Shown one piece after another: positions 1 to 64,000 of a stretch of 64,000 bases of DNA. The stretch is from Pseudomonadota bacterium (GTDB lineage: Bacteria > Desulfobacterota > Binatia > Binatales > Binataceae), in contig JAJPKA010000018.1 in assembly GCA_021323945.1 (NCBI GenBank), forward strand, positions 288,853-352,852, read 5' to 3'. A model generated the notes under the pieces. The model was not told the origin of the DNA and did no database searches. It saw only the letters and a program-made list of their open reading frames with translations. Position 1 is the first letter of the stretch. Each line of letters begins with the position of its first letter. Made by a program: the position numbers and the translations under genes.

Positions 1-182
1 AACGCGATTCGCACAAAGGGATGGTGATCGGCGCGGGGGGGCGAATGCTCAAGGAAATCGGCACTCAAGCGCGACTTGAACTCGAGCAGATCCTGGGGCG
101 GCGGGTTTTTTTGGAACTTCATGTAAAAGTTGAAAAACGGTGGACCAGTGATCCCCGCAAACTCAAGGAATTGGGTCTGTGA
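1..182 (+). CDS. era: GTPase Era, C-terminal KH domain (5' end outside window)
   Basis: The frame ending in TGA at 180-182 encodes about 59 residues of the Era KH domain. It contains KGMVIGAGGRMLKEIG, the GxxG-type RNA-binding loop, and LGRRVFLELHVKVEKRW, the usual Era C-terminal block. Era is a GTPase that binds the 3' end of 16S rRNA and helps 30S ribosome assembly. The GTPase domain lies upstream of the window. The stop codon is followed directly by the der ATG with no gap, so the two ribosome-assembly GTPases are probably co-transcribed and translationally coupled. Confidence 0.93.
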   Translation, partial: RDSHKGMVIGAGGRMLKEIGTQARLELEQILGRRVFLELHVKVEKRWTSDPRKLKELGL

Positions 183-1640
183 ATGAGCCGGAATATTAAG
201 AGTGTGCTGGATATTCCCAGTTGGGTGGGTGACCGCCCCGTGGTAATGCTGGCGGGGCGAGCCAACGTCGGCAAATCCACACTCTTCAACCGACTCGCGG
301 GTACCAGCCGCGCTATCACCAGCCCTGTCGCCGGAACAACACGAGACCTTAATCTTGCGGTGGTCACCCACAACGAGCGCGAATTCGTGGTCGTTGATAG
401 CGGTGGACTCGAACCCTACGCGCGCGAGCCCGCCGCCGAAAGAGCCGCGGAAACAGCGTTGCAGGCGCTCGGCACAGCGGATTTGGTGATCTTCGTGATC
501 GACGCTCGTGTCGGCGTTTGTCCGGGCGATCAAGAGGCGCTGGCGCTGGTGCGGCAGAGCGGGCGTCCGGTAATCCTGGCAGTCAACAAAGTTGATACAC
601 CGCGGCAAGAGGCAGCAGCGGCTGAGGCATGGTCACTCGGGGTGAAGTACGTCAACCTCATTTCAGCCGCGCACGGGCGTGGAGTGGGCGAGTTGTTGGA
701 CCAATTATGTGCGATGCTGCCGTCCGTCAATCCGCGGCTCGAACCGCCTGCGGCTTTGCGGCTGGCGCTGATCGGTCGGCCCAATGTCGGTAAATCATCG
801 TTGCTCAATCGACTTTCAGGATTTGCTCGCTCAATCGTCGATGAGCATCCGGGCACTACGCGAGATCCGGTAGAGGTAGCGGTTGAGCTCGATGGCCACC
901 GGATTATTCTGATTGATACCGCCGGCATCCGGCGTCCGGCCAAGGTTGAGCAGGGCCTCGAAGGCCTTTCGGTAGCACGTGCCATCGCGACCGTCCGGCG
1001 AGCTGAGGTATTGGCGTTAGTGATCGATGCGGCCGAAGGGCTGACCGATCAGGATGCCCGACTCGCGCGACTCGTCGAAAGCAATGACCGTGGGCTGGTG
1101 ATCGTCTGCAACAAATGGGACATTGCAGCCAAGGTGGGCCGGCGCGCGTCGGTATTCGTCCGTGAGACGCTCGAGCGGTACCCGTTTTTGGAGTTTGCGC
1201 CTTTTGTGGTGGCGTCGGCGCAGACCGGTGACGGCGTCAACCAAATAATTCCCACGGCTAGCCGCGCCGGCGAGGCATGGCGTTCGCAGTTCCGAACCTC
1301 CTCGCTCAATCACATTCTGCGCGAGGCGCTTATGGCCTTGGATCCGCCTTTGGTTGGAGATCGGCGGCTCAAGCCGATGTACGTTACTCAGGTAGCAAAG
1401 GCCCCGCCAAGGCTGGCGATATTTTGCAACCTGGAGCAGGGGATACCAGCACATTACGTTCGCTTTCTCGAGAGCCGCTTTCGCACAGCATTGGCCTTGG
1501 AGCACAGTGGCACGCCACTGCGCATCGAATTTCGTCGCACACGCGCCGTGCGCGCTGACATTGGTCGTCGGATCGATAATCGCGGTCCCGCCGTGGCGCA
1601 AGCCACTTGCGCCTCTGGCCATGATGCAGAGGCGAAATAG
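183..1640 (+). CDS. der: Ribosome-associated GTPase Der (EngA)
   Basis: The 485-residue product has two tandem GTPase domains followed by a KH-like domain, the hallmark of Der/EngA, which acts in 50S subunit maturation. The first P-loop, GRANVGKS, is at about residues 25-32 and the second, GRPNVGKS, at about 198-205. Each domain also has its guanine-specificity motif (NKVD, then NKWD) and a switch threonine region (AGTTRD, then PGTTRD). The length fits the family. The ATG starts immediately after the era stop, which supports both the start and coupled translation. The C-terminal 30 or so residues are basic and low in complexity, as in many Der proteins. Confidence 0.97.
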   Translation: MSRNIKSVLDIPSWVGDRPVVMLAGRANVGKSTLFNRLAGTSRAITSPVAGTTRDLNLAVVTHNEREFVVVDSGGLEPYAREPAAERAAETALQALGTADLVIFVIDARVGVCPGDQEALALVRQSGRPVILAVNKVDTPRQEAAAAEAWSLGVKYVNLISAAHGRGVGELLDQLCAMLPSVNPRLEPPAALRLALIGRPNVGKSSLLNRLSGFARSIVDEHPGTTRDPVEVAVELDGHRIILIDTAGIRRPAKVEQGLEGLSVARAIATVRRAEVLALVIDAAEGLTDQDARLARLVESNDRGLVIVCNKWDIAAKVGRRASVFVRETLERYPFLEFAPFVVASAQTGDGVNQIIPTASRAGEAWRSQFRTSSLNHILREALMALDPPLVGDRRLKPMYVTQVAKAPPRLAIFCNLEQGIPAHYVRFLESRFRTALALEHSGTPLRIEFRRTRAVRADIGRRIDNRGPAVAQATCASGHDAEAK

Positions 1641-1678
1641 CAATATTTTGAGTTCAAACAGAGCCTGATTGCAGTCCA

Positions 1679-2500
1679 ATGCCCGACTGGAACCCGGAAC
1701 TTTACCATCGCTTCGCAAGCTATCGCGCGGAACCCGTAACGATGATATTGGCGCGATTGCAGCTGGGGCCGCGCGAGGAAATCGTTGACCTGGGCTGTGG
1801 CACCGGTGAGCACACAGTCGAACTGGCTCGCCGCACTGTTAACGGCCACGTTGTCGGAATCGACTCGTCACCAGCGATGCTCGAACGAGCCATCAAGTTG
1901 CGCAACACGCTCGACCCGGAACTCCGACAAAGGGTGGAGTTCAGGCTGGCTGATTTTCGCACCCTCAATGCCGACCGCGAGTACACGATCGTTTTCTCGA
2001 ATGCCGCGCTTCAATGGGTGAGTGACCATCGGGCGGCGTTCGCGGCTATCTTTCGCGCCCTCCGGGAGGGTGGGCGAATGGCAGTTCAAATGCCGGCCAA
2101 TGAGAATGAAACTGCTCAGCTCACGATGCGCCGCATGGCGGCGGAGCCACCCTGGAGCGCAACGCTCGGGGCAGTGCGAACCCCCTCAGACGAGAATGTC
2201 CTTCCAGCGGCGGAATATGCCTGTCTTCTGCACGATATTGGCTTCGAGCAGGTGAGTTGCTTCTATCATATATTTCGACATCCGATGGCTAACCCGGCGG
2301 AAGTGGTGGAGTTTTGCCGAAGCACTTCGTTGCGGCGTTTCCTCGACCGTCTGCCAGCCGCCCAGCATTCGGAATTTATTTCTGAGTTAACCCGGCGCCT
2401 CGAAGGTGCTTACGGCACAACGGGTCCGTTTACCTTCACTTTTCGCCGGCTGTTTCTATGGGGGCGGCGCCCTGTCACTACACGAGGACTCGAAAGCTGA
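1679..2500 (+). CDS. tam: Class I SAM methyltransferase, trans-aconitate 2-methyltransferase-like
   Basis: The protein opens with DWNPELYHRFASYRAEP, which matches the start of Tam proteins (D-W-x-P-x-x-Y-x-x-F-x-x-x-R-x-x-P). SAM motif I follows (VDLGCGTGEHT, about residues 36-46), then the acidic post-I segment GIDSSPAML. SNAALQWVSDH is the motif II/III region typical of Tam. Tam methylates trans-aconitate, a spontaneous inhibitor of aconitase, in the cytoplasm. The 273-residue length is slightly above the usual 250-260. It lies 38 bp after der. The family call is firm; the exact substrate is by similarity only, so the symbol is tentative. Confidence 0.82.
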   Translation: MPDWNPELYHRFASYRAEPVTMILARLQLGPREEIVDLGCGTGEHTVELARRTVNGHVVGIDSSPAMLERAIKLRNTLDPELRQRVEFRLADFRTLNADREYTIVFSNAALQWVSDHRAAFAAIFRALREGGRMAVQMPANENETAQLTMRRMAAEPPWSATLGAVRTPSDENVLPAAEYACLLHDIGFEQVSCFYHIFRHPMANPAEVVEFCRSTSLRRFLDRLPAAQHSEFISELTRRLEGAYGTTGPFTFTFRRLFLWGRRPVTTRGLES

Positions 2501-3028
2501 AACCTTGGGTCCGGCTCCTGGCGGCTCACAGCCCGCCGCATCGATTGACTTGTAGCGCAGGAAGAAACCCAGCGCCTCGTACTGGCGAGAAGGGAGGTTT
2601 TTCGGTTTTCCATGGTAAGGACCGGGTGGGAACAGGCTTGTATTTCGGCGATGAGATCTACTGGCAGTTCGCCGATTCATGTGGAACCGTCCCATGCGGC
2701 CATCTTGAGCACTTAGAAGTCTGTGCGATACCGACCCGAGCTCCGTAGCAAGGATTTTCGGCCAAAAGCGTCTATGTTGTTGGTCTCGAAATTGCTCGTC
2801 CTGACCGGTCGCAGTCTTACGCCGGGGCGTCTTAAGCCTACTGCAGTCGATTTCCGAACTTGATAGGGCCAGCCAGGATGCTCAGGATGGTTCATCGCGT
2901 AGTAGCGGACATCTATCGAGTGCCGTGTCTTGTCCCGGCTTGACGGCAGCTGGCTTCCAGCGGTTTGGTTTTGCTCCTCTAGCAGTCTTGTTGCGCGCGC
3001 GAACTTGCGGGGGCGCACAGCCCAGCGC
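2501..3028. other. Intergenic stretch, no gene seen
   Basis: About 530 bases between the methyltransferase and the next reverse-strand gene. Several short open frames exist on both strands, but none has a convincing ribosome binding site or recognisable protein. No tRNA, strong terminator hairpin or repeat was found by eye. Confidence 0.5.
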
Positions 3029-3481
3029 TTAAAGCAAGTGGAGTTCGTGCGCGCATTTTATGCACAGCGTTCCAAGGGTATCTCGAATGCACGACTGTTC
3101 GACAAGAGAAGCTTGGCATCGGTGGCAGGTGTTCGGCCGGTTCTCGTTTTGATCGGAACCAATTCCTGCCTCCGGTTGGCCTTGATCAGGAGGATTGGCG
3201 AATTCATTCCGAATCAAATGATCGAGTTCTATCGCGTTCGCGATCTTTTCCAACAAGCCTAGAATCATCAGGACAGGTGTTTGGGGACGAATATAGACGC
3301 GTACCTGGGCCTCGGGATGGTCGTAAACCTCGAGAGTCACTTCTCTGGCCGGTTCGATCGTAAAGTTAGTTCCAGTCTTCGATTGGCTGTTACCAACGGC
3401 AGCTTCTGCAGTTTGGCAGCAACCTAAATACTCAGAGTAGTCGAGTCGTAGACGTTCTGGTTGCCTATCTTCCGCCACCAT
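3029..3481 (-). CDS. Small hypothetical protein with a C-terminal Cys-pair motif
   Basis: The 150-residue product is not recognised. It is supported by a very strong Shine-Dalgarno sequence (GGAGGAGGA, about 6-8 bases before the ATG). A middle segment reads as beta-rich (residues about 40-75, with VTLEVYDHPEAQVRVYIRP). A C-terminal CxxC pair set, CHRC near residue 118 and CIKC near residue 141, could bind zinc. No signal peptide or membrane segment is seen. No neighbour suggests a role: tRNA-Arg lies about 200 bases upstream in the opposite orientation. The central segment might be flagellin-FlaG-like, but this is too weak to name. Confidence 0.55.
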   Translation of the reverse strand: MVAEDRQPERLRLDYSEYLGCCQTAEAAVGNSQSKTGTNFTIEPAREVTLEVYDHPEAQVRVYIRPQTPVLMILGLLEKIANAIELDHLIRNEFANPPDQGQPEAGIGSDQNENRPNTCHRCQASLVEQSCIRDTLGTLCIKCAHELHLL

Positions 3482-3675
3482 GCTGCATCCTCCTCCTCAA
3501 CCGTGAAACGTTCAGTAGCCCGGCCCTACTGCATCAATCTGCACGCTTGCGTATCAGTTTGAGGTAGCGTTGGCAATCTTTATCTTGTGCTAGCAAAAAG
3601 GGTCTCTGGTTGTCTGCGGGTACTCGCCGCAGATTGCTCGGTCATGATAAGGTTGATTGACGAAGAAGACCTGAT

Positions 3676-3752
3676 GCGCCCGTAGCTCAACTGGACAGAG
3701 CATCGGACTTCGGATCCGAGGGTTGGGGGTTCGAATCCCTCCGGGCGCGCCA
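3676..3752 (+). tRNA. tRNA-Arg (anticodon TCG)
   Basis: A complete cloverleaf can be drawn. The acceptor stem GCGCCCG pairs with CGGGCGC. The D arm is GCTC/GAGC. The anticodon stem TCGGA/TCCGA carries the loop CTTCGGA, giving anticodon TCG. The variable loop is 5 bases, and the T arm is GGGGG-TTCGAAT-CCCTC. The discriminator G is followed by an encoded CCA. It reads CGA-type arginine codons. Confidence 0.95.
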
Positions 3753-4182
3753 ACTTTTCCCGGACAACCTGCGCTCGGTTGCAATTCAGCACTCCTTTTC
3801 GCCACCTCAGGACGATCAACCTCTAGGATGACGTCCGGATTCATCTTGGGCGGATTGGGTTTAAACCCTTAGAGCTACCGCGAAGTTCATCATCCCAGGC
3901 GCAGAAGTCATGATTGCTTGTGGCTCCCTCGGTCTCGGAGACAGGTTTTGTTGTGACCGTGGCGCTCCTACGGCGGTCGCCATGATGCTTGAATTGAAGT
4001 TTGAAAAACAAACGCTGAGTCGAATCTGCCAACCAAGGTTACCGGCATTAAGCCGAGATTGCGATCGACAATCAACAAGCGGTTCAGAGAGGATCGGCAA
4101 TCACGCCCGAAGCGCCTGCAAAGGTCTCACGATTGTTTATCCGCGGCCGAGATTGCAATTTTCCTTTGCTTTTGTGCACGGT
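3753..4182. other. Intergenic stretch, no gene seen
   Basis: About 430 bases between tRNA-Arg and the reverse-strand HTH gene. No supported frame, RNA gene or terminator was found. The 3' end of the tRNA is not visibly duplicated here, so there is no sign of an attachment site. Confidence 0.45.
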
Positions 4183-4398
4183 TTATTTCTTAGGCCCAAT
4201 GCTCAAAACCAACTGCAATTCGTCAATGTCTTTGAGGTTAAAGCGCCAATTTCTGCCGACCCGGAACGCCGGCAATTCATTCCTTTCTATCAGGCGATAA
4301 ATGGTTGAGGTATGAACTCGGAGATAACGAGCGAGTTCTGCGACCGTTAAGGTCGGCCCCAAGATGGCCAAGTGGTTTTTTGCCGGATTGCCGTCCAC
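4183..4398 (-). CDS. Excisionase-type (MerR-like) helix-turn-helix DNA-binding protein
   Basis: The 71-residue protein is nearly all one HTH_17/excisionase-family domain. LTVAELARYLRVHTSTIYRLIERNELPAFRVGRNWRF (residues about 17-53) is the classic fold: helix, turn, recognition helix, then a beta-hairpin wing with GRNWRF. Such proteins are small DNA-binding regulators or recombination directionality factors. No integrase or recombinase gene is nearby. It is transcribed away from the exopolysaccharide operon starting at 4726, so a local regulatory role is plausible. The start is GTG; an in-frame ATG is not available upstream of the domain. Confidence 0.82.
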   Translation of the reverse strand: MDGNPAKNHLAILGPTLTVAELARYLRVHTSTIYRLIERNELPAFRVGRNWRFNLKDIDELQLVLSIGPKK

Positions 4399-4725
4399 TC
4401 CGGTCGTCCCACGTCATCGCTTATCCCGAAATCAAGAGGTAAGCGCTCACCCGAGAGTAGCGCCGAAACGGCCACGAAGGCTGCGCAATACGTGGACATT
4501 CATTCGCTTTTTCCGGAAATGCTCACAGAACGGAACGGTGCTTCGGTTAAAATTAGCTACGCGTAATGCACTTGACCACATATATTGAGGCTACTTAGAG
4601 CCACCTCATGTTGTTTCCAGTTCTACTCACTTGGTTGAGACTGAGTAGCGCAGCATTGCTACTGCAATGGTCTAGAGCGCAGGCGAATCGTTATTTCTGA
4701 TTTCAAGCGAACTGGTCATTGCCAC
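4399..4725. other. Divergent intergenic region upstream of the EPS operon
   Basis: About 330 bases between the HTH gene (reverse) and the export lipoprotein gene (forward). It is more A+T-rich than its flanks and must hold the promoters of both divergent units. I could not place a convincing -35/-10 pair or a sigma-54 site. Confidence 0.45.
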
Positions 4726-5322
4726 GTGAAACTCGGACTGAGCATAAGAAAACGCTTAATGCTGTTGGTCGGACTTATGATTTCGGCCTGCAGCCAGCAG
4801 GCCGTTACGAGCACAACTTCGGTTCATCCACCGCTCGACCCGGCGCCTTACATCATCGGAGTCAACGACGTTTTGGAAGTAGTCGTTTGGAGGCAGCCGC
4901 AATTAAGTGGAAAGATTACAGTCGAAGAAGATGGCAGCATTGCGGTCCCGCTCGCCGGGCGTGTACCGGCAGCAGGAGTTAGTTGTCAAACCCTCGAGAA
5001 GACCCTGTATGCCAAGCTGGTGCCTTTTATCCATGATCCGCGCGTGACTGTCAGAGTGTCCGATCCTCGCAGCAAAGTCTTCTATGTAATTGGCGAAGTC
5101 AAGAAGCCCGGCGTCATGCGGCTGGTATCCGGTGAAGTGTTGTCGCAGGGGCTGGCGGAGGCCGGAGGCTTTACTGATTTCGCCAACCGGCGGGCGATTA
5201 AAATCGTCAGGCGCGGGCCCACGGAAGATGTAAAGATAACGATCAACTACGACAGGATCGAAAAAGGTGACCTGGCTGCCGACATTCCGTTGCAGCCCGG
5301 CGATACGATTACGGTACCCTGA
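4726..5322 (+). CDS. Polysaccharide export lipoprotein, Wza/outer-membrane auxiliary family
   Basis: The 198-residue product starts with a lipoprotein signal: basic n-region, a hydrophobic stretch, then a lipobox ending MISAC with the modified Cys at residue 22. The Poly_export domain follows (about 45-120, YIIGVNDVLEVVVWRQPQL and DGSIAVPLAGRV). An SLBB-type domain comes next (about 125-190, VIGEVKKPGVMRL and LAEAGGFTDFA). Such proteins form the periplasmic/outer-membrane channel for capsule or EPS export. It is short compared with E. coli Wza, as is usual in exosortase-associated EPS loci. The start is GTG with a weak ribosome binding site. Its stop overlaps the next ATG by one base (TGATG), so the genes are translationally coupled. 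Confidence 0.9.
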   Translation: MKLGLSIRKRLMLLVGLMISACSQQAVTSTTSVHPPLDPAPYIIGVNDVLEVVVWRQPQLSGKITVEEDGSIAVPLAGRVPAAGVSCQTLEKTLYAKLVPFIHDPRVTVRVSDPRSKVFYVIGEVKKPGVMRLVSGEVLSQGLAEAGGFTDFANRRAIKIVRRGPTEDVKITINYDRIEKGDLAADIPLQPGDTITVP

Positions 5323-6926
5323 TGGATCAGACTGACTCGACCAACCTGGCGCCTTATGTCGATATTATCTATCGCTATCGAGCGGATCAAAGCCGGCATT
5401 TCTCCCTCGCTCCATATATCGACATCGCTTATCGCCACCGGCTAAGCTCGGTGTGCGTTTTGGCGGTTGGCACTGCACTCACCTTGGCCACTGTCTTGTT
5501 ACTTCCCAGCGTCTTTCGATCGTCTACGCTCGTAATGATTCAGCCCCAGGAGGTTCCCTCGGTCTACGTATCAGCGCCGGTCACCGGCCACATCCGCGAT
5601 CGGTTGAAAGCACTGAGCGAAATCGTCCTGAGCCGCACACGCCTTGAGCAAATAATCGGGCAGTTTGGACTGTACAAGACGCGTCGCAGCCGAGGAGCTT
5701 CGATTGAAGAGATTGTGGAATACATGCGGCGGCATATCCATATCGACGTTACGGAAGATCCCAACAACACCCCCGAGAAACGCACGCCTTCGTTCACTCT
5801 TTCCTTCGAATACTACGATCCGGTTACCGCGCAACGAGTGACGCAGGAGTTGGCCAACCTGTTCATCGACGAGGATCTGAGGCAGCGGGGGCGACAGGCT
5901 GCAGCGACCACCGCGTTCCTCAACGAGCAGCTCGCCAAAGCGAGCGCCGCCCTGGAACAAAAAGGGCGCGAGATCAAACTCTTTAAGGACCGCTATCAGG
6001 GCAGTCTGCCGCAGGATCTAGAAATCAACCTGAAGATGCTCGGCGACCTTCAAATTCAGTATCAAAAGGACAACGAGGCCTTGGTCGCATTGCAGCAACG
6101 CCACGCACTACTGCAGCGAGATCTCGCCCGCGCGCAGGAGGACCAACTAGCGGTTATTTCGGCCAGCGGACAGCGAAGCTCCGCCTCCCCGGAGGCGGCT
6201 CTGATTTTGAAGGAAACCGAACTGGCCGAGCTCCAGGCCCGCGACACAGAGGCACATCCGGACGTGCTCCGACTAAAAGCGGAGATCGCCAGACTCGAAT
6301 CGCTGATCAAAAGCCGCGCCACCGGGGAAAAAGTTGCGAGCCGCTCACCAATGGAAGAGGAGTTAAGCAAGGAAATCGACAGCACCGAGGTCGATGAGCG
6401 GCGCCTGGAGACCGAGCTGCCAGGTCTCAAACAAAAAATCGATGACTACCAGCGCAGGATCACCCAGACGCCAGCTCACGAACAGCAATTCGCTGCTTTG
6501 ACCCGCGACTATAACGGACTTGACGCTGATTACCATAAACTGCTCGACAAGAAGCTGGAGGCGCAAATTTCACAAAATCTCGAGCAGCACGAGGAAGGCG
6601 AGCGTTTTCAAGTGCTCGATCCCGCCAATCTGCCACTCGAGCCCGAGGCACCCGATCGTGAGGCATTAGCGATCGGGGGATTGCTGTTGACATTGGGATT
6701 TGCTGTCGGTTTGCCCTTTGCTCTGTACTTCACTGATAGCTCATATAAAGATCCCGACGAGCTGAGGCGAGAGTTGGCCGTCGCCGCAGTTACCGCAGTT
6801 CCGGACTTGCCGGAACTAGAGCCAGGCAGTTCTCGTCGCTATCCGCTTTATCGCTCGCTAGCGATCTCCTGTGCGACTTTCCTGCTGGGGGCCGGAGCTC
6901 TGTGGATTTACGCCGGGTCGTTGTAG
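5322..6926 (+). CDS. Wzz/GumC-type polysaccharide chain-length determinant
   Basis: The 534-residue inner-membrane protein has a transmembrane segment near residues 43-62 and a long periplasmic coiled-coil region (about 170-420). A second membrane segment lies near 447-467, after the proline-rich stretch LDPANLPLEPEAPDRE. A third hydrophobic segment ends the protein (about 512-531). This is the polysaccharide co-polymerase layout that sets EPS chain length with a BY-kinase. It has no fused kinase domain; the kinase is encoded separately at 8125. The N-terminus carries two near-identical 12-residue blocks (residues 9-20 and 29-40), described separately. It overlaps the export gene by one base. 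Confidence 0.9.
   Translation: MDQTDSTNLAPYVDIIYRYRADQSRHFSLAPYIDIAYRHRLSSVCVLAVGTALTLATVLLLPSVFRSSTLVMIQPQEVPSVYVSAPVTGHIRDRLKALSEIVLSRTRLEQIIGQFGLYKTRRSRGASIEEIVEYMRRHIHIDVTEDPNNTPEKRTPSFTLSFEYYDPVTAQRVTQELANLFIDEDLRQRGRQAAATTAFLNEQLAKASAALEQKGREIKLFKDRYQGSLPQDLEINLKMLGDLQIQYQKDNEALVALQQRHALLQRDLARAQEDQLAVISASGQRSSASPEAALILKETELAELQARDTEAHPDVLRLKAEIARLESLIKSRATGEKVASRSPMEEELSKEIDSTEVDERRLETELPGLKQKIDDYQRRITQTPAHEQQFAALTRDYNGLDADYHKLLDKKLEAQISQNLEQHEEGERFQVLDPANLPLEPEAPDREALAIGGLLLTLGFAVGLPFALYFTDSSYKDPDELRRELAVAAVTAVPDLPELEPGSSRRYPLYRSLAISCATFLLGAGALWIYAGSL
5346..5441 (+). repeat. Internal duplication in the Wzz-like N-terminus
   Basis: Residues 9-20 (LAPYVDIIYRYR) and 29-40 (LAPYIDIAYRHR) are near copies with a period of exactly 20 codons. 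The DNA copies are at 5346-5381 and 5406-5441. The codons differ between copies at many third positions, so the duplication is old and appears kept at the protein level. It precedes the first membrane segment on the cytoplasmic side. Confidence 0.8.
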
Positions 6927-7019
6927 ATAGAGGCAGGCCAGCCTGACCGCTCTACTGGCGAAAAGCACAACCACGCGTCGGGCAACGCCGAAATTAACTA
7001 CGAAAAAGAGTCAACTGCG

Positions 7020-8108
7020 GTGGGGATATACGAAGCCTACTACGACTGTCGCTCGGAGCCTTTTAGTTTAAGTCCCGACCCTCGGTTCCTTTACCTGTCT
7101 CCAACTCATCGCGAAGCTTTGGCGCAGTTACGCTATGTAGTCGAAATGCGGAAAGGGTTCGCGGTGCTTACGGGAGAGGTCGGCCTGGGTAAGACCATTT
7201 TGCTCCGCACCTTGCTGCAGCAAGTGCGCGCCCAGGTACGGACGGCTTACATGTCGAAGCCGCCGCGATCGGTATCCGAGCTGTACGCGGCAATCGGGCA
7301 GGATTGGGGATTGAGCCTGGACAGCGGCGAGAGCCCCATTTTCCGACTCAATGTCGCTTTGCTAGAGACTTACCGCGCTGGAGGCACCTTCGTTTTGGTA
7401 TTTGATGAGGCCCAGCAGTTACCTATCGAAGTCCTCGAGGAGATCCGTCTGATATCTAATCTCGAAGCGCCCGATGCCAAGTTGGTTCAGGTGATTCTGG
7501 CGGGACAGCCGGAATTGGAGACGTTGCTTGAGAAGCCAGAGCTACGAGCCCTGCGCCAACGGGTGGTAATGTGGCACACTCTGACCGCGCTCAGTCTAGA
7601 GGATACGGTGCAGTACATTTCCAGTCGGGTTAGGATTGCAGGCGCCCGACGGTCGCCTTTTACGCTCGAAGCTTGCCGCGCGGTCCATCGACTATCGCGT
7701 GGGGTGCCGCGTCTTATAAATCTGATATGCGACAAGGCGATGTTATTGAGTTATGCTTCCGACAGTCCGCGTGTGGATCGGCGGTGCGTGGAGTCCATCG
7801 CCGAGGAACTGCGCCTTACGGCGCCACCTTCCGCCAGGTTTTTCCGCAAAACCAAGCTGAGCACCACGCGGTGGGGAATCGTATCGCGCGGTGAGGCTTT
7901 GAAAAAAAAATTAGCGGTTGCTTGCATAACTCTCTTCCTGGTATTGCTTACCGCCGCCTGTCTCGTCGCCTCACGTCATTATTTCACGAACAGAAAAAGT
8001 CACCGGTTGTTTTCTCCGGACGCAGATACGAGGGCTCACGATTTAACGTTTTCCCCGGTAAAAAGATGGGCTCTTGTACCTAATCGAGTGGAAACTTATC
8101 AGGCATAG
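7020..8108 (+). CDS. GspA/ExeA-like AAA ATPase of the exosortase-associated EPS locus
   Basis: The 362-residue product begins YEAYYDCRSEPFSLSPDPRFLYLS, the conserved opening of the ExeA-like ATPases found in PEP-CTERM/XrtA EPS loci (TIGR03015 type). It has Walker A GEVGLGKT (about 52-59), Walker B FVLVFDEAQQ (about 122-131), and a sensor region ending in RGVPRLINLICDKAML. A single membrane segment lies near residues 299-318, followed by a short periplasmic tail. It probably energises or senses assembly of the export machine; the mechanism is not established for this subfamily. The start is GTG, 93 bases after the Wzz-like gene. Confidence 0.87.
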   Translation: MGIYEAYYDCRSEPFSLSPDPRFLYLSPTHREALAQLRYVVEMRKGFAVLTGEVGLGKTILLRTLLQQVRAQVRTAYMSKPPRSVSELYAAIGQDWGLSLDSGESPIFRLNVALLETYRAGGTFVLVFDEAQQLPIEVLEEIRLISNLEAPDAKLVQVILAGQPELETLLEKPELRALRQRVVMWHTLTALSLEDTVQYISSRVRIAGARRSPFTLEACRAVHRLSRGVPRLINLICDKAMLLSYASDSPRVDRRCVESIAEELRLTAPPSARFFRKTKLSTTRWGIVSRGEALKKKLAVACITLFLVLLTAACLVASRHYFTNRKSHRLFSPDADTRAHDLTFSPVKRWALVPNRVETYQA

Positions 8109-8124
8109 GACTTGGTGCCGGGTC

Positions 8125-9183
8125 ATGAGCAGAGTCTACGAAGCTCTAAAAAAAGCCCAGCGAGAGGGGCTGTGGTTCAACGACACCAGTCAAACCCATG
8201 GCGACGCTGATACTCTGGAGATTCCCTCACTCGATCGGGACTGTGCGGTAGCCTGTGAGCAAGCCACGCTACACTCATCGGGCACGTCAACGAAGGGCGC
8301 TGAACAGTCTAACCAACCTCCCGGCGTGGTGGGCGTGCAGGATTCAACGAGACGCGATGGCCGAGATTTCACAATTGAGACAGAACTGCCAGAGGAGGCA
8401 GTCCCGTATCCGAGTGTGCTCTCGTTTGGGACGAAATTTCTCAGCCGCATAAACGACTGGTGGCGACTCTGGCTAAGCGACGCCAGCACTGCCACCGGTC
8501 CTCGCCTGATCATCCATCAAGAGTTGCTTGCTCGGGCGGCAGAGCAGTTTCAGGTGCTGCGCGCGAACGTCGAAAGCTGGGTGCTTGAACACAATCAGCA
8601 TCTCCTTCTGGTGACCAGCGCTTTACCTGGCGAGGGCAAAAGCTTTGTCGCCCTCAACCTGGCGGTTGCTCTGTCGCACGCTGGCTGGAACGTGTTGTTG
8701 GTGGATGCTGACTTGCGTGCCCCCTCTCTACACATACCTTTCAATCTCGTCCCCTTGGGAGGTTTGCTGCCGTACTTGGAGGGTCGACAGGAATTTTCCG
8801 AAAGCATCACCCTGACACCCCAGCCTGGCCTTAAGCTGATGGCGGCCGCGGGCGTGACTTCATTGGGTTCAGAACTTTTGGGCGGTCCGCGAATGCGAGC
8901 CTTAATAGAGCAGATACGCGGTCTCGAACCAGTGCCGATTGTTTTGTTTGACTCCCCGGCAACGGCAGTTGGTACCGAGGTTCAATTGCTCAGCAGGCTG
9001 GTAGATGGAGCGCTGCTTGTGGTTTCCGCAAATGCGACTCCGCGCGCAGCGGTGACCAAGGCTCTGGAGTTTATTAAAGGCGTACCAATGGTAACCGCGG
9101 TCTTGAATCGATTTGAGACCTCGTACTCAACCTTGCGACATCAGCGCCATTACGCGAAACGCAATGTAGACGAGCAAGCATGA
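8125..9183 (+). CDS. BY-kinase-type (CpsD/Wzc C-terminal) tyrosine autokinase
   Basis: I chose the ATG giving MSRVYEALKKAQREG, the characteristic start of exosortase-associated tyrosine autokinases, over an upstream frame that overlaps the ATPase. The 352-residue protein has an acidic linker, then the P-loop PGEGKS (about 168-173). Walker A' follows (LLVDADLRAPS) and then a Walker B-like strand (PIVLFDSPAT). The C-terminus carries a loose tyrosine cluster (TSYSTLRHQRHYAK), possible autophosphorylation sites. It would work with the Wzz-like protein at 5322 to cycle EPS polymerisation. It starts 16 bases after the ATPase gene, in the same operon. Confidence 0.87.
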   Translation: MSRVYEALKKAQREGLWFNDTSQTHGDADTLEIPSLDRDCAVACEQATLHSSGTSTKGAEQSNQPPGVVGVQDSTRRDGRDFTIETELPEEAVPYPSVLSFGTKFLSRINDWWRLWLSDASTATGPRLIIHQELLARAAEQFQVLRANVESWVLEHNQHLLLVTSALPGEGKSFVALNLAVALSHAGWNVLLVDADLRAPSLHIPFNLVPLGGLLPYLEGRQEFSESITLTPQPGLKLMAAAGVTSLGSELLGGPRMRALIEQIRGLEPVPIVLFDSPATAVGTEVQLLSRLVDGALLVVSANATPRAAVTKALEFIKGVPMVTAVLNRFETSYSTLRHQRHYAKRNVDEQA

Positions 9184-9246
9184 GGGGACGAAACAGTTGC
9201 TTGTTCGACTGTGCCTGGAGTCGAAGGAGCCTCGGAAGGCATTTTT

Positions 9247-10422
9247 ATGAATCCCACCACCGGTTCGATGCCTTCGAAACTGATGCTGCTGCCCGCGGTA
9301 GTGGCTTTTACGGTGCTCAGTTCACCGCTGTTTGCCGCTGACAAACTCGAAATCTGGCCTGGCGTAAGCCTGGCAGGCGAGCTTGCCGATAACCTGCAGC
9401 AGACGTCGGCTACTGGCTCCGATGCGATTGGTTTCTTCGGGATTGGCGCCACGGCGATGATGAATGCTCCGGACAGACGATTCAGTCTTGATTACAGCAC
9501 CGATGCCCAGGTCTATGCGCGCAATTCCGGCTTGGATCAGCTGTTCGAGGACCAATATGTCGGAGTTCACGATTATGAGCGACTGAACGCGCTGACAGAG
9601 GTTTCGTTGAATGACACGTTCATAAACGGTCAGTCGACCTTTGGCGAGACGTTGATCGGCAATTCGGCTGCGTCACCACTGCTGAGTCAGGCGTTGCTCC
9701 AGAACAGCTTTCTCACGAACGCGTTCAACCTGGAGATTAGCCACGAATTTGGCGAGCGATTCTTGAGCTCGATAAGTGTACATCAGACCTACTTCTCGAC
9801 CGGCAATGGCCAAACTTCAGAATCTTTTGACCAGGGCGGGAACTTGACACTTTACTACCGTTTATACCCGCGCGTTTTGGTCGGGCCCGAATTTGACCTT
9901 AGCGATTTTCGCTTTTCCAACCAGCCACGCGCCGATTCGATCCAACCATCGCTTCGCGTTAACTTTAACTTGAGTGCAGAGTTAATTGCTTCCGTGCGTG
10001 TCGGACCAATGCTTCTGACATCACCGTCAGGAAGCCTCTTAGAGGTGGGCTACGCGGTAAGCGTCTCTTACCGGTCACCGCGCTGGTTACTTAGTTTGTT
10101 CAGCAGTCGGGCGCCGAGCATCAGCGGCGGGGTTTCAGGCATCGCAATCAGTCAGTATGAGGGGATTTCCGCCCAATATCTGCTAAGCCGCTGGACGAGT
10201 GTCTATGTGAATTCGAGCTTCTATCAGCTCTCGCAAAGCGCGGACAATGGCTACAGCATTGCCTACAGTGCTGGAGTTACTCGGCGATTGACCAGGAGCG
10301 TTTCGATTTTCGGAACTTTTATAAGATTTGAGACGAACTCGCCGGGCTCGTCAAACGCCGTAACGGATATGCTAATGATGGGCATTAAATTCTCTCCTCA
10401 GTGCTGGATCTTGACCTTTTGA
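9247..10422 (+). CDS. Outer-membrane beta-barrel protein of the EPS operon
   Basis: The ATG at 9247 has a good ribosome binding site (GGAAGG, 7-8 bases upstream) and yields a 391-residue protein. A clean signal peptide ends SSPLFAADK near residue 30. The rest alternates polar and hydrophobic residues with many aromatics, for example FSLDYSTDAQVYARN, TLYYRLYPRVLVGPEF and SVSYRSPRWLLSLF. It ends MMGIKFSPQCWILTF, with a terminal aromatic as in barrel proteins. Exosortase-associated EPS loci often carry an uncharacterised barrel at this place (TIGR03016-like). A role in moving or anchoring EPS at the outer membrane is inferred. It is the last gene of the forward operon. Confidence 0.78.
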   Translation: MNPTTGSMPSKLMLLPAVVAFTVLSSPLFAADKLEIWPGVSLAGELADNLQQTSATGSDAIGFFGIGATAMMNAPDRRFSLDYSTDAQVYARNSGLDQLFEDQYVGVHDYERLNALTEVSLNDTFINGQSTFGETLIGNSAASPLLSQALLQNSFLTNAFNLEISHEFGERFLSSISVHQTYFSTGNGQTSESFDQGGNLTLYYRLYPRVLVGPEFDLSDFRFSNQPRADSIQPSLRVNFNLSAELIASVRVGPMLLTSPSGSLLEVGYAVSVSYRSPRWLLSLFSSRAPSISGGVSGIAISQYEGISAQYLLSRWTSVYVNSSFYQLSQSADNGYSIAYSAGVTRRLTRSVSIFGTFIRFETNSPGSSNAVTDMLMMGIKFSPQCWILTF

Positions 10423-10583
10423 GCACAGTGTCCGCCTTGCTCTTCGCTGAGGTCCAGAACCAGAGTTACCGATGCCCGTCAATTGGTGAGCCGGCGAGCG
10501 CCAGTTAAGTGTAGCCTGAGCGGGGTTGGGTCAGTTCCTTAGCCGTTGAGAAACGAGGCTGCAGGATCGGGTAGCCGCTACAC

Positions 10584-11393
10584 TCAAATTGGTAGGCGTA
10601 AGAGTTGTCGAATCGCTCGCACGATCATTAGGTAATCGAGGTCGCCGCGTAGCATACCCTCAAACAGAGGACTGGTTTCCGGTGCGACTCCCATTCGGGG
10701 AATGCGGAAGGGTTTAACGTTATCCGGAACGATGCTATGTCGGACGGTGACGGCAGTCTTGTACCCAGCTTCCCTGACCCAGCGAGCGTTATCGCTGTTA
10801 AAAAACCCGTAAGGATAGGCGAAATGCTCGCATGCTCCACCGATCTTGCGCGATATGATGTCCTTGGACGAGATAAGCTCGTGCATCGCCGCCTCGTAGC
10901 TCAGCTGCCTCATATCAAAGTGATGGCAGAGATGGGAGCCGATAATAACGCCATTTTGGCTCATCTCTACAGTCTGGGACCATGTGAGCGTTGGCTCGTG
11001 CGGAAAGAAACCCTCGATGTGATCCCGCGCGGCATTCCGATCGAGTGCGGCAACAGTCACATAGAGTAAGGCGGGAAAGGAATAGCGGCGAAGAATGGGA
11101 TAGGCGTACTCGTAAACGCCGGCATAGCCGTCATCAAACGTTATGGCACAGGTTAGAGGTGAGGCCGTCTTCGGATAACTCCGGTTTGCAATTTCATCCA
11201 GCGCAACAACCTGGGCGTGAGCCTCGAGATAGGCCATTTGTTGTGCGAATTCTTCGGGCTTTACAGCGTAGGTCGAATGGCCCACGGCGTGGTACATCAG
11301 AACTATTACGCGGCGCTTGCGGCGCCGGGCGGAGAGTCTGCTAACGGCGCGCAACACACTGCGAATTGCGCGTCTTTGGTAAGTGAGGGTCAT
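10584..11393 (-). CDS. Polysaccharide deacetylase family protein (NodB fold)
   Basis: The 269-residue protein has the NodB motifs of carbohydrate esterase family 4. TFDDGY (85-90) holds the metal-binding and catalytic Asp. SHLCHH (153-158) gives the His ligands. FAYPYG (about 191-196) is motif 3. A basic, non-cleaved N-terminus without an obvious signal peptide suggests cytoplasmic or membrane-associated action, although VIVLMYHAVG at 29-38 is the usual first strand. It would remove N-acetyl groups from a glycan or its precursor. It converges with the EPS operon and lies 49 bases after the nucleotidyltransferase-like gene on the same strand. A second, different deacetylase is encoded at 28017. 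Confidence 0.9.
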   Translation of the reverse strand: MTLTYQRRAIRSVLRAVSRLSARRRKRRVIVLMYHAVGHSTYAVKPEEFAQQMAYLEAHAQVVALDEIANRSYPKTASPLTCAITFDDGYAGVYEYAYPILRRYSFPALLYVTVAALDRNAARDHIEGFFPHEPTLTWSQTVEMSQNGVIIGSHLCHHFDMRQLSYEAAMHELISSKDIISRKIGGACEHFAYPYGFFNSDNARWVREAGYKTAVTVRHSIVPDNVKPFRIPRMGVAPETSPLFEGMLRGDLDYLMIVRAIRQLLRLPI

Positions 11394-11442
11394 CGGACAA
11401 AAACTTGTAGTACGGCTCTACGCTGCTCTTATATCGCGAGGT

Positions 11443-12696
11443 TTAAAGTGATGCGAACCGGAGGTGGCGATTCCAGGCCTCTTCGCTGGCACGCGCCAGC
11501 TCCAGGCGTTGCAACTTCTGCGAACTCGCCGCAGTACCGAGGAAATTGCTGACGGTTCGAGTAATTTCCGGACCCGGTGGGCTCTCCAACGATATCTCGT
11601 GCCAGAAGAATTCCAATAGACAGCCACTTGCATAAATCGCGTTAGCTAATGAGCCAGCGCGAAGCGCGGCCTTTAGAAGGGACTTAATCCCCTTGGCCGT
11701 CTCGCCGCGGCGCACTCCGCGCAACATGAGTCTCGTCCAATCCCGCGCCCGTTGACCGAATGTTTCGATGCGGCGCAAGCGCTCGGGCACAAGATGCCAG
11801 TCTGATTGATGCGTTTCGGCACCGAGCATTCGTCCGGTTGCCCAAAACCAGATACGGCAGGCGGCGCGCGCGACTTCGTCGAAGCGTTCGTCAACGCTTT
11901 CTCCTGTTGGCGGAGTCTGTCCGAGCTTGAGGGCCATCGCCTGACGAAGCCGGTCGATTAGCAGTGTCTGGAACGGGCTGTCGAAGAGATGAGGCCGAGA
12001 TCCGAACAGTGACTCAATCTCAGCTTGACGTTCACGATAAGTGCTTCGATAGCAACCCAGGAACACCGAAAGGGAGGTCGCGAGTTCAATCCAGAATTTG
12101 CCAATTGCGTATTCGGCGGCGGTAACCGTCTGATGTGAAATGTCGTGTTTAGCCCGTGCAGTTAGTTGTTCGATGATGCGATTGTTGAGCAGACGTAGTC
12201 CATCCTCTTGCGGAATGTCGCGTTGTCCATTCCTCCACCAGGAGGGGAGCGGAAGGGCTGAGGGTTGACCCCACAAGAGCTTGCCATGCTCCAACAATTC
12301 TCGATTGAAGATCGACGGGCGTAGTCGGCTCAGTTGCTGCGCAGGCATGCAGGTCAAACCAACCTCGAGGCCTCGCCCTTGCTTTCTCAGCTCAAAATTG
12401 AGTGCATTGCGAACGCGGCAAAGCTCACTATCAATTCGCTTGATGGCGGTCTTCCGATCCTGAGTGAGCAACAGGCACTCGATATTGCCCAGCCAGCGAG
12501 TGCCGCCGGCGCTATCGGCTATTAGGGTTCCCTCGCCTCGTGCGACACTCCCCGTCAGGATCATGCCCACCAGCGGAAATTCTTTCATTGCATCGCGAAC
12601 AGAATCGGACACGTATGTCAGGTCACGAGCCGCGTCGGCCTGAAAAGTCGGATCGGCACATAACGGAAAGCAGCCCGGAGGTTGTAGTTGAAACAT
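11443..12696 (-). CDS. Nucleotidyltransferase-fold protein of unknown function in the EPS locus
   Basis: The 417-residue protein has a nucleotidyltransferase-like N-terminus. GMILTGSVARGEGT (about 43-56) contains the G-S helix motif, and NIECLLLT (about 71-78) could supply the acidic strand. The rest is mostly helical with no recognised domain and no signal peptide or clear membrane segment. The pattern resembles minimal or aminoglycoside-type nucleotidyltransferases, yet the second carboxylate is not obvious, so catalysis is unproven. Its location suggests a role in making an activated sugar or tailoring the glycan. The ATG has GGGAGAG about 11 bases upstream. I do not recognise the family precisely. 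Confidence 0.62.
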   Translation of the reverse strand: MFQLQPPGCFPLCADPTFQADAARDLTYVSDSVRDAMKEFPLVGMILTGSVARGEGTLIADSAGGTRWLGNIECLLLTQDRKTAIKRIDSELCRVRNALNFELRKQGRGLEVGLTCMPAQQLSRLRPSIFNRELLEHGKLLWGQPSALPLPSWWRNGQRDIPQEDGLRLLNNRIIEQLTARAKHDISHQTVTAAEYAIGKFWIELATSLSVFLGCYRSTYRERQAEIESLFGSRPHLFDSPFQTLLIDRLRQAMALKLGQTPPTGESVDERFDEVARAACRIWFWATGRMLGAETHQSDWHLVPERLRRIETFGQRARDWTRLMLRGVRRGETAKGIKSLLKAALRAGSLANAIYASGCLLEFFWHEISLESPPGPEITRTVSNFLGTAASSQKLQRLELARASEEAWNRHLRFASL

Positions 12697-12936
12697 CAGA
12701 TTCCGCTCTCCCAGTGCGGGAACCGCTGGTTCAAAGTTGCTGAGTGATGAGTTGGGTTACGTCCATGCATTGGTTCGGGATTCGCCAAAAATCGATCAAC
12801 TTGAACCCTCACGCTGCTGTGGAACCGGAGAATGAAATCCATCTGAAATACCTTGCGAAGCCACTTCGCGAATCCCGACACGCTGGCATCTTACATCCGA
12901 AGGTTTCGATGAGCCCGGCGGATCTCAGGGAGATGG

Positions 12937-14220
12937 CTAGGACGACAGGCGCCATTTGCCCCGAGCCGGGCGTCGATTCCGTGCTTGAAGTCGCTGTTTC
13001 CTCTCATGGAGAAGCTCACGATACAGTGTCACAGTACGCGCCGTCTGCAAACGAACGTCAAAGTGCTGCTCAACAAAGCGGCGGCCGTTCATTCCCAGGT
13101 AAGTTCCTAGGTTGGGGTTGCCGAGGACTCGGTCGATTGCTTGAGCCAGGGCAGCTGGGTCATTGGGTGGAACCAGCAGCCCAGTCTGGCCGTCTATGAC
13201 TATTTCGGGAATGCCTCCGACTCTTGTCGCAATTAGCGGACGGGCGCTTGCGAGTGCCTCCACCGCGGCCAGAGGTAAGCCTTCTGAGATTGACGGTAAT
13301 ACGACCAAGTCGCTGGCAGCCAAAAGCCTCGACAAGTCGGACCGATAACCCAGGAAACGTACACGTGCAGCGAGTCCCAACCTGTTCGATAGTGCCTTCA
13401 AAGGATCTTCGAGCGGGCCCACTCCTGCAAACATCGCCATCAAGCGCGGTTGGCGAGACCTAAGGATGTTGAGAGCTTCGAGCAGAAGAGCATGGCCCTT
13501 TTCAATCGACAGCCTCCCAAGGAGAAGCATGGCATGCGCGCTCTCTAAACTCAGCTCCGCGCGTGCGCTCACACGGTCGGCGAAGCTCGGGGGTGCCAGT
13601 GAAGTCAAATCCCGACCATTATGAATGACTACTATCTTGTTGGAAGGAATTCCTTTGGTTGCGGACAGAAACTGCGCCGTTGCGTGTGATACTGCAATAT
13701 ATTTATCGACAAAACGACTGGATTGGCGGTCCAGCCAAAAGCTGCCCTTAAGTCGTTTGCCCTCGCGCCAAAACTCACGGCCGTGATTGGTTTCAACAAT
13801 GGCTGGGCTCTCCGACAGGAACGAAGCGGGAATGCTACATAGCGTACCGAAGACCGAATGGCAGTGGACGAGATCAATTTGTTCTTTTTTGAGAATCCTA
13901 GCAAGCTCAGTGACAAGTCGCGGCCAGTATACTGTGGACGCCTGGAGGCCGATGGTTTCAACTTCAGAATGAACCAAGTCCGGCTTGATTTCCTGCAATA
14001 GCTGTGTCGGCAAAGCTAGGTATGGTCTATAGCCATGACTTGGGAGAGCTCGCAGAAGCGCTAGCGTGTGCTCTTCAGCGCCGCCACGAAACGAAGCGAG
14101 GACGAGGTGCAAAATTCGCGGGCGCCGCGGGGATTGCCGTTGTGTATCAGCGCTGACAAACGTGGCGTCGGGCGCGACGAGCGCTGGCGACGCGCTGGCA
14201 ACCTCACCACCGAAAATCAT
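12937..14220 (-). CDS. Glycosyltransferase family 4 (GT-B)
   Basis: The protein has a GT-B fold. The N-terminal half includes PRILHLVLASFRGGAEEHTLALL, a typical acceptor-side glycine loop. The C-terminal nucleotide-sugar domain has LLLGRLSIEKGHALLLEA and the E-x7-E motif in SEGLPLAAVEALASARPLIATRVGGIPE. It would add a sugar to the lipid-linked EPS unit at the inner membrane face. A TTG start 39 bases upstream (14259) is also possible; I prefer the ATG at 14220 because no ribosome binding site supports the TTG. About 240 bases separate it from the nucleotidyltransferase-like gene. Confidence 0.88.
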   Translation of the reverse strand: MIFGGEVASASPALVAPDATFVSADTQRQSPRRPRILHLVLASFRGGAEEHTLALLRALPSHGYRPYLALPTQLLQEIKPDLVHSEVETIGLQASTVYWPRLVTELARILKKEQIDLVHCHSVFGTLCSIPASFLSESPAIVETNHGREFWREGKRLKGSFWLDRQSSRFVDKYIAVSHATAQFLSATKGIPSNKIVVIHNGRDLTSLAPPSFADRVSARAELSLESAHAMLLLGRLSIEKGHALLLEALNILRSRQPRLMAMFAGVGPLEDPLKALSNRLGLAARVRFLGYRSDLSRLLAASDLVVLPSISEGLPLAAVEALASARPLIATRVGGIPEIVIDGQTGLLVPPNDPAALAQAIDRVLGNPNLGTYLGMNGRRFVEQHFDVRLQTARTVTLYRELLHERKQRLQARNRRPARGKWRLSS

Positions 14221-15401
14221 CCCTTTCTCGATAACCGGGCAGAAATCCTGGTGAATCAAAAACCGCTAACGCATTCGGGCGGTCTAGTCTCTAATCTTGA
14301 ATATAGCAATGTAATAGATCTTGCTCGCATGTTCTCTTTTTTGGGTGTTTTCATCCTGGACTCATTATGAGCAAGACTAAGTTCACTGACAGCGGCTTTG
14401 TAGCGAGATTGCGCGTGTTATCTGCTTGTTTTGACCGCAGACGCAATTTGCCAGTTCAGATTTTGCCGATAGTCAAAATTTGATTGGAATAGCGAATCTA
14501 GCCATCTTAGCGATGCGCAAGCAAATCGACGCTTCAGTTAGACGCTGAGAAATAGCTGCTGTAGTCGGAGTTGTTGATAGTTTTTGAGTTAAGCGTTTGA
14601 CTCGGGCTTAATTGACGTCTTCAATAGCGCCGCGGTGCTAATTGGATGCTCGTCGTAAAGCTTCGCTACGAAGCGCAAGCAGGTTCAGCTTTTATCTTAG
14701 GGCTGGGGAGGAGCCCGCGGAATATGATGGCTAGTGTTGAATACTGGCCTCGACAGCGAGACCAAGCATATTCCGAATGCCAGATTGCGGCTCGCGGCTG
14801 GGTAGTAGCGAGTATTCACACCTTCGGCGGCCGCGGATCGCCCGCCTGATCCTTTGCCATTTCAAAATAAGACATCCGCAAAAAGATCGTTAACCTCGAA
14901 GCGGGGCCCGGTACGGTGTTTCGGCAGCCGAGGAAGCTCGGGCCTGGTTGCTTGAGCAAACCCAGGCAGAGCGTTTTTCGGTCATTCCTCCGGATTGGGG
15001 TGAAAACGGTTCTCAAGTGACGGCTGGCTACCGCCCAGCCACGAAATGGCTACACCGCCAAACTTTTGGCGGTGCCAAAACTTGAGCGGTCGGCGAGCCA
15101 TCTCACCACGATCGCACCCAAGCGTGTGATATTCGGCGGTAGCTGTCACGAGCTCCCTCGTAAGTTTCCCTGCCAATACCAAGGCTTCGGCCGGCGCGCA
15201 CGCAGCGAGCTGTAAGAGAGCGGTATCGGAATTGCGTTGCCTCGGGCGGAGCGCCCAGCCCACACCCTTCCTCCGCTAATGGTACTCAGCGCACACGATT
15301 CTTGTGCTTTGGGGGAACTGCCGAATCTGCGGGCATTCAGAAGAGAGTCTCCAAAGAGTCGCGAATAAACCGACTCGAAGACGGCCAAAAGGGGGGTCAT
15401 T
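14221..15401. other. Long intergenic region, no protein gene seen
   Basis: About 1.2 kb between divergent genes. The first half (to about 14650) is A+T-rich and probably holds promoters. The second half is closer to gene composition, yet no frame has a recognisable product. A short perfect inverted repeat at 15064-15080 is listed separately. No CRISPR, tRNA or IS end was found. Confidence 0.45.
15064..15080. repeat. Short perfect inverted repeat
   Basis: TTTTGGC-GGT-GCCAAAA, 7-base arms around a 3-base centre, about 320 bases upstream of the GH12-like gene. No T-tract follows, so it looks more like an operator-type palindrome than a terminator. Confidence 0.5.
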
Positions 15402-16475
15402 ATGCCAAAGACAGCAGACAAGACACTTTATTTTTATCGCGTTGTCGTTATCGTTTCGGCTGCTTCGTTACTCTCTATCTTTTGCTGGCCCAACCATGCG
15501 GAAGCGCATCGCCGCCGCAGGCCAAGTCCCACACCTTCGCAGACGCCGACCCCTACTCCGACTCCGACGCCAACGAAAAGTCCGACTCCCAGTCCGACCG
15601 CAAGCCCGAGTACGACGCCAACGGCTTCACCGAGCCCGACACCGAGTCCAACCGCAACTCCATTGGTCACCAGTGACTCCAATCTGACTCTTGGCACTCC
15701 GGCGTCCGTGTCGCAAACAAACGCAGCCAGCGGCAACATTGCGATCGTAGTTGCCAAGTCAAATCCCGGTGACCAGTTGTGGGAACTAGATCCCTCGGCA
15801 TGGGGCGTGACGAGCGGTAATGGCTCGAGCAAGATGTCGTATTCGGGCGCGGGTGCGATCACAACAACGGTAAACTTCAGCGGTCTGAACACCACGGCAG
15901 TCAACGGTTATCCGTTCATCTTTTATGGTGGCGATCAGTGGGGCGACCAGATAGGTGGCCAACCTCCCCAATTTCCCGCGCAGTTGAGTGCGATGAAGTC
16001 GCTTATGATGGATGTTAATTACTCGCTCTCGTTGACCCAAGCCCCCGGAAACCTGGACATTGCCGACGACGAGTGGCTTATCCCGACGCAAGGTTACACT
16101 GGGGGAAGTGGCGGAGCCCTGGAAGTATTCGTTGCATGGTATTTTAATTTTGCCTATGGGCCAGCCGGCAGCTTCGTCAAAGTGTTCACCGAGCCTGTGA
16201 CCCTGAATGGCACTGCGACCAGTATGAACTTTTACGAATACTCGACCGGCAGTGGTCCAGGCAACTTTATAGCCTTCTATCCGGAGTCGAATATTGCCTC
16301 GGGCGATATACGTTACAATTTGCTCGATTTTCTCAATGAAGCAGCTATTACGGCGGGATTGAATTCGAGCTGGTGGCTAGCTGGTATCGAGTTCGGGAGT
16401 GAGTTCGGCGACGCTTCGTCGGTCAACTACAGCTTGACCGTTACCAAGCTGCAAATTGCGCAGATGGTCAACTGA
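15402..16475 (+). CDS. Secreted glycoside hydrolase family 12-like protein with Pro/Thr linker
   Basis: The 357-residue product has a signal peptide (about 1-35, ending HAEA), then HRRRR and a Pro/Thr/Ser-rich linker (41-87). The remaining domain resembles GH12 endoglucanases/xyloglucanases. YPFIFYGGDQWG (170-181) is like the YP-x-I-x-YG block. ADDEWLI corresponds to the D-x-W strand. ALEVFVAWYF aligns with EVMIW and places the candidate nucleophile at E241. GIEFGSEFGDAS aligns with GTEPFTG and places the acid/base at E334. GH12 enzymes cleave beta-1,4-glucans. The assignment is by motif pattern, not alignment. Its place inside the EPS locus suggests it trims or releases the polymer. The ATG follows a GGGGGG tract that may serve as ribosome binding site. 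Confidence 0.68.
   Translation: MPKTADKTLYFYRVVVIVSAASLLSIFCWPNHAEAHRRRRPSPTPSQTPTPTPTPTPTKSPTPSPTASPSTTPTASPSPTPSPTATPLVTSDSNLTLGTPASVSQTNAASGNIAIVVAKSNPGDQLWELDPSAWGVTSGNGSSKMSYSGAGAITTTVNFSGLNTTAVNGYPFIFYGGDQWGDQIGGQPPQFPAQLSAMKSLMMDVNYSLSLTQAPGNLDIADDEWLIPTQGYTGGSGGALEVFVAWYFNFAYGPAGSFVKVFTEPVTLNGTATSMNFYEYSTGSGPGNFIAFYPESNIASGDIRYNLLDFLNEAAITAGLNSSWWLAGIEFGSEFGDASSVNYSLTVTKLQIAQMVN
15522..15662 (+). repeat. Low-complexity Pro/Thr/Ser linker coding repeat
   Basis: Encodes residues 41-87 of the GH12-like protein, mainly PT and SPT units in imperfect tandem (for example QTPTPTPTPTPTKSPTPSP). Such linkers usually tether a catalytic domain away from the cell surface or from another domain. 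Here the linker follows the signal peptide directly, so it has no N-terminal partner domain. Confidence 0.85.
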
Positions 16476-16845
16476 CGTCGGGTTCAGTAGCCGAGATAAG
16501 GTTTAACAGGTAACTTGGTAAGTTTCCATTTGGGTGAAAATTTGACGCGATTTAATTGCACTACGACCAAGATCAGAGCTGCGCCAATCAAAAAAGATCG
16601 GCATATCCGTTAACGGCCGCTGCTATAGGCGCTTTAGGGTTGCACGTAATGCTCCAGCGTGAGGCTGATTTTGCGGGAGCAAATCAGCCGATCGCCTGAC
16701 CCCCAATAGGGTTGGTAGCGAGATGCAAGGGCGGGAATAGTGTCAAATTCAATGCAGCAGCGAGCTGCTGGGCAAGTGCGGACTGCGACTCCCTGTAGTT
16801 AAGTGCTATTAGCTGTGATTCAGCTGACAAGCCTGGAGTTCAGCG
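16476..16845. other. Intergenic region with two hairpins
   Basis: About 370 bases between the GH12-like gene and a glycosyltransferase gene on the same strand. It contains two clear inverted repeats. The first is GGCTGATTT/AAATCAGCC at 16663-16671 and 16681-16689, with an extra inner GC/GC pair. The second is CAGCAG/CTGCTG at 16755-16760 and 16765-16770. Neither is followed by a T-tract, so they are not classical terminators. They could form a structured leader RNA or a transcript boundary. Confidence 0.5.
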
Positions 16846-17913
16846 GTGGTTTCGACTGAGGCTTGCTTCGTTGGCGATAACTCAACTGTTACGTCTTCGA
16901 ATGTACGCATCATTAGCTTGAATCACAAGGAATGGCACGAGGTGTGGCTCTCTCGCGTGTCAGTGCTGCCCGGCTACGTGGCCGCATGGTCGCGATTTTC
17001 ATCAAATCAAAGTGCCACAAGATCCTTGGCGTTCGACGTGAAATGGGCGGTCACATTGTTCCGTGCAAGCAGGCAATTCGCCGCCGTCTATACGACCTGC
17101 GAGCGGGCGAGCTGGATTTTCGCGCTGATGCAGAGCTTAATCCCGGGAAGAGCAAAAATTCATCTGCAAGCTGATTTGCAATGGACCCCAGCTGACGAAC
17201 GGCCCAGGCAGTCACTCAAGCGGGCTCTTTTTCGGCTCGGACAGAGATCGATCTCTGATATAATCGTGTACTCACGTTCGCAGGCAGAGCGCTACGCGCG
17301 TTACTTCCCGTTTGCCGCCGCGAAGTTCAACCCGATCCCCTATCACAGCACGCTGTTTGGCCGGCCGGTTCAACCTGGTGACGGCGACTACATCTTTGCC
17401 GGCGGTGACACAGGGCGTGACTACCGGACTTTGATCGAGGCCGCGCGACGATTAAAGTACAAAACGATCATCGCCGTGCTGCATCGTGACCATTTTTCGG
17501 GAGTTGACATCCCTGCGAACGTGAGTATAGCGAGTTATCCCAAACCGCGGTTTTTGCAGCTGATGGCGAACGCCGCGGTCGTTATCGTTCCTCTCCGCAA
17601 AACCCTCCTGCATTCCGGGGGGCATCAAACCTACTTGAACGCAATGGCGCTGGGTAAAGCGGTAATAGTGGCTGACGACAATGGAGCAGATGAATATATA
17701 AGCAATGGTGTTTCAGGGATGATCGTGGAACCAGGCGATGTTGACGCGATGACTGACGCCATCGCATCGCTGTTGGACCACCCGGCGCTGCGCAGGGAAA
17801 TGGGGGTGAGGGCCAAAGAAACAGCAGCTCGCTACACACCGGAGCTCTTTTTTCGGCGCATATTCGATTTAGCCGATCAACGCTGCAGGGCGGCGAATTT
17901 TGGCCGCCTTTGA
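16846..17913 (+). CDS. Glycosyltransferase family 4 (GT-B)
   Basis: The 355-residue protein has a GT4-like C-terminal half. DYIFAGGDTGRDYRTLIEAARRL opens the nucleotide-binding domain. GGHQTYLNAMALGKAVIVADDNGADEYI replaces the usual E-x7-E strand; the first Glu of that motif appears to be missing. SGMIVEPGDVDAMTDAIASLLD follows as the family tail. It is one of few EPS genes after 10.5 kb on the forward strand. The start GTG has CTGGAG seven bases upstream. Function as an EPS sugar transferase is inferred from the locus. Confidence 0.78.
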   Translation: MVSTEACFVGDNSTVTSSNVRIISLNHKEWHEVWLSRVSVLPGYVAAWSRFSSNQSATRSLAFDVKWAVTLFRASRQFAAVYTTCERASWIFALMQSLIPGRAKIHLQADLQWTPADERPRQSLKRALFRLGQRSISDIIVYSRSQAERYARYFPFAAAKFNPIPYHSTLFGRPVQPGDGDYIFAGGDTGRDYRTLIEAARRLKYKTIIAVLHRDHFSGVDIPANVSIASYPKPRFLQLMANAAVVIVPLRKTLLHSGGHQTYLNAMALGKAVIVADDNGADEYISNGVSGMIVEPGDVDAMTDAIASLLDHPALRREMGVRAKETAARYTPELFFRRIFDLADQRCRAANFGRL

Positions 17914-18392
17914 TCATTGGTGCGCACCGCTGCTAACCATTGGCGCCGTTCCGGAAAAACCACGAATTAGGATTTCACAAAGCTGGAGATGCTCGAGGAT
18001 TCGTTTTCGGATTGTACCACTGGACTCTCTAAGCGGGGAGCCATGACTTACTGGGTGGCTCGATGCCAGAGAATCGCAGCGGCACCTGTGGTGCGTTGTA
18101 CCGGGCCTTATTGGGTGAGAACGCAACCAGCATTTGCTTTACCGGTCAGCCGCGCCTAGCAGGTGGGACTTCAGCAATGCAGGCTGGATCTACCACCTTT
18201 TTACCTTCATCTTCGATCAACGTTTCACCACAAGGACTGGGGCGCTTCATCACTTTATGCCCCGAGGTGCTCTTTCGGATAAACTATCAGCAGCTGCGCT
18301 GGGCGGCTTCGTGAGAGGGTACTAACGCAGCCTGCCACGTACCTTAGCGTGGCACAGCCGAAGGCGAGGCGAGGGGCCGAAGTAGCCGGTGC
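17914..18392. other. Intergenic region between convergent glycosyltransferase genes
   Basis: About 480 bases. Two short forward frames overlap near 18063-18325 but neither has a ribosome binding site or recognisable sequence. No clear terminator hairpin was seen, although both flanking genes end here. Confidence 0.45.
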
Positions 18393-19367
18393 TTATTCTA
18401 GGGTGTGCTGGCCGTTACAAGTCTCGCGTGCACGGCGAATACCAAGTAACAAAGCGGACACGGGCTGGAGCGACCGGCGTTTCAGGCAACTCAATGCAAC
18501 AGCTAGCCCGAAACCAACGTTCAACCATAGGAAGCGCAGCCGATTTGGTACACCGTTACGCCAATTTCGCCGGTACAGGTAGTAAGACGACTGCGCTTGC
18601 CACCAAAGCCAGTGCTCGTTAGCACGTCCCTTGGGGCTGCGCTTGTGAATCAGCCGAGCCCGGGGCGCCACGACGATCATTCGCGGGCCAATCCGCGCGG
18701 CGAAATCCACATCCTCGGCTAGCGAATAACCGCTGAGAGTCCGATCGAACCGCAGAGTCCGAACCGCCTCCGCGCGAAAGGCCATAGCCGCACCAGTAAG
18801 CTTGCAGACGCGAATCGGCGCCGAGTCGTGCAGTCGCTCGGCGGCCCAGTAGATTGGCTGGCGCTCGTCATAAAAAGGGCCTAGCGCGAAAAGGCGGCTC
18901 CAAAGCCGAAACGGCCACGGTGGTGGCGCATAATTTGTTATGATTCCCCCTACAGCGGCGACCTCGGGGAGTTCGCGGAAAACCGCAGTGATTTCTGCGA
19001 CGAAAGTGTTTTCAAGCTCAACGTCGTCGTCGAGGAAAAGCCAGATGTCGCCCGTCGCTATTTCCATCGAGCGATTGCGAGCTGCGGTGAGTCCGGAGAT
19101 CGAGGTATCAAGCACATATTTGAGACGAACCGAAGTTCGGACAGTCTCAGGCGCTGCGTCGAACACGTTCATAACCAGGGATCGCCCCGTGTCGTTCGCG
19201 CTCTGATCGATGATGACAATCTCGGCCGGCAAAATAGTTTGGTTTAGCAAGTCGCGTGCAACGGTCACCAGATCGTCGGGCCGGTTCTTGGTGGGAATGA
19301 TCGCGGACAAAGTCAAACTCTCGCTCTTAACCGGTGCCTCGGGTTCACGCCCGCTGTTCGGCTTCAT
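18393..19367 (-). CDS. Glycosyltransferase family 2 (GT-A)
   Basis: The 324-residue protein has the GT-A fold of family 2. LSAIIPTKNRPDDLVTVARDLL is the nucleotide-binding start. PAEIVIIDQSANDTG and GLTAARNRSMEIATGD follow, then the metal-binding WLFLDDDVELE and a later VDFAARI acceptor region. The basic C-terminus includes a hydrophobic stretch. I moved the start from a GTG at 19403 to the ATG at 19367, which has GAGGGA about 6-8 bases upstream. It would transfer a sugar onto the growing EPS repeat unit. Confidence 0.87.
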   Translation of the reverse strand: MKPNSGREPEAPVKSESLTLSAIIPTKNRPDDLVTVARDLLNQTILPAEIVIIDQSANDTGRSLVMNVFDAAPETVRTSVRLKYVLDTSISGLTAARNRSMEIATGDIWLFLDDDVELENTFVAEITAVFRELPEVAAVGGIITNYAPPPWPFRLWSRLFALGPFYDERQPIYWAAERLHDSAPIRVCKLTGAAMAFRAEAVRTLRFDRTLSGYSLAEDVDFAARIGPRMIVVAPRARLIHKRSPKGRANEHWLWWQAQSSYYLYRRNWRNGVPNRLRFLWLNVGFGLAVALSCLKRRSLQPVSALLLGIRRARETCNGQHTLE

Positions 19368-19439
19368 CTCGCTTCCCTCACAGGACTGAAGGGACATTTT
19401 CACCTTAGCTCCGCAGCGCAGCGAGCAGAGTAGTCACTT

Positions 19440-21020
19440 CTACATCTGGCACGGGTTCAAGTTCGGCTGACAAGTCCCAGTTCGCTCAAGCCTTCGGCGC
19501 GGTAAAAAGTTACTCACCAGAAATTCCAGCTCCGGGATGCTATAATCGGCGACCCACAAAAAAGCCCCGACTGCCGCCACCCAGACAGTAACGGCGGCGA
19601 CGGGACTGACCGGCATCCACCACAGGGCCAGAGCTCCAACGACAAACAGCACCGCGGCAGCTCGGAGCCAGAGCCCGCTCACCGAGGGTGCAAAGCCCGC
19701 CACTTTGAGACCAATGATCATGAGCGCCCAGTTGGAAACAAGGAGGGCAAGGCCGGCGGCGCAAACGGCGCCTAGGAGATGCCATCTGGGCCAAGTTGCG
19801 AAAAACAGTGCGGCGAAGAGGGCCGTGCCGAGCAGCGACGTGCCGATCGCGAGTCGCTGGCGGCCAATACCGCATAGCAATGTACCTCCATGAATTCCTG
19901 GACTTCCAATTGCCTGAAACGCGGTCATGAGCACAATTAAGCTTGCGAACGGCCGATACTTGGGTCCCATCACTTCTGTGGCCGGTACGGCCAGCAATAT
20001 AAGTGCGCAACCCGCGGCAACCGTGATCGGAAACAGGAGACGCATGTGCATCATGAAGACTTGTCCCGCGCCCCGACTGTTGCGGACCGAGACCATGTTG
20101 GTCAGCGAGGGTAGTAGCGTATCCATGAACAGATTGCTGACCAAGGGTACGGTGGTTGCCACCGCCGTGATCGCCACATAGCTTCCCAGTAGCGCAAGCC
20201 CGCCGAAATTGAGGAGCAGGACGTAATCGAGCCGACCAGACAAAAAGCGGATCGCCCCTACCATTTGGGTGTCGATAGCGTACCACCAGAACTCTTCGGG
20301 AAGATAAAAGCGCAGGTGAGGGCGCCCACACAGTTGAAATAGGCGGCGCGCTCCAGATAGCGCGAGCAGGCCGCTAGTAGCCACGTAAACAGTCCAGACC
20401 ACCGCTGTAGGGTGACCGGAGAGCAACTCACGTGCAAACACAAAAAGTACTACATACGCCACCATCGAAATAACGGTCAAAAGCTTTGCCAAAGTCTGGG
20501 CGAGACGCATTTCAAGCATGCCCTTGAGCGCTGCGACGACAACATAGAAGGCGATGGGCAGAGGCGCCAAACATAACAGGAAAAAATTGCTGCGGCTGCT
20601 CCTCCCGTGACCGAGCACAAGGTCTAGGGCTCTCGGGCAAAGCCACGCGAACAATAACCAGCCGCCGACAATGCAAAAGACAATAGTGAGGTATGAGACG
20701 AGGAAGGAAGCGCGATCGACAGGAGCGCATTCAGGAATGAACCTGATGACTACCGTGTCACCGCCGAAATAAAGCAGCGCGATAATAAGGCCGATGTATA
20801 CGCTCAACAAGCCGTAAGTGCCAACGGTTTCGGGGCTGACTCGCGCAAGTATCAAATTGATAACCGCACTGCACGGTACTGCGAGAACTGACAGCCATAC
20901 TGACCAGCGCATGCCCGAAAGAACGCGCTCCCGGTGGTGAACTGGCACGTCCCTCAGCAAGATGGCCTTGCAATTGTCGCTCTTGAGTTTGGCTGCAGTT
21001 TCGCGGGTATTAGCGATCAT
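19440..21020 (-). CDS. Polysaccharide flippase, Wzx/MOP family
   Basis: The protein of about 526 residues has 12-14 hydrophobic segments spread along its length. The Wzx-type N-terminus includes WSVWLSVLAVPCSAVINLILARV followed by GTYGLLSVYIGLIIALLYFGGD. This fits the MATE-like multidrug/oligosaccharidyl-lipid/polysaccharide exporter superfamily, which flips lipid-linked repeat units to the periplasm. The start is uncertain: ATG at 21020 or 21029 fits the family, while the frame stays open to a TTG at 21083. It lies 212 bases downstream of the polymerase/ligase gene on the same strand. Confidence 0.87.
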   Translation of the reverse strand: MIANTRETAAKLKSDNCKAILLRDVPVHHRERVLSGMRWSVWLSVLAVPCSAVINLILARVSPETVGTYGLLSVYIGLIIALLYFGGDTVVIRFIPECAPVDRASFLVSYLTIVFCIVGGWLLFAWLCPRALDLVLGHGRSSRSNFFLLCLAPLPIAFYVVVAALKGMLEMRLAQTLAKLLTVISMVAYVVLFVFARELLSGHPTAVVWTVYVATSGLLALSGARRLFQLCGRPHLRFYLPEEFWWYAIDTQMVGAIRFLSGRLDYVLLLNFGGLALLGSYVAITAVATTVPLVSNLFMDTLLPSLTNMVSVRNSRGAGQVFMMHMRLLFPITVAAGCALILLAVPATEVMGPKYRPFASLIVLMTAFQAIGSPGIHGGTLLCGIGRQRLAIGTSLLGTALFAALFFATWPRWHLLGAVCAAGLALLVSNWALMIIGLKVAGFAPSVSGLWLRAAAVLFVVGALALWWMPVSPVAAVTVWVAAVGAFLWVADYSIPELEFLVSNFLPRRRLERTGTCQPNLNPCQM

Positions 21021-21232
21021 GCAACTCATTCCGTCCTGGTCGATTGGTCTCGGCCACCTTCGCGGCAGGCTCGAGCTCCGCAAACGCCGCTTTCAGGCAC
21101 GCGGAAACGAAGAGTCGCGGCATTCTTCGCGGAAAGTAGACCCGCTACAGGAAAAGCTCAGCCCCATGAGATCAGTCAGCCGACAGGTCTCGAATGGCTC
21201 TTGCTAAGCAAAGCTTGTTGGGATTCACGATC

Positions 21233-22657
21233 CTATCTCCGGTTAATTGCACTTGTTCTTGCCACTCGCGGGTGGCGCCCTAGTGACGTGGACGATGGTA
21301 GTTGCGGAGCGCTGGAAACTGATCGAGGATTCGCGCCCTGTGGGTTCAATACCATGGAAGAAGAATTGCGCTTCTTTCTTAGAGTGACTGGTGGAGATGA
21401 AGCTGAAATTGAAACGTTTCCGCTGGCCGCCATGGCCTGAACTGAACGATTGACGACTTGTTTCCTCGCGCCAGCGACATCCGTCTCTGCGATCTCGCGA
21501 AGGCTGTGGGAAAGGAAGAGCAGAATCCAAAAGGGCAGTTCTTCAGCAGTGATACTCAAAGCGGCCACGCTGATACCAGCTAATGACACCTGCATGGCGG
21601 TTCCGAGTGAAGCGATCGCTGGTGCGGAGGCTTGCTGGGCAATTCTGAAGTTGCGCGCACCAACCGCCAGCATCGCGATAAACAGCGCCAGCCCGGGCAA
21701 ACCGCACTCCGCGCCCAATTGTAGGAAAAGGTTGTGCGCGATATAGCTGCGGCCTGCGACTTCGGCGAGGTTCGGATTGTACTCGGGTGCGACGGCTTTA
21801 AATTGGCCCATGCCGACGCCAACTACGGGGTGACGCTCGATCATCAGCAGACCGGCTTTGATTAGCTCAAAGTGAATCCGCGCCGATTCCTCGTCGCCGT
21901 TACGGGCCGCGCCGTTGAATTTGATGCTGCGAAACCTCTGCGAGAGACTCGCGGGTCCATAGGCGGCTAACACTAACGAAGCCGCAGCGAGCATCAGGAG
22001 AGCGAGGAGTTTGCGCCGTGCGCTGAGAGCAGCCAAGAGAGCTACTACCCCTAGCGCAATAATTGCGGCGCGCGATTCGGTAAGTACCACTCCGCCCACA
22101 AGTAGCAACCCGCTGACCAATCCAGTCAGTCGCAACCAGGAGCTCTGTTCGTAACGCACCATCCAGAACGCCATCGGCGCACAGAGCAGCAGCATCAAGC
22201 CTTCATAATTCGTCTCGCCCTCAAGTCCCCATGCTCGAGCCTGGTGCTCTATGAAATGCTCTTTGTAGACCCATAAGCTACCGAAGGTGAAGGCCGCGAC
22301 CAGAATGCGGACACTGTTGATCATGCGCCGTTGCGTCGTGACCATTGACCGAGTCGCTACGAGCAGCATGCCTCCGGAGATTAGTTGTCCGGCCTGGGGC
22401 CCCGGTACGGGCAAGCCGCTGCCGAAGGTTACGACAACCGGGATTAGCGCGAACAGAACAAAGAGTAACGGCAGTGAGCTTGGAAGCCTGGTGGCACTGC
22501 CTTTTGCTGTGGGCGCCAGGCAGGCAACAATCACCGTCGAGAGACCCAGCACCTTGACCGGAGTGATTATAAACGGTCCCGCCTCGAGGAGCACCTGGCC
22601 GACTCGGGGATCGGCGTGAAAGGGAGTCAGAAACAAGAGCAGGTAATAAAGCGCCAC
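21233..22657 (-). CDS. O-antigen ligase/polymerase family membrane protein (Wzy/WaaL)
   Basis: The 474-residue product is strongly hydrophobic with about 10-12 membrane segments. It has the large periplasmic loop of the Wzy_C/WaaL family, including HPVVGVGMGQFKAVAP and the conserved His in YIAHNLFLQLGAECGLPG. It joins repeat units into polymer or ligates glycan to an acceptor; in a Wzx/Wzz locus polymerase is the likelier role. A polar tail of about 70 residues follows the last membrane segment. The GTG start follows the stop codon of the upstream glycosyltransferase with no gap, indicating coupling. Confidence 0.87.
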   Translation of the reverse strand: MALYYLLLFLTPFHADPRVGQVLLEAGPFIITPVKVLGLSTVIVACLAPTAKGSATRLPSSLPLLFVLFALIPVVVTFGSGLPVPGPQAGQLISGGMLLVATRSMVTTQRRMINSVRILVAAFTFGSLWVYKEHFIEHQARAWGLEGETNYEGLMLLLCAPMAFWMVRYEQSSWLRLTGLVSGLLLVGGVVLTESRAAIIALGVVALLAALSARRKLLALLMLAAASLVLAAYGPASLSQRFRSIKFNGAARNGDEESARIHFELIKAGLLMIERHPVVGVGMGQFKAVAPEYNPNLAEVAGRSYIAHNLFLQLGAECGLPGLALFIAMLAVGARNFRIAQQASAPAIASLGTAMQVSLAGISVAALSITAEELPFWILLFLSHSLREIAETDVAGARKQVVNRSVQAMAASGNVSISASSPPVTLRKKRNSSSMVLNPQGANPRSVSSAPQLPSSTSLGRHPRVARTSAINRR

Positions 22658-23917
22658 TTAGATCGCTCGCGCGCTCTCTGGCGCGTTCCCCGTCAGCTTG
22701 ATCCATCTGGTTAAGCGCTCAAGATAAACTTCGACCAGACGCGCCCCAATGCTACTCCAGTCATAGGTTGACTTAACCAGTTCCCGCCCAGCAGTGGAAA
22801 GCTGTTGCCACCACCGAGGATTGCGACGCAAGGCAACCAGCTTCTGAAAAAATTCATCCGGGCCTTCCGCCAGAATCAGATGGATGTCAGGACGTACGCG
22901 TAGGCCCTCAGCCCCGAGTGACGTGGAGATCACTGGTACGCCGGCTGCCATCGCCTCAAGAATCTTAAGCCGGGTGCCGCCACCGACTCGCAACGGGACC
23001 ACCGCCGCGAATGCTTCCTGATAGTAGGGGCGCACGTCATCCACCGTCCCAGTCACGGCAATTCCGGGCCGAAAGGCCAACTCCCGGATGCTGGCGGACG
23101 GGTTTCGACCGACTATGGTAAACACCAACTGGGGAAACGCGGCGTGAATTTTTGGCCAGGTCCCCGTCGCAAACTCATATACGGCGGAGACATTGGCTGA
23201 GTAATCCATCGCACCGACAAAAAGGAGCCGATTGCGTAGCGCTATCGAGTTTATGGCTTGGACACCTGTCCAGTGGTCGAACAAACTTAAGTCAACGCCG
23301 TTTTCCACGACCGCAACGCTCGCCTGCGGCCGTATGCTCAATAGCTGGTCGCTCTCACGTTGGCTGGTAACAATGTGGAAATGACAGCTCTCGAGCATTT
23401 CGGCCTCAATCCGTTTGAGTTGGCTGGCTGCCCGCTGCATATACAATCTGTGCAAAGGAGTTCTGGCGTGCGATGAATGTCTGGTTACCAGCTCGGACTC
23501 TATGTTGTGCCAGTCCAGGGCAACGAATGCACCATGTCCATAAGCCTCGACGATGGGCAAATAGGGCGACATCTCCACTCCCTCTAGTAAGACGGTGTGA
23601 TAGTGAGTCGCCTCGAGTTCCTGCACCAGAGCCGCCGCCAGCTCAAAGGTGAAGTAATTCAGCAAATTGACCGGTGTCTTACCAAGGGCCCCGCGCGCTA
23701 ACTTCCCGATGGTGTACGTTGTAGGTTTGGGAAACAGCTTGAGTTGGATGCCGTCATGCCGAAGGGTGGAAAGTGGTTGGCAGCGGTCGCTCAAACCGAG
23801 ATGAGTTACCGACATTACCTGCGCCAGATGGCGGGCAATGTAGTAATTGCGAATATTCATACCCCCCGAAAGCTGGGCAATATCCGCGGAAGCAACTTGC
23901 AGCAGCTTCAATTCCAC
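22658..23917 (-). CDS. Glycosyltransferase family 4 (GT-B), exosortase-EPS type
   Basis: The N-terminal domain has SADIAQLSGGMNIRNYYIARHLA, the glycine-rich acceptor loop, and ALDWHNIES, a motif of family 4 enzymes in exosortase loci (TIGR03087-like). The C-terminal domain has LLFVGAMDYSANVSAVYEFA and RVGGGTRLKILEAMAAGVPVIST, the E-x7-E region. It ends about 419 residues long using the GTG at 23917, which has AGGAAA six bases upstream; a TTG at 23977 also keeps the frame. Its stop touches the polymerase gene. It adds a sugar to the lipid-linked EPS unit. Confidence 0.87.
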   Translation of the reverse strand: MELKLLQVASADIAQLSGGMNIRNYYIARHLAQVMSVTHLGLSDRCQPLSTLRHDGIQLKLFPKPTTYTIGKLARGALGKTPVNLLNYFTFELAAALVQELEATHYHTVLLEGVEMSPYLPIVEAYGHGAFVALDWHNIESELVTRHSSHARTPLHRLYMQRAASQLKRIEAEMLESCHFHIVTSQRESDQLLSIRPQASVAVVENGVDLSLFDHWTGVQAINSIALRNRLLFVGAMDYSANVSAVYEFATGTWPKIHAAFPQLVFTIVGRNPSASIRELAFRPGIAVTGTVDDVRPYYQEAFAAVVPLRVGGGTRLKILEAMAAGVPVISTSLGAEGLRVRPDIHLILAEGPDEFFQKLVALRRNPRWWQQLSTAGRELVKSTYDWSSIGARLVEVYLERLTRWIKLTGNAPESARAI

Positions 23918-24082
23918 CGAGCGTTTCCTGTTTTGAGACAGCAACGTTGTTGTTTCTGAACTTGGCGACGCTCCCAAAACGCTATCGCCACAACTTCACC
24001 AGAGTCACCCAGCCGCTGGTTTGGCCAGACTCTGGTCCGGTTCTTTTTTGGCTCTGTTCTCCCATCACCGAAGCGAGAACTA

Positions 24083-25336
24083 TTAACTCACGGCCGCCGC
24101 CAGACACGGATAAATGTCGGCTATTGTATTCAGCGGCAGTGGCGGCGTCCGATTGCTCAGAAAAATGGCGTCGGAGTTGGGATCTGACGGGTCATAACCA
24201 TGCATCCCTGCAGGATTCCATCCACCGCCGTTGAAGTCGCTCCGGGTGAAGAGCCACCCTGGATTAAGCAGAAAGACCAGTTCCCCGTACCGGCGGTCCG
24301 GAAACAGTATGCCGAGGCTGTTTAGTTCAGCATCTGTCAATACGCGCCCGCAGGCAGTGGCCTTTAGTTCGGCGATGATCGCAGCGCGAGCAGCCGAGTC
24401 GAAGAACCAGTAACGCGCCATAGTTGAGTCGTAAACGGCGAGATATTGCTGAGGTATTTTGAACCCGAGCCGGGCGATGCGCCCTACCAAGTCATAGCTG
24501 GAATGCACGGGGGCCATGCCATGATCTGAAGCGACCGTCATCGTTGCATTGCGGTCGCGTTTTAAGGCACAAACAAAAATCTCGCGAAGTTCCCGTTCAT
24601 ACCAGGATAGACGCTGGCTAATTAGCGTCTCTTGGGTGCGATTGCGATGTAGGAGGCCGTCCACCTCACATAGATACAGGAAATAGACACTTTCGCGGCC
24701 CGATTGGATGTCGGCACGGGCTTGGCGCAGAATCTCCGCATCGGAGAACTGGTGATAAGTGTAGGACTTATATGGAATTTTGTGGCTTTCGAGCAGGTCG
24801 AAGATCGAGCTTGCGCCGGAAATTCCACCCTTTCGGTAAATGTTGAGCTTCTCAAGATAGTTGAACAGAGGCAGCAGACGCGGACTGACTGAGCATTCGA
24901 ACAGAGGCCCCATTCCAAGCAAGCGCCGACCGAGTTCTTTGATCAGTTTGCGAACGAGCCGGTTATCTAGCGCCCACTCTGGTAAAACGGAAAACCAACG
25001 TAACCATTTGAACGGGGAACCTTGCGGATCATAGTAGAAAAGGTTCCAGTGACCAGTCTCGACCGGCTTACGACCGGTCAAAAGCGTGGGAATCGCTCCC
25101 GAGCTATAGCCTAGGACGGTTTTCAGTGGCATGCGCACCGGAAGTTCGTCGTTCAGGAACGGCCGATCCTTAATGATCTGCCAGCCCAATGCGTCAATCA
25201 GCACGAAGACAAGCAGTTTTCGTTGTGGGATGCCCTCTTGAGGAACACGCAGAGCGCCCGCAGTTTTACCCCGCCGCTCTGCGGCGGGCGCCTGCACAGA
25301 TGTTTCATTCGTCTGAGGCAGCGACAGCAGTCTCAT
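24083..25336 (-). CDS. Alkaline phosphatase superfamily (type I phosphodiesterase-like) protein
   Basis: The protein of about 417 residues has alkaline-phosphatase-superfamily motifs. LLVFVLIDALGW holds the first metal-binding Asp (about D48). GYSSGAIPTLLTG (76-88) is the nucleophile Ser/Thr block. SDHGMAPVHSSYD holds Asp/His metal ligands, and MHGYDPSDP near the C-terminus supplies the last His. No signal peptide is visible, so it seems cytoplasmic. Possible roles are hydrolysis of a phosphodiester or nucleotide sugar, or transfer of a phospho-substituent to the EPS. The ATG at 25336 has GGAG seven bases upstream; a TTG at 25375 is the alternative start. Confidence 0.78.
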   Translation of the reverse strand: MRLLSLPQTNETSVQAPAAERRGKTAGALRVPQEGIPQRKLLVFVLIDALGWQIIKDRPFLNDELPVRMPLKTVLGYSSGAIPTLLTGRKPVETGHWNLFYYDPQGSPFKWLRWFSVLPEWALDNRLVRKLIKELGRRLLGMGPLFECSVSPRLLPLFNYLEKLNIYRKGGISGASSIFDLLESHKIPYKSYTYHQFSDAEILRQARADIQSGRESVYFLYLCEVDGLLHRNRTQETLISQRLSWYERELREIFVCALKRDRNATMTVASDHGMAPVHSSYDLVGRIARLGFKIPQQYLAVYDSTMARYWFFDSAARAAIIAELKATACGRVLTDAELNSLGILFPDRRYGELVFLLNPGWLFTRSDFNGGGWNPAGMHGYDPSDPNSDAIFLSNRTPPLPLNTIADIYPCLAAAVS

Positions 25337-25384
25337 TTTGAGGCTCCGCATCCGTAACCAACCGTAAACAGACAAACAGGGCCA

Positions 25385-26407
25385 TCACGGAATACAGCGC
25401 ACCACTCTGGGTCCCAGGGTATTGGCTACTGCCAGCGGTAGCCGCTTCCAGAGTGCTGTGGCCAGTCTGAACTTCGGATTATCAGCGCCGAAGGTTCTAA
25501 TTGCGGTCCCGGGTGCCAACCAATAGTACCAATTGAGTGGCTTCGCGATCGGTTGCCAATGCTGCTTGAACTGATAGTTGCCGCTACCCGGCACGCAGCG
25601 CCCAAGGTCAAGACGTTTGAATCCCTCTTCAATGGCCTTCTCGATCAAACTCCAGTACAGCAGTGTTGGTGCTTCTTTTCTCCGTGACTCGGGGAGAGAG
25701 GCTGCCCATGGCAATTCGAGTGTCTCTCGATAGGCAGAGACAAGGCCCGCAGCCACCGCCTGGGAGCCGTCTCTTAAGATCAGTATTCGAACCTTATCTG
25801 AGAGGCGGCAAAGCTGTTGCTCGAAAAACTCGCGCGGGTAAACAGGTGTACCCAAGTTGCGCATGTTAACCGCAAAAATGCGGTAGAATTCGGATACTCC
25901 TTCGAGCCCGGTCCATTCCGGGCGCAGCTGATGCTTCAGAAGATATCTGATTCTCTTACGTCGCGCGGAACTCAATCGCCGCAAGTAGTCGTCGATTGTC
26001 GCGGGCAGCTCAATCTCCATCACAACTCTGTGTGAATGCTGGTGCCAGGCAGTCGGGAGAGCCGTTCGTTGGCGGAGCTCAATATGATGCACCCTGAGCT
26101 CGCGCGCGAGTTCCGCTGCCGCCGCCAACAAAGCATCGGCAGCTTCCTGGTTGTCGGCGAGAATGCCACCATGGCTGCAGAAAGGTAGGGAGACCAGGAA
26201 ATCGCCGAAGAGCCGGCTGGATATTCGGACTAACGGTAAAACGCCGCAGATTGTGCCGTCTCGCACAGCCGTCAGATAAAATGCCTGGTGACCGAAACTG
26301 TGCTCGATGACTTCGCGCCATGCCCACGTGTGATACAAAGTGCCGAGTCTCGCCGATTCGACATAGCGATCCCATCGTTCGGGTTGTTTGGCAAATTCGA
26401 TTTCCAT
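25385..26407 (-). CDS. FemAB-like (GNAT fold) protein of the exosortase-EPS type
   Basis: The product opens FAKQPERWDRYVESARLGTLYHTWAWREVIE, the pattern of the FemAB family proteins associated with PEP-CTERM/XrtA loci (TIGR03019). Further support is VLPLVRISSRLFGDFLVSLPF and YWSLIEKAIEEGFKRLDLGRC. FemAB enzymes move aminoacyl groups onto cell-wall precursors; in EPS loci the acyl acceptor is unknown. The start is uncertain: the ATG at 26407 fits family length (340 residues), while a GTG at 26461 would overlap the upstream gene by 10 bases. It lies 48 bases upstream of the phosphatase-superfamily gene, in one operon. Confidence 0.83.
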   Translation of the reverse strand: MEIEFAKQPERWDRYVESARLGTLYHTWAWREVIEHSFGHQAFYLTAVRDGTICGVLPLVRISSRLFGDFLVSLPFCSHGGILADNQEAADALLAAAAELARELRVHHIELRQRTALPTAWHQHSHRVVMEIELPATIDDYLRRLSSARRKRIRYLLKHQLRPEWTGLEGVSEFYRIFAVNMRNLGTPVYPREFFEQQLCRLSDKVRILILRDGSQAVAAGLVSAYRETLELPWAASLPESRRKEAPTLLYWSLIEKAIEEGFKRLDLGRCVPGSGNYQFKQHWQPIAKPLNWYYWLAPGTAIRTFGADNPKFRLATALWKRLPLAVANTLGPRVVRCIP

Positions 26408-26451
26408 TCCGCCGACGGACTGCCCGTTTTTTTGTTCGCGAACGAAGGGAT

Positions 26452-27663
26452 TCAACCCCACTCCCGCTTACAGGATACCGGGGGCGCTGCCGCGCTGGGC
26501 GCAAGAGCTTCGGCATCGCCTCGGGACAACGCCGGTATCTCCCAAATGTCGAACCGCTTCCCGAGCAGCGCCTCCAAGACTCCCCATAGTGCACCTGTCA
26601 CACCAAGCACTACGTAAAACGGTACCGCTGCCCAGTGTTTGACCGGCCGTCCCCCAAGCGCACTAAATAATCCTAAAAGCGCAAGGCCATAAAAGATTGC
26701 TTGCAGAGCGAGCAATCCTGCGAGCCAGACCGAGTCTGCGGCTCCGGCTGCTGAGCCCACAAGCACCATGATCATTGGCACGAGCGAAGTCCAACGCAGG
26801 AATTTATGCGAAATGAATTGCCAGCCGCGAACGCCGCGCAACGTCCCGGGCAATTCAAGCATGGCGGTCATTCCCTGGGCGCACATCCGCCGTCGACGGC
26901 GCAGTTCCTCGAGCGGCGAACTCGTGTCGCGCTCAAACACCAGAGCGTTAGGTTCGCTTATAACCCAATAACCAGCCGCTCCGATCCGCATCGGCAATTC
27001 GAGGTCATTTGCCAGTTCCGGATGTAAGGGCTCGTAAAGTGAAGACCGGGTGCAAAAAATCGCACCGTCGCAGACTAGAACCGAGCCAATCCTGCTCTCG
27101 AGGTGCTTCACAATCGATTCGAAACCCCAGTAGGCCTGTGCTCCCTTGGCGATTGCCGGACTTTGCATTTCGTCGATCGGTCGAGAGTGTCCAGTCACGC
27201 ATCCCACCCGCGAATCGGCAAAGTGTCGCACCATGAGGCGCAAAGCCTGGGAGCTGACGTGCGCATTGGCGTCGGTGAAGAAAAAAATTTCGCCACGTGC
27301 AATTGCGACCAGATGATTGAGAGCCCGTACCTTACCCCCGCGCTGCTCCATCCGAACAAAGACCAGCCGCGGATCTCGAATAGCTCTAATGATTTCATCG
27401 GTTAGGTCATCTGACGCATCAGAGGCGATTAAGAGCTCGAATTTGTCCGGCGGGTAGTCCCAAGCCAGCGTTTCATTAATCTTCCACGCAATATCGCGCT
27501 GTTCGTTGCGCGCAGCGATTAGGACCGATACCGTTGGAAGATAGTTCGGCGCGCTCAGAACGCGAATGGATTTCCGCCAGGTTATAAGTACAAGCAGAAA
27601 AGAAGGATACCCAATATACGTATAAAGTAACCATGCCGCGCCAACGAGCAAAATAATTCTCAT
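26452..27663 (-). CDS. Membrane glycosyltransferase family 2
   Basis: The 403-residue protein starts with a membrane segment (about 1-27). The GT-A domain follows: VSVLIAARNEQRDIAWKI, LLIASDASDDLTDEII, IFFFTDANAHVS with the metal-binding D-A-N, and DLELPMRIGAAGY. RRRRRMCAQG sits where processive synthases have QxxRW; the Trp is absent here, so processivity is doubtful. Three further hydrophobic segments lie near 305-390. It resembles the cellulose-synthase-like enzymes of EPS loci. The next gene in the operon is the FemAB-like one. Confidence 0.86.
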   Translation of the reverse strand: MRIILLVGAAWLLYTYIGYPSFLLVLITWRKSIRVLSAPNYLPTVSVLIAARNEQRDIAWKINETLAWDYPPDKFELLIASDASDDLTDEIIRAIRDPRLVFVRMEQRGGKVRALNHLVAIARGEIFFFTDANAHVSSQALRLMVRHFADSRVGCVTGHSRPIDEMQSPAIAKGAQAYWGFESIVKHLESRIGSVLVCDGAIFCTRSSLYEPLHPELANDLELPMRIGAAGYWVISEPNALVFERDTSSPLEELRRRRRMCAQGMTAMLELPGTLRGVRGWQFISHKFLRWTSLVPMIMVLVGSAAGAADSVWLAGLLALQAIFYGLALLGLFSALGGRPVKHWAAVPFYVVLGVTGALWGVLEALLGKRFDIWEIPALSRGDAEALAPSAAAPPVSCKREWG

Positions 27664-28016
27664 AATGTCTCAACACGAATCCGCGGCTGGACGAGGCGAG
27701 ACCCAAACAACCTTTGGATTGAGCCCGATTCGTTGAGCGACCGGGAGGACAACTTCATAGCAAACGTTAAGCTTATACTCTTTTGTTCTGTAGTACAGAG
27801 ATTTGCTGCCGCTTGATAGCTAATACTGAGCATCACGAAGTGCCATGATGGTGAATATTAGCTAAGACTTCCGTCGACGACTGACATTTCGTTGCACTGC
27901 ATTGCAACAAAAGGAAAAATTGTCCAAAGCTTTGAGTGTTAAGTCACTTCGGCGGGAGAACGGCAGAGTCGGTGACCTTCGTGCCTTGGTTGACGTTGAC
28001 TCTTCGGAAGGCCGTG
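27664..28016. other. Intergenic region, probable promoter of the 26-27 kb operon
   Basis: About 350 bases, A+T-rich in its first half. No supported frame or RNA gene. A sigma-54-like sequence here has the wrong spacing and was rejected. Confidence 0.4.
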
Positions 28017-28868
28017 TCAGGCGACGTCGACCAACATGCTATTGGAAAGATAGTCTTCGAAGGTCATCATCGGAAATTCATTAAATAGGCGATGGAGTTT
28101 GCTCTCGGTCGTCTTCAGATTGACGTAGGATTTGAAGCTACGAAGCAGCGTCATAGGCATTCGCGGATGATTGGGATCAATCTCGCGGGGATGCACATAG
28201 AAGATCACTGGCCTGCCTTCAGTCATCACCTGGCGGGTCATTCGTCGAATGACCCAATACGGAAAAAGCCGAAAATAGCCACCGCCGAAGAAACACATCG
28301 GACCTCCCCACACCTGGACGACTGAAATCGGAAACTCGACCAGTGTTCCGCAGACGGTTTTGACAACATAGGGTGTGCGGCAAGCGCCCTTGAGTCCACC
28401 ATGGGCACGGCGCATGGGAAACACCGAAGAATCATAGCTAAAGCCCGCCTGAGCGAGCTTTTCGAAAAACCAAGGCGTGGCTTCTGTGACAGAAAAGCCC
28501 GGAGCTCGGTAGCCCCGCACCGGCTTGCCGAGGATGTCTTCGAGAATGCCTTTGGCGTGAGTGACATCCGCCAAAAATTCTGGTGGCGTCAGCTTGTGAC
28601 AAAGTACATGGGCGTAACCATGGCAAGCGATCTCATGACCGCAGCGTGCAGCCTCGCGCACAAGCTCGGGAAACGCTTGCGCCACCCATCCCAAAAAGAA
28701 GCACGTTACCTTGACTTCATACTGACTGAATAGCTCGAGCAATTTGATGAAATTGCGCGTTACATGAGACGGGTACAAATACCAGTCCTGGACGTCCGGC
28801 GTGCGCTCCAACTCCAGTATGTGAAACCAGTCTTCGACATCAACCGAAAATATATTGGCCGGTTCCAT
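28017..28868 (-). CDS. Exosortase-locus polysaccharide deacetylase (NodB fold)
   Basis: The 283-residue protein matches the deacetylase subfamily of PEP-CTERM/XrtA loci (TIGR03006). It opens IFSVDVEDWFH (6-16, catalytic/metal Asp), then has KVTCFFLGWVAQAFPELV. CGHEIACHGYAH supplies the two His ligands, and VRGYRAPGFSVTEATPWF is motif 3. YVHPREIDPNHPRM is the conserved C-terminal His block. It would deacetylate amino-sugar residues of the EPS. The length is typical. It differs from the deacetylase at 10584, which is of the general NodB type. Confidence 0.92.
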   Translation of the reverse strand: MEPANIFSVDVEDWFHILELERTPDVQDWYLYPSHVTRNFIKLLELFSQYEVKVTCFFLGWVAQAFPELVREAARCGHEIACHGYAHVLCHKLTPPEFLADVTHAKGILEDILGKPVRGYRAPGFSVTEATPWFFEKLAQAGFSYDSSVFPMRRAHGGLKGACRTPYVVKTVCGTLVEFPISVVQVWGGPMCFFGGGYFRLFPYWVIRRMTRQVMTEGRPVIFYVHPREIDPNHPRMPMTLLRSFKSYVNLKTTESKLHRLFNEFPMMTFEDYLSNSMLVDVA

Positions 28869-29108
28869 AAGCTACTCGGTGGGAGTGCGCTCCATGAATT
28901 TACACGCATGAAGATCGAAGAAAAGTAAAAGTTGACGCGATTAACTAGGAAGGCGGTGCGAAGTTCTGAGAGCCAAATCCGTCGCTCGGTCAACTATGTC
29001 CGGATCCGCAAAAGACAAACGCGACCCCGAACTTGGGGAAAAACGATCTCGAGAGAGCGACGACGCCGCAGTCTAAGTCAGGTCAATGCTGTTCGTCTTG
29101 GATCGAAT

Positions 29109-30518
29109 TCAGCGGGCCCCCCGGCGCCAAATGCAGGTGCGGAGCGTTTCGGCCATTATCATAAGATCGAAAATCAGACCAGCGTGCTTTACATAGTACA
29201 GATCGCGCGCTAAGACCTCGTCCGCCCTGTTAAGGCTGTCGGAGTAGTCGCATCGCACCTGGGCCCAGCCGGTGATTCCCGGCAGTACCAACAGCCGCAG
29301 GTTGAAACAGGGTATAGTCTCCATCTGTGCACTGTGAAGCGGATGGAACGGCCGGGGGCCGACGAGGCTCATGTCGCCTTTGAGCACGTTTATCAGTTGG
29401 GGCAGCTCATCAAGGTGGAACCCGCGCATTAGAGAACCGATTCGGGTGATTCGCGGGTCACGGCGCAAGGTTGCCCAGGCCAGCTTTTCTCCGGCCGGTG
29501 TAGTCTGGTACATCGAACGAAATTTGATCATTTTAAAGCGGCGGCCGTGCCTGCCGACGCGATCCTGAAAGAACAGCACTGGTCCCGGGGAATCCCACTT
29601 GATGGCTATTGCCAGTAGCAACATCAGCGGGGAGGCGAGAATCAACCCAATACCCGCAATAAGTACATCACGCCCGCGGCGTATCGCCTGGTTTAGCGTT
29701 CGACGTGGTTGGCTGCTGCTCAATCGAAGCTCGTCGAGCAGGTGCGCTCCGGGCTGAACTTTGCCGAACGCGCGTTCGCGAAAAAGGCCGAGCCTTTCCG
29801 TCTTGATTCCGCGCCGCCCGCATTCTTGTAGAAACTCCAATGCACCGGGCTGGTCAAAGCAGGCTTCGTCGACCACGACTCGGTGCAGCTCGGGAGCCCG
29901 TTTCCCAAGCTCTGACGTCGCTGGGGCGGGACCTTCGCCGAGAAAGATGAGCGCAAAGCCGAGCCAGCCCAAAACTTTTTTTTCGGCGTCCAGCTGCGTA
30001 TACGTCGCGCGACGCCCGACGAAACCCAAACGCAAGGACTCCCATCGCTGACGGAGTAAACGACTAATTGTCGCGCGAGACGCGACAATAAAGTTTGCGG
30101 TCAAACCAGCGTGGACAAGCACTAATTTAAGCGGAAGCTGGAATCTGTCGAAACATCGCTCGAACAGAGCGATAATCACGCATACGAGGCCGATTGACTG
30201 CGTTAAGTTTAGTACCAGCTCACGTCGCGTAGCTACCAGATCAAGATCGTACAAATCCATCAGATAAAAGGCGAATGCATATGCAGCCAACACAACGCCA
30301 ATCTCACCTAGTGACCACCACCAGTTGAACCGTTCGTCAGTCAATAGATGGCTTAGTCGGACTAATAGTGCTGCACTCGCTAGCAACCAGATTAACTCGA
30401 GACCCATGATCAAGGCCACGCGCGAGCGCAGAAATCGAATCACGGCTGAGGCGCCGCGGGTGGGCTGATCGAAAACGGCTGAGAATGTTGATAACGAATG
30501 TTCAGGAGCTGCTGACAT
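29109..30518 (-). CDS. Undecaprenyl-phosphate sugar phosphotransferase (initiating EPS glycosyltransferase)
   Basis: The protein of about 469 residues has four or five N-terminal membrane segments and a CoA-binding-like central region. The C-terminal bacterial sugar-transferase domain includes [23 protein letters not shown], then [49 protein letters not shown] is represented as [18 protein letters not shown]. It moves a sugar phosphate from a nucleotide sugar to undecaprenyl phosphate, the first committed step. It resembles the TIGR03013 type found in exosortase loci. The start is uncertain between ATG 30518 and TTG 30581; the former is preferred. Confidence 0.9.
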
Positions 30519-30943
30519 CGGCTCAACGGAAAGTTGGCGACGGAAGCGCGCCGATTTTCGATGATCTTGCCGTAGCGGCAAGCGCTTAGCATCGAAGAGC
30601 TTGTCTGAGTCAGCTTGCTTCCGACTTCCAGCGCCGAGTCAAAATAGCTTGGTCGTCGGCACTTAGCTACTAAGCCGGCTAAGATAGGCGGTAAGATAGT
30701 AAAGTATAAATTAGTTAATTGTGTGAGCCTCTGACTTTTCGTCTCGAACGTATTGTCAAGGCGAACCTCGGGCTTGTCATTGGTTTTTTCGAGTAACGTC
30801 CGTATCCCTAGTTGCTTTAGAATACCCAGCGAAGACCAGTGTGATTCTGGGACTTAGCTGGCGGGAGTCGCAAGACAAGCATCCAGGGGAAAGTGCTTTC
30901 GGAAACGGGCAGGTAGACGGCGTTGAGCGAAAAAGCTTGCGTA
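30519..30943. other. Intergenic region upstream of the sugar transferase
   Basis: About 425 bases. The stretch 30660-30730 is A+T-rich (AAGTATAAATTAGTTAATTG) and is the likely promoter of the reverse-strand sugar transferase. No supported frame was seen. Confidence 0.4.
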
Positions 30944-31513
30944 CTACAAAGATTGAGGTGAGTCGCTCGGAGTGGTGGCAGGATTGGTGAATGATAGCAA
31001 GCGCCGACGTACGAAAGAAGCTGAGAACAGGAGTGTTAACCCGAACAGAAGTAAAAAGCCGGGCCGTGGGTGAGCGGGGCCAGGTTGGGAGGAGAGGAGG
31101 AGTTTATGGTAGTGGCGAGGATCGGAAAGTGCGGGCGCCACAGGTCTGCCGAGAGACGACCGACCGACGATATACGGTTTGGCCAGCCGAATCATGGCAC
31201 CGGTTAGCGAAAAGCACCATGCAGGGTTCCGAGACAAAAAACTCAAACTACAGCTTAGAGACTTTGTCAGACTGTAGACGTTGTTACCGGAGCGTCCGGG
31301 AAGGATGACTGGACACTCCGCGGATAGGGTTGCATGTCTTGGGCTCCGGCTGGTGTTGAGTTTGGCATCAAGTTGGTCACCGTGATTCGCGCAGAGGAAG
31401 GCTTTGGCATTCGCGGCTCGAGGCAAACTGAAGAGACCTGTTAACGCAAGGAGCGGTGCAATGATCCAGGCGACGGTCGTCCTGCGGAATATTGCCTTGA
31501 TCCGAATAGCCAT
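30944..31513 (-). CDS. Small secreted protein with a PEP-CTERM-like C-terminal segment
   Basis: The ATG at 31513 has a good ribosome binding site (AAGGTGG, 5 bases upstream). The 189-residue product has a signal peptide (about 1-37, basic start, hydrophobic core, ending ANAKA). A polar middle part has no recognised domain. Near the C-terminus, P149-R-P151 is followed by GFLLLFGLTLLFSASFV and R169-R-R171. This order (Pro motif, hydrophobic segment, Arg cluster) is that of exosortase sorting signals. Two oddities are noted: Glu of the PEP triplet is Arg, and 18 residues follow the Arg cluster. It is next to an exosortase-type EPS locus, so it may be an exported, sorted protein. A degraded reading frame is the main alternative. 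Confidence 0.5.
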   Translation of the reverse strand: MAIRIKAIFRRTTVAWIIAPLLALTGLFSLPRAANAKAFLCANHGDQLDAKLNTSRSPRHATLSAECPVILPGRSGNNVYSLTKSLSCSLSFLSRNPAWCFSLTGAMIRLAKPYIVGRSSLGRPVAPALSDPRHYHKLLLSSQPGPAHPRPGFLLLFGLTLLFSASFVRRRLLSFTNPATTPSDSPQSL

Positions 31514-32019
31514 ATCAGCCACCTTTGGCTTCGTCGGCCGCGGTTTCATTTGTGTCGCGTTTTCATACCGACCATTCTAGCGATCAGAAGTTGGCTTGGG
31601 GTTCGGCAGGAACGCATTAGCCGGATATTCGGGATCGTTGATAGTGAATTCGGGCACTCAGTAAGGTTAATATTCACCTCGCCGTCGGAAGGTCTTGTGC
31701 GACGAGCGAGATAATTATCGGCAGGGCTGACCGTCGTTCAGCGGGCCTTAGCCCGTAAAGGTCCGCCACGCGTAGCTACCGTGAGCCTCGCGACTGGTGG
31801 ATAAGGGCATACAGGTAATGACTAATCTAGGACTGTCTGAGTGACTCCTGTCGCTGAATACCGCTTGGATGCCGGTGAGATGCGGCAGGAGCTTATCAAT
31901 TGGACAATACTCAACGCGCGCCCGGAGCGACCCGCGTTGCCCAGAGTTTTCTGTGCTTGAGCTCAGCGGCGTCACCGCTGGCCCGGCGCCCTCGGTCGGG
32001 TTCTGGACTATCAGGACTG
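31514..32019. other. Intergenic region, no gene seen
   Basis: About 505 bases between the candidate sorted protein and the Crp/Fnr gene, both on the reverse strand. Short open frames near 31750-32260 overlap the Crp/Fnr gene in other frames and lack support. No hairpin terminator was recognised. Confidence 0.4.
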
Positions 32020-32808
32020 CTAGACGACGCGGTAACTATTTTGGAAAAGACCGTTGAGTGCTCCGCTAGCGGACAGTGCGCGCCCGTTGCCTTCTCCCCG
32101 AATGCTAGCTTGAGTATCCGCAAGTGGCTCCAGAAGAAGAAACCGCTTGCCTTGGCGTGCAAGGAGACCTTCACTGGCCATTTCAGCCATCAAGCGGGTG
32201 ACCATTGGACGGGAACTGCCGATCATGTCTGCGAAATCGGAATGAGCCAATTCTGGTGTGAGTAAGATGCCACGGGCGTCGCGGACACCGAATCGCGCTC
32301 CCAGATCTTTTAGAACGAGCTCAAGCCGCTCTCTGAACGACATGCCCAGGAAGGTCCCAAACCAATGTGCCAACATCGACCAGGCCGTATTAAGCCGTTC
32401 AATTGCTCGCACGAGAGCTTGACGGTCAAGCGTATTCAGAACTTTCAGAATGTGCTCACGTGTAAAGAGCGCCAATGAACTTTTGGTCAATGTCTCGACC
32501 TCGAAGACCTGCGCCGGGTGGCCCCTGAGATCAAAATCCGCATAGCCCACGAAATCTCCAGGGCCCGCGAGGTTTACCATGATCCGGGCTCCGTCGGGAC
32601 GTGGGCAATAGACCTTCAGCAGCCCAGTTAGAACATAGAAAAGAACATCGGCCGGAGACCCCTGTCGGAAGACAACTGCACCCTTGGTGTAATTCACCAG
32701 CGTGTGCTGGCTGACGAATTCATCCACCGATTCTGCCGGCAAGCCAAGCTCGGCGAGACGCTTACCTAGGCGGGTTTTTGCATACGTTGTTGCTTCTGAG
32801 TAAGTCAT
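32020..32808 (-). CDS. Crp/Fnr family transcriptional regulator
   Basis: The 262-residue protein has a cyclic-nucleotide-binding-type beta-roll (about 25-140) with VVFRQGSPADVLFYVLTGLLKVYC and VNLAGPGDFVGYADF. A dimer helix follows. The C-terminal winged HTH has LAHSDFADMIGSSRPMVTRLMAEMASEGLL as the recognition region. The R-x-S/T residues that contact cAMP are not clearly present, and no Fnr-type N-terminal Cys set is seen, so the ligand is unknown. About 35 residues of polar tail follow the HTH. It stands alone, divergent from the small gene at 32947. Confidence 0.9.
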   Translation of the reverse strand: MTYSEATTYAKTRLGKRLAELGLPAESVDEFVSQHTLVNYTKGAVVFRQGSPADVLFYVLTGLLKVYCPRPDGARIMVNLAGPGDFVGYADFDLRGHPAQVFEVETLTKSSLALFTREHILKVLNTLDRQALVRAIERLNTAWSMLAHWFGTFLGMSFRERLELVLKDLGARFGVRDARGILLTPELAHSDFADMIGSSRPMVTRLMAEMASEGLLARQGKRFLLLEPLADTQASIRGEGNGRALSASGALNGLFQNSYRVV

Positions 32809-33645
32809 GCGGCTCTAGGCTCCCTTGGAGAAAGCGCGATCTTGCTGGCCAGCTCAATAGCAGCTCTCGCTAGCTGCAAGATTAAAACAGCGCGCTTCAG
32901 ACCGAAATCGGATGTTACTACCGTGTTAAGCTAGTGTGAAACCAAAATGGAACAGAAGATTAGGCGAGAAATAACGAAGTTGCGCGATAAAATGGTCAGT
33001 CTTGACTTCTGTTTGGCCAAAAAGTGCACCCGCCGCAAGAGGTGCGCGATAGAGGATTTGTTGATAGATAAAAGTGGTAAATGGATTACATAAGCGATGT
33101 CTAGTAATTTATACTATCAATAACAAGTATTTGCTGTAATGTGACGTCATTAGCCCGCGTTTTGTCAAATTCTAGGTTTTTGAGCTAGCAGTTTTCCTGA
33201 AGCCAATCGCTTCAAGTCCGTCCGCATGTCTTTCAGGGGTTCGGACGGGTCCGCAATGGGGCAATTTTCACGCCTTGGGGAGAGTCTGATACCGGAATTG
33301 AGCTCGAGCGTTTTCTCCAGGTAGCTTTGAGCCTACAAAGCTAACCAACGAGGATTTTCGATCCTAACGCTCGTCGCGGGCAATGGATGACAACCGCAAA
33401 GTCACTCTTGGTTCGATCCCCTGGGAGCTCGGGTCAGCTGAACATCACTGGCTTACTGAGGTGATCTGACGCGAGGTTCCGGGAGCGGCTGCTCAGGCGT
33501 TGGTGGAGCGCCCGTTTAACATTCGCGATGGCTGCGTTTTCGGAGCATCGGTCAAAAGCGTTTTAGCATAAAGAGCTGGCAGCGGCCGTGGCAACACCAT
33601 AACATCGGCAGGTATCCGTATGATTCCCTAACAGGACGGGAGTCG
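32809..33645. other. Divergent intergenic region with a possible small gene
   Basis: About 840 bases. It holds the short frame 32947-33093 (listed separately), an A+T-rich stretch at 33090-33180 with the palindrome TGACGTCA at 33142-33149, and the inverted repeat CCGTCCG/CGGACGG at 33218-33224 and 33242-33248. The remainder up to 33645 shows nothing recognisable. Confidence 0.45.
32947..33093 (+). CDS. Possible 48-residue basic, Cys-containing small protein
   Basis: An ATG-to-TAA frame encodes a 48-residue protein. It is highly charged and has three cysteines in CLAKKCTRRKRC (residues 22-33). This spacing with intervening basic residues recalls small C-x4-C-x5-C proteins found beside regulators, but no family can be named. 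It begins about 140 bases upstream of, and divergent from, the Crp/Fnr gene. No clear ribosome binding site precedes the ATG, which lowers confidence. Confidence 0.38.
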   Translation: MEQKIRREITKLRDKMVSLDFCLAKKCTRRKRCAIEDLLIDKSGKWIT

Positions 33646-34914
33646 ATGACACAGTCCGCCTCTTCCCAGATGAGACAAGTTACATTCGTCCTTCGGGCTA
33701 CGGCCGCGACGCTGGCCGTTATTGCGGCTCTGGTTTTGATTGCTCCGCTTTCGCTGACAGTGAGCAAACAAGCTTTCCTCCTTTACCAGTCGCTTGGCAT
33801 CGCGCTGTCCGCCCTGGTTTTCGTTCTCACTTTCGCCGAGCATTTTTCTAACTACTGGCACATTGAGGCGGCGGTTCTCTTTGGTGCCTCGCTGCTCCTT
33901 TGGGGGGGCATTGGGATAGTGATCAATAGCTCGCTGCCGCTGGCGATCCTGATAGTTGGCCTTCCAATTGCAACGGTGCTTCTGCCGTGGGGCTGGCAGT
34001 TCGAATTGGTAATCTGCGGATTGTGCGTCGGCGCCGCAGTCATGGCACCCAAACTCGGCCACCGGGTGAGTACCGACTGCTACCCGCTCTGGTTGATCGC
34101 CTTGGCCGAAAGTGCAGCTGCGGTGCTGGCCAGCATTCAGCTCGAACTTCAGAGCCAGCAAACGGAGGCGTACGTTCGTGCGCTGATTGCGGATGAAGAG
34201 CAATTCAGATCGTTGATCGAAAATGCTCCGGACGGGCTCTGCGTGTTTAGTATGTCGGGCTCGATCGTTTTCCAAAGTCCGTCGGCGAAGCGAATGATGG
34301 GCGAAGAGCTGGTCGGACGCAGTATCTACGAGTTTCTACATCAAGACGAGGTTCCCAGTTTTCGCTCAATGCTCGACCAATGCAGGAAAACTCCCGAGAA
34401 CAGTTACCAGATAAGACTTCGTTGCCGAGATGGCGGGGACTGCTGGCGAATCATCGAAGGTGTCGGCAAACAACTGGAAAATTATGGTGAAGAGCCGTTG
34501 GTGGTTTTCAACTGGCGCGACGTCACCGATCGTGTCAATCAGGAAAATCAGCTTCGCGAGAGTGAAGATCGATTTCGTAAGATCTTTCAATACAGCACCA
34601 ACGCAATTTCGCTAATTTCGCACGAGGGTAATTATCTCGACGTAAACGACGAGTGGCTTAGGTTGTTTGGACACGAGCGTTCGGAAGTAATTGGCAAGAA
34701 TCCGTTGGAGCTCGGCAGATACGCCGATCCCGATGAATATATACGGATTGCGACCGAGCTTTTGATGAAAAAGGAAGTACGTGACCGCCCGGTTACGTTT
34801 AGAGCCAAGGAGGGTCGCCTGATCGAAGGCTTGTTGTCGTCCGTTTTATTGCAGACCGGGGGCGATTTTGTGGTGCTTTCGGTTATCACGCCGGTGAGCC
34901 GCCGTCGGTCATAA
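33646..34914 (+). CDS. Membrane sensor with two PAS domains and no output domain
   Basis: The 422-residue protein starts with about five hydrophobic segments (residues 14-165). PAS domain 1 follows (about 184-298, QFRSLIENAPDGLCVFSMSG to VVFNWRDVTDR), then PAS domain 2 (about 305-417, RFRKIFQYSTNAISLISHEG to VLSVITPVS). PAS proteins of this build usually continue into a histidine kinase, GGDEF or EAL domain. Here the frame ends right after the second PAS domain, at an ordinary stop, and no kinase sequence follows. It may act through a partner, or it may have lost its output module. The next gene on the opposite strand is an XRE regulator. Confidence 0.85.
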   Translation: MTQSASSQMRQVTFVLRATAATLAVIAALVLIAPLSLTVSKQAFLLYQSLGIALSALVFVLTFAEHFSNYWHIEAAVLFGASLLLWGGIGIVINSSLPLAILIVGLPIATVLLPWGWQFELVICGLCVGAAVMAPKLGHRVSTDCYPLWLIALAESAAAVLASIQLELQSQQTEAYVRALIADEEQFRSLIENAPDGLCVFSMSGSIVFQSPSAKRMMGEELVGRSIYEFLHQDEVPSFRSMLDQCRKTPENSYQIRLRCRDGGDCWRIIEGVGKQLENYGEEPLVVFNWRDVTDRVNQENQLRESEDRFRKIFQYSTNAISLISHEGNYLDVNDEWLRLFGHERSEVIGKNPLELGRYADPDEYIRIATELLMKKEVRDRPVTFRAKEGRLIEGLLSSVLLQTGGDFVVLSVITPVSRRRS

Positions 34915-34948
34915 ACGCGTTTGAGCTAGCGCGACGATACGGCTGGCA

Positions 34949-35407
34949 TTACGAGGGGCTCAATTCGGGATCGCCGAGCAGCCGGCGGAGGGCGAGCAGA
35001 ATTTGAACGAATTCGCGAGGCTCACGAACACGGCCGATGACCCGTACGTCGGCCAAAACCTGTAGTTCGTGCGGCTGCACCTTGTAACGCTCAAGCAAGT
35101 TCCTGTCGTGTATGAACGCGCGCCACATGGCACGGTTGGCAATGTCGCACGAGGCCAGACGTGAGCCTTTCACCAGCTTTGCGTCTGGCGAAGACAGCAG
35201 AAACAACGGTTCATGCCTAATGTCGAGAACGCTCGCGATGCGACGCAGTAATGTGGCGGAGGGGCGTCTTCGGTCGTGCTCGATCAGCGAGATCGTAGCC
35301 TGTCGAAGTCCAAGCCGACGCGCCAGCTCGGTTTGGCTCAAGCCAGAGTTGAGGCGGTGGTTTTTAAGCCGTTCACCGAGCGTGGTCTTGCGTTTGGACT
35401 GGGCCAT
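34949..35407 (-). CDS. XRE-family helix-turn-helix transcriptional regulator
   Basis: The 152-residue protein has a Cro/C1-type HTH at about residues 9-66: LGERLKNHRLNSGLSQTELA, then RLGLRQATISLIEHDRRRP. A C-terminal region of about 80 residues is helical and has no recognised domain (ANRAMWRAFIHDRNLLERY). It would bind DNA as a dimer. It converges with the PAS sensor gene, 34 bases apart, but a functional link is only suggested by proximity. Confidence 0.85.
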   Translation of the reverse strand: MAQSKRKTTLGERLKNHRLNSGLSQTELARRLGLRQATISLIEHDRRRPSATLLRRIASVLDIRHEPLFLLSSPDAKLVKGSRLASCDIANRAMWRAFIHDRNLLERYKVQPHELQVLADVRVIGRVREPREFVQILLALRRLLGDPELSPS

Positions 35408-35681
35408 AATCCGGCTGCCTTGAGCGGCTCGACAGACAAGTTCCAGCAGATGCGGCGTGCTATTGACAATCGATGGACATCAGCATGGCACAAAACGTTC
35501 TCGGTAACCAGCGCATCCGATAACCCTCAGTACGAGTTCGAGTCAGAGCTCTTCCCTACCGCTACCCGCCAACGCCAACAGGAGGTTATAAGGGAAAGAC
35601 TGACGATCGGATAGGCGTCTGTGGAACAAATACTGGCTGTGGACGGATCGACGCGGCAATATGCCAGAATTGGAGACTGGA

Positions 35682-35975
35682 ATGAGAATTTATGTGACCG
35701 CAGCACTGGGCATATTAATCATTTTCGCAATCGCACCGAGCGGAGGTGCAATGGACTGCACTAGCCAATTTTCCGCGGACCAACGTCAGGTTTATGCCAG
35801 TCTCTCACCCTCAAACCGGCATATCCTGAGTACACAAATCAAGGATAAGAAGGGCGAACCAGCGTCGTGTAATTTTCAGCGAGGCTTGCTGGATATACTA
35901 GCGAACTACTCGCCGGACAAACGGGATGCGGATTTCAAACAGCTCCTCGACCACCTGCTGATCCATACGCCTTGA
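35682..35975 (+). CDS. Small exported protein of unknown function
   Basis: The ATG at 35682 has GGAG six bases upstream. The 97-residue product has a signal peptide (MRIYVTAALGILIIFAIAPSGGA) and a mature part with two cysteines (C26 and C63) that could form a disulfide. QFSADQRQVYASLSPSNRHI looks helical. The upstream ATG at 35661 would disrupt the signal peptide start and is less likely. No family is recognised. Confidence 0.68.
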   Translation: MRIYVTAALGILIIFAIAPSGGAMDCTSQFSADQRQVYASLSPSNRHILSTQIKDKKGEPASCNFQRGLLDILANYSPDKRDADFKQLLDHLLIHTP

Positions 35976-36026
35976 CCGCTGCTTAAAGCGAGCATTGAGT
36001 GTAGCCGGGCATCGGGAAGTTCAACC

Positions 36027-37598
36027 TCAGAGGGACTTCAGGAACTCCACTAGATCGGCTTTTTCCGCCTTGGTAAGTCCGATGCTGAAGCGCTGGTCAT
36101 AGAATTCAACGACGTCGTTGAGCGTTGGGGCTGAACCATTATGGAAGTAGGGTGCGCGTGCTGCCAGGCCACGCAAAATAGGACCCTTTACTTTTCCGAC
36201 GTCGGCGCATCTTCCGGATATCATCGCGCGACCCAGGTCAGTGACGCGCAAGATTCGGCCCGAGAGCGGTCCTGCACTTGGGGTACATTCAACGGTAAAC
36301 ACCGGCAGTCCGCTGGTGTCGAGTACCGGCGCAGACGCAGCGGCAACTCCGATGTCAAGCGCTAGCTTGACCGAATGATTCCCGATATTTGGCGAGTCGT
36401 GGCAGGTGCTGCAGGTGCCGACTATCGGCGTGGGACCAACCGGATCGGTAGGCAAAGAGTTTAATCCGCCGACTTTGCTGATCGTGAACGTCCTTGTGTT
36501 GAAAAGAGATTCTCCGCGCGCGATGGAGGCTCGGATCGTCGTTGCACGTGCCTCCGGCCCATTGGTCGTTGCTGGTGCCTGCCATTGATCAAACAGCGTG
36601 AAGACCACGTTGTCGAAATCCGATCCGAGAGAGTCGTTGATGCCGATGGAAAAATTCTGCATCGACAGGAATAGCGGACCGCCCTGAGCGCCAGCGCGAT
36701 CCAACCGGCCCGCCCCGAAAATAGATTCTTGGGCATCATAGATATTGGATTCAAAGTTTACGATTTCGCTTAGCTGGATGCTGGAAGGCGGGTCTGGTGA
36801 CTGAGCATGGACAAGCGTGGCATCAGTGGCTTGGCTGGTTAAGTTGGGCTCGCGCCCGTCCCACATGATCGATAGCGGCGCGCAGGAAGGGTCGTTGGCG
36901 GGGCATTCTAGCAGGAAACGCAGGTTCGCGGCCGGTAAGGGACGCCGGTAGAATGATAGAACAGGCGGGTCAGAGCTTAAATTGGTGCAGCCGTAGGGGT
37001 CGCTGACAGAAGTGATTTCGAAATCGGGGGGTTGGGGCGGACTGGTGCCGGCCTCAGTGTCAGGCAATGGCAGAAAAACCCTGATCAGACCTTTGGCGAG
37101 CAATAGGCGGTAGGCGGCCTTTCTGGCCGCGAATGAACTCACGTCGTCGGTATCACATGTCGCTCCGTCGAGCACGCGGAAAATTGGATCGGTTCCCTGG
37201 CTAGTATAGAAGCGCTGTCGAATTGACGCAGCGCTGACGCCCCAGCCACTGCGTGGTTCGTGGCAAGTTACGCAGGCCCGTCCGTTACTACCCAAGCTGA
37301 GAAAGAAAGCGTTCGCGTGGGTAACGGTCGGAGCAACCGAATTGTAGGTCGCGACTACTCCGGCGGTATCGCGGGACCGAAGATATTGCCCGATCTGCGC
37401 GGGAAAAACGCCAGTTGGAGGCATGTTAGCGGTGACGCCGACGGGCGCACGCAGTGAGAGAGCGTGAGCTACAGCAGCCCATCGAGGAATTGCAGGCGGA
37501 TTGGTCTCAGCGCAACCAATCCGCCCACCACTCACTTCAAACAACATCAGCGTGCAAGCTAAAATTTGTTTTATCGTCACCTTTGAACCCGACTGCAT
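36027..37598 (-). CDS. Di-haem cytochrome c peroxidase-like protein
   Basis: The product of about 523 residues has an N-terminal hydrophobic export segment and two haem c motifs, CVTCH (109-113) and CSTCH (396-400). The family's final block, GLAARAPYFHNGSAPTLNDVVEFYDQRF (480-504), is conserved. This is the di-haem MauG/CcpA-like class, acting in the periplasm on peroxide or as an electron carrier. It is longer than a classical CcpA (about 330), with an insert between the haem sites, so its substrate is not settled. The ATG at 37598 was chosen over TTG/GTG codons upstream. Confidence 0.86.
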   Translation of the reverse strand: MQSGSKVTIKQILACTLMLFEVSGGRIGCAETNPPAIPRWAAVAHALSLRAPVGVTANMPPTGVFPAQIGQYLRSRDTAGVVATYNSVAPTVTHANAFFLSLGSNGRACVTCHEPRSGWGVSAASIRQRFYTSQGTDPIFRVLDGATCDTDDVSSFAARKAAYRLLLAKGLIRVFLPLPDTEAGTSPPQPPDFEITSVSDPYGCTNLSSDPPVLSFYRRPLPAANLRFLLECPANDPSCAPLSIMWDGREPNLTSQATDATLVHAQSPDPPSSIQLSEIVNFESNIYDAQESIFGAGRLDRAGAQGGPLFLSMQNFSIGINDSLGSDFDNVVFTLFDQWQAPATTNGPEARATTIRASIARGESLFNTRTFTISKVGGLNSLPTDPVGPTPIVGTCSTCHDSPNIGNHSVKLALDIGVAAASAPVLDTSGLPVFTVECTPSAGPLSGRILRVTDLGRAMISGRCADVGKVKGPILRGLAARAPYFHNGSAPTLNDVVEFYDQRFSIGLTKAEKADLVEFLKSL

Positions 37599-37948
37599 TG
37601 CTCCTCTCGCCACCCTCTCTGCCAAACTGGCATTGGCTCATGGACGACCTCGGCGCAAATCCCGGACCAGCCCCCTGGCAGCATGAAGGCGTAGGCGTAG
37701 ACGAACGAAAATCGCGTTGAGTATGTGCCAAATACTTTGCATCGGCGCTAACTATGGTTGGCAGCAGCCTCAGCCAAGTCAGTGGTCAGAGGCCGAGCGT
37801 GGCGCCATCAAACGCTGAAGACTGGAGCCTCATTAGCCCTGCTCTGGATGTCACAATCGCTTTTGGTATCGGAGCTCGACCGCGAGCGGCTACCGGCCAG
37901 CAGTATCTTACTTCGAGTTATTGCACTCCTCAGCGGCTAGCCGAAGCG
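37599..37948. other. Intergenic region, no gene seen
   Basis: About 350 bases between two reverse-strand genes. A forward frame at 37754-38173 overlaps the DUF3618-like gene antisense and looks like a shadow. Nothing else is supported. Confidence 0.4.
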
Positions 37949-38281
37949 TCAACGTCGGCCCGTAATCGCCTGGATCGCCAGTCGGCGTCCGAATGTCGTA
38001 AGCATAGTGCGAGCAACCGGCCTGCCGAGGTCCCGCAGGGTGACGCCACAATAGCAGATAGCGAAGCCCAAGATAAAAGCGCACCCGAGAATTGTCGGAG
38101 CTTTATTTCCCAGCAGGTTCGCCGGTTGAAGGCGGGCTCGGGCCCGCTGAAGCTTGCGTTCGATCTGAACTAAGTCGCGCCTCAAGTCGTCCTTGGACTT
38201 TTCGAGTTCGGCCTCAAGCCACTGGGTCCCTTCGCCGGTAGTCATTGGTGGTTTCGCCCGACGTTCGCGCGGCTGGTGCAT
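37949..38281 (-). CDS. Small DUF3618-like membrane protein
   Basis: The 110-residue product has a helical, charged segment (WLEAELEKSKDDLRRDLVQIERKLQ, about 21-45). RARARLQPANLLGNKAP follows, then one membrane segment (TILGCAFILGFAICYCG). This order is that of DUF3618 proteins, often found with holin-like partners, though no such partner lies next to it. The ATG at 38281 has AGAGG eight bases upstream; the frame is open to 38356. Function unknown, inner-membrane location inferred. Confidence 0.62.
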   Translation of the reverse strand: MHQPRERRAKPPMTTGEGTQWLEAELEKSKDDLRRDLVQIERKLQRARARLQPANLLGNKAPTILGCAFILGFAICYCGVTLRDLGRPVARTMLTTFGRRLAIQAITGRR

Positions 38282-38511
38282 TCGCATATCCTCTCGAGAC
38301 TCGAGTCGTCTACCGACTAATGGTGTCTGCGTCATCGACCACGTAATTTTTCGCAAAACCCAAGAGGCTAATAAACGAACAAAGTTATGGATGACGCGCT
38401 ATTCTATTTGGGTCTCGCGATCGCTTCTGGTTTGAATTAGCTCTCGAATTGATCGGGTGGTGGGATCCGGCGCAACAACTTACTGCGGCGCGTGCCCACG
38501 GTCAGCAGATG

Positions 38512-39234
38512 CTAGTCGGTCTGGTGCTTGCGGACAGCACCGTTGCTCGGTGATGCTTCTGGCATGAGTTTGTCCTCGAGGCAGTCCTGCCGCTGCTCTA
38601 TTTCCTCGAGACGTGCCCCGAGCTGATTTATTTTTTCGACCAAACCGTTTATTGCCCGAGCCACAGGATCCGGCAGATGGGCATGGTCGAGTGTGACAAT
38701 ATCCTGACGGGTGCTCTCACCCTCGATAACTTTGCCAGGAATGCCAACGATGGTGGAATAGGGTGGCGCCGACGACACGACAACCGCACCCGCTCCAATC
38801 CGACTGCCGCGCCCAATCCTAACGGGCCCAATCACCGCAGCACCGGCACTGACCATGACGTGGTCTTCAATGGTAGGGTGACGTTTCTCCTTCCGAAGAC
38901 TGGTACCGCCCAATGTGACGCCTTGGTAGATCAGGACGTCGTCGCCAATCTCGGCCGTCTCCCCGATAACCACGCCGCTGCCGTGGTCGATAAAGAGTCG
39001 GCGTCCGATTTTGGCCCCCGGATGAATTTCAATCCCTGTCAAGAAGCGCGATAACGCGCTTACCATCCGGCCGATGAGTTTGAAATTATGCTGCCACAGG
39101 AAGTGGGCAATACGATGGAGCCAGATGGCATGAAGTCCGGCGTAGGTGAGCACGACTTCGAGCGTTGTGCGCGCCGCCGGGTCACGATCAAATACTGCCT
39201 GGATATCTTCGCGCATACGATCGATCAGCATCAT
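38512..39234 (-). CDS. cysE: Serine O-acetyltransferase
   Basis: The 240-residue protein carries left-handed parallel beta-helix hexapeptide repeats. [31 protein letters not shown] includes the catalytic His/Asp region, and [22 protein letters not shown] follows. The N-terminus ([31 protein letters not shown]) is typical of the SAT helical domain. It acetylates serine to O-acetylserine, the first step of cysteine synthesis. The ATG has AAGGCGAG close upstream. It is the last gene of a lysC-cimA-cysE run on the reverse strand. Confidence 0.94.
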
Positions 39235-39331
39235 GGCTCGCCTTTATTACGCTCAACTTAATAGGAAGGCTTTCATGTAACCTTGGTTTTGGCAACCCAG
39301 CCCGTCGAATGCCGCCAAATCTGATGACTTA

Positions 39332-41083
39332 CTACCTGGTGGAGCCAATCTGCGAACGAACTTTTGGGGTTTTTGAGGCTTTTCGACGCTCATTGCTGGC
39401 AGTCATTTCGTCCAGGCTCTGGCGCAATCCCGATGAGCGGTCCTGCATCGCAATGCCATTAGCTGTCGCGTTCGTGGCAGCAGTGGCGACTGGCTTACGG
39501 GGTTTGAGACGATCCTTGTGGAGTTTAAACTCGACGGAATCGAGCAATGCCTGCCAGCTGGCTTCGACTACGTTGGCCGAGACGCCGACAGTTCCCCATC
39601 TTCGCGAACCGTCGGTTGATTCGATCAATACGCGGACCCGGGCACCGGTGCCCGCCCCGTTATCGAGCACGCGCACCTTGTAATCCACCAATTGCATCTG
39701 GGCCAAATTGGGGTAGTAGGGTGTGAGCGCGCGGCGCAGAGCCGAATCGAGCGCGTTAACTGGACCGTTTCCGATAGCTGATGTTCGCGTCCGCTGGCCG
39801 TCCGGGCCTTCGAGGACCACCACGGCCTCGCTGAAGGGCGCCTGATCTTCGTGCCACTTGTCATCGAACACGCGAAAGCTGACGAAATTAAAATGGTCAG
39901 TAGCCAGGCCCAACGTGCGCAGCATCAAGAGCTCGAAGGAAGCGTCGGCGCCGTCAAAGGTATAACCCAGAGCTTCGAGTCGCTTTAGTTCATTTAAAAG
40001 TGTCTCGACCTGTTGTTTGTTCAGCTCAGTCTTGAGGCCGAATTCGCGGGTTTTGTACAGGATGTTGGCGCGGCCAGATAATTCGGAGAGTACCACGCGG
40101 CGATCGTTGCCCACAACAGCCGGATCGATGTGTTCGTAGGTTTTGACGTTGCGCTGAATGCCCGAAACATGAAGCCCCGCCTTATGGGTGAACGCGCTGC
40201 GTCCAACATACGGTTGGCGCGGGTTGGGCGCCACGTTGGCCAACTCATAGACCAACATTGATGTCTCCTGCAGCATCTTCATCCGGTCTGCAGGGATACA
40301 GTTGTAACCGAGTTTGAGCTGCAGATTTGCGATAATCGATACCAGATTGGCGTTGCCACAACGCTCGCCAAAGCCGTTGATCGTGCCCTGTACTTGGATT
40401 GCGCCGCTACGAACCGCGGCAATAGTGTTGGCGACCGCGACTTCCGAATCATTGTGGCAATGTATCCCGAGTGGGGTTCGCAGGCTTTGCCGGACAGCCG
40501 CCACCGCTTCCTCGATCTCGTGCGGCAGGCGCCCCCCGTTGGTGTCGCACAGGCAGATCAGGTCGGCGCCAGCCTCCTCGACTGACTTCAGACACGACAA
40601 TGCATATTCGCGGTTGAAGTGGTAGCCGTCGAAAAAGTGCTCGGCGTCGAAGATAACTTCGTCAACATGTCGTTTCAGGTAAGAAATCGTGTCATGAAGA
40701 ATCTCAAGGTTTTCGGCTAAAGGAAGCCGCAAAGCTTCTCGTACCTGCATATCCCAGGTTTTCCCGACGACACATGCTGTCGGCGTGTCGGCACGCAGGA
40801 TCAACAATAGGTTCCGGTCACTGGCGGCCTTCAGACCGGCGCGACGAGTCGAGCCGAAGGCTACGATCTTGGCGTGACGGAGCTTAAACTGCTTGATTTG
40901 CCTGAAGAATGCAGCGTCACGTTCGTTCGAACCCGGCCAGCCACCTTCAATGTAATCGATACCAAGGTCGTCCAAGCGTCGAGCGATCTGCAGTTTATCT
41001 TCCAAAGTCAGCCAGACGTCTTCTGACTGACATCCATCGCGCAGGGTCGTATCGTAGACTTGGATCTTGCGTGCTGGCTGCAT
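39332..41083 (-). CDS. cimA: (R)-citramalate synthase
   Basis: The product of about 583 residues has the DRE-TIM motif VYDTTLRDGCQSEDVWLTLEDKLQIA at its N-terminus. IDYIEGGWPGSNERDAAFF is a CimA signature that distinguishes it from LeuA. HCHNDSEVAVANTIAAV supplies metal-binding His residues. A C-terminal LeuA-type regulatory domain ends near VRVLIES and WGTVGVSANVVEASWQAL. It condenses pyruvate with acetyl-CoA to citramalate, giving a threonine-independent route to isoleucine. The start overlaps the end of lysC closely (41083 or a GTG at 41089). Feedback by isoleucine is likely from the C-terminal domain. Confidence 0.94.
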   Translation of the reverse strand: MQPARKIQVYDTTLRDGCQSEDVWLTLEDKLQIARRLDDLGIDYIEGGWPGSNERDAAFFRQIKQFKLRHAKIVAFGSTRRAGLKAASDRNLLLILRADTPTACVVGKTWDMQVREALRLPLAENLEILHDTISYLKRHVDEVIFDAEHFFDGYHFNREYALSCLKSVEEAGADLICLCDTNGGRLPHEIEEAVAAVRQSLRTPLGIHCHNDSEVAVANTIAAVRSGAIQVQGTINGFGERCGNANLVSIIANLQLKLGYNCIPADRMKMLQETSMLVYELANVAPNPRQPYVGRSAFTHKAGLHVSGIQRNVKTYEHIDPAVVGNDRRVVLSELSGRANILYKTREFGLKTELNKQQVETLLNELKRLEALGYTFDGADASFELLMLRTLGLATDHFNFVSFRVFDDKWHEDQAPFSEAVVVLEGPDGQRTRTSAIGNGPVNALDSALRRALTPYYPNLAQMQLVDYKVRVLDNGAGTGARVRVLIESTDGSRRWGTVGVSANVVEASWQALLDSVEFKLHKDRLKPRKPVATAATNATANGIAMQDRSSGLRQSLDEMTASNERRKASKTPKVRSQIGSTR

Positions 41084-41085
41084 TG

Positions 41086-42318
41086 TCACACCGCATCAGC
41101 TGCGAGTTGTCCCAGAAAGGCATCGTGCAACGCCCGCATGGCCAATTCGCCGTACTTGGAATTTACCACGACCGAAATCTTGATTTCTGACGTCGCGATC
41201 ATCTCGATGTTGATGCCCTCTTTTGCCAGCACCTGGAACATTCGAGCCGCCACCCCGGCATGGGTTCGCATTCCCACGCCCACGATTGAGACCTTGGCAA
41301 CCTGGTCTTCGAAGCTGATACCACCGGCGCCGATTTCATCCGCCACCAGTCTGATCTGGTCAAGCGCCCGACGCAGATCATTACGTGCGACGGTGAAGGT
41401 CATGTCGGTTCGGCCGTCGGCGCTGGCGTTCTGAATGATCATATCGACGACGATCCCGGCTTCAGCAATCGGACCGAAAATTCGGGCGGCCAGCCCGGGC
41501 CGATCAGCAACCCCGTTGATGGTGATTTTGCTTTGGTTGTTGTCCAGCGTAACGCCTGAGACCAGGACGTCTTCCATACTGGTGTCTTCTTCGCCCACCC
41601 AGGTTCCCTCCGACGCATCATCAAAACTCGAGCGCACGACCAGTGGCACGCGGTAACGGCGGGCTAGTTCGACCGAACGCAGCTGCAATACTTTGGCGCC
41701 GAGACCTGCCATTTCGAGCATTTCGTCATACGAAATTCGCTCGAGTCGGCGCGCTTTCGGACAAATATGCGGGTCAGCGGTGTAAACGCCGTCGACGTCC
41801 GTGTAGATTTCGCAGGCCGAAGCCTTGAGCACCGCAGCTAACGCCACCGCGGTTAGATCAGAAGCACCGCGTCCCAGGGTGGTAATATCGCCTTTCTCGT
41901 TGATGCCTTGGTAACCCGCCACCACGGCTATGTTGCCTTCACTAAGCGCATGGATAATTCGGTCACATTCGACGGATTTAATCCGAGCCTGCCCATGACA
42001 AGCATCAGTCAGGATCTTCAATTGATAGGCGAGAAAAGAGACCGTGGGATATCCTAGTGCCCGTAGTCGGATAGCCAATAAGGCGGCTGAGACCTGCTCG
42101 CCGGTGGCAACTAGCACATCTGTTTCGCGCGGATTTGGCGCATCACTCAACTGTTCGGCGAGTTTGAACAGCCGATTGGTTTCGCCAGCCATGGCTGAAA
42201 CCACAACCACTAACTGATGGCCTTGCCTCCGAACTTGAGCCACTTTGTCGGCGACGGCTTTGATTCGCTCGAGCGAACCAACCGACGTACCGCCGTACTT
42301 CTGAACGATCAGTGCCAC
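41086..42318 (-). CDS. lysC: Aspartate kinase
   Basis: The 410-residue protein starts ALIVQKYGGTSVGSLERI, the kinase signature, and contains VVVVSAMAGETNRL and GRGASDLTAVALAAVLKAS. Two ACT domains lie at the C-terminus (from about residue 260, with VSGVTLDNNQSKITINGVAD and KVSIVGVGMRTHAGVAARMF). It phosphorylates aspartate, the entry to lysine, threonine and methionine. The size fits the monofunctional class. Its stop overlaps the cimA start, so branched-chain and aspartate-family synthesis are coupled here. Confidence 0.95.
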   Translation of the reverse strand: MALIVQKYGGTSVGSLERIKAVADKVAQVRRQGHQLVVVVSAMAGETNRLFKLAEQLSDAPNPRETDVLVATGEQVSAALLAIRLRALGYPTVSFLAYQLKILTDACHGQARIKSVECDRIIHALSEGNIAVVAGYQGINEKGDITTLGRGASDLTAVALAAVLKASACEIYTDVDGVYTADPHICPKARRLERISYDEMLEMAGLGAKVLQLRSVELARRYRVPLVVRSSFDDASEGTWVGEEDTSMEDVLVSGVTLDNNQSKITINGVADRPGLAARIFGPIAEAGIVVDMIIQNASADGRTDMTFTVARNDLRRALDQIRLVADEIGAGGISFEDQVAKVSIVGVGMRTHAGVAARMFQVLAKEGINIEMIATSEIKISVVVNSKYGELAMRALHDAFLGQLAADAV

Positions 42319-43878
42319 AGATGATCAACGCCCTGCTGGGGATTGAATCGTCATTATGCCCGATTGATGAGTCGGCGCACTAGGCCCCGCGGCCAGTGAC
42401 CAAAGCGGGCCACCCGAACGCGAATTCGGGTTGTGGTCGCCCGGGAACTTCGGGTCCAGGCCTACATGCCGGCCCAGTCATGTCTCAACCGTTTGGCATA
42501 GCCGCGAGAGCAACCGCCCCAAAAGAACGACTAACGCGATTATTCGAACGTTTTCCCATGGCTAACGCGGCAAACACTCAGTTAGATCATTGCGGTGGGT
42601 CAAGCAAGGGCGCAGCCACACGGCTACGGAGGGTGGCGCGGACACCGCTTCTCTAACTTGGCTCGTTCGCGGCGCAACTGCAGAATTGTTCCGGCAACCG
42701 GCAGTTAGGCAATCGGACTCTGGGCATTTTCCTGATTGCGCGAGCGTTGCATCGCTCCCGCATCACTGAGCACAGAGGCGACGCCTGGCTAAAGGGCTCG
42801 TGGCTTGAGTCTCGTCGAGCGTACGTGGCTTTGTGACTTTGCGAGGCCGAAATGAACCAGCCTTGTCGTTCTTGATTATTGTGAGCACCGGTCAGGAAAT
42901 GCGGGGATCAGGTTCGTTGAAGTCCATAAGGTGCCAGTTTGCGCGGTCGCCAACAAGGCGACCACACAGCAACGTCAGACGTAAAACAAACCTAAGCGCC
43001 TTTCTTCAGGCCCGAAAAAGCATTGCCCGAACACCCGACAAAGAGAAATGAAGCAGCATGAGCCGAGACTAAATTTGCGGACGTCGCCTCGAGAAAGAGG
43101 CGCCGCCAAATCAGTGAAATCGATCGCCGTCAGCCGGGATAACCTTTGGCGAAAAAACCGTCGGGCTGACACGTATCGCCAGGAGCAATGGCAGCCCTCC
43201 CGATGGCGCAACGACCCGCGTGCATGACAACCGCATCGGCAAGTACAGTTTCGGAACAGCCGTGGGCGTCGGAACGCTACAATGGTTCCGAGTTGAGGCG
43301 GTTTACCTCGCCGTTCGTAAACCGGGGCGCATCGTACCAGCGTTCGAGATGCAGAGTCGGAAAGTTTTCCGGACATACTTGCCAGTTATTTGGACCAACA
43401 ACAGATGTTCTTTATATGGGCAGGGTTCAAACGATCAAACGCGCCGGTGATGCTTCTCGGCAGATATTTCGATCTCAATGAGGGAGGCGACATGGGAGAA
43501 GTAGTTTTTAGCGACGTTCAAGCGTTGCTTCCAGAAGACTAACGACTCCTATATTCGGGCCGATTCAGCCGCGGAGCAATAGAACTTCCGCCACCGCTTG
43601 CTTGCCGACTTGGACCTATCGCACCTGTTGCGCGTGAGCATAGGGCTCCTACTGGAGTGGCTGCAGTTCTGATAGGTCGCATGATGATGAAGGAAATAGG
43701 CAAGAGCGCTCGAGTGTGCTCGTCTCGGACCCAAACCGGAAAGCCGCGCGAAGCAAAGAATCGTGACAGCCGCCGACTCTAAGTTTTACAAAGACTGAAC
43801 CCGAAAGACATGCGGTTAGCCCAGACAACGAGTGGCGGAGCGATGACTAGCGAAAACCTTTTCCTTCAATTGATTCCG
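42319..43878. other. Long gene-poor region upstream of lysC
   Basis: About 1.56 kb, the longest gene-free stretch of the window. A hairpin at 42412-42431 is listed separately. One forward frame (roughly 43112-43449) reads like a decayed gene segment (IGKYSFGTAVGVGTLQWFRVEAVYLAV) but has no start signal and no named family. A 16-codon frame at 43492-43542 has a strong Shine-Dalgarno sequence (GGGAGG) yet nothing downstream to support it. No RNA gene was found. Confidence 0.5.
42412..42431. repeat. Inverted repeat upstream of lysC
   Basis: ACCCGAA (42412-42418) and TTCGGGT (42425-42431) are separated by CGCGAA, about 95 bases before the lysC start codon. It lies where a leader or operator would be, but no attenuator peptide or riboswitch consensus was recognised. 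Confidence 0.45.
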
Positions 43879-44370
43879 CTACGGCAAACGCAAGACGTCG
43901 AGCTTGGAGCCGCTCAGGCGGTAAGTCGGTTCCCCAAACTCCTCGTCCTGCCGACCCGTCTCTACAAACCCGAGGCTAAGGTAGAGCCTGGCTGCAATGT
44001 GATTGGCTCGGAAGCAAGTTAACTGCACGCCGAGACACCGTGGATATCGGCTTAAGATCATCCTGATGGTTGCCGTTACGGCCGCTCGCCCGTACCCCTG
44101 ACCCTGATGGCGCGCATCGATCATTATGTCGTCAATCCAGTAGTCATGGTGGCTGCCCGGGTTACATGCAATTGTGGAGTAGCCAATTGCCTCCTCGCCA
44201 CTGTAGATGAGATGCGGCAGATGCTCGAACTGGTCGCCAAAGCAACGAACGTAGCAACGGGCCAGTGACCAAGCGGGCGGCGACACGAACGCCGTCTGCT
44301 CAGGCTTGAGCTGCAGGCGTACCATCGTGCGCCAATTGTTTCGGTCAACGGGTCGGAGAATGATATCCAT
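43879..44370 (-). CDS. GNAT family N-acetyltransferase
   Basis: The 163-residue protein has the GNAT fold: ILRPVDRNNWRTMVRLQLKPEQ at the start and YWIDDIMIDARHQGQGYGRAAV, the acetyl-CoA-binding Q-x-x-G-x-G/A motif. ANHIAARLYLSLGFVETGR is motif B. The opening and length resemble spermidine/diamine acetyltransferases (BltD/PaiA-like), but the acceptor is not certain. Its start codon is 13 bases from the start of the ribonuclease Y remnant on the other strand. Confidence 0.87.
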   Translation of the reverse strand: MDIILRPVDRNNWRTMVRLQLKPEQTAFVSPPAWSLARCYVRCFGDQFEHLPHLIYSGEEAIGYSTIACNPGSHHDYWIDDIMIDARHQGQGYGRAAVTATIRMILSRYPRCLGVQLTCFRANHIAARLYLSLGFVETGRQDEEFGEPTYRLSGSKLDVLRLP

Positions 44371-44382
44371 TCAAGGCTGCAA

Positions 44383-44583
44383 TACCACCACTTTAACGCG
44401 CCGAACGTGCTGATGCACTAGATCGAGGCTGCGTTCATCTGCGGCGCGATGGCCGCGGCGCTGGGATTGAACGAAAAGAAGCCGCGCCGCATGGCGCCGC
44501 TTCACGATATCGGCGAGGCGCTGACTCATGAGGTCGAAGGATCGGACGCGCTGATCGGCGGCGAGCTCGGGCGCAAGATCGGA
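44383..44583 (+). pseudogene. rny: Ribonuclease Y HD-domain remnant
   Basis: Forward-strand translation gives NAPNVLMH, a stop (TAG 44419-44421), then IEAAFICGAMAAALGL, RRMAPLHDIGEALTHEVEG and DALIGGELGRK. This is the HD-domain heart of ribonuclease Y: the family reads NVLxHSIEVAxxxGxMAAELG then LLHDIGKAxxHEVEGxHAxIG. The Ser codon after the first His is now a stop, Lys of DIGK is Glu, and the flanking KH and coiled-coil regions are absent. It is therefore a broken fragment. It lies between the GNAT gene and a forward terminator, in a segment that also has an IS remnant. Confidence 0.82.
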
Positions 44584-44671
44584 ACCGACATGACCTATGC
44601 GGGACAAATCCAAGTAAGCGGCAAACGCGCGCGACCGATTTGGCGCGTTGGTCCAGCCACGCGATGCGCAA

Positions 44672-44706
44672 GCCGGAGCGGGCCTTGGCACCGCTCCGGC
44701 TTTTTT
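44672..44706 (+). terminator. Rho-independent terminator
   Basis: GCCGGAGCGG (44672-44681) and CCGCTCCGGC (44691-44700) form a perfect 10-bp stem around a 9-base loop, followed by six T's. It is oriented forward, so its only visible partner upstream is the ribonuclease Y remnant. It may be the original terminator of that lost gene. Confidence 0.88.
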
Positions 44707-44732
44707 GCCCGAAATCCCCATCCGCGGACGGA

Positions 44733-46544
44733 TCAGATTGGCATGCGATAACCGTAAAACTCGTGGTCTTCATTATAGCCGCCTTGGCCCGCGCCGAGGT
44801 GCCTGAAGTCGGCGACGAACTCGATCGCAGCAATCCATTTGACCTGCTTGAATCCAAGCTCGTTTTCGCAGCGCAACCGGAGGGGGGCACCATGCAGAAC
44901 GCTGACCGGGCGACTGTTCATCTCATACGCTAGAATCGTCAGCGGGTGCCGCATGTTTTCAAGCTTGTGAACGTCGTAATAGCGTCCGCCGTCCGCTCCA
45001 TCGGCGAATGAGTAAAAAACGGCGTAGCGCGCGGCGGGCAGCGGCTTCACCTCCTCGATGATTTTCACCATCGGCACGCCGCCCCATTTAGCGACGCCAG
45101 ACCATCCCTGAATGCAGAAATGGCAGGTGATCTGCTCCTGCTTGGGCATCGCCTTGAGTTCGGCGAAGGAAAACTCCCGCGGATTCGCGACGAGGCCGTC
45201 GATACGGAGCTTGTAGTCGCTGAATTGGCCGGCGACCAGCGCATTATATTCGTCGGACTCGGGCATCGTGCCATTGGGCCAAAAGTGCTCAGAGATGTCG
45301 CTTTCGGAATATTGGTTGGAAGGATCCCACCATTCGGCGACACCCTTCAGCCAGCCGATCAGGAATTCTCCGGTTTTCTGGACCGCGCGCGCGTGATTCA
45401 GCGTGATCGGCGTGGCGAGCGCCCACGCGACGCCGACAATTATCATTGCTGCGACGAATATTACCAATCCTTCCGGACCCGTGCCGTCATTGCCGGCGAA
45501 CATATGATTGAGATTCGGTAAAAGACCGGTGACAAAAACCATCGTCACATGGATAAAAATAAAAAACAGAAACCACGCAAGGACGATGAAATGTATCGAG
45601 CGGGCGGCCTGCCGGTGCAGCACCCGGCCGAACCATCCGGTCTTGTTTGAAATCGCCGGCGCCTGCATTAGTCCGGTGACGATAGCAAGCGGCGCCGCAA
45701 TAAATACCGTCACGAAGTAAGAGAGTAGCTGCAAGCCATTGTATCTCACCCATCCCTCTTCAATTGGGAAATTCAAGGAGAGATATTGAATCGCAGTCGA
45801 AAGGGCGTTGGGAAATACGGCCCAGGTGCGCGGAACGATTCGCTCCCATTGATGCGTGGAAAAGAGCATCACATAAAAGATCCCGCCGTTGAGCGTCCAC
45901 AGCAGGTCACATGAGAAATGCCACCAGCGCGCCAATCCAATCGAATGACGAATCCCGGGAATGCCCAACCACCCGGGGAGCGTCACCGAGTCGTCTTTGG
46001 CGGTCCAGATGCGATAGAGCGGCACCGGATGCTGAAAGCGAAACCATTCGGTGCCGGGGGTGCAATCACGGTTCCAGTAGAGTCGTGGATGGTCCGCGAG
46101 AATTTGCAGGCCAGCGCGAATGATGAAAAACATTAGGAACAAATTGAAAAAATGCTGCCATCGCAGCCACGCGGGGAAGCCCGCATAGTGAATTGGCACG
46201 GAACTTTGCCCGGGATAGCGCGCGATGAAATGTGCGACGATGGGAATCTGCCGCAGCTCCTGCGCCACCGGAACTCCAATGATCAGAAACGCGAGACCGA
46301 AGGGAATCAGCCACAGCAGGTTGAACCAGCGCCGGCCGATTCGCACGCGAGGTGTCACGCCCCATTGCGGCGGCAGCCAGTGACTGAGCCGCACGCGGTC
46401 ATCGGCGTGAGTCAACTGCGCTTCAAGCGGGTCGTTCAATTCGGCCATTTCCTCAAACCATCCAGTCACCCAGATTGACCGATTCCACGGCTTGTGCAGT
46501 TTTGCTTCGAGCCAGAAATTTCCGTTTTGACTCTCCGATTCCAT
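44733..46544 (-). CDS. Membrane cytochrome b/molybdopterin oxidoreductase fusion protein
   Basis: The 603-residue protein joins two modules. The N-terminal part (about 60-390) has six or so membrane segments with His residues in patterns of di-haem cytochrome b (RLSHWLPPQ, WLRWQHFFNLFLM, ARWWHFSCDLLW, SIHFIVLAWFLFFIFIHV). The C-terminal part (about 440-595) is a sulfite-oxidase-type molybdopterin domain. It holds the Mo-ligand Cys in ITCHFCIQGWSGVAKWGGVPM, and HGAPLRLRCENELGFKQVKWI follows. It probably passes electrons between the quinone pool and a molybdenum site. The substrate is unknown. It is flanked by the ribonuclease Y remnant and an IS1380 remnant, which suggests transfer. Confidence 0.85.
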   Translation of the reverse strand: MESESQNGNFWLEAKLHKPWNRSIWVTGWFEEMAELNDPLEAQLTHADDRVRLSHWLPPQWGVTPRVRIGRRWFNLLWLIPFGLAFLIIGVPVAQELRQIPIVAHFIARYPGQSSVPIHYAGFPAWLRWQHFFNLFLMFFIIRAGLQILADHPRLYWNRDCTPGTEWFRFQHPVPLYRIWTAKDDSVTLPGWLGIPGIRHSIGLARWWHFSCDLLWTLNGGIFYVMLFSTHQWERIVPRTWAVFPNALSTAIQYLSLNFPIEEGWVRYNGLQLLSYFVTVFIAAPLAIVTGLMQAPAISNKTGWFGRVLHRQAARSIHFIVLAWFLFFIFIHVTMVFVTGLLPNLNHMFAGNDGTGPEGLVIFVAAMIIVGVAWALATPITLNHARAVQKTGEFLIGWLKGVAEWWDPSNQYSESDISEHFWPNGTMPESDEYNALVAGQFSDYKLRIDGLVANPREFSFAELKAMPKQEQITCHFCIQGWSGVAKWGGVPMVKIIEEVKPLPAARYAVFYSFADGADGGRYYDVHKLENMRHPLTILAYEMNSRPVSVLHGAPLRLRCENELGFKQVKWIAAIEFVADFRHLGAGQGGYNEDHEFYGYRMPI

Positions 46545-46583
46545 CTGGTCGTGTAGACCAAGCGGCTTGCCCTTGCAAGGTTT

Positions 46584-47051
46584 TTAGGCTGGTTTGGTGC
46601 CCGCTGCTAAAGGCGACGCCGAGTAAGGGCGTTTCACGTCTGGAAGGGCGCGCAGCGAGCGCGAATGTGCCCTTTTCGAGCGCTTTTGCAGACACTTTTC
46701 TCGCTGCTCCAGAGTCATCATTGGTGATCTAATCCGCTTTGCGATTGCGTTATCCTGCCGGGGGAGACAGCACCGCGCTTTTCCCGCACCCGTGGCGGCA
46801 AACACCTGCCGGGTGAGATGGCGCTCCGCCAGCAGCAGCCAGTGATAACGCGCTTGCTCGACCAGGCGGCCGGTGGTCTTCGCCAGGGGCTGCTGCAAGC
46901 TCGTGGGCGACCAGTTGCCCATCGCCCTGAGCAGCTCAATCCGGCCGCCACCGGTTCCGAGGTTATACGCGATTACACTCAGCCAGAGCTGCAGCTCGTT
47001 AGCGCGCGTACAGAGCAAAACAGATACAGTGCGATATGCTGCTTCGCCGGG
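46584..47051 (-). pseudogene. IS1380-type transposase C-terminal remnant
   Basis: Read in the reverse direction, RTVSVLLCTRANELQLWLSV then IAYNLG, WSPTSLQQPLAKTTGRLV and EQARYHWLLLAERHLTRQVF match the C-terminal end of IS1380-family transposases. The match covers about 46780-47051. The rest of the frame to 46584 is less conserved. The N-terminal two thirds, the catalytic residues and the left inverted repeat are missing, so it cannot be mobile. It begins directly after, and in frame with, the stop codon of the acyl-CoA mutase. Confidence 0.78.
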
Positions 47052-49007
47052 TTAATGCTGGTCGGTACAGATCGCGGCAATCCGCTCGACGATCTCACCC
47101 AGGTCGTGATCCTTCGGCGTGAAGACCTCGCTGACACCGAGGTCGAGTAGCAATTTACGATCTTCGGCCGGAATGATTCCACCAAGCAGCACCTTGATCC
47201 CAGTGGCGTTGTGCTGTCGAAGCAGAGTGATAACTTCGCGAGCGATGGTCAGATGGGCACCTGACAGGCTGCTTATTGCTAGCACGTCCGCATCTTCCTG
47301 GATCGCGGTCTCTACCAGTTGTTGAGGGGTCTGTTTAAAGCCAGCCAAAATCACTTCCATCCCCGCTTGCATAAAGGCATGCGCAAGAAGCTTCATCGCA
47401 TTAATATGACCATCGAGACCGGCCTTACCAAGGGCGATCCGAATCCTGCGAGGTATTTTGGGGACGTTGAAATGAGCGATGGGCACGCCCTCCTGCAAGA
47501 CCGGTGGAACATATCGCCCTTGAGACGCGCGCTCTATCGTTGCCGCCCATTCGCCGACCGTCCCGCGAGCGCGGGCGAGGTCAAGGCTTGCGTCCATTAT
47601 ATCGCCGGAATCAGCAACAGCTTGATGGAGACGCTCACGCGCCCGCGCGATTGCCTGGTCGTCGCGAGATGCCCGCCATTGTCGAAGCGACTCGATACGA
47701 CTGCGCTCGAGCCGCGAATAGTCAATGGTTTCATTGGGTGGGCGGGTGCGAGCGAGGCCGATCTCGCCTCTGAAGGCATTTACGCCCACCCAAATAATCT
47801 CACCGGTCTCGAGCTTGCGCTGGCGTTCAGCCAGTAATCGGGTCAGTTCGGTGCTGACGATATTGATCGCCTCGCTGTAGCCGGCACCCCGCAATCTGGT
47901 CGCAATCGCTCGGGCTTTAGCGGCTATTTCATCGGTCAGCTCTTCTATAATGTGGCTGCCGGCAAAGATATCGCCATAGTTGGCGATGCCGGTTTCGTGC
48001 ATAAGAACCTGTTGGGTGCGCAATCCGAGCAGCTGCTCGGCCTCGTCGGGCAGCGCGATTGCCTCGCGGAACCCGGGCAACTGCAGGGCATTGACCCGAT
48101 GGTCAGCTGAAATCACAACCGGCAGCGCTTCGTAGGCGATGCGGATGATATTTATCTCGGGTTGCTGTTCGCTCAGCGAGAGCGAACGTACCTGGCATCC
48201 GGCGCGAAAAGCCACATCATCGATGCCATATTCGCTGCGGCACAACTGTCGCCAGAGCTTGGAGTACGCGCGAACTTTACAGATTTCAGGTACCAGTTCA
48301 ATGCCACTATTGATGAAAAATGAAATGCGCCGCACCGCACTCTCGAAGGCCGCCGGACTTAGTTGAGAGCGAAGCGCATCGAGAAGAATCAAGGCATTGC
48401 CAAAGGTGTAGCCAATTTCTTCAGCGGGACCAGCGCCGCTTTCCATGTAGTGATAACCACAGCAGTTGATTGGGTTCCAATTCGGTACGCGCTCAACCGC
48501 AAAGCGGATTAACTCGGTCGATAAGCGCATAGACAGCTGCGGACTAAAGATCGATGTACCCCGCGCGACGAACTCCTTCATCAGGTCGTTTTGGGTGGTG
48601 CCGCGCAGTTTATCCCACGGAATACCCTGTCTTTCGGCTAACACGAGATAAAGGGCGAACAGAAAAGGAGCCGTCGCATTGATTGTCATCGAGGTATTGA
48701 TTTGGTCGAGCGGAATACCCTCGAGCAGCTCCTCCATATCGCACAAATGACAAATCGAAACACCCGCCCTTCCCACCTCACCCGCAGCCAGAGCAGCGTC
48801 GGGATCGTAGCCATTCTGGGTCGGGAGGTCGAAAGCGATGGAAAGGCCGCGTTGACCCTCTTTCAGATTGCGCCGGAACCGGGCATTGGCCTGGCGCGCG
48901 TCACCAAACCCCGCGTAAGTGCGGATAATCCATGGTTCGCGCGCCCTTGATTTTCCGGAAGGCGTTAGCGGGGGCTTTGTGGTTTGATCTCGAGCAGTGC
49001 CGGACAC
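47052..49007 (-). CDS. Methylmalonyl/ethylmalonyl-CoA mutase family acyl-CoA mutase
   Basis: The 651-residue protein has both mutase modules on one chain. The TIM-barrel domain has WIIRTYAGFGDARQANARFRRNL, with the Tyr of the R-x-YAGF active-site motif, LSIAFDLPTQNGYD, TTQNDLMKEF, and SMR in PQLSMRLSTEL. The B12-binding domain follows at about 516-650. Its motif reads GLDGHINAMKLL, so D-x-H (about D532/H534) is kept but the final Gly of DxHxxG is Ala. The C-terminal stretch of the barrel domain (LRQWRASRDDQAIARARERL and GDIMDASLDLARARGTVGEW) resembles ethylmalonyl-CoA mutase. GTG start with strong GGAGG upstream. Substrate is unresolved. Confidence 0.86.
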   Translation of the reverse strand: MSGTARDQTTKPPLTPSGKSRAREPWIIRTYAGFGDARQANARFRRNLKEGQRGLSIAFDLPTQNGYDPDAALAAGEVGRAGVSICHLCDMEELLEGIPLDQINTSMTINATAPFLFALYLVLAERQGIPWDKLRGTTQNDLMKEFVARGTSIFSPQLSMRLSTELIRFAVERVPNWNPINCCGYHYMESGAGPAEEIGYTFGNALILLDALRSQLSPAAFESAVRRISFFINSGIELVPEICKVRAYSKLWRQLCRSEYGIDDVAFRAGCQVRSLSLSEQQPEINIIRIAYEALPVVISADHRVNALQLPGFREAIALPDEAEQLLGLRTQQVLMHETGIANYGDIFAGSHIIEELTDEIAAKARAIATRLRGAGYSEAINIVSTELTRLLAERQRKLETGEIIWVGVNAFRGEIGLARTRPPNETIDYSRLERSRIESLRQWRASRDDQAIARARERLHQAVADSGDIMDASLDLARARGTVGEWAATIERASQGRYVPPVLQEGVPIAHFNVPKIPRRIRIALGKAGLDGHINAMKLLAHAFMQAGMEVILAGFKQTPQQLVETAIQEDADVLAISSLSGAHLTIAREVITLLRQHNATGIKVLLGGIIPAEDRKLLLDLGVSEVFTPKDHDLGEIVERIAAICTDQH

Positions 49008-49144
49008 GCTTTCCTCCTCTCTGAATCGAGGTCCGATCCTTTCGCTTGATTTGTATCGTCAATCGAAAACGGCTGACCAACTGCGCCTTGCGAGCCCCTT
49101 TTTCGGAATCTCGATTCGGGCGCCACACTGAAAACGCTCAATTG

Positions 49145-50062
49145 CTATCGGCAAAATTCGTTGGCCATCGCCGCAGCCAGGTCGCGTTCCGAGGAGTCGA
49201 GATGTTCATGCACAATTGCCACAGGAGCCGCAATATGTCGCTGGACAATACCCAACGCTCGCCGTTCCTTGACACGGCGTCGCAGGTCGGCACGCGCGAT
49301 CTCGGCAATCTGCTGAACATGCCTCAGGCGAGAGTTCCCGGATGTAATCGCAACCATTCGGTCGACGTCGCTCGCCTCAAAGGTACCGTTCGACGTGCGA
49401 TTAAAGAAGACCCCGCTGGTGGCAAGGCGCAGACCTTCGAGGCCATGATGAATTTCCAACGCCTCGGAAATCGCCAAAGGTTCGGCAGTGGTAACCACCA
49501 CGATCGCGCATTTGGCAGGATCGCGGAAAAATTCCGCCACTTTTGCCGCTTCTGCCGCGACCAGGCCGCCCCCAAATACCTGGTGCGCAACGAAGGGCAT
49601 CCTGAGCATTCCCAGAGCCTGTCCACTGGCCGGTGCGTCAACCACGATTAGGTCCCAAGGCGGTTTGTTCTTCGGACGCCGCTCAATTTCGTGATAAATT
49701 TTACCCATCATTGTCAGCTCGCGCAGAGCTGGCGCGGCATTGACGAACCGCTGATAAAGGGAACTCGCGAAAACCTTTCGGAGTATAGGCCGCGGGACAA
49801 CCAGGCCGAGGTAATCCTCAAGTGATTCCCTGCCGCCCAGAAACAGCGACCAGAGATGAGGCTGTTCCAGGACAACGGGCTCCAAGCCCGGCATCCGCCC
49901 ATAGCTGTCGGCGATGGGCCTACGAGGATCAGTTTCCATAATCAGCGTGCGCATGCCCCGCCGAGCTGCAAACAACGAAATCGCGCGGACTATGCTCGTA
50001 CGTCCGACGCCTCCTTTGCCGAGGGTGAGGATAACGCGCCGCCTCAGTAGACGGTCGATCAA
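49145..50062 (-). CDS. ArsA/Get3-like ATPase
   Basis: The 305-residue protein starts RRVILTLGKGGVGRTSIVRAISL, an ArsA-type deviant P-loop. The signature Lys of GKGG is kept, but the Lys of GKT/S is Arg. TLIMETDPRRPIAD is the A' region. DLIVVDAPASGQALGMLRMPF is the switch II/Walker B region characteristic of ArsA-like ATPases. Other ArsA-like proteins handle oxyanions, tail-anchored proteins or metals. It lies 137 bases upstream of the acyl-CoA mutase on the same strand, so a chaperone role for the mutase is possible but not shown. The start appears to be TTG. Confidence 0.82.
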   Translation of the reverse strand: MIDRLLRRRVILTLGKGGVGRTSIVRAISLFAARRGMRTLIMETDPRRPIADSYGRMPGLEPVVLEQPHLWSLFLGGRESLEDYLGLVVPRPILRKVFASSLYQRFVNAAPALRELTMMGKIYHEIERRPKNKPPWDLIVVDAPASGQALGMLRMPFVAHQVFGGGLVAAEAAKVAEFFRDPAKCAIVVVTTAEPLAISEALEIHHGLEGLRLATSGVFFNRTSNGTFEASDVDRMVAITSGNSRLRHVQQIAEIARADLRRRVKERRALGIVQRHIAAPVAIVHEHLDSSERDLAAAMANEFCR

Positions 50063-50104
50063 GACTGCCTGACCGATAAATCGCTCCGGTGGATCAGTGT
50101 AAAG

Positions 50105-51046
50105 TCACGGATGGAGTGCTCGAATTGCGCGCCTGACGCCGCTCGCCCGATCCTCATTGACTGGGTTCACGAAGATTATGGCCCAGTCGATACCGGGCGC
50201 GGTCAACTCCTGCAACCGCTGCCGTACTCGCTCCTCGGATCCAACCAGGAGGGTCGCATCGATCATTCTGTCGCTGACGGCAGCCATCGCCACCTTAGGG
50301 TCAGCGGCCGAGCGGATGGCCGACATTTCCTGCTCGAATCCCCAAGCGGCCAGCATATTGCCGTAATATGGCATTGCGCCATACCTTGAAAGCAGAGTAC
50401 GAGCGGGCCGGCGAGCGGCTTCGATGTCATTAGAGATAAAAGCCGTCGCAAACAACGCCGGCACTACCTGCCGCGGGTCACGCCCAGCTTTACCCGCTCC
50501 CTCGCGGAGCTCTTCAAGCGCAGCTTTGATGCGCGCCGGTGGGAAAAAATTAAAGATGACGCCGTCGGCGATTTCGCCCGCCAAGCGTACCATCGGCCGC
50601 GACACTCCTGCCAGGAAGATTGGCAGCTGGCCGGAGATGGCGGGGTTGGTCCGCCCTGCAAACATCTTGCGCAGTGCTGCAACCGTCTCCCGCATCTTTT
50701 TCATCGGGTCGGTTTTACCTCCCATGTCGATTCCCAGTGCCGCATTGGCCGGCCGATGGCCCGTGCCGAGGCCAAGCATAAAACGACCGTTGGTAAACTC
50801 GTGGACCGTCGCGGCTTCATTGGCTAACAGATTCGGGTGCCGCAAATAAATATTGGTAATAGCGGTTCCTAAGGTAATCCTGCGGGTTTTAAAACCCAGA
50901 CCGAGGCAGCAAGCCAGAGAATCGTTGTTGGCTTCCGTGATGAAAACGCCGTCGAAACCAGCGTCCTCTGCTTGCTGGGTCCACTCGACAATGGTCGCCA
51001 GGGGGCTGTCGGCCATAATTAAGAATGCAAGAGCAATTTTGGGCAT
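50105..51046 (-). CDS. LLM-class (luciferase-like, F420/FMN-type) oxidoreductase
   Basis: The 313-residue TIM-barrel protein has PKIALAFLIMADSPLATIVEW at the start and AEDAGFDGVFITEANND. TLGTAITNIYLRHPNLLANEAATVHEFTNGRFMLGLGTGH is the family core. IDATLLVGSEERVRQRLQEL lies near the end. This class uses F420 or FMN to oxidise or reduce various substrates. The cofactor cannot be decided by eye. It lies 42 bases before the ArsA-like gene in a reverse operon whose first gene is the dioxygenase at 52023. Confidence 0.87.
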   Translation of the reverse strand: MPKIALAFLIMADSPLATIVEWTQQAEDAGFDGVFITEANNDSLACCLGLGFKTRRITLGTAITNIYLRHPNLLANEAATVHEFTNGRFMLGLGTGHRPANAALGIDMGGKTDPMKKMRETVAALRKMFAGRTNPAISGQLPIFLAGVSRPMVRLAGEIADGVIFNFFPPARIKAALEELREGAGKAGRDPRQVVPALFATAFISNDIEAARRPARTLLSRYGAMPYYGNMLAAWGFEQEMSAIRSAADPKVAMAAVSDRMIDATLLVGSEERVRQRLQELTAPGIDWAIIFVNPVNEDRASGVRRAIRALHP

Positions 51047-51135
51047 CACTGGCTAGTCCTGGGTTGGTTGGCGTTGAACGGTTGATGGGGTGGTCTGGGC
51101 TGGAAGCGCTGCAGCCCATTGGTGACAACGATCTC

Positions 51136-52023
51136 CTAGTCCGCCTCACTAAATCCGCCGGCTTCCGGCTGATGGCCATAAACGTCTTCTATATAATACT
51201 CCGACTGGTGTGTCGCCGGCCGGCCGCCGCAGCCATACTCGAACATCCAGCCTGACGGGTTGCGGAAATAAAATGAGTACATGTGGTCGTTTGAGTGCTT
51301 CCCGGGAGTAATGGTCACGGGAACATGATGTTTGCGTACCAGGTCCAACGTCAGTCCGACGTCATCGAAGTTGTCGACTTCAAGCATGATGTGATTGAGG
51401 CGTCGCTTCTGCGGCCCGACGCCGAATGCAATAGTATGATCGCGCTCGTTACAATGCATGAAAACCGGGGTCACGAGCTGCCTGCCCATCCGGATCTTGT
51501 ATTCGACCCCGCCGCGCATTCCCAGGTGCATATAGAATCGCCGCGCGGCGGCCGGGTCATGCTGCCTGACGATGCAATGGCCTAGGCCACCGCTGCCAGT
51601 GTTAAACCGTCCGTGCATCCGCCGTCCCGGGTAGAACGGTTTGCTGAATTGAATCTCGGGTCCATGAAAGATCTCGACGGGATTACCGCCTGGGTCTTCC
51701 AGCTTCATGACCTCAAGCACGTGGCGTTCGACGGCCTCATCATCGGATCCCACACGGAATTTGATCCCTGCTTCCGTCAATTGACGTTGCATTTCGCCGA
51801 ATTCGTCCGGCCCAGCCACGCGAAAGCCCAGATATTCCAGATCGTCGCTGCCGTTGGTATGCACTGTCAGTCGGTGATGCCAATTGTCCATTCGCAAGTA
51901 GAAGCGGTCGGGCTCCTCATCTTCGACCAGTTCCAACCCGACAATTTGGGTGGCGAATTGTTTCCATTCGTCGACTTTCTTGACCCCAAAGCCGATGTAA
52001 CCCAGTTCAGTGACCTGGACCAT
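51136..52023 (-). CDS. Type I extradiol (ring-cleavage) dioxygenase, VOC superfamily
   Basis: The ATG at 52023 has AGGAG six bases upstream; the longer upstream frame lacks support. The 295-residue protein has two VOC domains. The C-terminal one keeps all three iron ligands: H149 (GGLGHCIV), H211 (RRLNHIMLEV) and E262 (GWMFEYG). They lie at BphC-like spacings (146/210/260). Type I extradiol dioxygenases open catechol or dihydroxybiphenyl rings next to the hydroxyls. Length and order match the BphC/HsaC group. It probably starts the operon dioxygenase-LLM-ArsA-mutase. Confidence 0.9.
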   Translation of the reverse strand: MVQVTELGYIGFGVKKVDEWKQFATQIVGLELVEDEEPDRFYLRMDNWHHRLTVHTNGSDDLEYLGFRVAGPDEFGEMQRQLTEAGIKFRVGSDDEAVERHVLEVMKLEDPGGNPVEIFHGPEIQFSKPFYPGRRMHGRFNTGSGGLGHCIVRQHDPAAARRFYMHLGMRGGVEYKIRMGRQLVTPVFMHCNERDHTIAFGVGPQKRRLNHIMLEVDNFDDVGLTLDLVRKHHVPVTITPGKHSNDHMYSFYFRNPSGWMFEYGCGGRPATHQSEYYIEDVYGHQPEAGGFSEAD

Positions 52024-52150
52024 ATCGATCTCCTGATAATGACCTAGGCTGCGACAGCCCCGGATATCTTCCGCACGTTGCTCGCCTCTATGAATTACCT
52101 CACGAACTGTTACGGTTCCAACCCGAAAGACCACCATTGAGGGGATAGCC

Positions 52151-52618
52151 ATGACTTCACCAATTCGTCCGCCATTTACCTTCGAAACCGCAGTCCGCAA
52201 AGTGCGAGCGGCGGAGGACGCCTGGAACAGCCGCGATCCCGAGCTGGTATCACAAGCCTACACGGAGGACAGCCGATGGCGTAACCGCGCGGAATTTTTT
52301 TCCGGCCGAGCAGCCATCATTGAGTTTCTACGGCGAAAATGGGCCCGGGAACTGGACTACCGGCTCATCAAGGAAGTGTGGACCTTCGGCGACAATCGCA
52401 TTTCAGTCCGTTTCCAATACGAGTGGCATGATGACTCGGGCAATTGGTTTCGTTCGTACGGCAACGAGCAATGGGAATTCGCCGACAATGGCCTCATGCG
52501 CCGGCGCGACGCGAGCATCAACGATGTACCAATTAAAGAAGGCGACCGCAGGTTCTTCTGGCCTAGCCCGGGACCGCGGCCAAGCGATCACCCTGGGCTG
52601 AGCCAGATGGGTCTGTGA
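52151..52618 (+). CDS. NTF2-like protein, DUF1348 family
   Basis: The 155-residue protein has the DUF1348 pattern: [35 protein letters not shown], then [48 protein letters not shown] and [11 protein letters not shown] end it. NTF2/SnoaL folds bind small ligands and sometimes act as isomerases or hydrolases. The ATG has AGGGGAT just upstream. It is divergent from the dioxygenase operon, sharing the 52024-52150 promoter region. Confidence 0.87.
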
Positions 52619-52656
52619 TGGTGGATGCGCTCGAGGTGGCAGGTTTGCGTGGCCGG

Positions 52657-53526
52657 CTACTGTTCAAAGAATGGGATGAGATGGTGCAGCGTGGCTTCAG
52701 GAGCTTCTTCCGGAATAAAGTGTCCACACTCGATAGGCTCGCCACGAACGTCTTCTGCCCAGAGTTTCCATATTTCGTCAAGCCGCGCTCGTGACCGCCG
52801 TGCGCCCCATAAGACGAGCAGCGGGCAGCGGATCTTGCGGCGCGCCTCGCGGTCGGTGGCGTCATGGGCACAATCGCACGTAATGCCTGCGCGATAATCC
52901 TCACAGGTGGCATGGATCATCTCCGGATTTCTAAATGCCTGCCGGTAGGCAGCGAGCGCCTCGGGCGTGAATGCATCCGCGCGGCCACGCCAACTTCCCA
53001 ATGAATGGTCGAGAAAATAGTCCGGGTCTCTTCCGATTAGGGTTTCGGGAAAAGGCGCTGGCTGCGCGAGAAAAAACCAATGGTAGGCGGCGCGTGCGCT
53101 CACCCGATCCATGCGCTCGAACTGTTCAAGCGTCGGTATGATATCGAGTACGGCCGCGCGGCGGACGCGTTGCGGATGATCCAATGCCAGACGGTAGGTT
53201 ACCCGCGCGCCTCGATCATGTCCGGCGATGTTGAACTGCTGGAAGCCGAGTGCGCTCATTACCTCGACCAGATCCAGTGCCATCGCCCGCTTGGAGTAGG
53301 CCAGATGGTCATGGTCGCCGCTGGGCTTGCTGCTGGCGCCATAACCGCGAAGGTCTGGCGCGATGACCGTGAAGTGTTTTGCCAGCTCGGGAGCCACCTT
53401 GTGCCACATTACGTGGGTCTGCGGGTAGCCATGGACGAGCATGAGAGGAGCGCCATTGCCGCCTCGCGTTACCGCTAGTTCGGCTCCGGAGGTTTTGATG
53501 CGTTCAGTAGTAAATCCTTCGAACAT
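52657..53526 (-). CDS. Alpha/beta hydrolase, haloacetate dehalogenase-like
   Basis: The 289-residue protein has the alpha/beta-hydrolase fold. LMLVHGYPQTHVMWHKVAPEL is the oxyanion-loop region. IAGHDRGARVTYRLALDHP holds the nucleophilic Asp (about 104) with the neighbouring Arg. AVLDIIPT gives the acidic residue, and HWFFLAQPAPFPE carries the conserved His-Trp. CGHFIPEEAPEA near the end supplies the catalytic His. This set fits fluoroacetate/haloacetate dehalogenases; epoxide hydrolase is an alternative. The ATG at 53526 has GGAG six bases upstream. Confidence 0.85.
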   Translation of the reverse strand: MFEGFTTERIKTSGAELAVTRGGNGAPLMLVHGYPQTHVMWHKVAPELAKHFTVIAPDLRGYGASSKPSGDHDHLAYSKRAMALDLVEVMSALGFQQFNIAGHDRGARVTYRLALDHPQRVRRAAVLDIIPTLEQFERMDRVSARAAYHWFFLAQPAPFPETLIGRDPDYFLDHSLGSWRGRADAFTPEALAAYRQAFRNPEMIHATCEDYRAGITCDCAHDATDREARRKIRCPLLVLWGARRSRARLDEIWKLWAEDVRGEPIECGHFIPEEAPEATLHHLIPFFEQ

Positions 53527-53684
53527 TCCTTTCTCCATCCTGCTTTCTTGAGGACCGATCGCTGTCTGGCCGAGGATTGGTCACGATTGGCGAGTTTGCT
53601 CTCAGCCGTCCAGCCCCTCACCCTTGGGTTGTCGCTCGAAAGCCTTGGCCTGCGGAGAATCTGGTACGCGTCACTACTTTGGTC

Positions 53685-54503
53685 TCAGTTTCCCCAGACA
53701 GTTCCGCCATCCACGTTGATGGCCTGGCCTGTGATCCACTTTCCGCGCTCACTCACCAGAAACAGGACGAATTCGGCACACTCATTGCCGTCGCCCGGAT
53801 AGCCAAGCGGGATCATGGTCTTGACGAAATTCTGCCATCGTTCGCCGCGACCAAGGTCATCCATTCGGAAGGTATCGATAACGCCGGGACAGACCGCATT
53901 AACCCGTATCCGATGAGGAGCAAGTTCGAGTGCCATCGAGCGGCTGAGTGCATTGATTGCGGCTTTCGACGCAGCATATGCGGCAGTATTCGCTGGCGCC
54001 AGCTTGCTGGCGATCGATGAGATATTTACGATGCTGCCCCCGTCGCCTTGAGCTATTATCTGCCGGGCAGCCGCACGCGACATCAGGAAGGTCCCGTCGA
54101 GGTTAGTGAGGATGACATTGCGCCACACTGGATAGGGCATCTCGGTTACGGGCACGCGATCGGGTCCGCGCGCCGCACTCGCATTGTTGACGACAATGTC
54201 CAGACGCCCGAACTCGGCGACGGTTCGTCTGATCGTCTCCTCGACCGCCTTTTCGTCGCGAACGTCCGAAACCAGCGGCAGGCATCGAGCCCCGAGCTGG
54301 CGAACTTCTTCGGCAACGCTTTCGATATCGCGCCATCCCGCTGCTTTTTCGTCTTCCGGGTAGTCCTCGGGGCGCCGACCGCTCCCTGTAATCACGATGT
54401 CGGCGCCGGCTCGCGCGAGTAATTTAGCAATCGGTCGTCCGATGCTACGCATTCGTCCCGCACCAGTAATGATCGCGACTTTACCGGCAAGCTCCCGATC
54501 CAT
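53685..54503 (-). CDS. Short-chain dehydrogenase/reductase (SDR)
   Basis: The 272-residue protein has the Rossmann start KVAIITGAGRMRSIGRPIA, with the Gly-rich loop lengthened by inserted residues. NNASAARG follows, then the catalytic Ser in SIVNISSIAS and the Y-x-x-x-K motif in AAYAASKAAINALSRSMALEL. INVDGG lies at the end. It would oxidise or reduce a hydroxy/keto group with NAD(P). The ATG has AGAGG seven bases upstream. The hydrolase gene follows 158 bases later on the same strand. Confidence 0.9.
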   Translation of the reverse strand: MDRELAGKVAIITGAGRMRSIGRPIAKLLARAGADIVITGSGRRPEDYPEDEKAAGWRDIESVAEEVRQLGARCLPLVSDVRDEKAVEETIRRTVAEFGRLDIVVNNASAARGPDRVPVTEMPYPVWRNVILTNLDGTFLMSRAAARQIIAQGDGGSIVNISSIASKLAPANTAAYAASKAAINALSRSMALELAPHRIRVNAVCPGVIDTFRMDDLGRGERWQNFVKTMIPLGYPGDGNECAEFVLFLVSERGKWITGQAINVDGGTVWGN

Positions 54504-54678
54504 GTCCGAACCTCTCGATTGGCGGCTACCCCTGTGTTGAGTCTCAATACCCTGCTGTTGGGAGCCTAGCGAACACGGTTACGCAGCGACAAGCGGTGCT
54601 AACCTCGGAGCTGGTGCGCAGTGTCTCGCGATTGCGCTTGTCGGTCGAAGCCGGTTCACTTTTATGAAGGAAACGCAG

Positions 54679-56289
54679 ATGAACTATGATGAGCTCGATA
54701 CCCGAGGCTATCTCCCCGTCCCTTCAACCTTCAACATTGCGGCGGCCATAGTTGATAGGCATGCGCGTGCTGGCCGAGGCGCCAAAGTTGCGGTGTGGTG
54801 CAATGGTCGCGCATATACGTATGCGGAATTACAAACGTTGTCCAACCGCTTTGCCAATGTGTTGGTCGGACTCGGAGTAAGGCGCGGCGAGCGAGTGCTG
54901 TTACGATTGGGCACAAATGTTCATGCAATGGTTGCAATTCTGGGATGCTTCAAGCTCGGTGCGGTTGTGATTCCGTCGAGCACGCTCCTACGTGAATATG
55001 AGCTCGAAAAGATCCTGGGCAATAGTGATGCAGTCGTCGCGCTCTCAACTCCGGAAGCCGCTGGTCCGATCCAGGCGGTGCGCGCCGGGACAGCGCTGCG
55101 GCATCTGATTTTGACCGGCGACAACGGCGAGTATAGCTGGGATTTCCTGATGGCACGTGCCTCCGGCGAATTCGCCACCGTTGGCAGCTCGGCGCGCGAG
55201 CTCGCGTTCATCATGTACACCTCGGGTACCACGGGTGAGCCTAAGGGTGTTGAGCATGCCCATCGCTGGGTGCTGGGAACGGGCGATCCGGTGATCCGCG
55301 ACATGATCGGGTTAACTGCAGATGACATTTGCTATCAGCCGCAGGACTGGTCCTTTATGTATCCGCTAGGGTCAAGTTTCCTACATCCTCTGCTGGTTGG
55401 GGCAACAGTTGTTATCAATGAGGGTCGTTACGATCCGGAAAGAGTGCTCTGGACCATCGAGCGTTACCGAGTGACTGTATTTGCAGCTGTCCCGACAATT
55501 TACCGCTCGCTGGCGGCAGTTCCCCATGCTGAGTCCCGTTACCGTATCCGTTCGTTGCGGCTTGGAATGAGTGCGGGTGAGGCCTTGCCACCCGATACTT
55601 TTCAACAGTGGCAAGAGCGCTTTGGTGTGACGTTGTATGACGGTTTTGGTCAGACCGAGGGACACATTTTTATCGCAAACCGGCTCAACATGCCCATCAA
55701 GCCAGGCTCGATGGGCAAACCTCTGCGTGGCTATGAAGCCGCGATCCTCAATGATGCGGGTAGCCCCCAGCCGTCAGGGGAGCCTGGCTATCTCGTGATC
55801 CGTAACGCGGACCATCCTGGGTTGGCTTTGGGCTATCGGAAAGCTCCCGAGCGCTGGGCCGCGGTTAACCGCAACGGCTGGTATTACACACAGGACATCG
55901 CCTACGTCGATGACGACGGCTATTACTGGTACGTGGCGCGCGCCGATGATCTGATTAAAAGCCGCGCTTACTTGATCTCACCGAAAGAGGTGGAGTCAGC
56001 ACTGGTCTCGCACCCCGCGATCCTTGAGGCGGCGGTCATCGGGATACCAGGCGCAGTCTTGTCCAACAAAATAAAGGCGTTCATCACCTTGAAGGCGGGC
56101 CTTCAACCATCAAATGAACTTCATGCACACATCCGCGAATATGTGCGCGCGGTTATCGCGCCCTACAAGGCGCCGCAGGAACTCGAATTCGTTAGCGAAC
56201 TGCCCAAAACGGCCACCGGCAAAATCCTACGCCGCGAACTGCGCGCTCGAGAGCTCGCAAAGCGAACTGCGGATGCGAGCACTCCCTGA
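54679..56289 (+). CDS. AMP-binding acyl-CoA synthetase (medium-chain type)
   Basis: The product of about 536 residues has the adenylation motifs FIMYTSGTTGEPKGVEHAH (A3), YDGFGQTEGHIF (A5), YYTQDIAYVDDDGYYWYVARADDLIKSR (A7-A8) and LPKTATGKILRREL (A10) with the catalytic Lys. The A8 loop reads KSRAYLISPKEVE rather than the usual KSSGYRISP. It activates a carboxylic acid to its CoA thioester. The ATG at 54679 has AAGGA seven bases upstream; ATG 54664 has none. It is divergent from the SDR gene. Confidence 0.92.
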   Translation: MNYDELDTRGYLPVPSTFNIAAAIVDRHARAGRGAKVAVWCNGRAYTYAELQTLSNRFANVLVGLGVRRGERVLLRLGTNVHAMVAILGCFKLGAVVIPSSTLLREYELEKILGNSDAVVALSTPEAAGPIQAVRAGTALRHLILTGDNGEYSWDFLMARASGEFATVGSSARELAFIMYTSGTTGEPKGVEHAHRWVLGTGDPVIRDMIGLTADDICYQPQDWSFMYPLGSSFLHPLLVGATVVINEGRYDPERVLWTIERYRVTVFAAVPTIYRSLAAVPHAESRYRIRSLRLGMSAGEALPPDTFQQWQERFGVTLYDGFGQTEGHIFIANRLNMPIKPGSMGKPLRGYEAAILNDAGSPQPSGEPGYLVIRNADHPGLALGYRKAPERWAAVNRNGWYYTQDIAYVDDDGYYWYVARADDLIKSRAYLISPKEVESALVSHPAILEAAVIGIPGAVLSNKIKAFITLKAGLQPSNELHAHIREYVRAVIAPYKAPQELEFVSELPKTATGKILRRELRARELAKRTADASTP

Positions 56290-56525
56290 CTTGGGACAGG
56301 ATGTACCGCTTTTCACCGGTGTGTTTCGCCCGGGCACAAAAGCAGGCGCAAACCTCATCTAACGGTGAGACCTCGCACCTGACCGGAGCGTCGATTTAAC
56401 CGGAGCCGAGTACAAAGCGGTGACACGCGTCGCACCTGCCACCCGGGTGAGCAATCAAGCAGGGTTTCGTCTTCTGCCTTCAATCGTCCAGCGGGTCAGG
56501 CTTAGTTCCGCACAAGCTCGTCGCG

Positions 56526-56996
56526 CTACTTCTCCGATTTCTCTTGGTTAGCCCAGCCTTTTTCGTATGGTGCTGTCATTCGGCCAATTGCCCGCAGGTG
56601 CTGAAACTTCCATTGGCCGTCGATTTTTACGTAGTCGTCTTCATAACGCGCCGAAAGCCAATAAGCGCGGTTGCCTTTGCGAAAGGTAAAGGGGCCGAAG
56701 AAGTACCAGCTTGCTTTGGCACGATTGCCGTCGACCTCGATGATCGGGTTGATTACGTTATGTTGCGAGAAACTGATACGAGCGCGGAAACTCTCGAACA
56801 ATTTGCGAATCGCGGCATGCCCTCGATGTGCCCCAACGGCATCTCCTTGCCAGATACCGTCCGCGGCAAAGATAGTGGTAATTAGGTCGGGATTGTGATC
56901 ATCGTCGCATATGGAGCAGTAACGAGCTTTGAGTTGCTTGATGGCCTCGATATCTTCCAGAAGGGTGACTCGCCTTTCCAATTCCTCTGTAGTCAT
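56526..56996 (-). CDS. SnoaL/NTF2-like protein (SnoaL_4 type)
   Basis: The 156-residue protein opens ERRVTLLEDIEAIKQLKARYC, the typical start of SnoaL_4 proteins. DGIWQGDAVGAHRGHAAIRKLFE, HNVINPIIEVDGNRAKASWYFFG and YEDDYVKIDGQWKFQHLRAIG follow. This family is often encoded beside aromatic or steroid catabolic genes, with varied or unknown reactions. The ATG has GGGAG nine bases upstream. It converges with the acyl-CoA synthetase gene. Confidence 0.88.
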   Translation of the reverse strand: MTTEELERRVTLLEDIEAIKQLKARYCSICDDDHNPDLITTIFAADGIWQGDAVGAHRGHAAIRKLFESFRARISFSQHNVINPIIEVDGNRAKASWYFFGPFTFRKGNRAYWLSARYEDDYVKIDGQWKFQHLRAIGRMTAPYEKGWANQEKSEK

Positions 56997-57280
56997 GGGC
57001 TTTAACTCCCGTGATCAGATCGTGAGCCGTGCGTGAACTTAGCGTAAGCCTCACCGCAGGAGCCGGCGTTACACGATAACACGTGCACCCGCCCATACGC
57101 CCGCCGTGGGTATGAGCTGTACACGGTTAATTAAACCGCGAATTCGCAACCGACCTTTACTTCACCCGCGACACATTTACGCTCAATCATGAGGGCACCG
57201 CAACCGATTGCGGAGACGAAATGCCATGGGTTTGGCACGGGTGGCGAGAACAGATGAACTATCGTAATCTTGGTCCGTTT

Positions 57281-57372
57281 GGAGAGGTGGCCGAGCCCGG
57301 TTTAAGGCGCACGCCTGGAGAGCGTGTAGACTCGGAAGAGTCTCGGGGGTTCGAATCCCCCCCTCTCCGCCA
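57281..57372 (+). tRNA. tRNA-Ser (anticodon GGA)
   Basis: The acceptor stem GGAGAGG pairs with CCTCTCC. The anticodon stem CACGC/GCGTG carries loop CTGGAGA, giving anticodon GGA. A long variable arm (GACTC-GGAA-GAGTC) is the mark of serine tRNA. The T arm is GGGGG-TTCGAAT-CCCCC, and CCA is encoded after the discriminator G. Confidence 0.96.
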
Positions 57373-57508
57373 CTCTTGGCTTGCATAAGCAAACTTCGGT
57401 GGCAACTGCGAGCCTTCACGAACCTCTGATACGTTCAGTTTCCCGCAATCTTATGAGGCCTTGGCTTTGTCGGGATCATCGCTTTGCTCCCGGAGCCGGA
57501 CTCTGAGC

Positions 57509-59704
57509 TTATGTGCCGTCTGTCTTGAGGCTGATAAGCTCGGGGGAGATTAGTTGCAGCTGGCCATTGCCGGCGTCTAGATATTCCTGCGCGATGCGAT
57601 CTTCCTCGCGCTCGACTTTTTCTTCCTGGTCCAGGAGCGCGGCCATGCTGTCCAGATGACGCCGAATTTCGGTCGCCAATTCACGATTGACACCCTTGAC
57701 CAAAGCGAGTTGCTCGACTGAAGCCTCCCGGATGCGTCGCAGACTGCCGAAGTGACGCAACAATGCCCGGCGCCGGACCGGGCCGATACCCTCGATATCG
57801 TCGAGTACCGAGCGCAGCCGCGCGCGACGGCGAAGTTCGCGGTTGTAGGTAATTGCGAACCGGTGGGCTTCGTCACGCACCCGTACGAGAAGGAACAGGG
57901 CGGTCGAGTTCCTGGGCAATATCAGGGGGTCTTTGCGATTGGGCAGGAAGATGCGCTCTTCCGATTTTTCCACCCGGCGCTCACGCGGGTCATTGAGGAC
58001 GTGTTGCTTGGCGATCGAAACCACATCGATCTGATCAGACAGCCCTGCTTCTTTAAGAACTTCAACCGCTACATTAAGTTGACCTTTGCCACCATCAATT
58101 ACCCAGAGATCGGGGAAGTCGTGCTCTTCGATTGCGCGCCGCAGTCGCCGGCTAAGAACTTCGTACATGCTGGCGTAATCGTCCTGGCCTTCGACGGTGC
58201 GGATGCGATAGCGGCGATACAGCGCTTTTTGGGGTTCGCCCTCATCAAACGTGACTTGCGAGGCGACCACCATTGAACCCTGTAAATTGGAGATGTCGTA
58301 GCATTCAATCCGCTTGGGAGAATTGCGAAGATGCAGTTTGGCGCGGAGCTCCTCCAGCATCTTCTCCCGCGTATTCTCGTTGTCGCGCCGGGCATGAAAG
58401 CTCTGACGCGCGTTGTGCATCGCCATTTCGAGCAGACGCAGCTTTTCGCCCCGCTGCGGCACCACGAACTCGACTTTGCGCCCGCGCCGTTCTGACAATA
58501 GCTCAGCGCGCACCTGGGCATCTTCCAAGGCAACCGGCAGGATAACCTCATCGGGCAGGAATCGAGCGCCGGAGTAATACTGGCTCAACAGATCGGCGAG
58601 TACCTCTTCGTCTGGCAATTCCAGGTCCTGAAAACTCCAACTCTGCGTGCTGGTCAATTTGCCATTGCGGATCATCAGCACGAGCGCTTCGATGAAGCCC
58701 CCCTGGCGGTAGAGGCCGAACACGTCCTGGTCACCGCCCCAGTGGTGAAGTACGGTTTGTCGCTCGACCGTTTTTTCGATTGCACGGACCCGATCACGTA
58801 CTCGAGCTGCCTCTTCGAATTCAAGCCGCTCCGCGTGGGCCTTCATCTTTTCGCGCAACTCCTTGAGCAGCTCCAGGTTCTTGCCTTCCAGAAGCATCTG
58901 CGCGGCCCGCAGATGGCGCTGGTACTCCTCGCGATCTACGGGCAGGCAGCACGGTCCTAGGCATCGTTTGATCTGGTATTCAATGCATGGTCGCGAGCGA
59001 TTTCTGAATACCCCGTCAGAACAGGTGCGCAGAGGGAAGACCTTGCGGATTACGTCGATGGTTTCGCGCAGTCCATCGGCGGAGCCAAACGGGCCGATAT
59101 AGCGGCCGCCGTCTCTGACAATTCGACGAGTTACAGTAATCCGCGGCCACTCATGATTGGTAATTTTGGCGCTCAGATACGATTTGTCGTCTTTGAGGCG
59201 AATGTTATAGCGCGGCTTGTATTGTTTAATCAGATTGTTTTCGAGGATTAAAGCTTCCTTTTCGCTGCGGGCAACCAGCGTATCGAAGTCGCGCACCCGC
59301 TTGATAAGAAACCGCACTTGCAGGCGACCATCGCCGTTTTCGCGGAAGTAGGCCCGGACGCGCGAGCGCAGTGACTTGGCCTTGCCCACATAAAGCACCT
59401 TGCCATTACGATCCTTGAGCAGATAGACACCGGGTTCCGAAGGAATTCCTTCGAGCTTGCGCCATAACGGGTCATCGGCCGGTTCAAAGCTGGGCGCCGG
59501 GGGTTGATCGGTTGATGACTTGGGATAAGTCACAAGTGAATCAAAGCGCGCCGAGGTCGCTCGGCCCTCGTGCGACTGCGCTTCGGCTTGCGAGACGGGC
59601 GTGACTTGACCTGACCTGGCGCGAGCCTGTTCGCTACTGAGTTCGCTCGTCAAGATATACTGTCGGTCGTCATTGTCGCGGCGACTATCATGCTCGGCCC
59701 GCAA
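57509..59704 (-). CDS. uvrC: UvrABC system protein C (excinuclease)
   Basis: The conserved protein begins LEGIPSEPGVYLLKDRNGKVLYVGKAKSLRSRVRAYF, the GIY-YIG nuclease domain. Cys residues of the 4Fe-4S/Cys region lie near RTCSDGVFRNRSRPCIEYQIKRCLGPC. A UvrB-binding region and the RNase H-like UvrC domain follow (ECYDISNLQGSMVVASQV and DLWVIDGGKGQLNVA), with a C-terminal HhH pair (LDDIEGIGPVRRRALLRHFGS). It cuts damaged DNA on both sides of a lesion. The start is unclear. TTG at 59704 has GAGGAAG five bases upstream and a TATAAT about 75 bases before it; the frame stays open to an ATG at 59929. Confidence 0.9.
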   Translation of the reverse strand: MRAEHDSRRDNDDRQYILTSELSSEQARARSGQVTPVSQAEAQSHEGRATSARFDSLVTYPKSSTDQPPAPSFEPADDPLWRKLEGIPSEPGVYLLKDRNGKVLYVGKAKSLRSRVRAYFRENGDGRLQVRFLIKRVRDFDTLVARSEKEALILENNLIKQYKPRYNIRLKDDKSYLSAKITNHEWPRITVTRRIVRDGGRYIGPFGSADGLRETIDVIRKVFPLRTCSDGVFRNRSRPCIEYQIKRCLGPCCLPVDREEYQRHLRAAQMLLEGKNLELLKELREKMKAHAERLEFEEAARVRDRVRAIEKTVERQTVLHHWGGDQDVFGLYRQGGFIEALVLMIRNGKLTSTQSWSFQDLELPDEEVLADLLSQYYSGARFLPDEVILPVALEDAQVRAELLSERRGRKVEFVVPQRGEKLRLLEMAMHNARQSFHARRDNENTREKMLEELRAKLHLRNSPKRIECYDISNLQGSMVVASQVTFDEGEPQKALYRRYRIRTVEGQDDYASMYEVLSRRLRRAIEEHDFPDLWVIDGGKGQLNVAVEVLKEAGLSDQIDVVSIAKQHVLNDPRERRVEKSEERIFLPNRKDPLILPRNSTALFLLVRVRDEAHRFAITYNRELRRRARLRSVLDDIEGIGPVRRRALLRHFGSLRRIREASVEQLALVKGVNRELATEIRRHLDSMAALLDQEEKVEREEDRIAQEYLDAGNGQLQLISPELISLKTDGT

Positions 59705-59777
59705 GTTGACTTCCTCGCTCGAACAAATCTTCGCCCCTGGCCGGTTATAAGTGTCAGGTCGCTGAACCACTGGGCTA

Positions 59778-59783
59778 ATTATA
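59778..59783 (-). promoter_or_regulatory. Possible -10 element for uvrC
   Basis: Perfect TATAAT on the reverse strand, about 75 bases before the proposed TTG start. No convincing -35 box lies 17 bases upstream, so this is only a candidate. If correct, it favours a start downstream of the ATG at 59929. Confidence 0.35.
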
Positions 59784-60016
59784 ACATTGGAAGGCCGTTT
59801 GGGCGCCGGGAGCGAAAAACCTTGGCTGCTGCAAATCTCTACGGAGAACTTTTCGCGGCTATGGAGTAGAGATAAACCATGCTCGCAGGGGGTGGATCGT
59901 CGCAGCCGCGCGGCCCGGTCTTCTTGCATAATATCATGGAGCGCGGCTCCTCTGCGTCAGAGCTTAATAGCTGCAGTCGGTTGATCTGGTAGTAAATCAA
60001 TGAGCGAGGTCTGACA

Positions 60017-60850
60017 ATGGGAAAATTGAACAATAAAGTTGCGGTCATCACTGGCGCGGCCAGCGGGATGGGGCGCGCGACTGCGATTCGCTTCGCGGGG
60101 GAGGGGGCTGCGGTTGTGGTTGCCGATCTCAACGAACAGGGAGGGCACGCCACGGTACGTGACTGCAAAGAGCAGGGTGGACGCGCGATTTTTCACAAGA
60201 CCGATGTCGAAAAGGAAGCCGAGATCAGGGCGGCAATCGGACGCGCCGTCAGCGAATTCGGCCGTCTTGATATAATGTACAATAATGCCGGTATTGCCGG
60301 GGCATTGGGCCCTCTCGAAGAGATCAGCGCCGAAAATTGGGACCGTACGTTCGCTGTACTGCTCCGGTCTGTTTTCTTCGGTATCAAGTATTCGATTCCC
60401 GAAATGCGCAAGGTCGGAGGCGGCTCAATTATTTCCACTGCCTCGATTGCCGGAATTCTCGGACAGGCCGGCCCGCTCGTCTACAGTGTCGCCAAGGCCG
60501 GGGTGATTCACCTGACCAAGTGTGCCGCAGTCGAACTGGCCAAGGACCGCATTCGAGTGAATTGCATCTGTCCAGGCGGGATCAATACACCCCTCCTGCA
60601 CAAACATATCCCCGGTGGTGAGGCTACAACTTTGCAGCTTTTGCAAACAACGCAACCGCTGGCGCGACCAGGCACCCCCGAGGACATCGCGGGGATGGCG
60701 CTATATCTTGCCAGTGATGACGCGGAATGGGTAACGGGAACTGCGATGGTTGTTGACGGTGGCTTTGTCGCTCGCGGCAATGCGTTCGCACAGCAGTCCG
60801 CGTTTCAGGTCCCAAGCAAGTGGTCGGGCCCGAGTTTTGAAAAGGATTAG
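60017..60850 (+). CDS. Short-chain dehydrogenase/reductase (SDR)
   Basis: The 277-residue protein has the TGxxxGxG loop (AVITGAASGMGRATAIRFA), NNAGIAG, the catalytic Ser in IISTASIAG, Y-x-x-x-K in VYSVAKAGVIHLTKCAAVELA and DGGFVARGNA at the end. It is a classical NAD(P)-dependent SDR. Start ATG has GAGG seven bases upstream. It is divergent from uvrC. The next gene encodes a cyclase-family hydrolase, suggesting a shared catabolic role. Confidence 0.92.
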   Translation: MGKLNNKVAVITGAASGMGRATAIRFAGEGAAVVVADLNEQGGHATVRDCKEQGGRAIFHKTDVEKEAEIRAAIGRAVSEFGRLDIMYNNAGIAGALGPLEEISAENWDRTFAVLLRSVFFGIKYSIPEMRKVGGGSIISTASIAGILGQAGPLVYSVAKAGVIHLTKCAAVELAKDRIRVNCICPGGINTPLLHKHIPGGEATTLQLLQTTQPLARPGTPEDIAGMALYLASDDAEWVTGTAMVVDGGFVARGNAFAQQSAFQVPSKWSGPSFEKD

Positions 60851-60956
60851 TACTGATCGGCTTTTTTAACACACCCTGAGCTGGCGGCAAGCGAAACAGT
60901 TGGCCAGCGACGGGTATACAGCGAAAGCCACTTGTAGCTATAGCGAGGCTATCGCA

Positions 60957-61886
60957 ATGGCGAGAACTTACACCACTTCAGAGATTGCCAAGCTCCTTGA
61001 AAAGGTTAGCAATTGGGGTCGTTGGGGTGCAGACGACCAGCGCGGGGCGCTTAATTTTATTTCCAATGACAAGCGCGCAGCTGCGGCGCGCCTGGTTCGG
61101 ACTGGCGAGGCCGTTTCGCTCGCGCTGCCCTTGGCCACGCGGCCGGCTCGCGACAATCCCAACCCGGTGACCCACCTAATGATCCGTTCCGGCAATGTCG
61201 GTCACCCGCTCGGTTCATGGGGATGTGCCGATTACTTTGCAATCGAACCTCACGGGCTGGCGACCACGCATCTCGACGCGCTTTGCCACCACTTCTACCA
61301 GGGCAAAATGTACAACGGCTTTGATTATACTGAGGTCGATTTTCAAGGGGCTCACAAATGTGCGATCGATGTCGCTCGCGACGGCATCATCAGCCGAGGC
61401 GTACTGTTCGACATTCCACGAGTCAAGAAAGTCGACTGGATCGAGCCCGGAGAGGCGATTTTCCCAGAAGACCTCGAAGCGGCCGAACATGAGAATGGCG
61501 TCGAGGTAGGGGAGGGTGATGTGATGTTGGTGCGCACCGGTCGAGTCAGGCTGCGGCGCATCAGAGGAGCGGGCGCCTTCGATGGCATGAAGATGCCCGG
61601 CCTACACGCATCGTGTCTAGAATGGCTGCATCAGCGCAAAATCGCCGTGCTTGGTACTGATGCGGTAAGCGACGTGCTGCCGACCGCCTACGACCCGCCG
61701 CTCCGCATGCCGATCCACACGGGAACTCTCGTCATGATGGGGGTGCATCTGATTGATAATGCTGATCTGGAGCAACTGGCCGAGAAATGTGCCAGCCTAC
61801 AGCGGTATGAGTTTATGTTCAGCCTATTACCTTTGGTGCTGGAACGGGGTACTGCTTCGCCGGCCAATCCCGTTGCTCTATTCTAG
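60957..61886 (+). CDS. Cyclase family (kynurenine formamidase-like) metal hydrolase
   Basis: The 309-residue protein starts at ATG 60957, which has GAGG seven bases upstream; the longer frame from 60900 lacks support. It contains WGADDQRGALNFI, common in this family. The metal/catalytic block is TTHLDALCHHFYQGKMYNG (HxxxD...H), and the second half has GDVMLVRTGRVRLRR. Cyclase-family enzymes hydrolyse small amides or related compounds. It lies about 105 bases after the SDR gene. Confidence 0.88.
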   Translation: MARTYTTSEIAKLLEKVSNWGRWGADDQRGALNFISNDKRAAAARLVRTGEAVSLALPLATRPARDNPNPVTHLMIRSGNVGHPLGSWGCADYFAIEPHGLATTHLDALCHHFYQGKMYNGFDYTEVDFQGAHKCAIDVARDGIISRGVLFDIPRVKKVDWIEPGEAIFPEDLEAAEHENGVEVGEGDVMLVRTGRVRLRRIRGAGAFDGMKMPGLHASCLEWLHQRKIAVLGTDAVSDVLPTAYDPPLRMPIHTGTLVMMGVHLIDNADLEQLAEKCASLQRYEFMFSLLPLVLERGTASPANPVALF

Positions 61887-61977
61887 GCTGAAACTTTAAC
61901 GGACGCGTTTTATTAGGTGGCTTGGCTCACTGATTTAAGCAATGCTAGCCTCTCAGCCGGGCTACCGGGGTGCCCAA

Positions 61978-62745
61978 ATGCTCAAGCGTAACATAAGTCA
62001 CAATGCTTGGCGCGCGCTTCTGCTCACAATCGCGATGGCCCTTGGGCTCGTTGCAGGGCGCGGGCGGGCGCACGCGCAGCCCTTCAAAGACAACCAAAGT
62101 TTGGCAAATTCGGTGAGCAATGCCACAGCGAGCACCGTGGAGCCTGGTGCGGACAGTAGTGAGACAGGCTGGGGTTCTGATGAGGTAACAGCCCGAGACC
62201 TTAAGGGTGACATCACACCTGGCGCTTCACCCGATGGTGACGGTCGCGAAGCTACCGCCGATAGTTCAAGCGTGGTCCAGCCACCCGCGGACAATTCTGC
62301 AACCGCTCAGCAGGTACTTGAACTTCCCCAGTTAGTTGACCTCCAAAATGGCAACAGCTCTGGCGGATCACAAGATGATGGTCAGAGCGATGAGAACCAG
62401 CCAGCGCAATCTCAGGTCAGCCCGCAGGACCTGGCTAATAGCGACGGCTTGCCCAACGTGCCGGAGCAGCTGGGCACCCTGCAGGATTATGAAAGTCAGG
62501 TCAACCAGGCCCCGCCCAGCATAGTTTGGTTCGCACCGGGTATGGCAGCCGTCCGATTGGCGCCCTCATTGCCGTTGAATCCGCCTCTGCGACTGCCTTC
62601 GGCACCTCTGATGGTGAGCCCTCCGATTGTTCTGGCGCCTACCAGTAGCAGTCCATTTCCGTCTACCAGTCCAATGCTGATGGCACCAAGGACAAGAACG
62701 TTTGGTTTTGCCCCCAGAGGTGGATTTATGGCATTTCGCCGCTAA
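61978..62745 (+). CDS. Secreted Pro/Ser-rich protein of unknown function
   Basis: The ATG at 61978 gives a protein of about 255 residues with a signal peptide ending RAHAQP near residue 35 (basic start, ALLLTIAMALGLVAG core). The mature part is acidic, Ser/Asp/Gln-rich in the middle and Pro-rich at the end (SLPLNPPLRLPSAPLMVSPPIVL), finishing with aromatic and Arg residues. It has no cysteine pairs or recognised domain. It precedes coaX by 66 bases, but the two need not be related. An ATG at 61942 is the other possible start. Confidence 0.62.
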   Translation: MLKRNISHNAWRALLLTIAMALGLVAGRGRAHAQPFKDNQSLANSVSNATASTVEPGADSSETGWGSDEVTARDLKGDITPGASPDGDGREATADSSSVVQPPADNSATAQQVLELPQLVDLQNGNSSGGSQDDGQSDENQPAQSQVSPQDLANSDGLPNVPEQLGTLQDYESQVNQAPPSIVWFAPGMAAVRLAPSLPLNPPLRLPSAPLMVSPPIVLAPTSSSPFPSTSPMLMAPRTRTFGFAPRGGFMAFRR

Positions 62746-62811
62746 GCTTCTTCTATCGAGGATTTGTTACCCTGAAGGAGAAGCAGAACAACCAAGCGGC
62801 AAGGGACAGCA

Positions 62812-63585
62812 ATGTTGGTCACGATCGACGTCGGCAACACCCATACGGTTATTGGTATCTACGAAGGTGAGCGCCTAACGCACCATTGGCGGATTTCGAC
62901 TAATCCGGAGCGTACCGCTGACGAACATGGCGTAATGTTGCAAGTGTTGTTGCAGAGTGCCGGATTGCCCATACCGTTTCGGCCGGAAGGGGTGGTGGTC
63001 GCGTGTTCGGTGCCGCCATTGAACCACGTGATCGAACAACTGGCGGAGAGGTATTTTAATTGCCAGCCATTGATTGTCGGTCCCGGCATCAAGACCGGTA
63101 TGCCGATCCTGTACGAAAACCCGAAGGAGGTGGGTGCCGATCGCATCGTCGACGCCGTCGCTGCTTACGAACGTTATGCCTCGGCGGTTATTGTGGTGGA
63201 TTTCAGTACCGCGACAGCGTTCGATTACGTCACCGGTCGTGGTGAGTATGTCGGAGGTGCGATTGCGCCAGGCTTGGAAATTTCGATGAATGCGCTGGTG
63301 GAGCACGCCGCCAAACTCTATCGCGTCGAATTGATTCGTCCGCGCGACGTCGTTGGACGTACTACCGTCGGCGCTATCCAGTCGGGTTTGATCTACGGCT
63401 ATACAGCCTTGGTGGATGGCCTGATCAAACGTATTATCCGCGAACGGGGTGAAAAAGCTCACGTGATTGCCACTGGCGGTTTCGCCGAGTTGATCGCGCC
63501 GGAATCGGAAATGATTGAAGACGTCGACGAATTTCTCACTCTAAAAGGCCTGCGCCTGATTTTTGAGCGCAACCGACGCATATAG
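62812..63585 (+). CDS. coaX: Type III pantothenate kinase
   Basis: The 257-residue protein opens LVTIDVGNTHTVIGIYEG, the phosphate-binding loop of CoaX. NPKEVGADRIVDAVAAY, IVVDFSTATAFDYV and YVGGAIAPGLEISMNALVEHAAKL follow, then HVIATGGFAEL. It phosphorylates pantothenate, the first step of coenzyme A synthesis, and is insensitive to CoA feedback in known cases. ATG has AAGGGA about 5 bases upstream. The length is typical. Confidence 0.96.
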   Translation: MLVTIDVGNTHTVIGIYEGERLTHHWRISTNPERTADEHGVMLQVLLQSAGLPIPFRPEGVVVACSVPPLNHVIEQLAERYFNCQPLIVGPGIKTGMPILYENPKEVGADRIVDAVAAYERYASAVIVVDFSTATAFDYVTGRGEYVGGAIAPGLEISMNALVEHAAKLYRVELIRPRDVVGRTTVGAIQSGLIYGYTALVDGLIKRIIRERGEKAHVIATGGFAELIAPESEMIEDVDEFLTLKGLRLIFERNRRI

Positions 63586-63609
63586 ACCTTCTGCGAGAAA
63601 GGAACGCCC

Positions 63610-64000
63610 ATGGCCGAACCCAAGCGAGTTGTGACCGATAGCATGATCGGCCTGCGATTGCCTGATTACGCCAGGCTGTCGCCAAGAGTTGCGACGGTGC
63701 TGGGACATAATCCGGGTCCGTTCACGGGGCCCGGTACAAACACTTATATAATAGGCACCGGCCCTCGCCGGATTCTGCTAGACACCGGTATCGGTGTTCC
63801 GAAGTGGGCCGAGAACTTGCCAAGGGGCCTACGCGAGATAGCGGGCGCAGACGAGTTCGAGCGAGTGGTGCTAACTCACGCTCATCAGGACCATATCGGC
63901 GGCGTAAAGGACGTCACTCGGCTGTTTGGCCGCTTGGAAGTGGTAAAAAAGCCCTGGCCAACCGCGGGCCCTGACGAAGCCGCCGGCGTCCCGATTACCG
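63610..64000 (+). CDS. MBL-fold metallo-hydrolase, LACTB2-like (3' end outside window)
   Basis: The visible 130 residues show the MBL/LACTB2-type start: VATVLGHNPGPFTGPGTNTYIIGTG, then RRILLDTGIGVPKWAENL. The metal motif is VVLTHAHQDHIGG (HxHxDH). LACTB2-like proteins include RNases and hydrolases of thioesters. The ATG lies 24 bases after the coaX stop, suggesting one operon. The C-terminal part is cut by the window edge. Confidence 0.9.
   Translation, partial: MAEPKRVVTDSMIGLRLPDYARLSPRVATVLGHNPGPFTGPGTNTYIIGTGPRRILLDTGIGVPKWAENLPRGLREIAGADEFERVVLTHAHQDHIGGVKDVTRLFGRLEVVKKPWPTAGPDEAAGVPIT

Follow-up and report, generated by a model that had tools for sequence, protein, structure and literature searches.

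An EPS locus of Binatales with XrtA-associated genes in a genome without a detected exosortase

The EPS locus described here, found in the window (the whole stretch of 64,000 nucleotides that was analyzed), is probably a Wzx/Wzy-dependent Binatales locus that would work without exosortase/PEP-CTERM sorting. Sequence comparisons suggest that it received an XrtA-associated block without the corresponding sorting system. The window comes from a soil bacterium and belongs to contig C22 of a draft assembly of 3.74 Mb in 22 contigs, with an estimated completeness of 95.5%. The open reading frame (ORF) list and the NCBIfam and Pfam scans confirmed the gene set and coordinates of the original prediction, whose EPS genes span 4726-31549, and a Crp-type regulator at 32020-32808 was counted into the locus too. 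A tRNA-Arg lies to the left of these genes. The features are the following:

4726-5322, plus strand, OPX-type polysaccharide export lipoprotein (TIGR03027 117.9 bits, cut-off 180; 47-50% identity to Binatus homologues)
5322-6926, plus strand, Wzz-type chain-length protein (TIGR03007 209.3 bits, cut-off 278.85)
7020-8108, plus strand, ExeA-like ATPase (TIGR03015 225.6 bits, cut-off 324.5)
8074-9183, plus strand, BY-type tyrosine autokinase (TIGR03018 125.3 bits, cut-off 230.65; Walker A motif in the translation)
9211-10422, plus strand, outer-membrane barrel-like protein (TIGR03016 27.6 bits, weak, cut-off 91)
10584-11393, minus strand, polysaccharide deacetylase A, PgaB-like (PF01522 75.7 bits)
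11443-12696, minus strand, nucleotidyltransferase-fold protein (NTase) with a helical C-terminal domain, by predicted structure (40-42% to Binatus)
12937-14259, minus strand, GT4 glycosyltransferase, stp2-like (TIGR03088 198 bits, cut-off 409; 47-48% to Binatus)
15402-16475, plus strand, Pro/Thr-rich secreted protein with a probable GH12-like domain (39% to L162:17386-18360)
16846-17913, plus strand, GT4 glycosyltransferase (PF00534 52.1 bits)
18393-19403, minus strand, GT2 glycosyltransferase (GT2a), Acidobacteriota-like (PF00535; 44-47% to L153, L156 and L164)
19440-21083, minus strand, candidate Wzx-type flippase, Acidobacteriota-like (39-43% to L153 and L156)
21233-22657, minus strand, Wzy-type polymerase/O-antigen-ligase-like protein (PF04932 84.6 bits; 37-38% to Binatus versus at most 28% elsewhere)
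22658-23977, minus strand, GT4 glycosyltransferase, stp1-like (TIGR03087 217.4 bits, cut-off 316.65)
24083-25375, minus strand, type I phosphodiesterase-family enzyme (PDE; PF01663 41.5 bits)
25385-26461, minus strand, FemAB-type aminoacyltransferase, XrtA-associated (TIGR03019 338.8 bits, above the cut-off of 260.35)
26452-27663, minus strand, GT2 glycosyltransferase (GT2b), Acidobacteriota-like (51-57% to L150, L153, L156, L178 and L182)
28017-28868, minus strand, polysaccharide deacetylase B, XrtA-associated (TIGR03006 288.5 bits, above the cut-off of 276.2)
29109-30581, minus strand, polyprenyl glycosylphosphotransferase, the initiating enzyme (TIGR03025 299.8 bits, above the cut-off of 295.55)
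32020-32808, minus strand, Crp/Fnr-type regulator (PF00027 and PF13545; 44-47% to Binatus, where it adjoins the export gene)
33646-34914, plus strand, PAS protein, the nearest sensor-like gene (no PrsK match)

The BY-kinase frame likely starts at an internal MSRVYEALKKAQREG. The barrel-like protein has full-length homologues (24-27%) only in the Binatus loci among the related loci compared, and the L162 homologue of the 15402-16475 protein matches PF01670 (GH12). The Wzx candidate matched no family model in NCBIfam or Pfam; its homologues in Acidobacteriota loci are multi-membrane proteins that occupy the corresponding place. The initiating glycosylphosphotransferase, above the TIGR03025 cut-off, and the PF04932 match of the polymerase fit a locus of the Wzx/Wzy type.

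The label of PEP-CTERM/XrtA EPS locus, proposed originally, holds only in part. Among about a dozen XrtA-associated genes, just the TIGR03019 FemAB and the TIGR03006 deacetylase pass their own NCBIfam cut-offs. The other family models stay below theirs (bits/cut-off: TIGR03027 118/180, TIGR03007 209/279, TIGR03015 226/324, TIGR03018 125/231, TIGR03016 28/91, TIGR03087 217/317, TIGR03088 198/409 and TIGR03097 62/188). The sugar transferase had been called TIGR03013-like; it reaches only 226/393 with that model and is therefore better named after TIGR03025.

In agreement with the original prediction, profile scans of the 27 kb found no exosortase, PrsK or PrsR. There is no exosortase gene inside the 4726-31549 interval, and no PrsK/PrsR match among the locus genes, the Crp-type regulator or the PAS gene at 33646-34914. 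Across the whole assembly, both exosortase models gave zero matches (TIGR02602, and PF09721 at E<=1), and no PEP-CTERM tails were found genome-wide with either PF07589 (E<=10) or TIGR02595 (E<=1). With the same searches, an exosortase was detected in 144 members of the 395-genome phylum sample and in 36 of the 45 genomes that carry PDE-bearing, for the most part related, loci, and PF09721 scored the divergent XrtJ of genome G003 higher than TIGR02602 did. The suggestion that the sorting enzyme lies elsewhere is thus refuted for this assembly, and the missing tails argue against a gap. The alternative offered with it, that the locus lost or never had the enzyme, is favored by the joint absence of enzyme and tails. 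A very divergent sorting enzyme, beyond the reach of TIGR02602 and PF09721, is possible.

FemAB without a detected exosortase is not unique to this genome. In the phylum sample (395 genomes), FemAB exceeded its cut-off in 42; an exosortase match was present in 37 of these and in 107 of the 353 others (Fisher p ~3e-13). The remaining five were the window's genome (G000), G123, G358, G375 and G397. TIGR02595 found 23 tails in G375, 7 in G123, none in G358 and 2 weak ones in G397. Because of its 23 tails, G375 was dropped as a second clean case, as was G123; judging by these tails, the exosortase is probably missing from both through an assembly gap. G358 and G397 resemble the window's genome, so that about three of the five survive the tail control. 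A scan of the genome collection with a single-sequence FemAB query gave no matches.

The closest matches of the individual genes point to two sources. For PDE, FemAB, deacetylase B, GT2a, GT2b and Wzx they lie in Acidobacteriota or Rokubacteria, and for Crp, OPX, barrel, NTase and Wzy in Binatus. The best match of stp2 is the delta-proteobacterial MAG L205 (49%), followed by Binatus (47-48%). The ancestry of FemAB, PDE, deacetylase and NTase was taken from trees, and that of the remaining genes from these matches. FemAB is nested in an Acidobacteriota clade (support 97/91 and 99/96, bootstrap 97-99), and a clade uniting it with the Binatus FemAB is rejected (p-AU 3.8e-5). The equivalent clade for PDE is rejected as well (p-AU 2.6e-12), PDE having 53-59% identity to Acidobacteriota/Rokubacteria and 39-40% to Binatus. 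For deacetylase B, the tree gives a clade of 15 rows (support 100) that come almost entirely from Acidobacteriota, and the NTase groups with Binatus (SH-aLRT 99). The trees have no outgroup, and the donor direction is one that we infer. The exosortase status of the tree genomes comes from draft MAGs; losses were therefore not counted from it. The exosortase-type label is also only half right on ancestry, since the two passing markers sit in the Acidobacteriota-like block and a large part of the other genes look like those of the Binatus locus, which has no exosortase.

Both GC and GC3 are uniform along the locus. The recent insertion of an island is therefore unsupported, and any transfer would be old. 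In the same-genus genome G035, der and a methyltransferase neighbor are followed by an asparaginase-like gene and nuo genes (names read from the translations); the different genes after der indicate that this neighborhood is variable.

The order was sampled as one family (41 genomes), and a related EPS locus with no exosortase inside was found in G001, G002, G004 and G006 (Candidatus Binatus), in G004 only partially. Its order is stp2-GT2-FemAB-PDE-Crp-OPX-barrel-Wzz/BY-kinase fusion-NTase-GT-Wzy. Three of these genomes (G001, G002 and G006) are 96-98% complete and contain the related locus with Crp, PDE, NTase and FemAB; genome-wide, they showed no exosortase and no convincing PEP-CTERM tails, so the comparison with related genomes proposed originally extends the absence to them. 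G004 has a divergent exosortase match on a contig other than that of its EPS locus. Furthermore, a PDE query against named genomes yielded 80 loci, for which gene maps were drawn. These maps show a GT2-deacetylase-FemAB-PDE-stp2-NTase block in Acidobacteriota, with variants in Rokubacteria, Omnitrophota and others, and an exosortase is a strong match on the locus stretch in 14 of the 80.

One rival is a complete XrtA/PEP-CTERM system, with exosortase and tails both located in the ~5% of sequence that the assembly lacks. It would fit a 95.5% complete draft of 22 contigs, and similar gaps seem to be present elsewhere, as in G375 and G123, with 23 and 7 tails and no exosortase found. This explanation is nevertheless very unlikely. 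PEP-CTERM genes are scattered, with 9-15 TIGR02595 tails in each of the Acidobacteriota genomes that have an exosortase and the most similar loci (G431, G434, G436, G437, G439 and G440), and all of them would have to vanish together with the enzyme; moreover, the same absence recurs in three good Binatus genomes. Somewhat less improbable, but still unlikely, is that ancestral Binatales had the full XrtA system and later lost exosortase and substrates while keeping the EPS locus, without any import of a block. Exosortase-family proteins do occur sporadically in the order, above the PF09721 cut-off in 9 of 41 genomes, including G035, and as XrtJ in G003. However, the only match that we characterized is this XrtJ (264 bits to TIGR04199) rather than an XrtA, and EPS genes are absent from its surroundings; the FemAB and PDE of the window are not sisters of the Binatus copies.

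It is extremely unlikely that another, unrecognized enzyme sorts a different C-terminal tail, for example that of the ORF at 30944-31549. This frame begins much like a signal peptide and carries a PRPG-hydrophobic-RRRL stretch at its C-terminus, but it matches no NCBIfam or Pfam model, PEP-CTERM models included, lacks homologues among the related loci used for comparison and gives a weak coding signal. A replacement of the exosortase by NTase or PDE was also ruled out. The NTase, mostly together with PDE, is present in exosortase-containing loci (G186, G412, L171-L173, L181, L184-L187, L193, L198, L199 and L212) and hence is no substitute.

Under the preferred reading of a Wzx/Wzy-dependent locus with an imported block, the lineage's own exosortase-less EPS locus, common to Candidatus Binatus, would have acquired a block of Acidobacteriota-like genes (GT2, Wzx, PDE, FemAB, GT2 and deacetylase). 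This block would have brought the two strongest XrtA-associated markers, and the sorting enzyme and its substrates either never came along or were not kept. Judging by the protein families, the sugar transferase would load the first sugar onto undecaprenyl phosphate and the GT2/GT4 enzymes would assemble the repeat unit. Deacetylases, FemAB, PDE and the NTase may modify the polysaccharide. Wzx would flip the repeat unit and Wzy polymerize it, with chain length presumably set by Wzz and the BY kinase, export through the OPX lipoprotein and the barrel, and regulation by Crp. In Methylobacillus 12S, methanolan production is reported to have been unaffected when EpsH was disrupted (PMC1569441), and EPS synthesis independent of an exosortase, as proposed here, would fit this already documented result. 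In Aquincola, a PEP-CTERM protein moves the polymer from the soluble to the bound fraction (PMC9850573); by extension, and speculatively, a locus without sorting may release its polymer or anchor it by other means.

The 417-aa NTase (11443-12696) matched no Pfam or NCBIfam model. Its AlphaFold2 model, of high confidence (pLDDT 91), has a nucleotidyltransferase fold across part of its length, and Foldseek retrieved HalB (E 2.4e-4) and ANT(4') (E ~3e-3). The family has a conserved GSxxRxE motif and a near-invariant Asp71, which is Asn in the window copy. It occurs together with PDE and a GT4 gene in 39 of the 80 PDE loci, several of the other loci being short contigs. Pfam has no model for this conserved family, which could be tested biochemically. 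Whether Binatales hold a dedicated exosortase-independent EPS branch, in which FemAB, deacetylase, PDE and this new family act on polysaccharide and not on protein sorting, is a tentative idea that we regard as rather doubtful.

It is important to consider that the TIGR03019 FemAB and the TIGR03006 deacetylase were named as XrtA/PEP-CTERM parts through co-occurrence. Here both exceed their cut-offs while enzyme and substrates are absent, which suggests that their function does not have to lie in sorting. Caution is warranted, as an XrtA/PEP-CTERM system should not be called from these markers alone. The window's genome provides a naturally occurring case in which to study the effect of each of them on the polysaccharide.

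Compared with the XrtA/PEP-CTERM (EpsH) loci of Proteobacteria and others (Haft 2006, PMC1569441), the locus shares the OPX, Wzz, ExeA-like ATPase, BY-kinase and barrel families, the TIGR03006 deacetylase, the TIGR03019 FemAB, the stp1/stp2 glycosyltransferases and the Wzy-like ligase. It differs in the genome-wide absence of exosortase and PEP-CTERM substrates, the absence of PrsK/PrsR from the locus, the Crp alongside and the scores of most proteins, which lie below the XrtA equivalog cut-offs. The Acidobacteriota loci L150, L153 and L156 (Terriglobia/Bryobacterales MAGs) share the block GT2b-deacetylase-FemAB-PDE-stp2-NTase, and L153 and L156 also carry Wzx and GT2a. Their PDE, FemAB, deacetylase and GT2b are mostly 50-60% identical to those of the window (the L150 FemAB only 30%); unlike the window's genome, theirs have 2-3 exosortase matches and 11-15 PEP-CTERM tails each. 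The Candidatus Binatus locus (G001, DLMJ01000018.1 of Candidatus Binatus soli; G002, G004 and G006) is alike in order and family, with Crp, OPX, barrel, NTase, Wzy, stp2, FemAB and PDE in common and no linked exosortase. There, however, Wzz and the BY kinase are fused, FemAB, PDE and GT2 are just 31-40% identical to the window's copies, and the TIGR03006-type deacetylase of G001 lies on a separate contig. The locus is of a known kind, in a variant form and with an understandable origin.

The exopolysaccharide (EPS) locus and its flanks include the following features.

3676-4398: tRNA-Arg(TCG), then a small HTH_17 gene, at the left edge
11443-12696, minus strand: nucleotidyltransferase-fold protein
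15402-16475, plus strand: secreted protein, Pro/Thr-rich
30944-31549, minus strand: candidate ORF, signal-peptide-like N-terminus, PEP-CTERM-like C-terminus
36030-37625, minus strand: to the right of the locus, protein that carries a RoxA-like cytochrome c segment (PF21419)

For the nucleotidyltransferase-fold family, neither Pfam nor NCBIfam has a model. In Acidobacteriota, Rokubacteria, Omnitrophota, and further groups, it is conserved within EPS loci, close to a PF01663 phosphodiesterase-family gene and a GT4 glycosyltransferase gene. Its nearly invariant Asp71 is Asn in the window copy. The secreted protein, whose homologue in one compared locus (L162) matches glycosyl hydrolase family 12, is possibly an EPS-cutting enzyme. 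The candidate ORF ends in PRPG-hydrophobic-RRRL; its coding signal is weak, and it had no NCBIfam or Pfam match and no homologue among the related loci compared. At the left edge, the HTH_17 gene is excisionase-like.

Two further observations come from other genomes.

L133:10937-11968, minus strand: XrtJ exosortase of a Binatus-genus genome (TIGR04199, 264 bits)

No EPS genes adjoin this exosortase, and a PEP-CTERM search of its genome gave no matches. G375, from the phylum sample (locus L131), carries 23 PEP-CTERM tails yet no exosortase match, probably through an assembly gap; otherwise, it would be an odd case.
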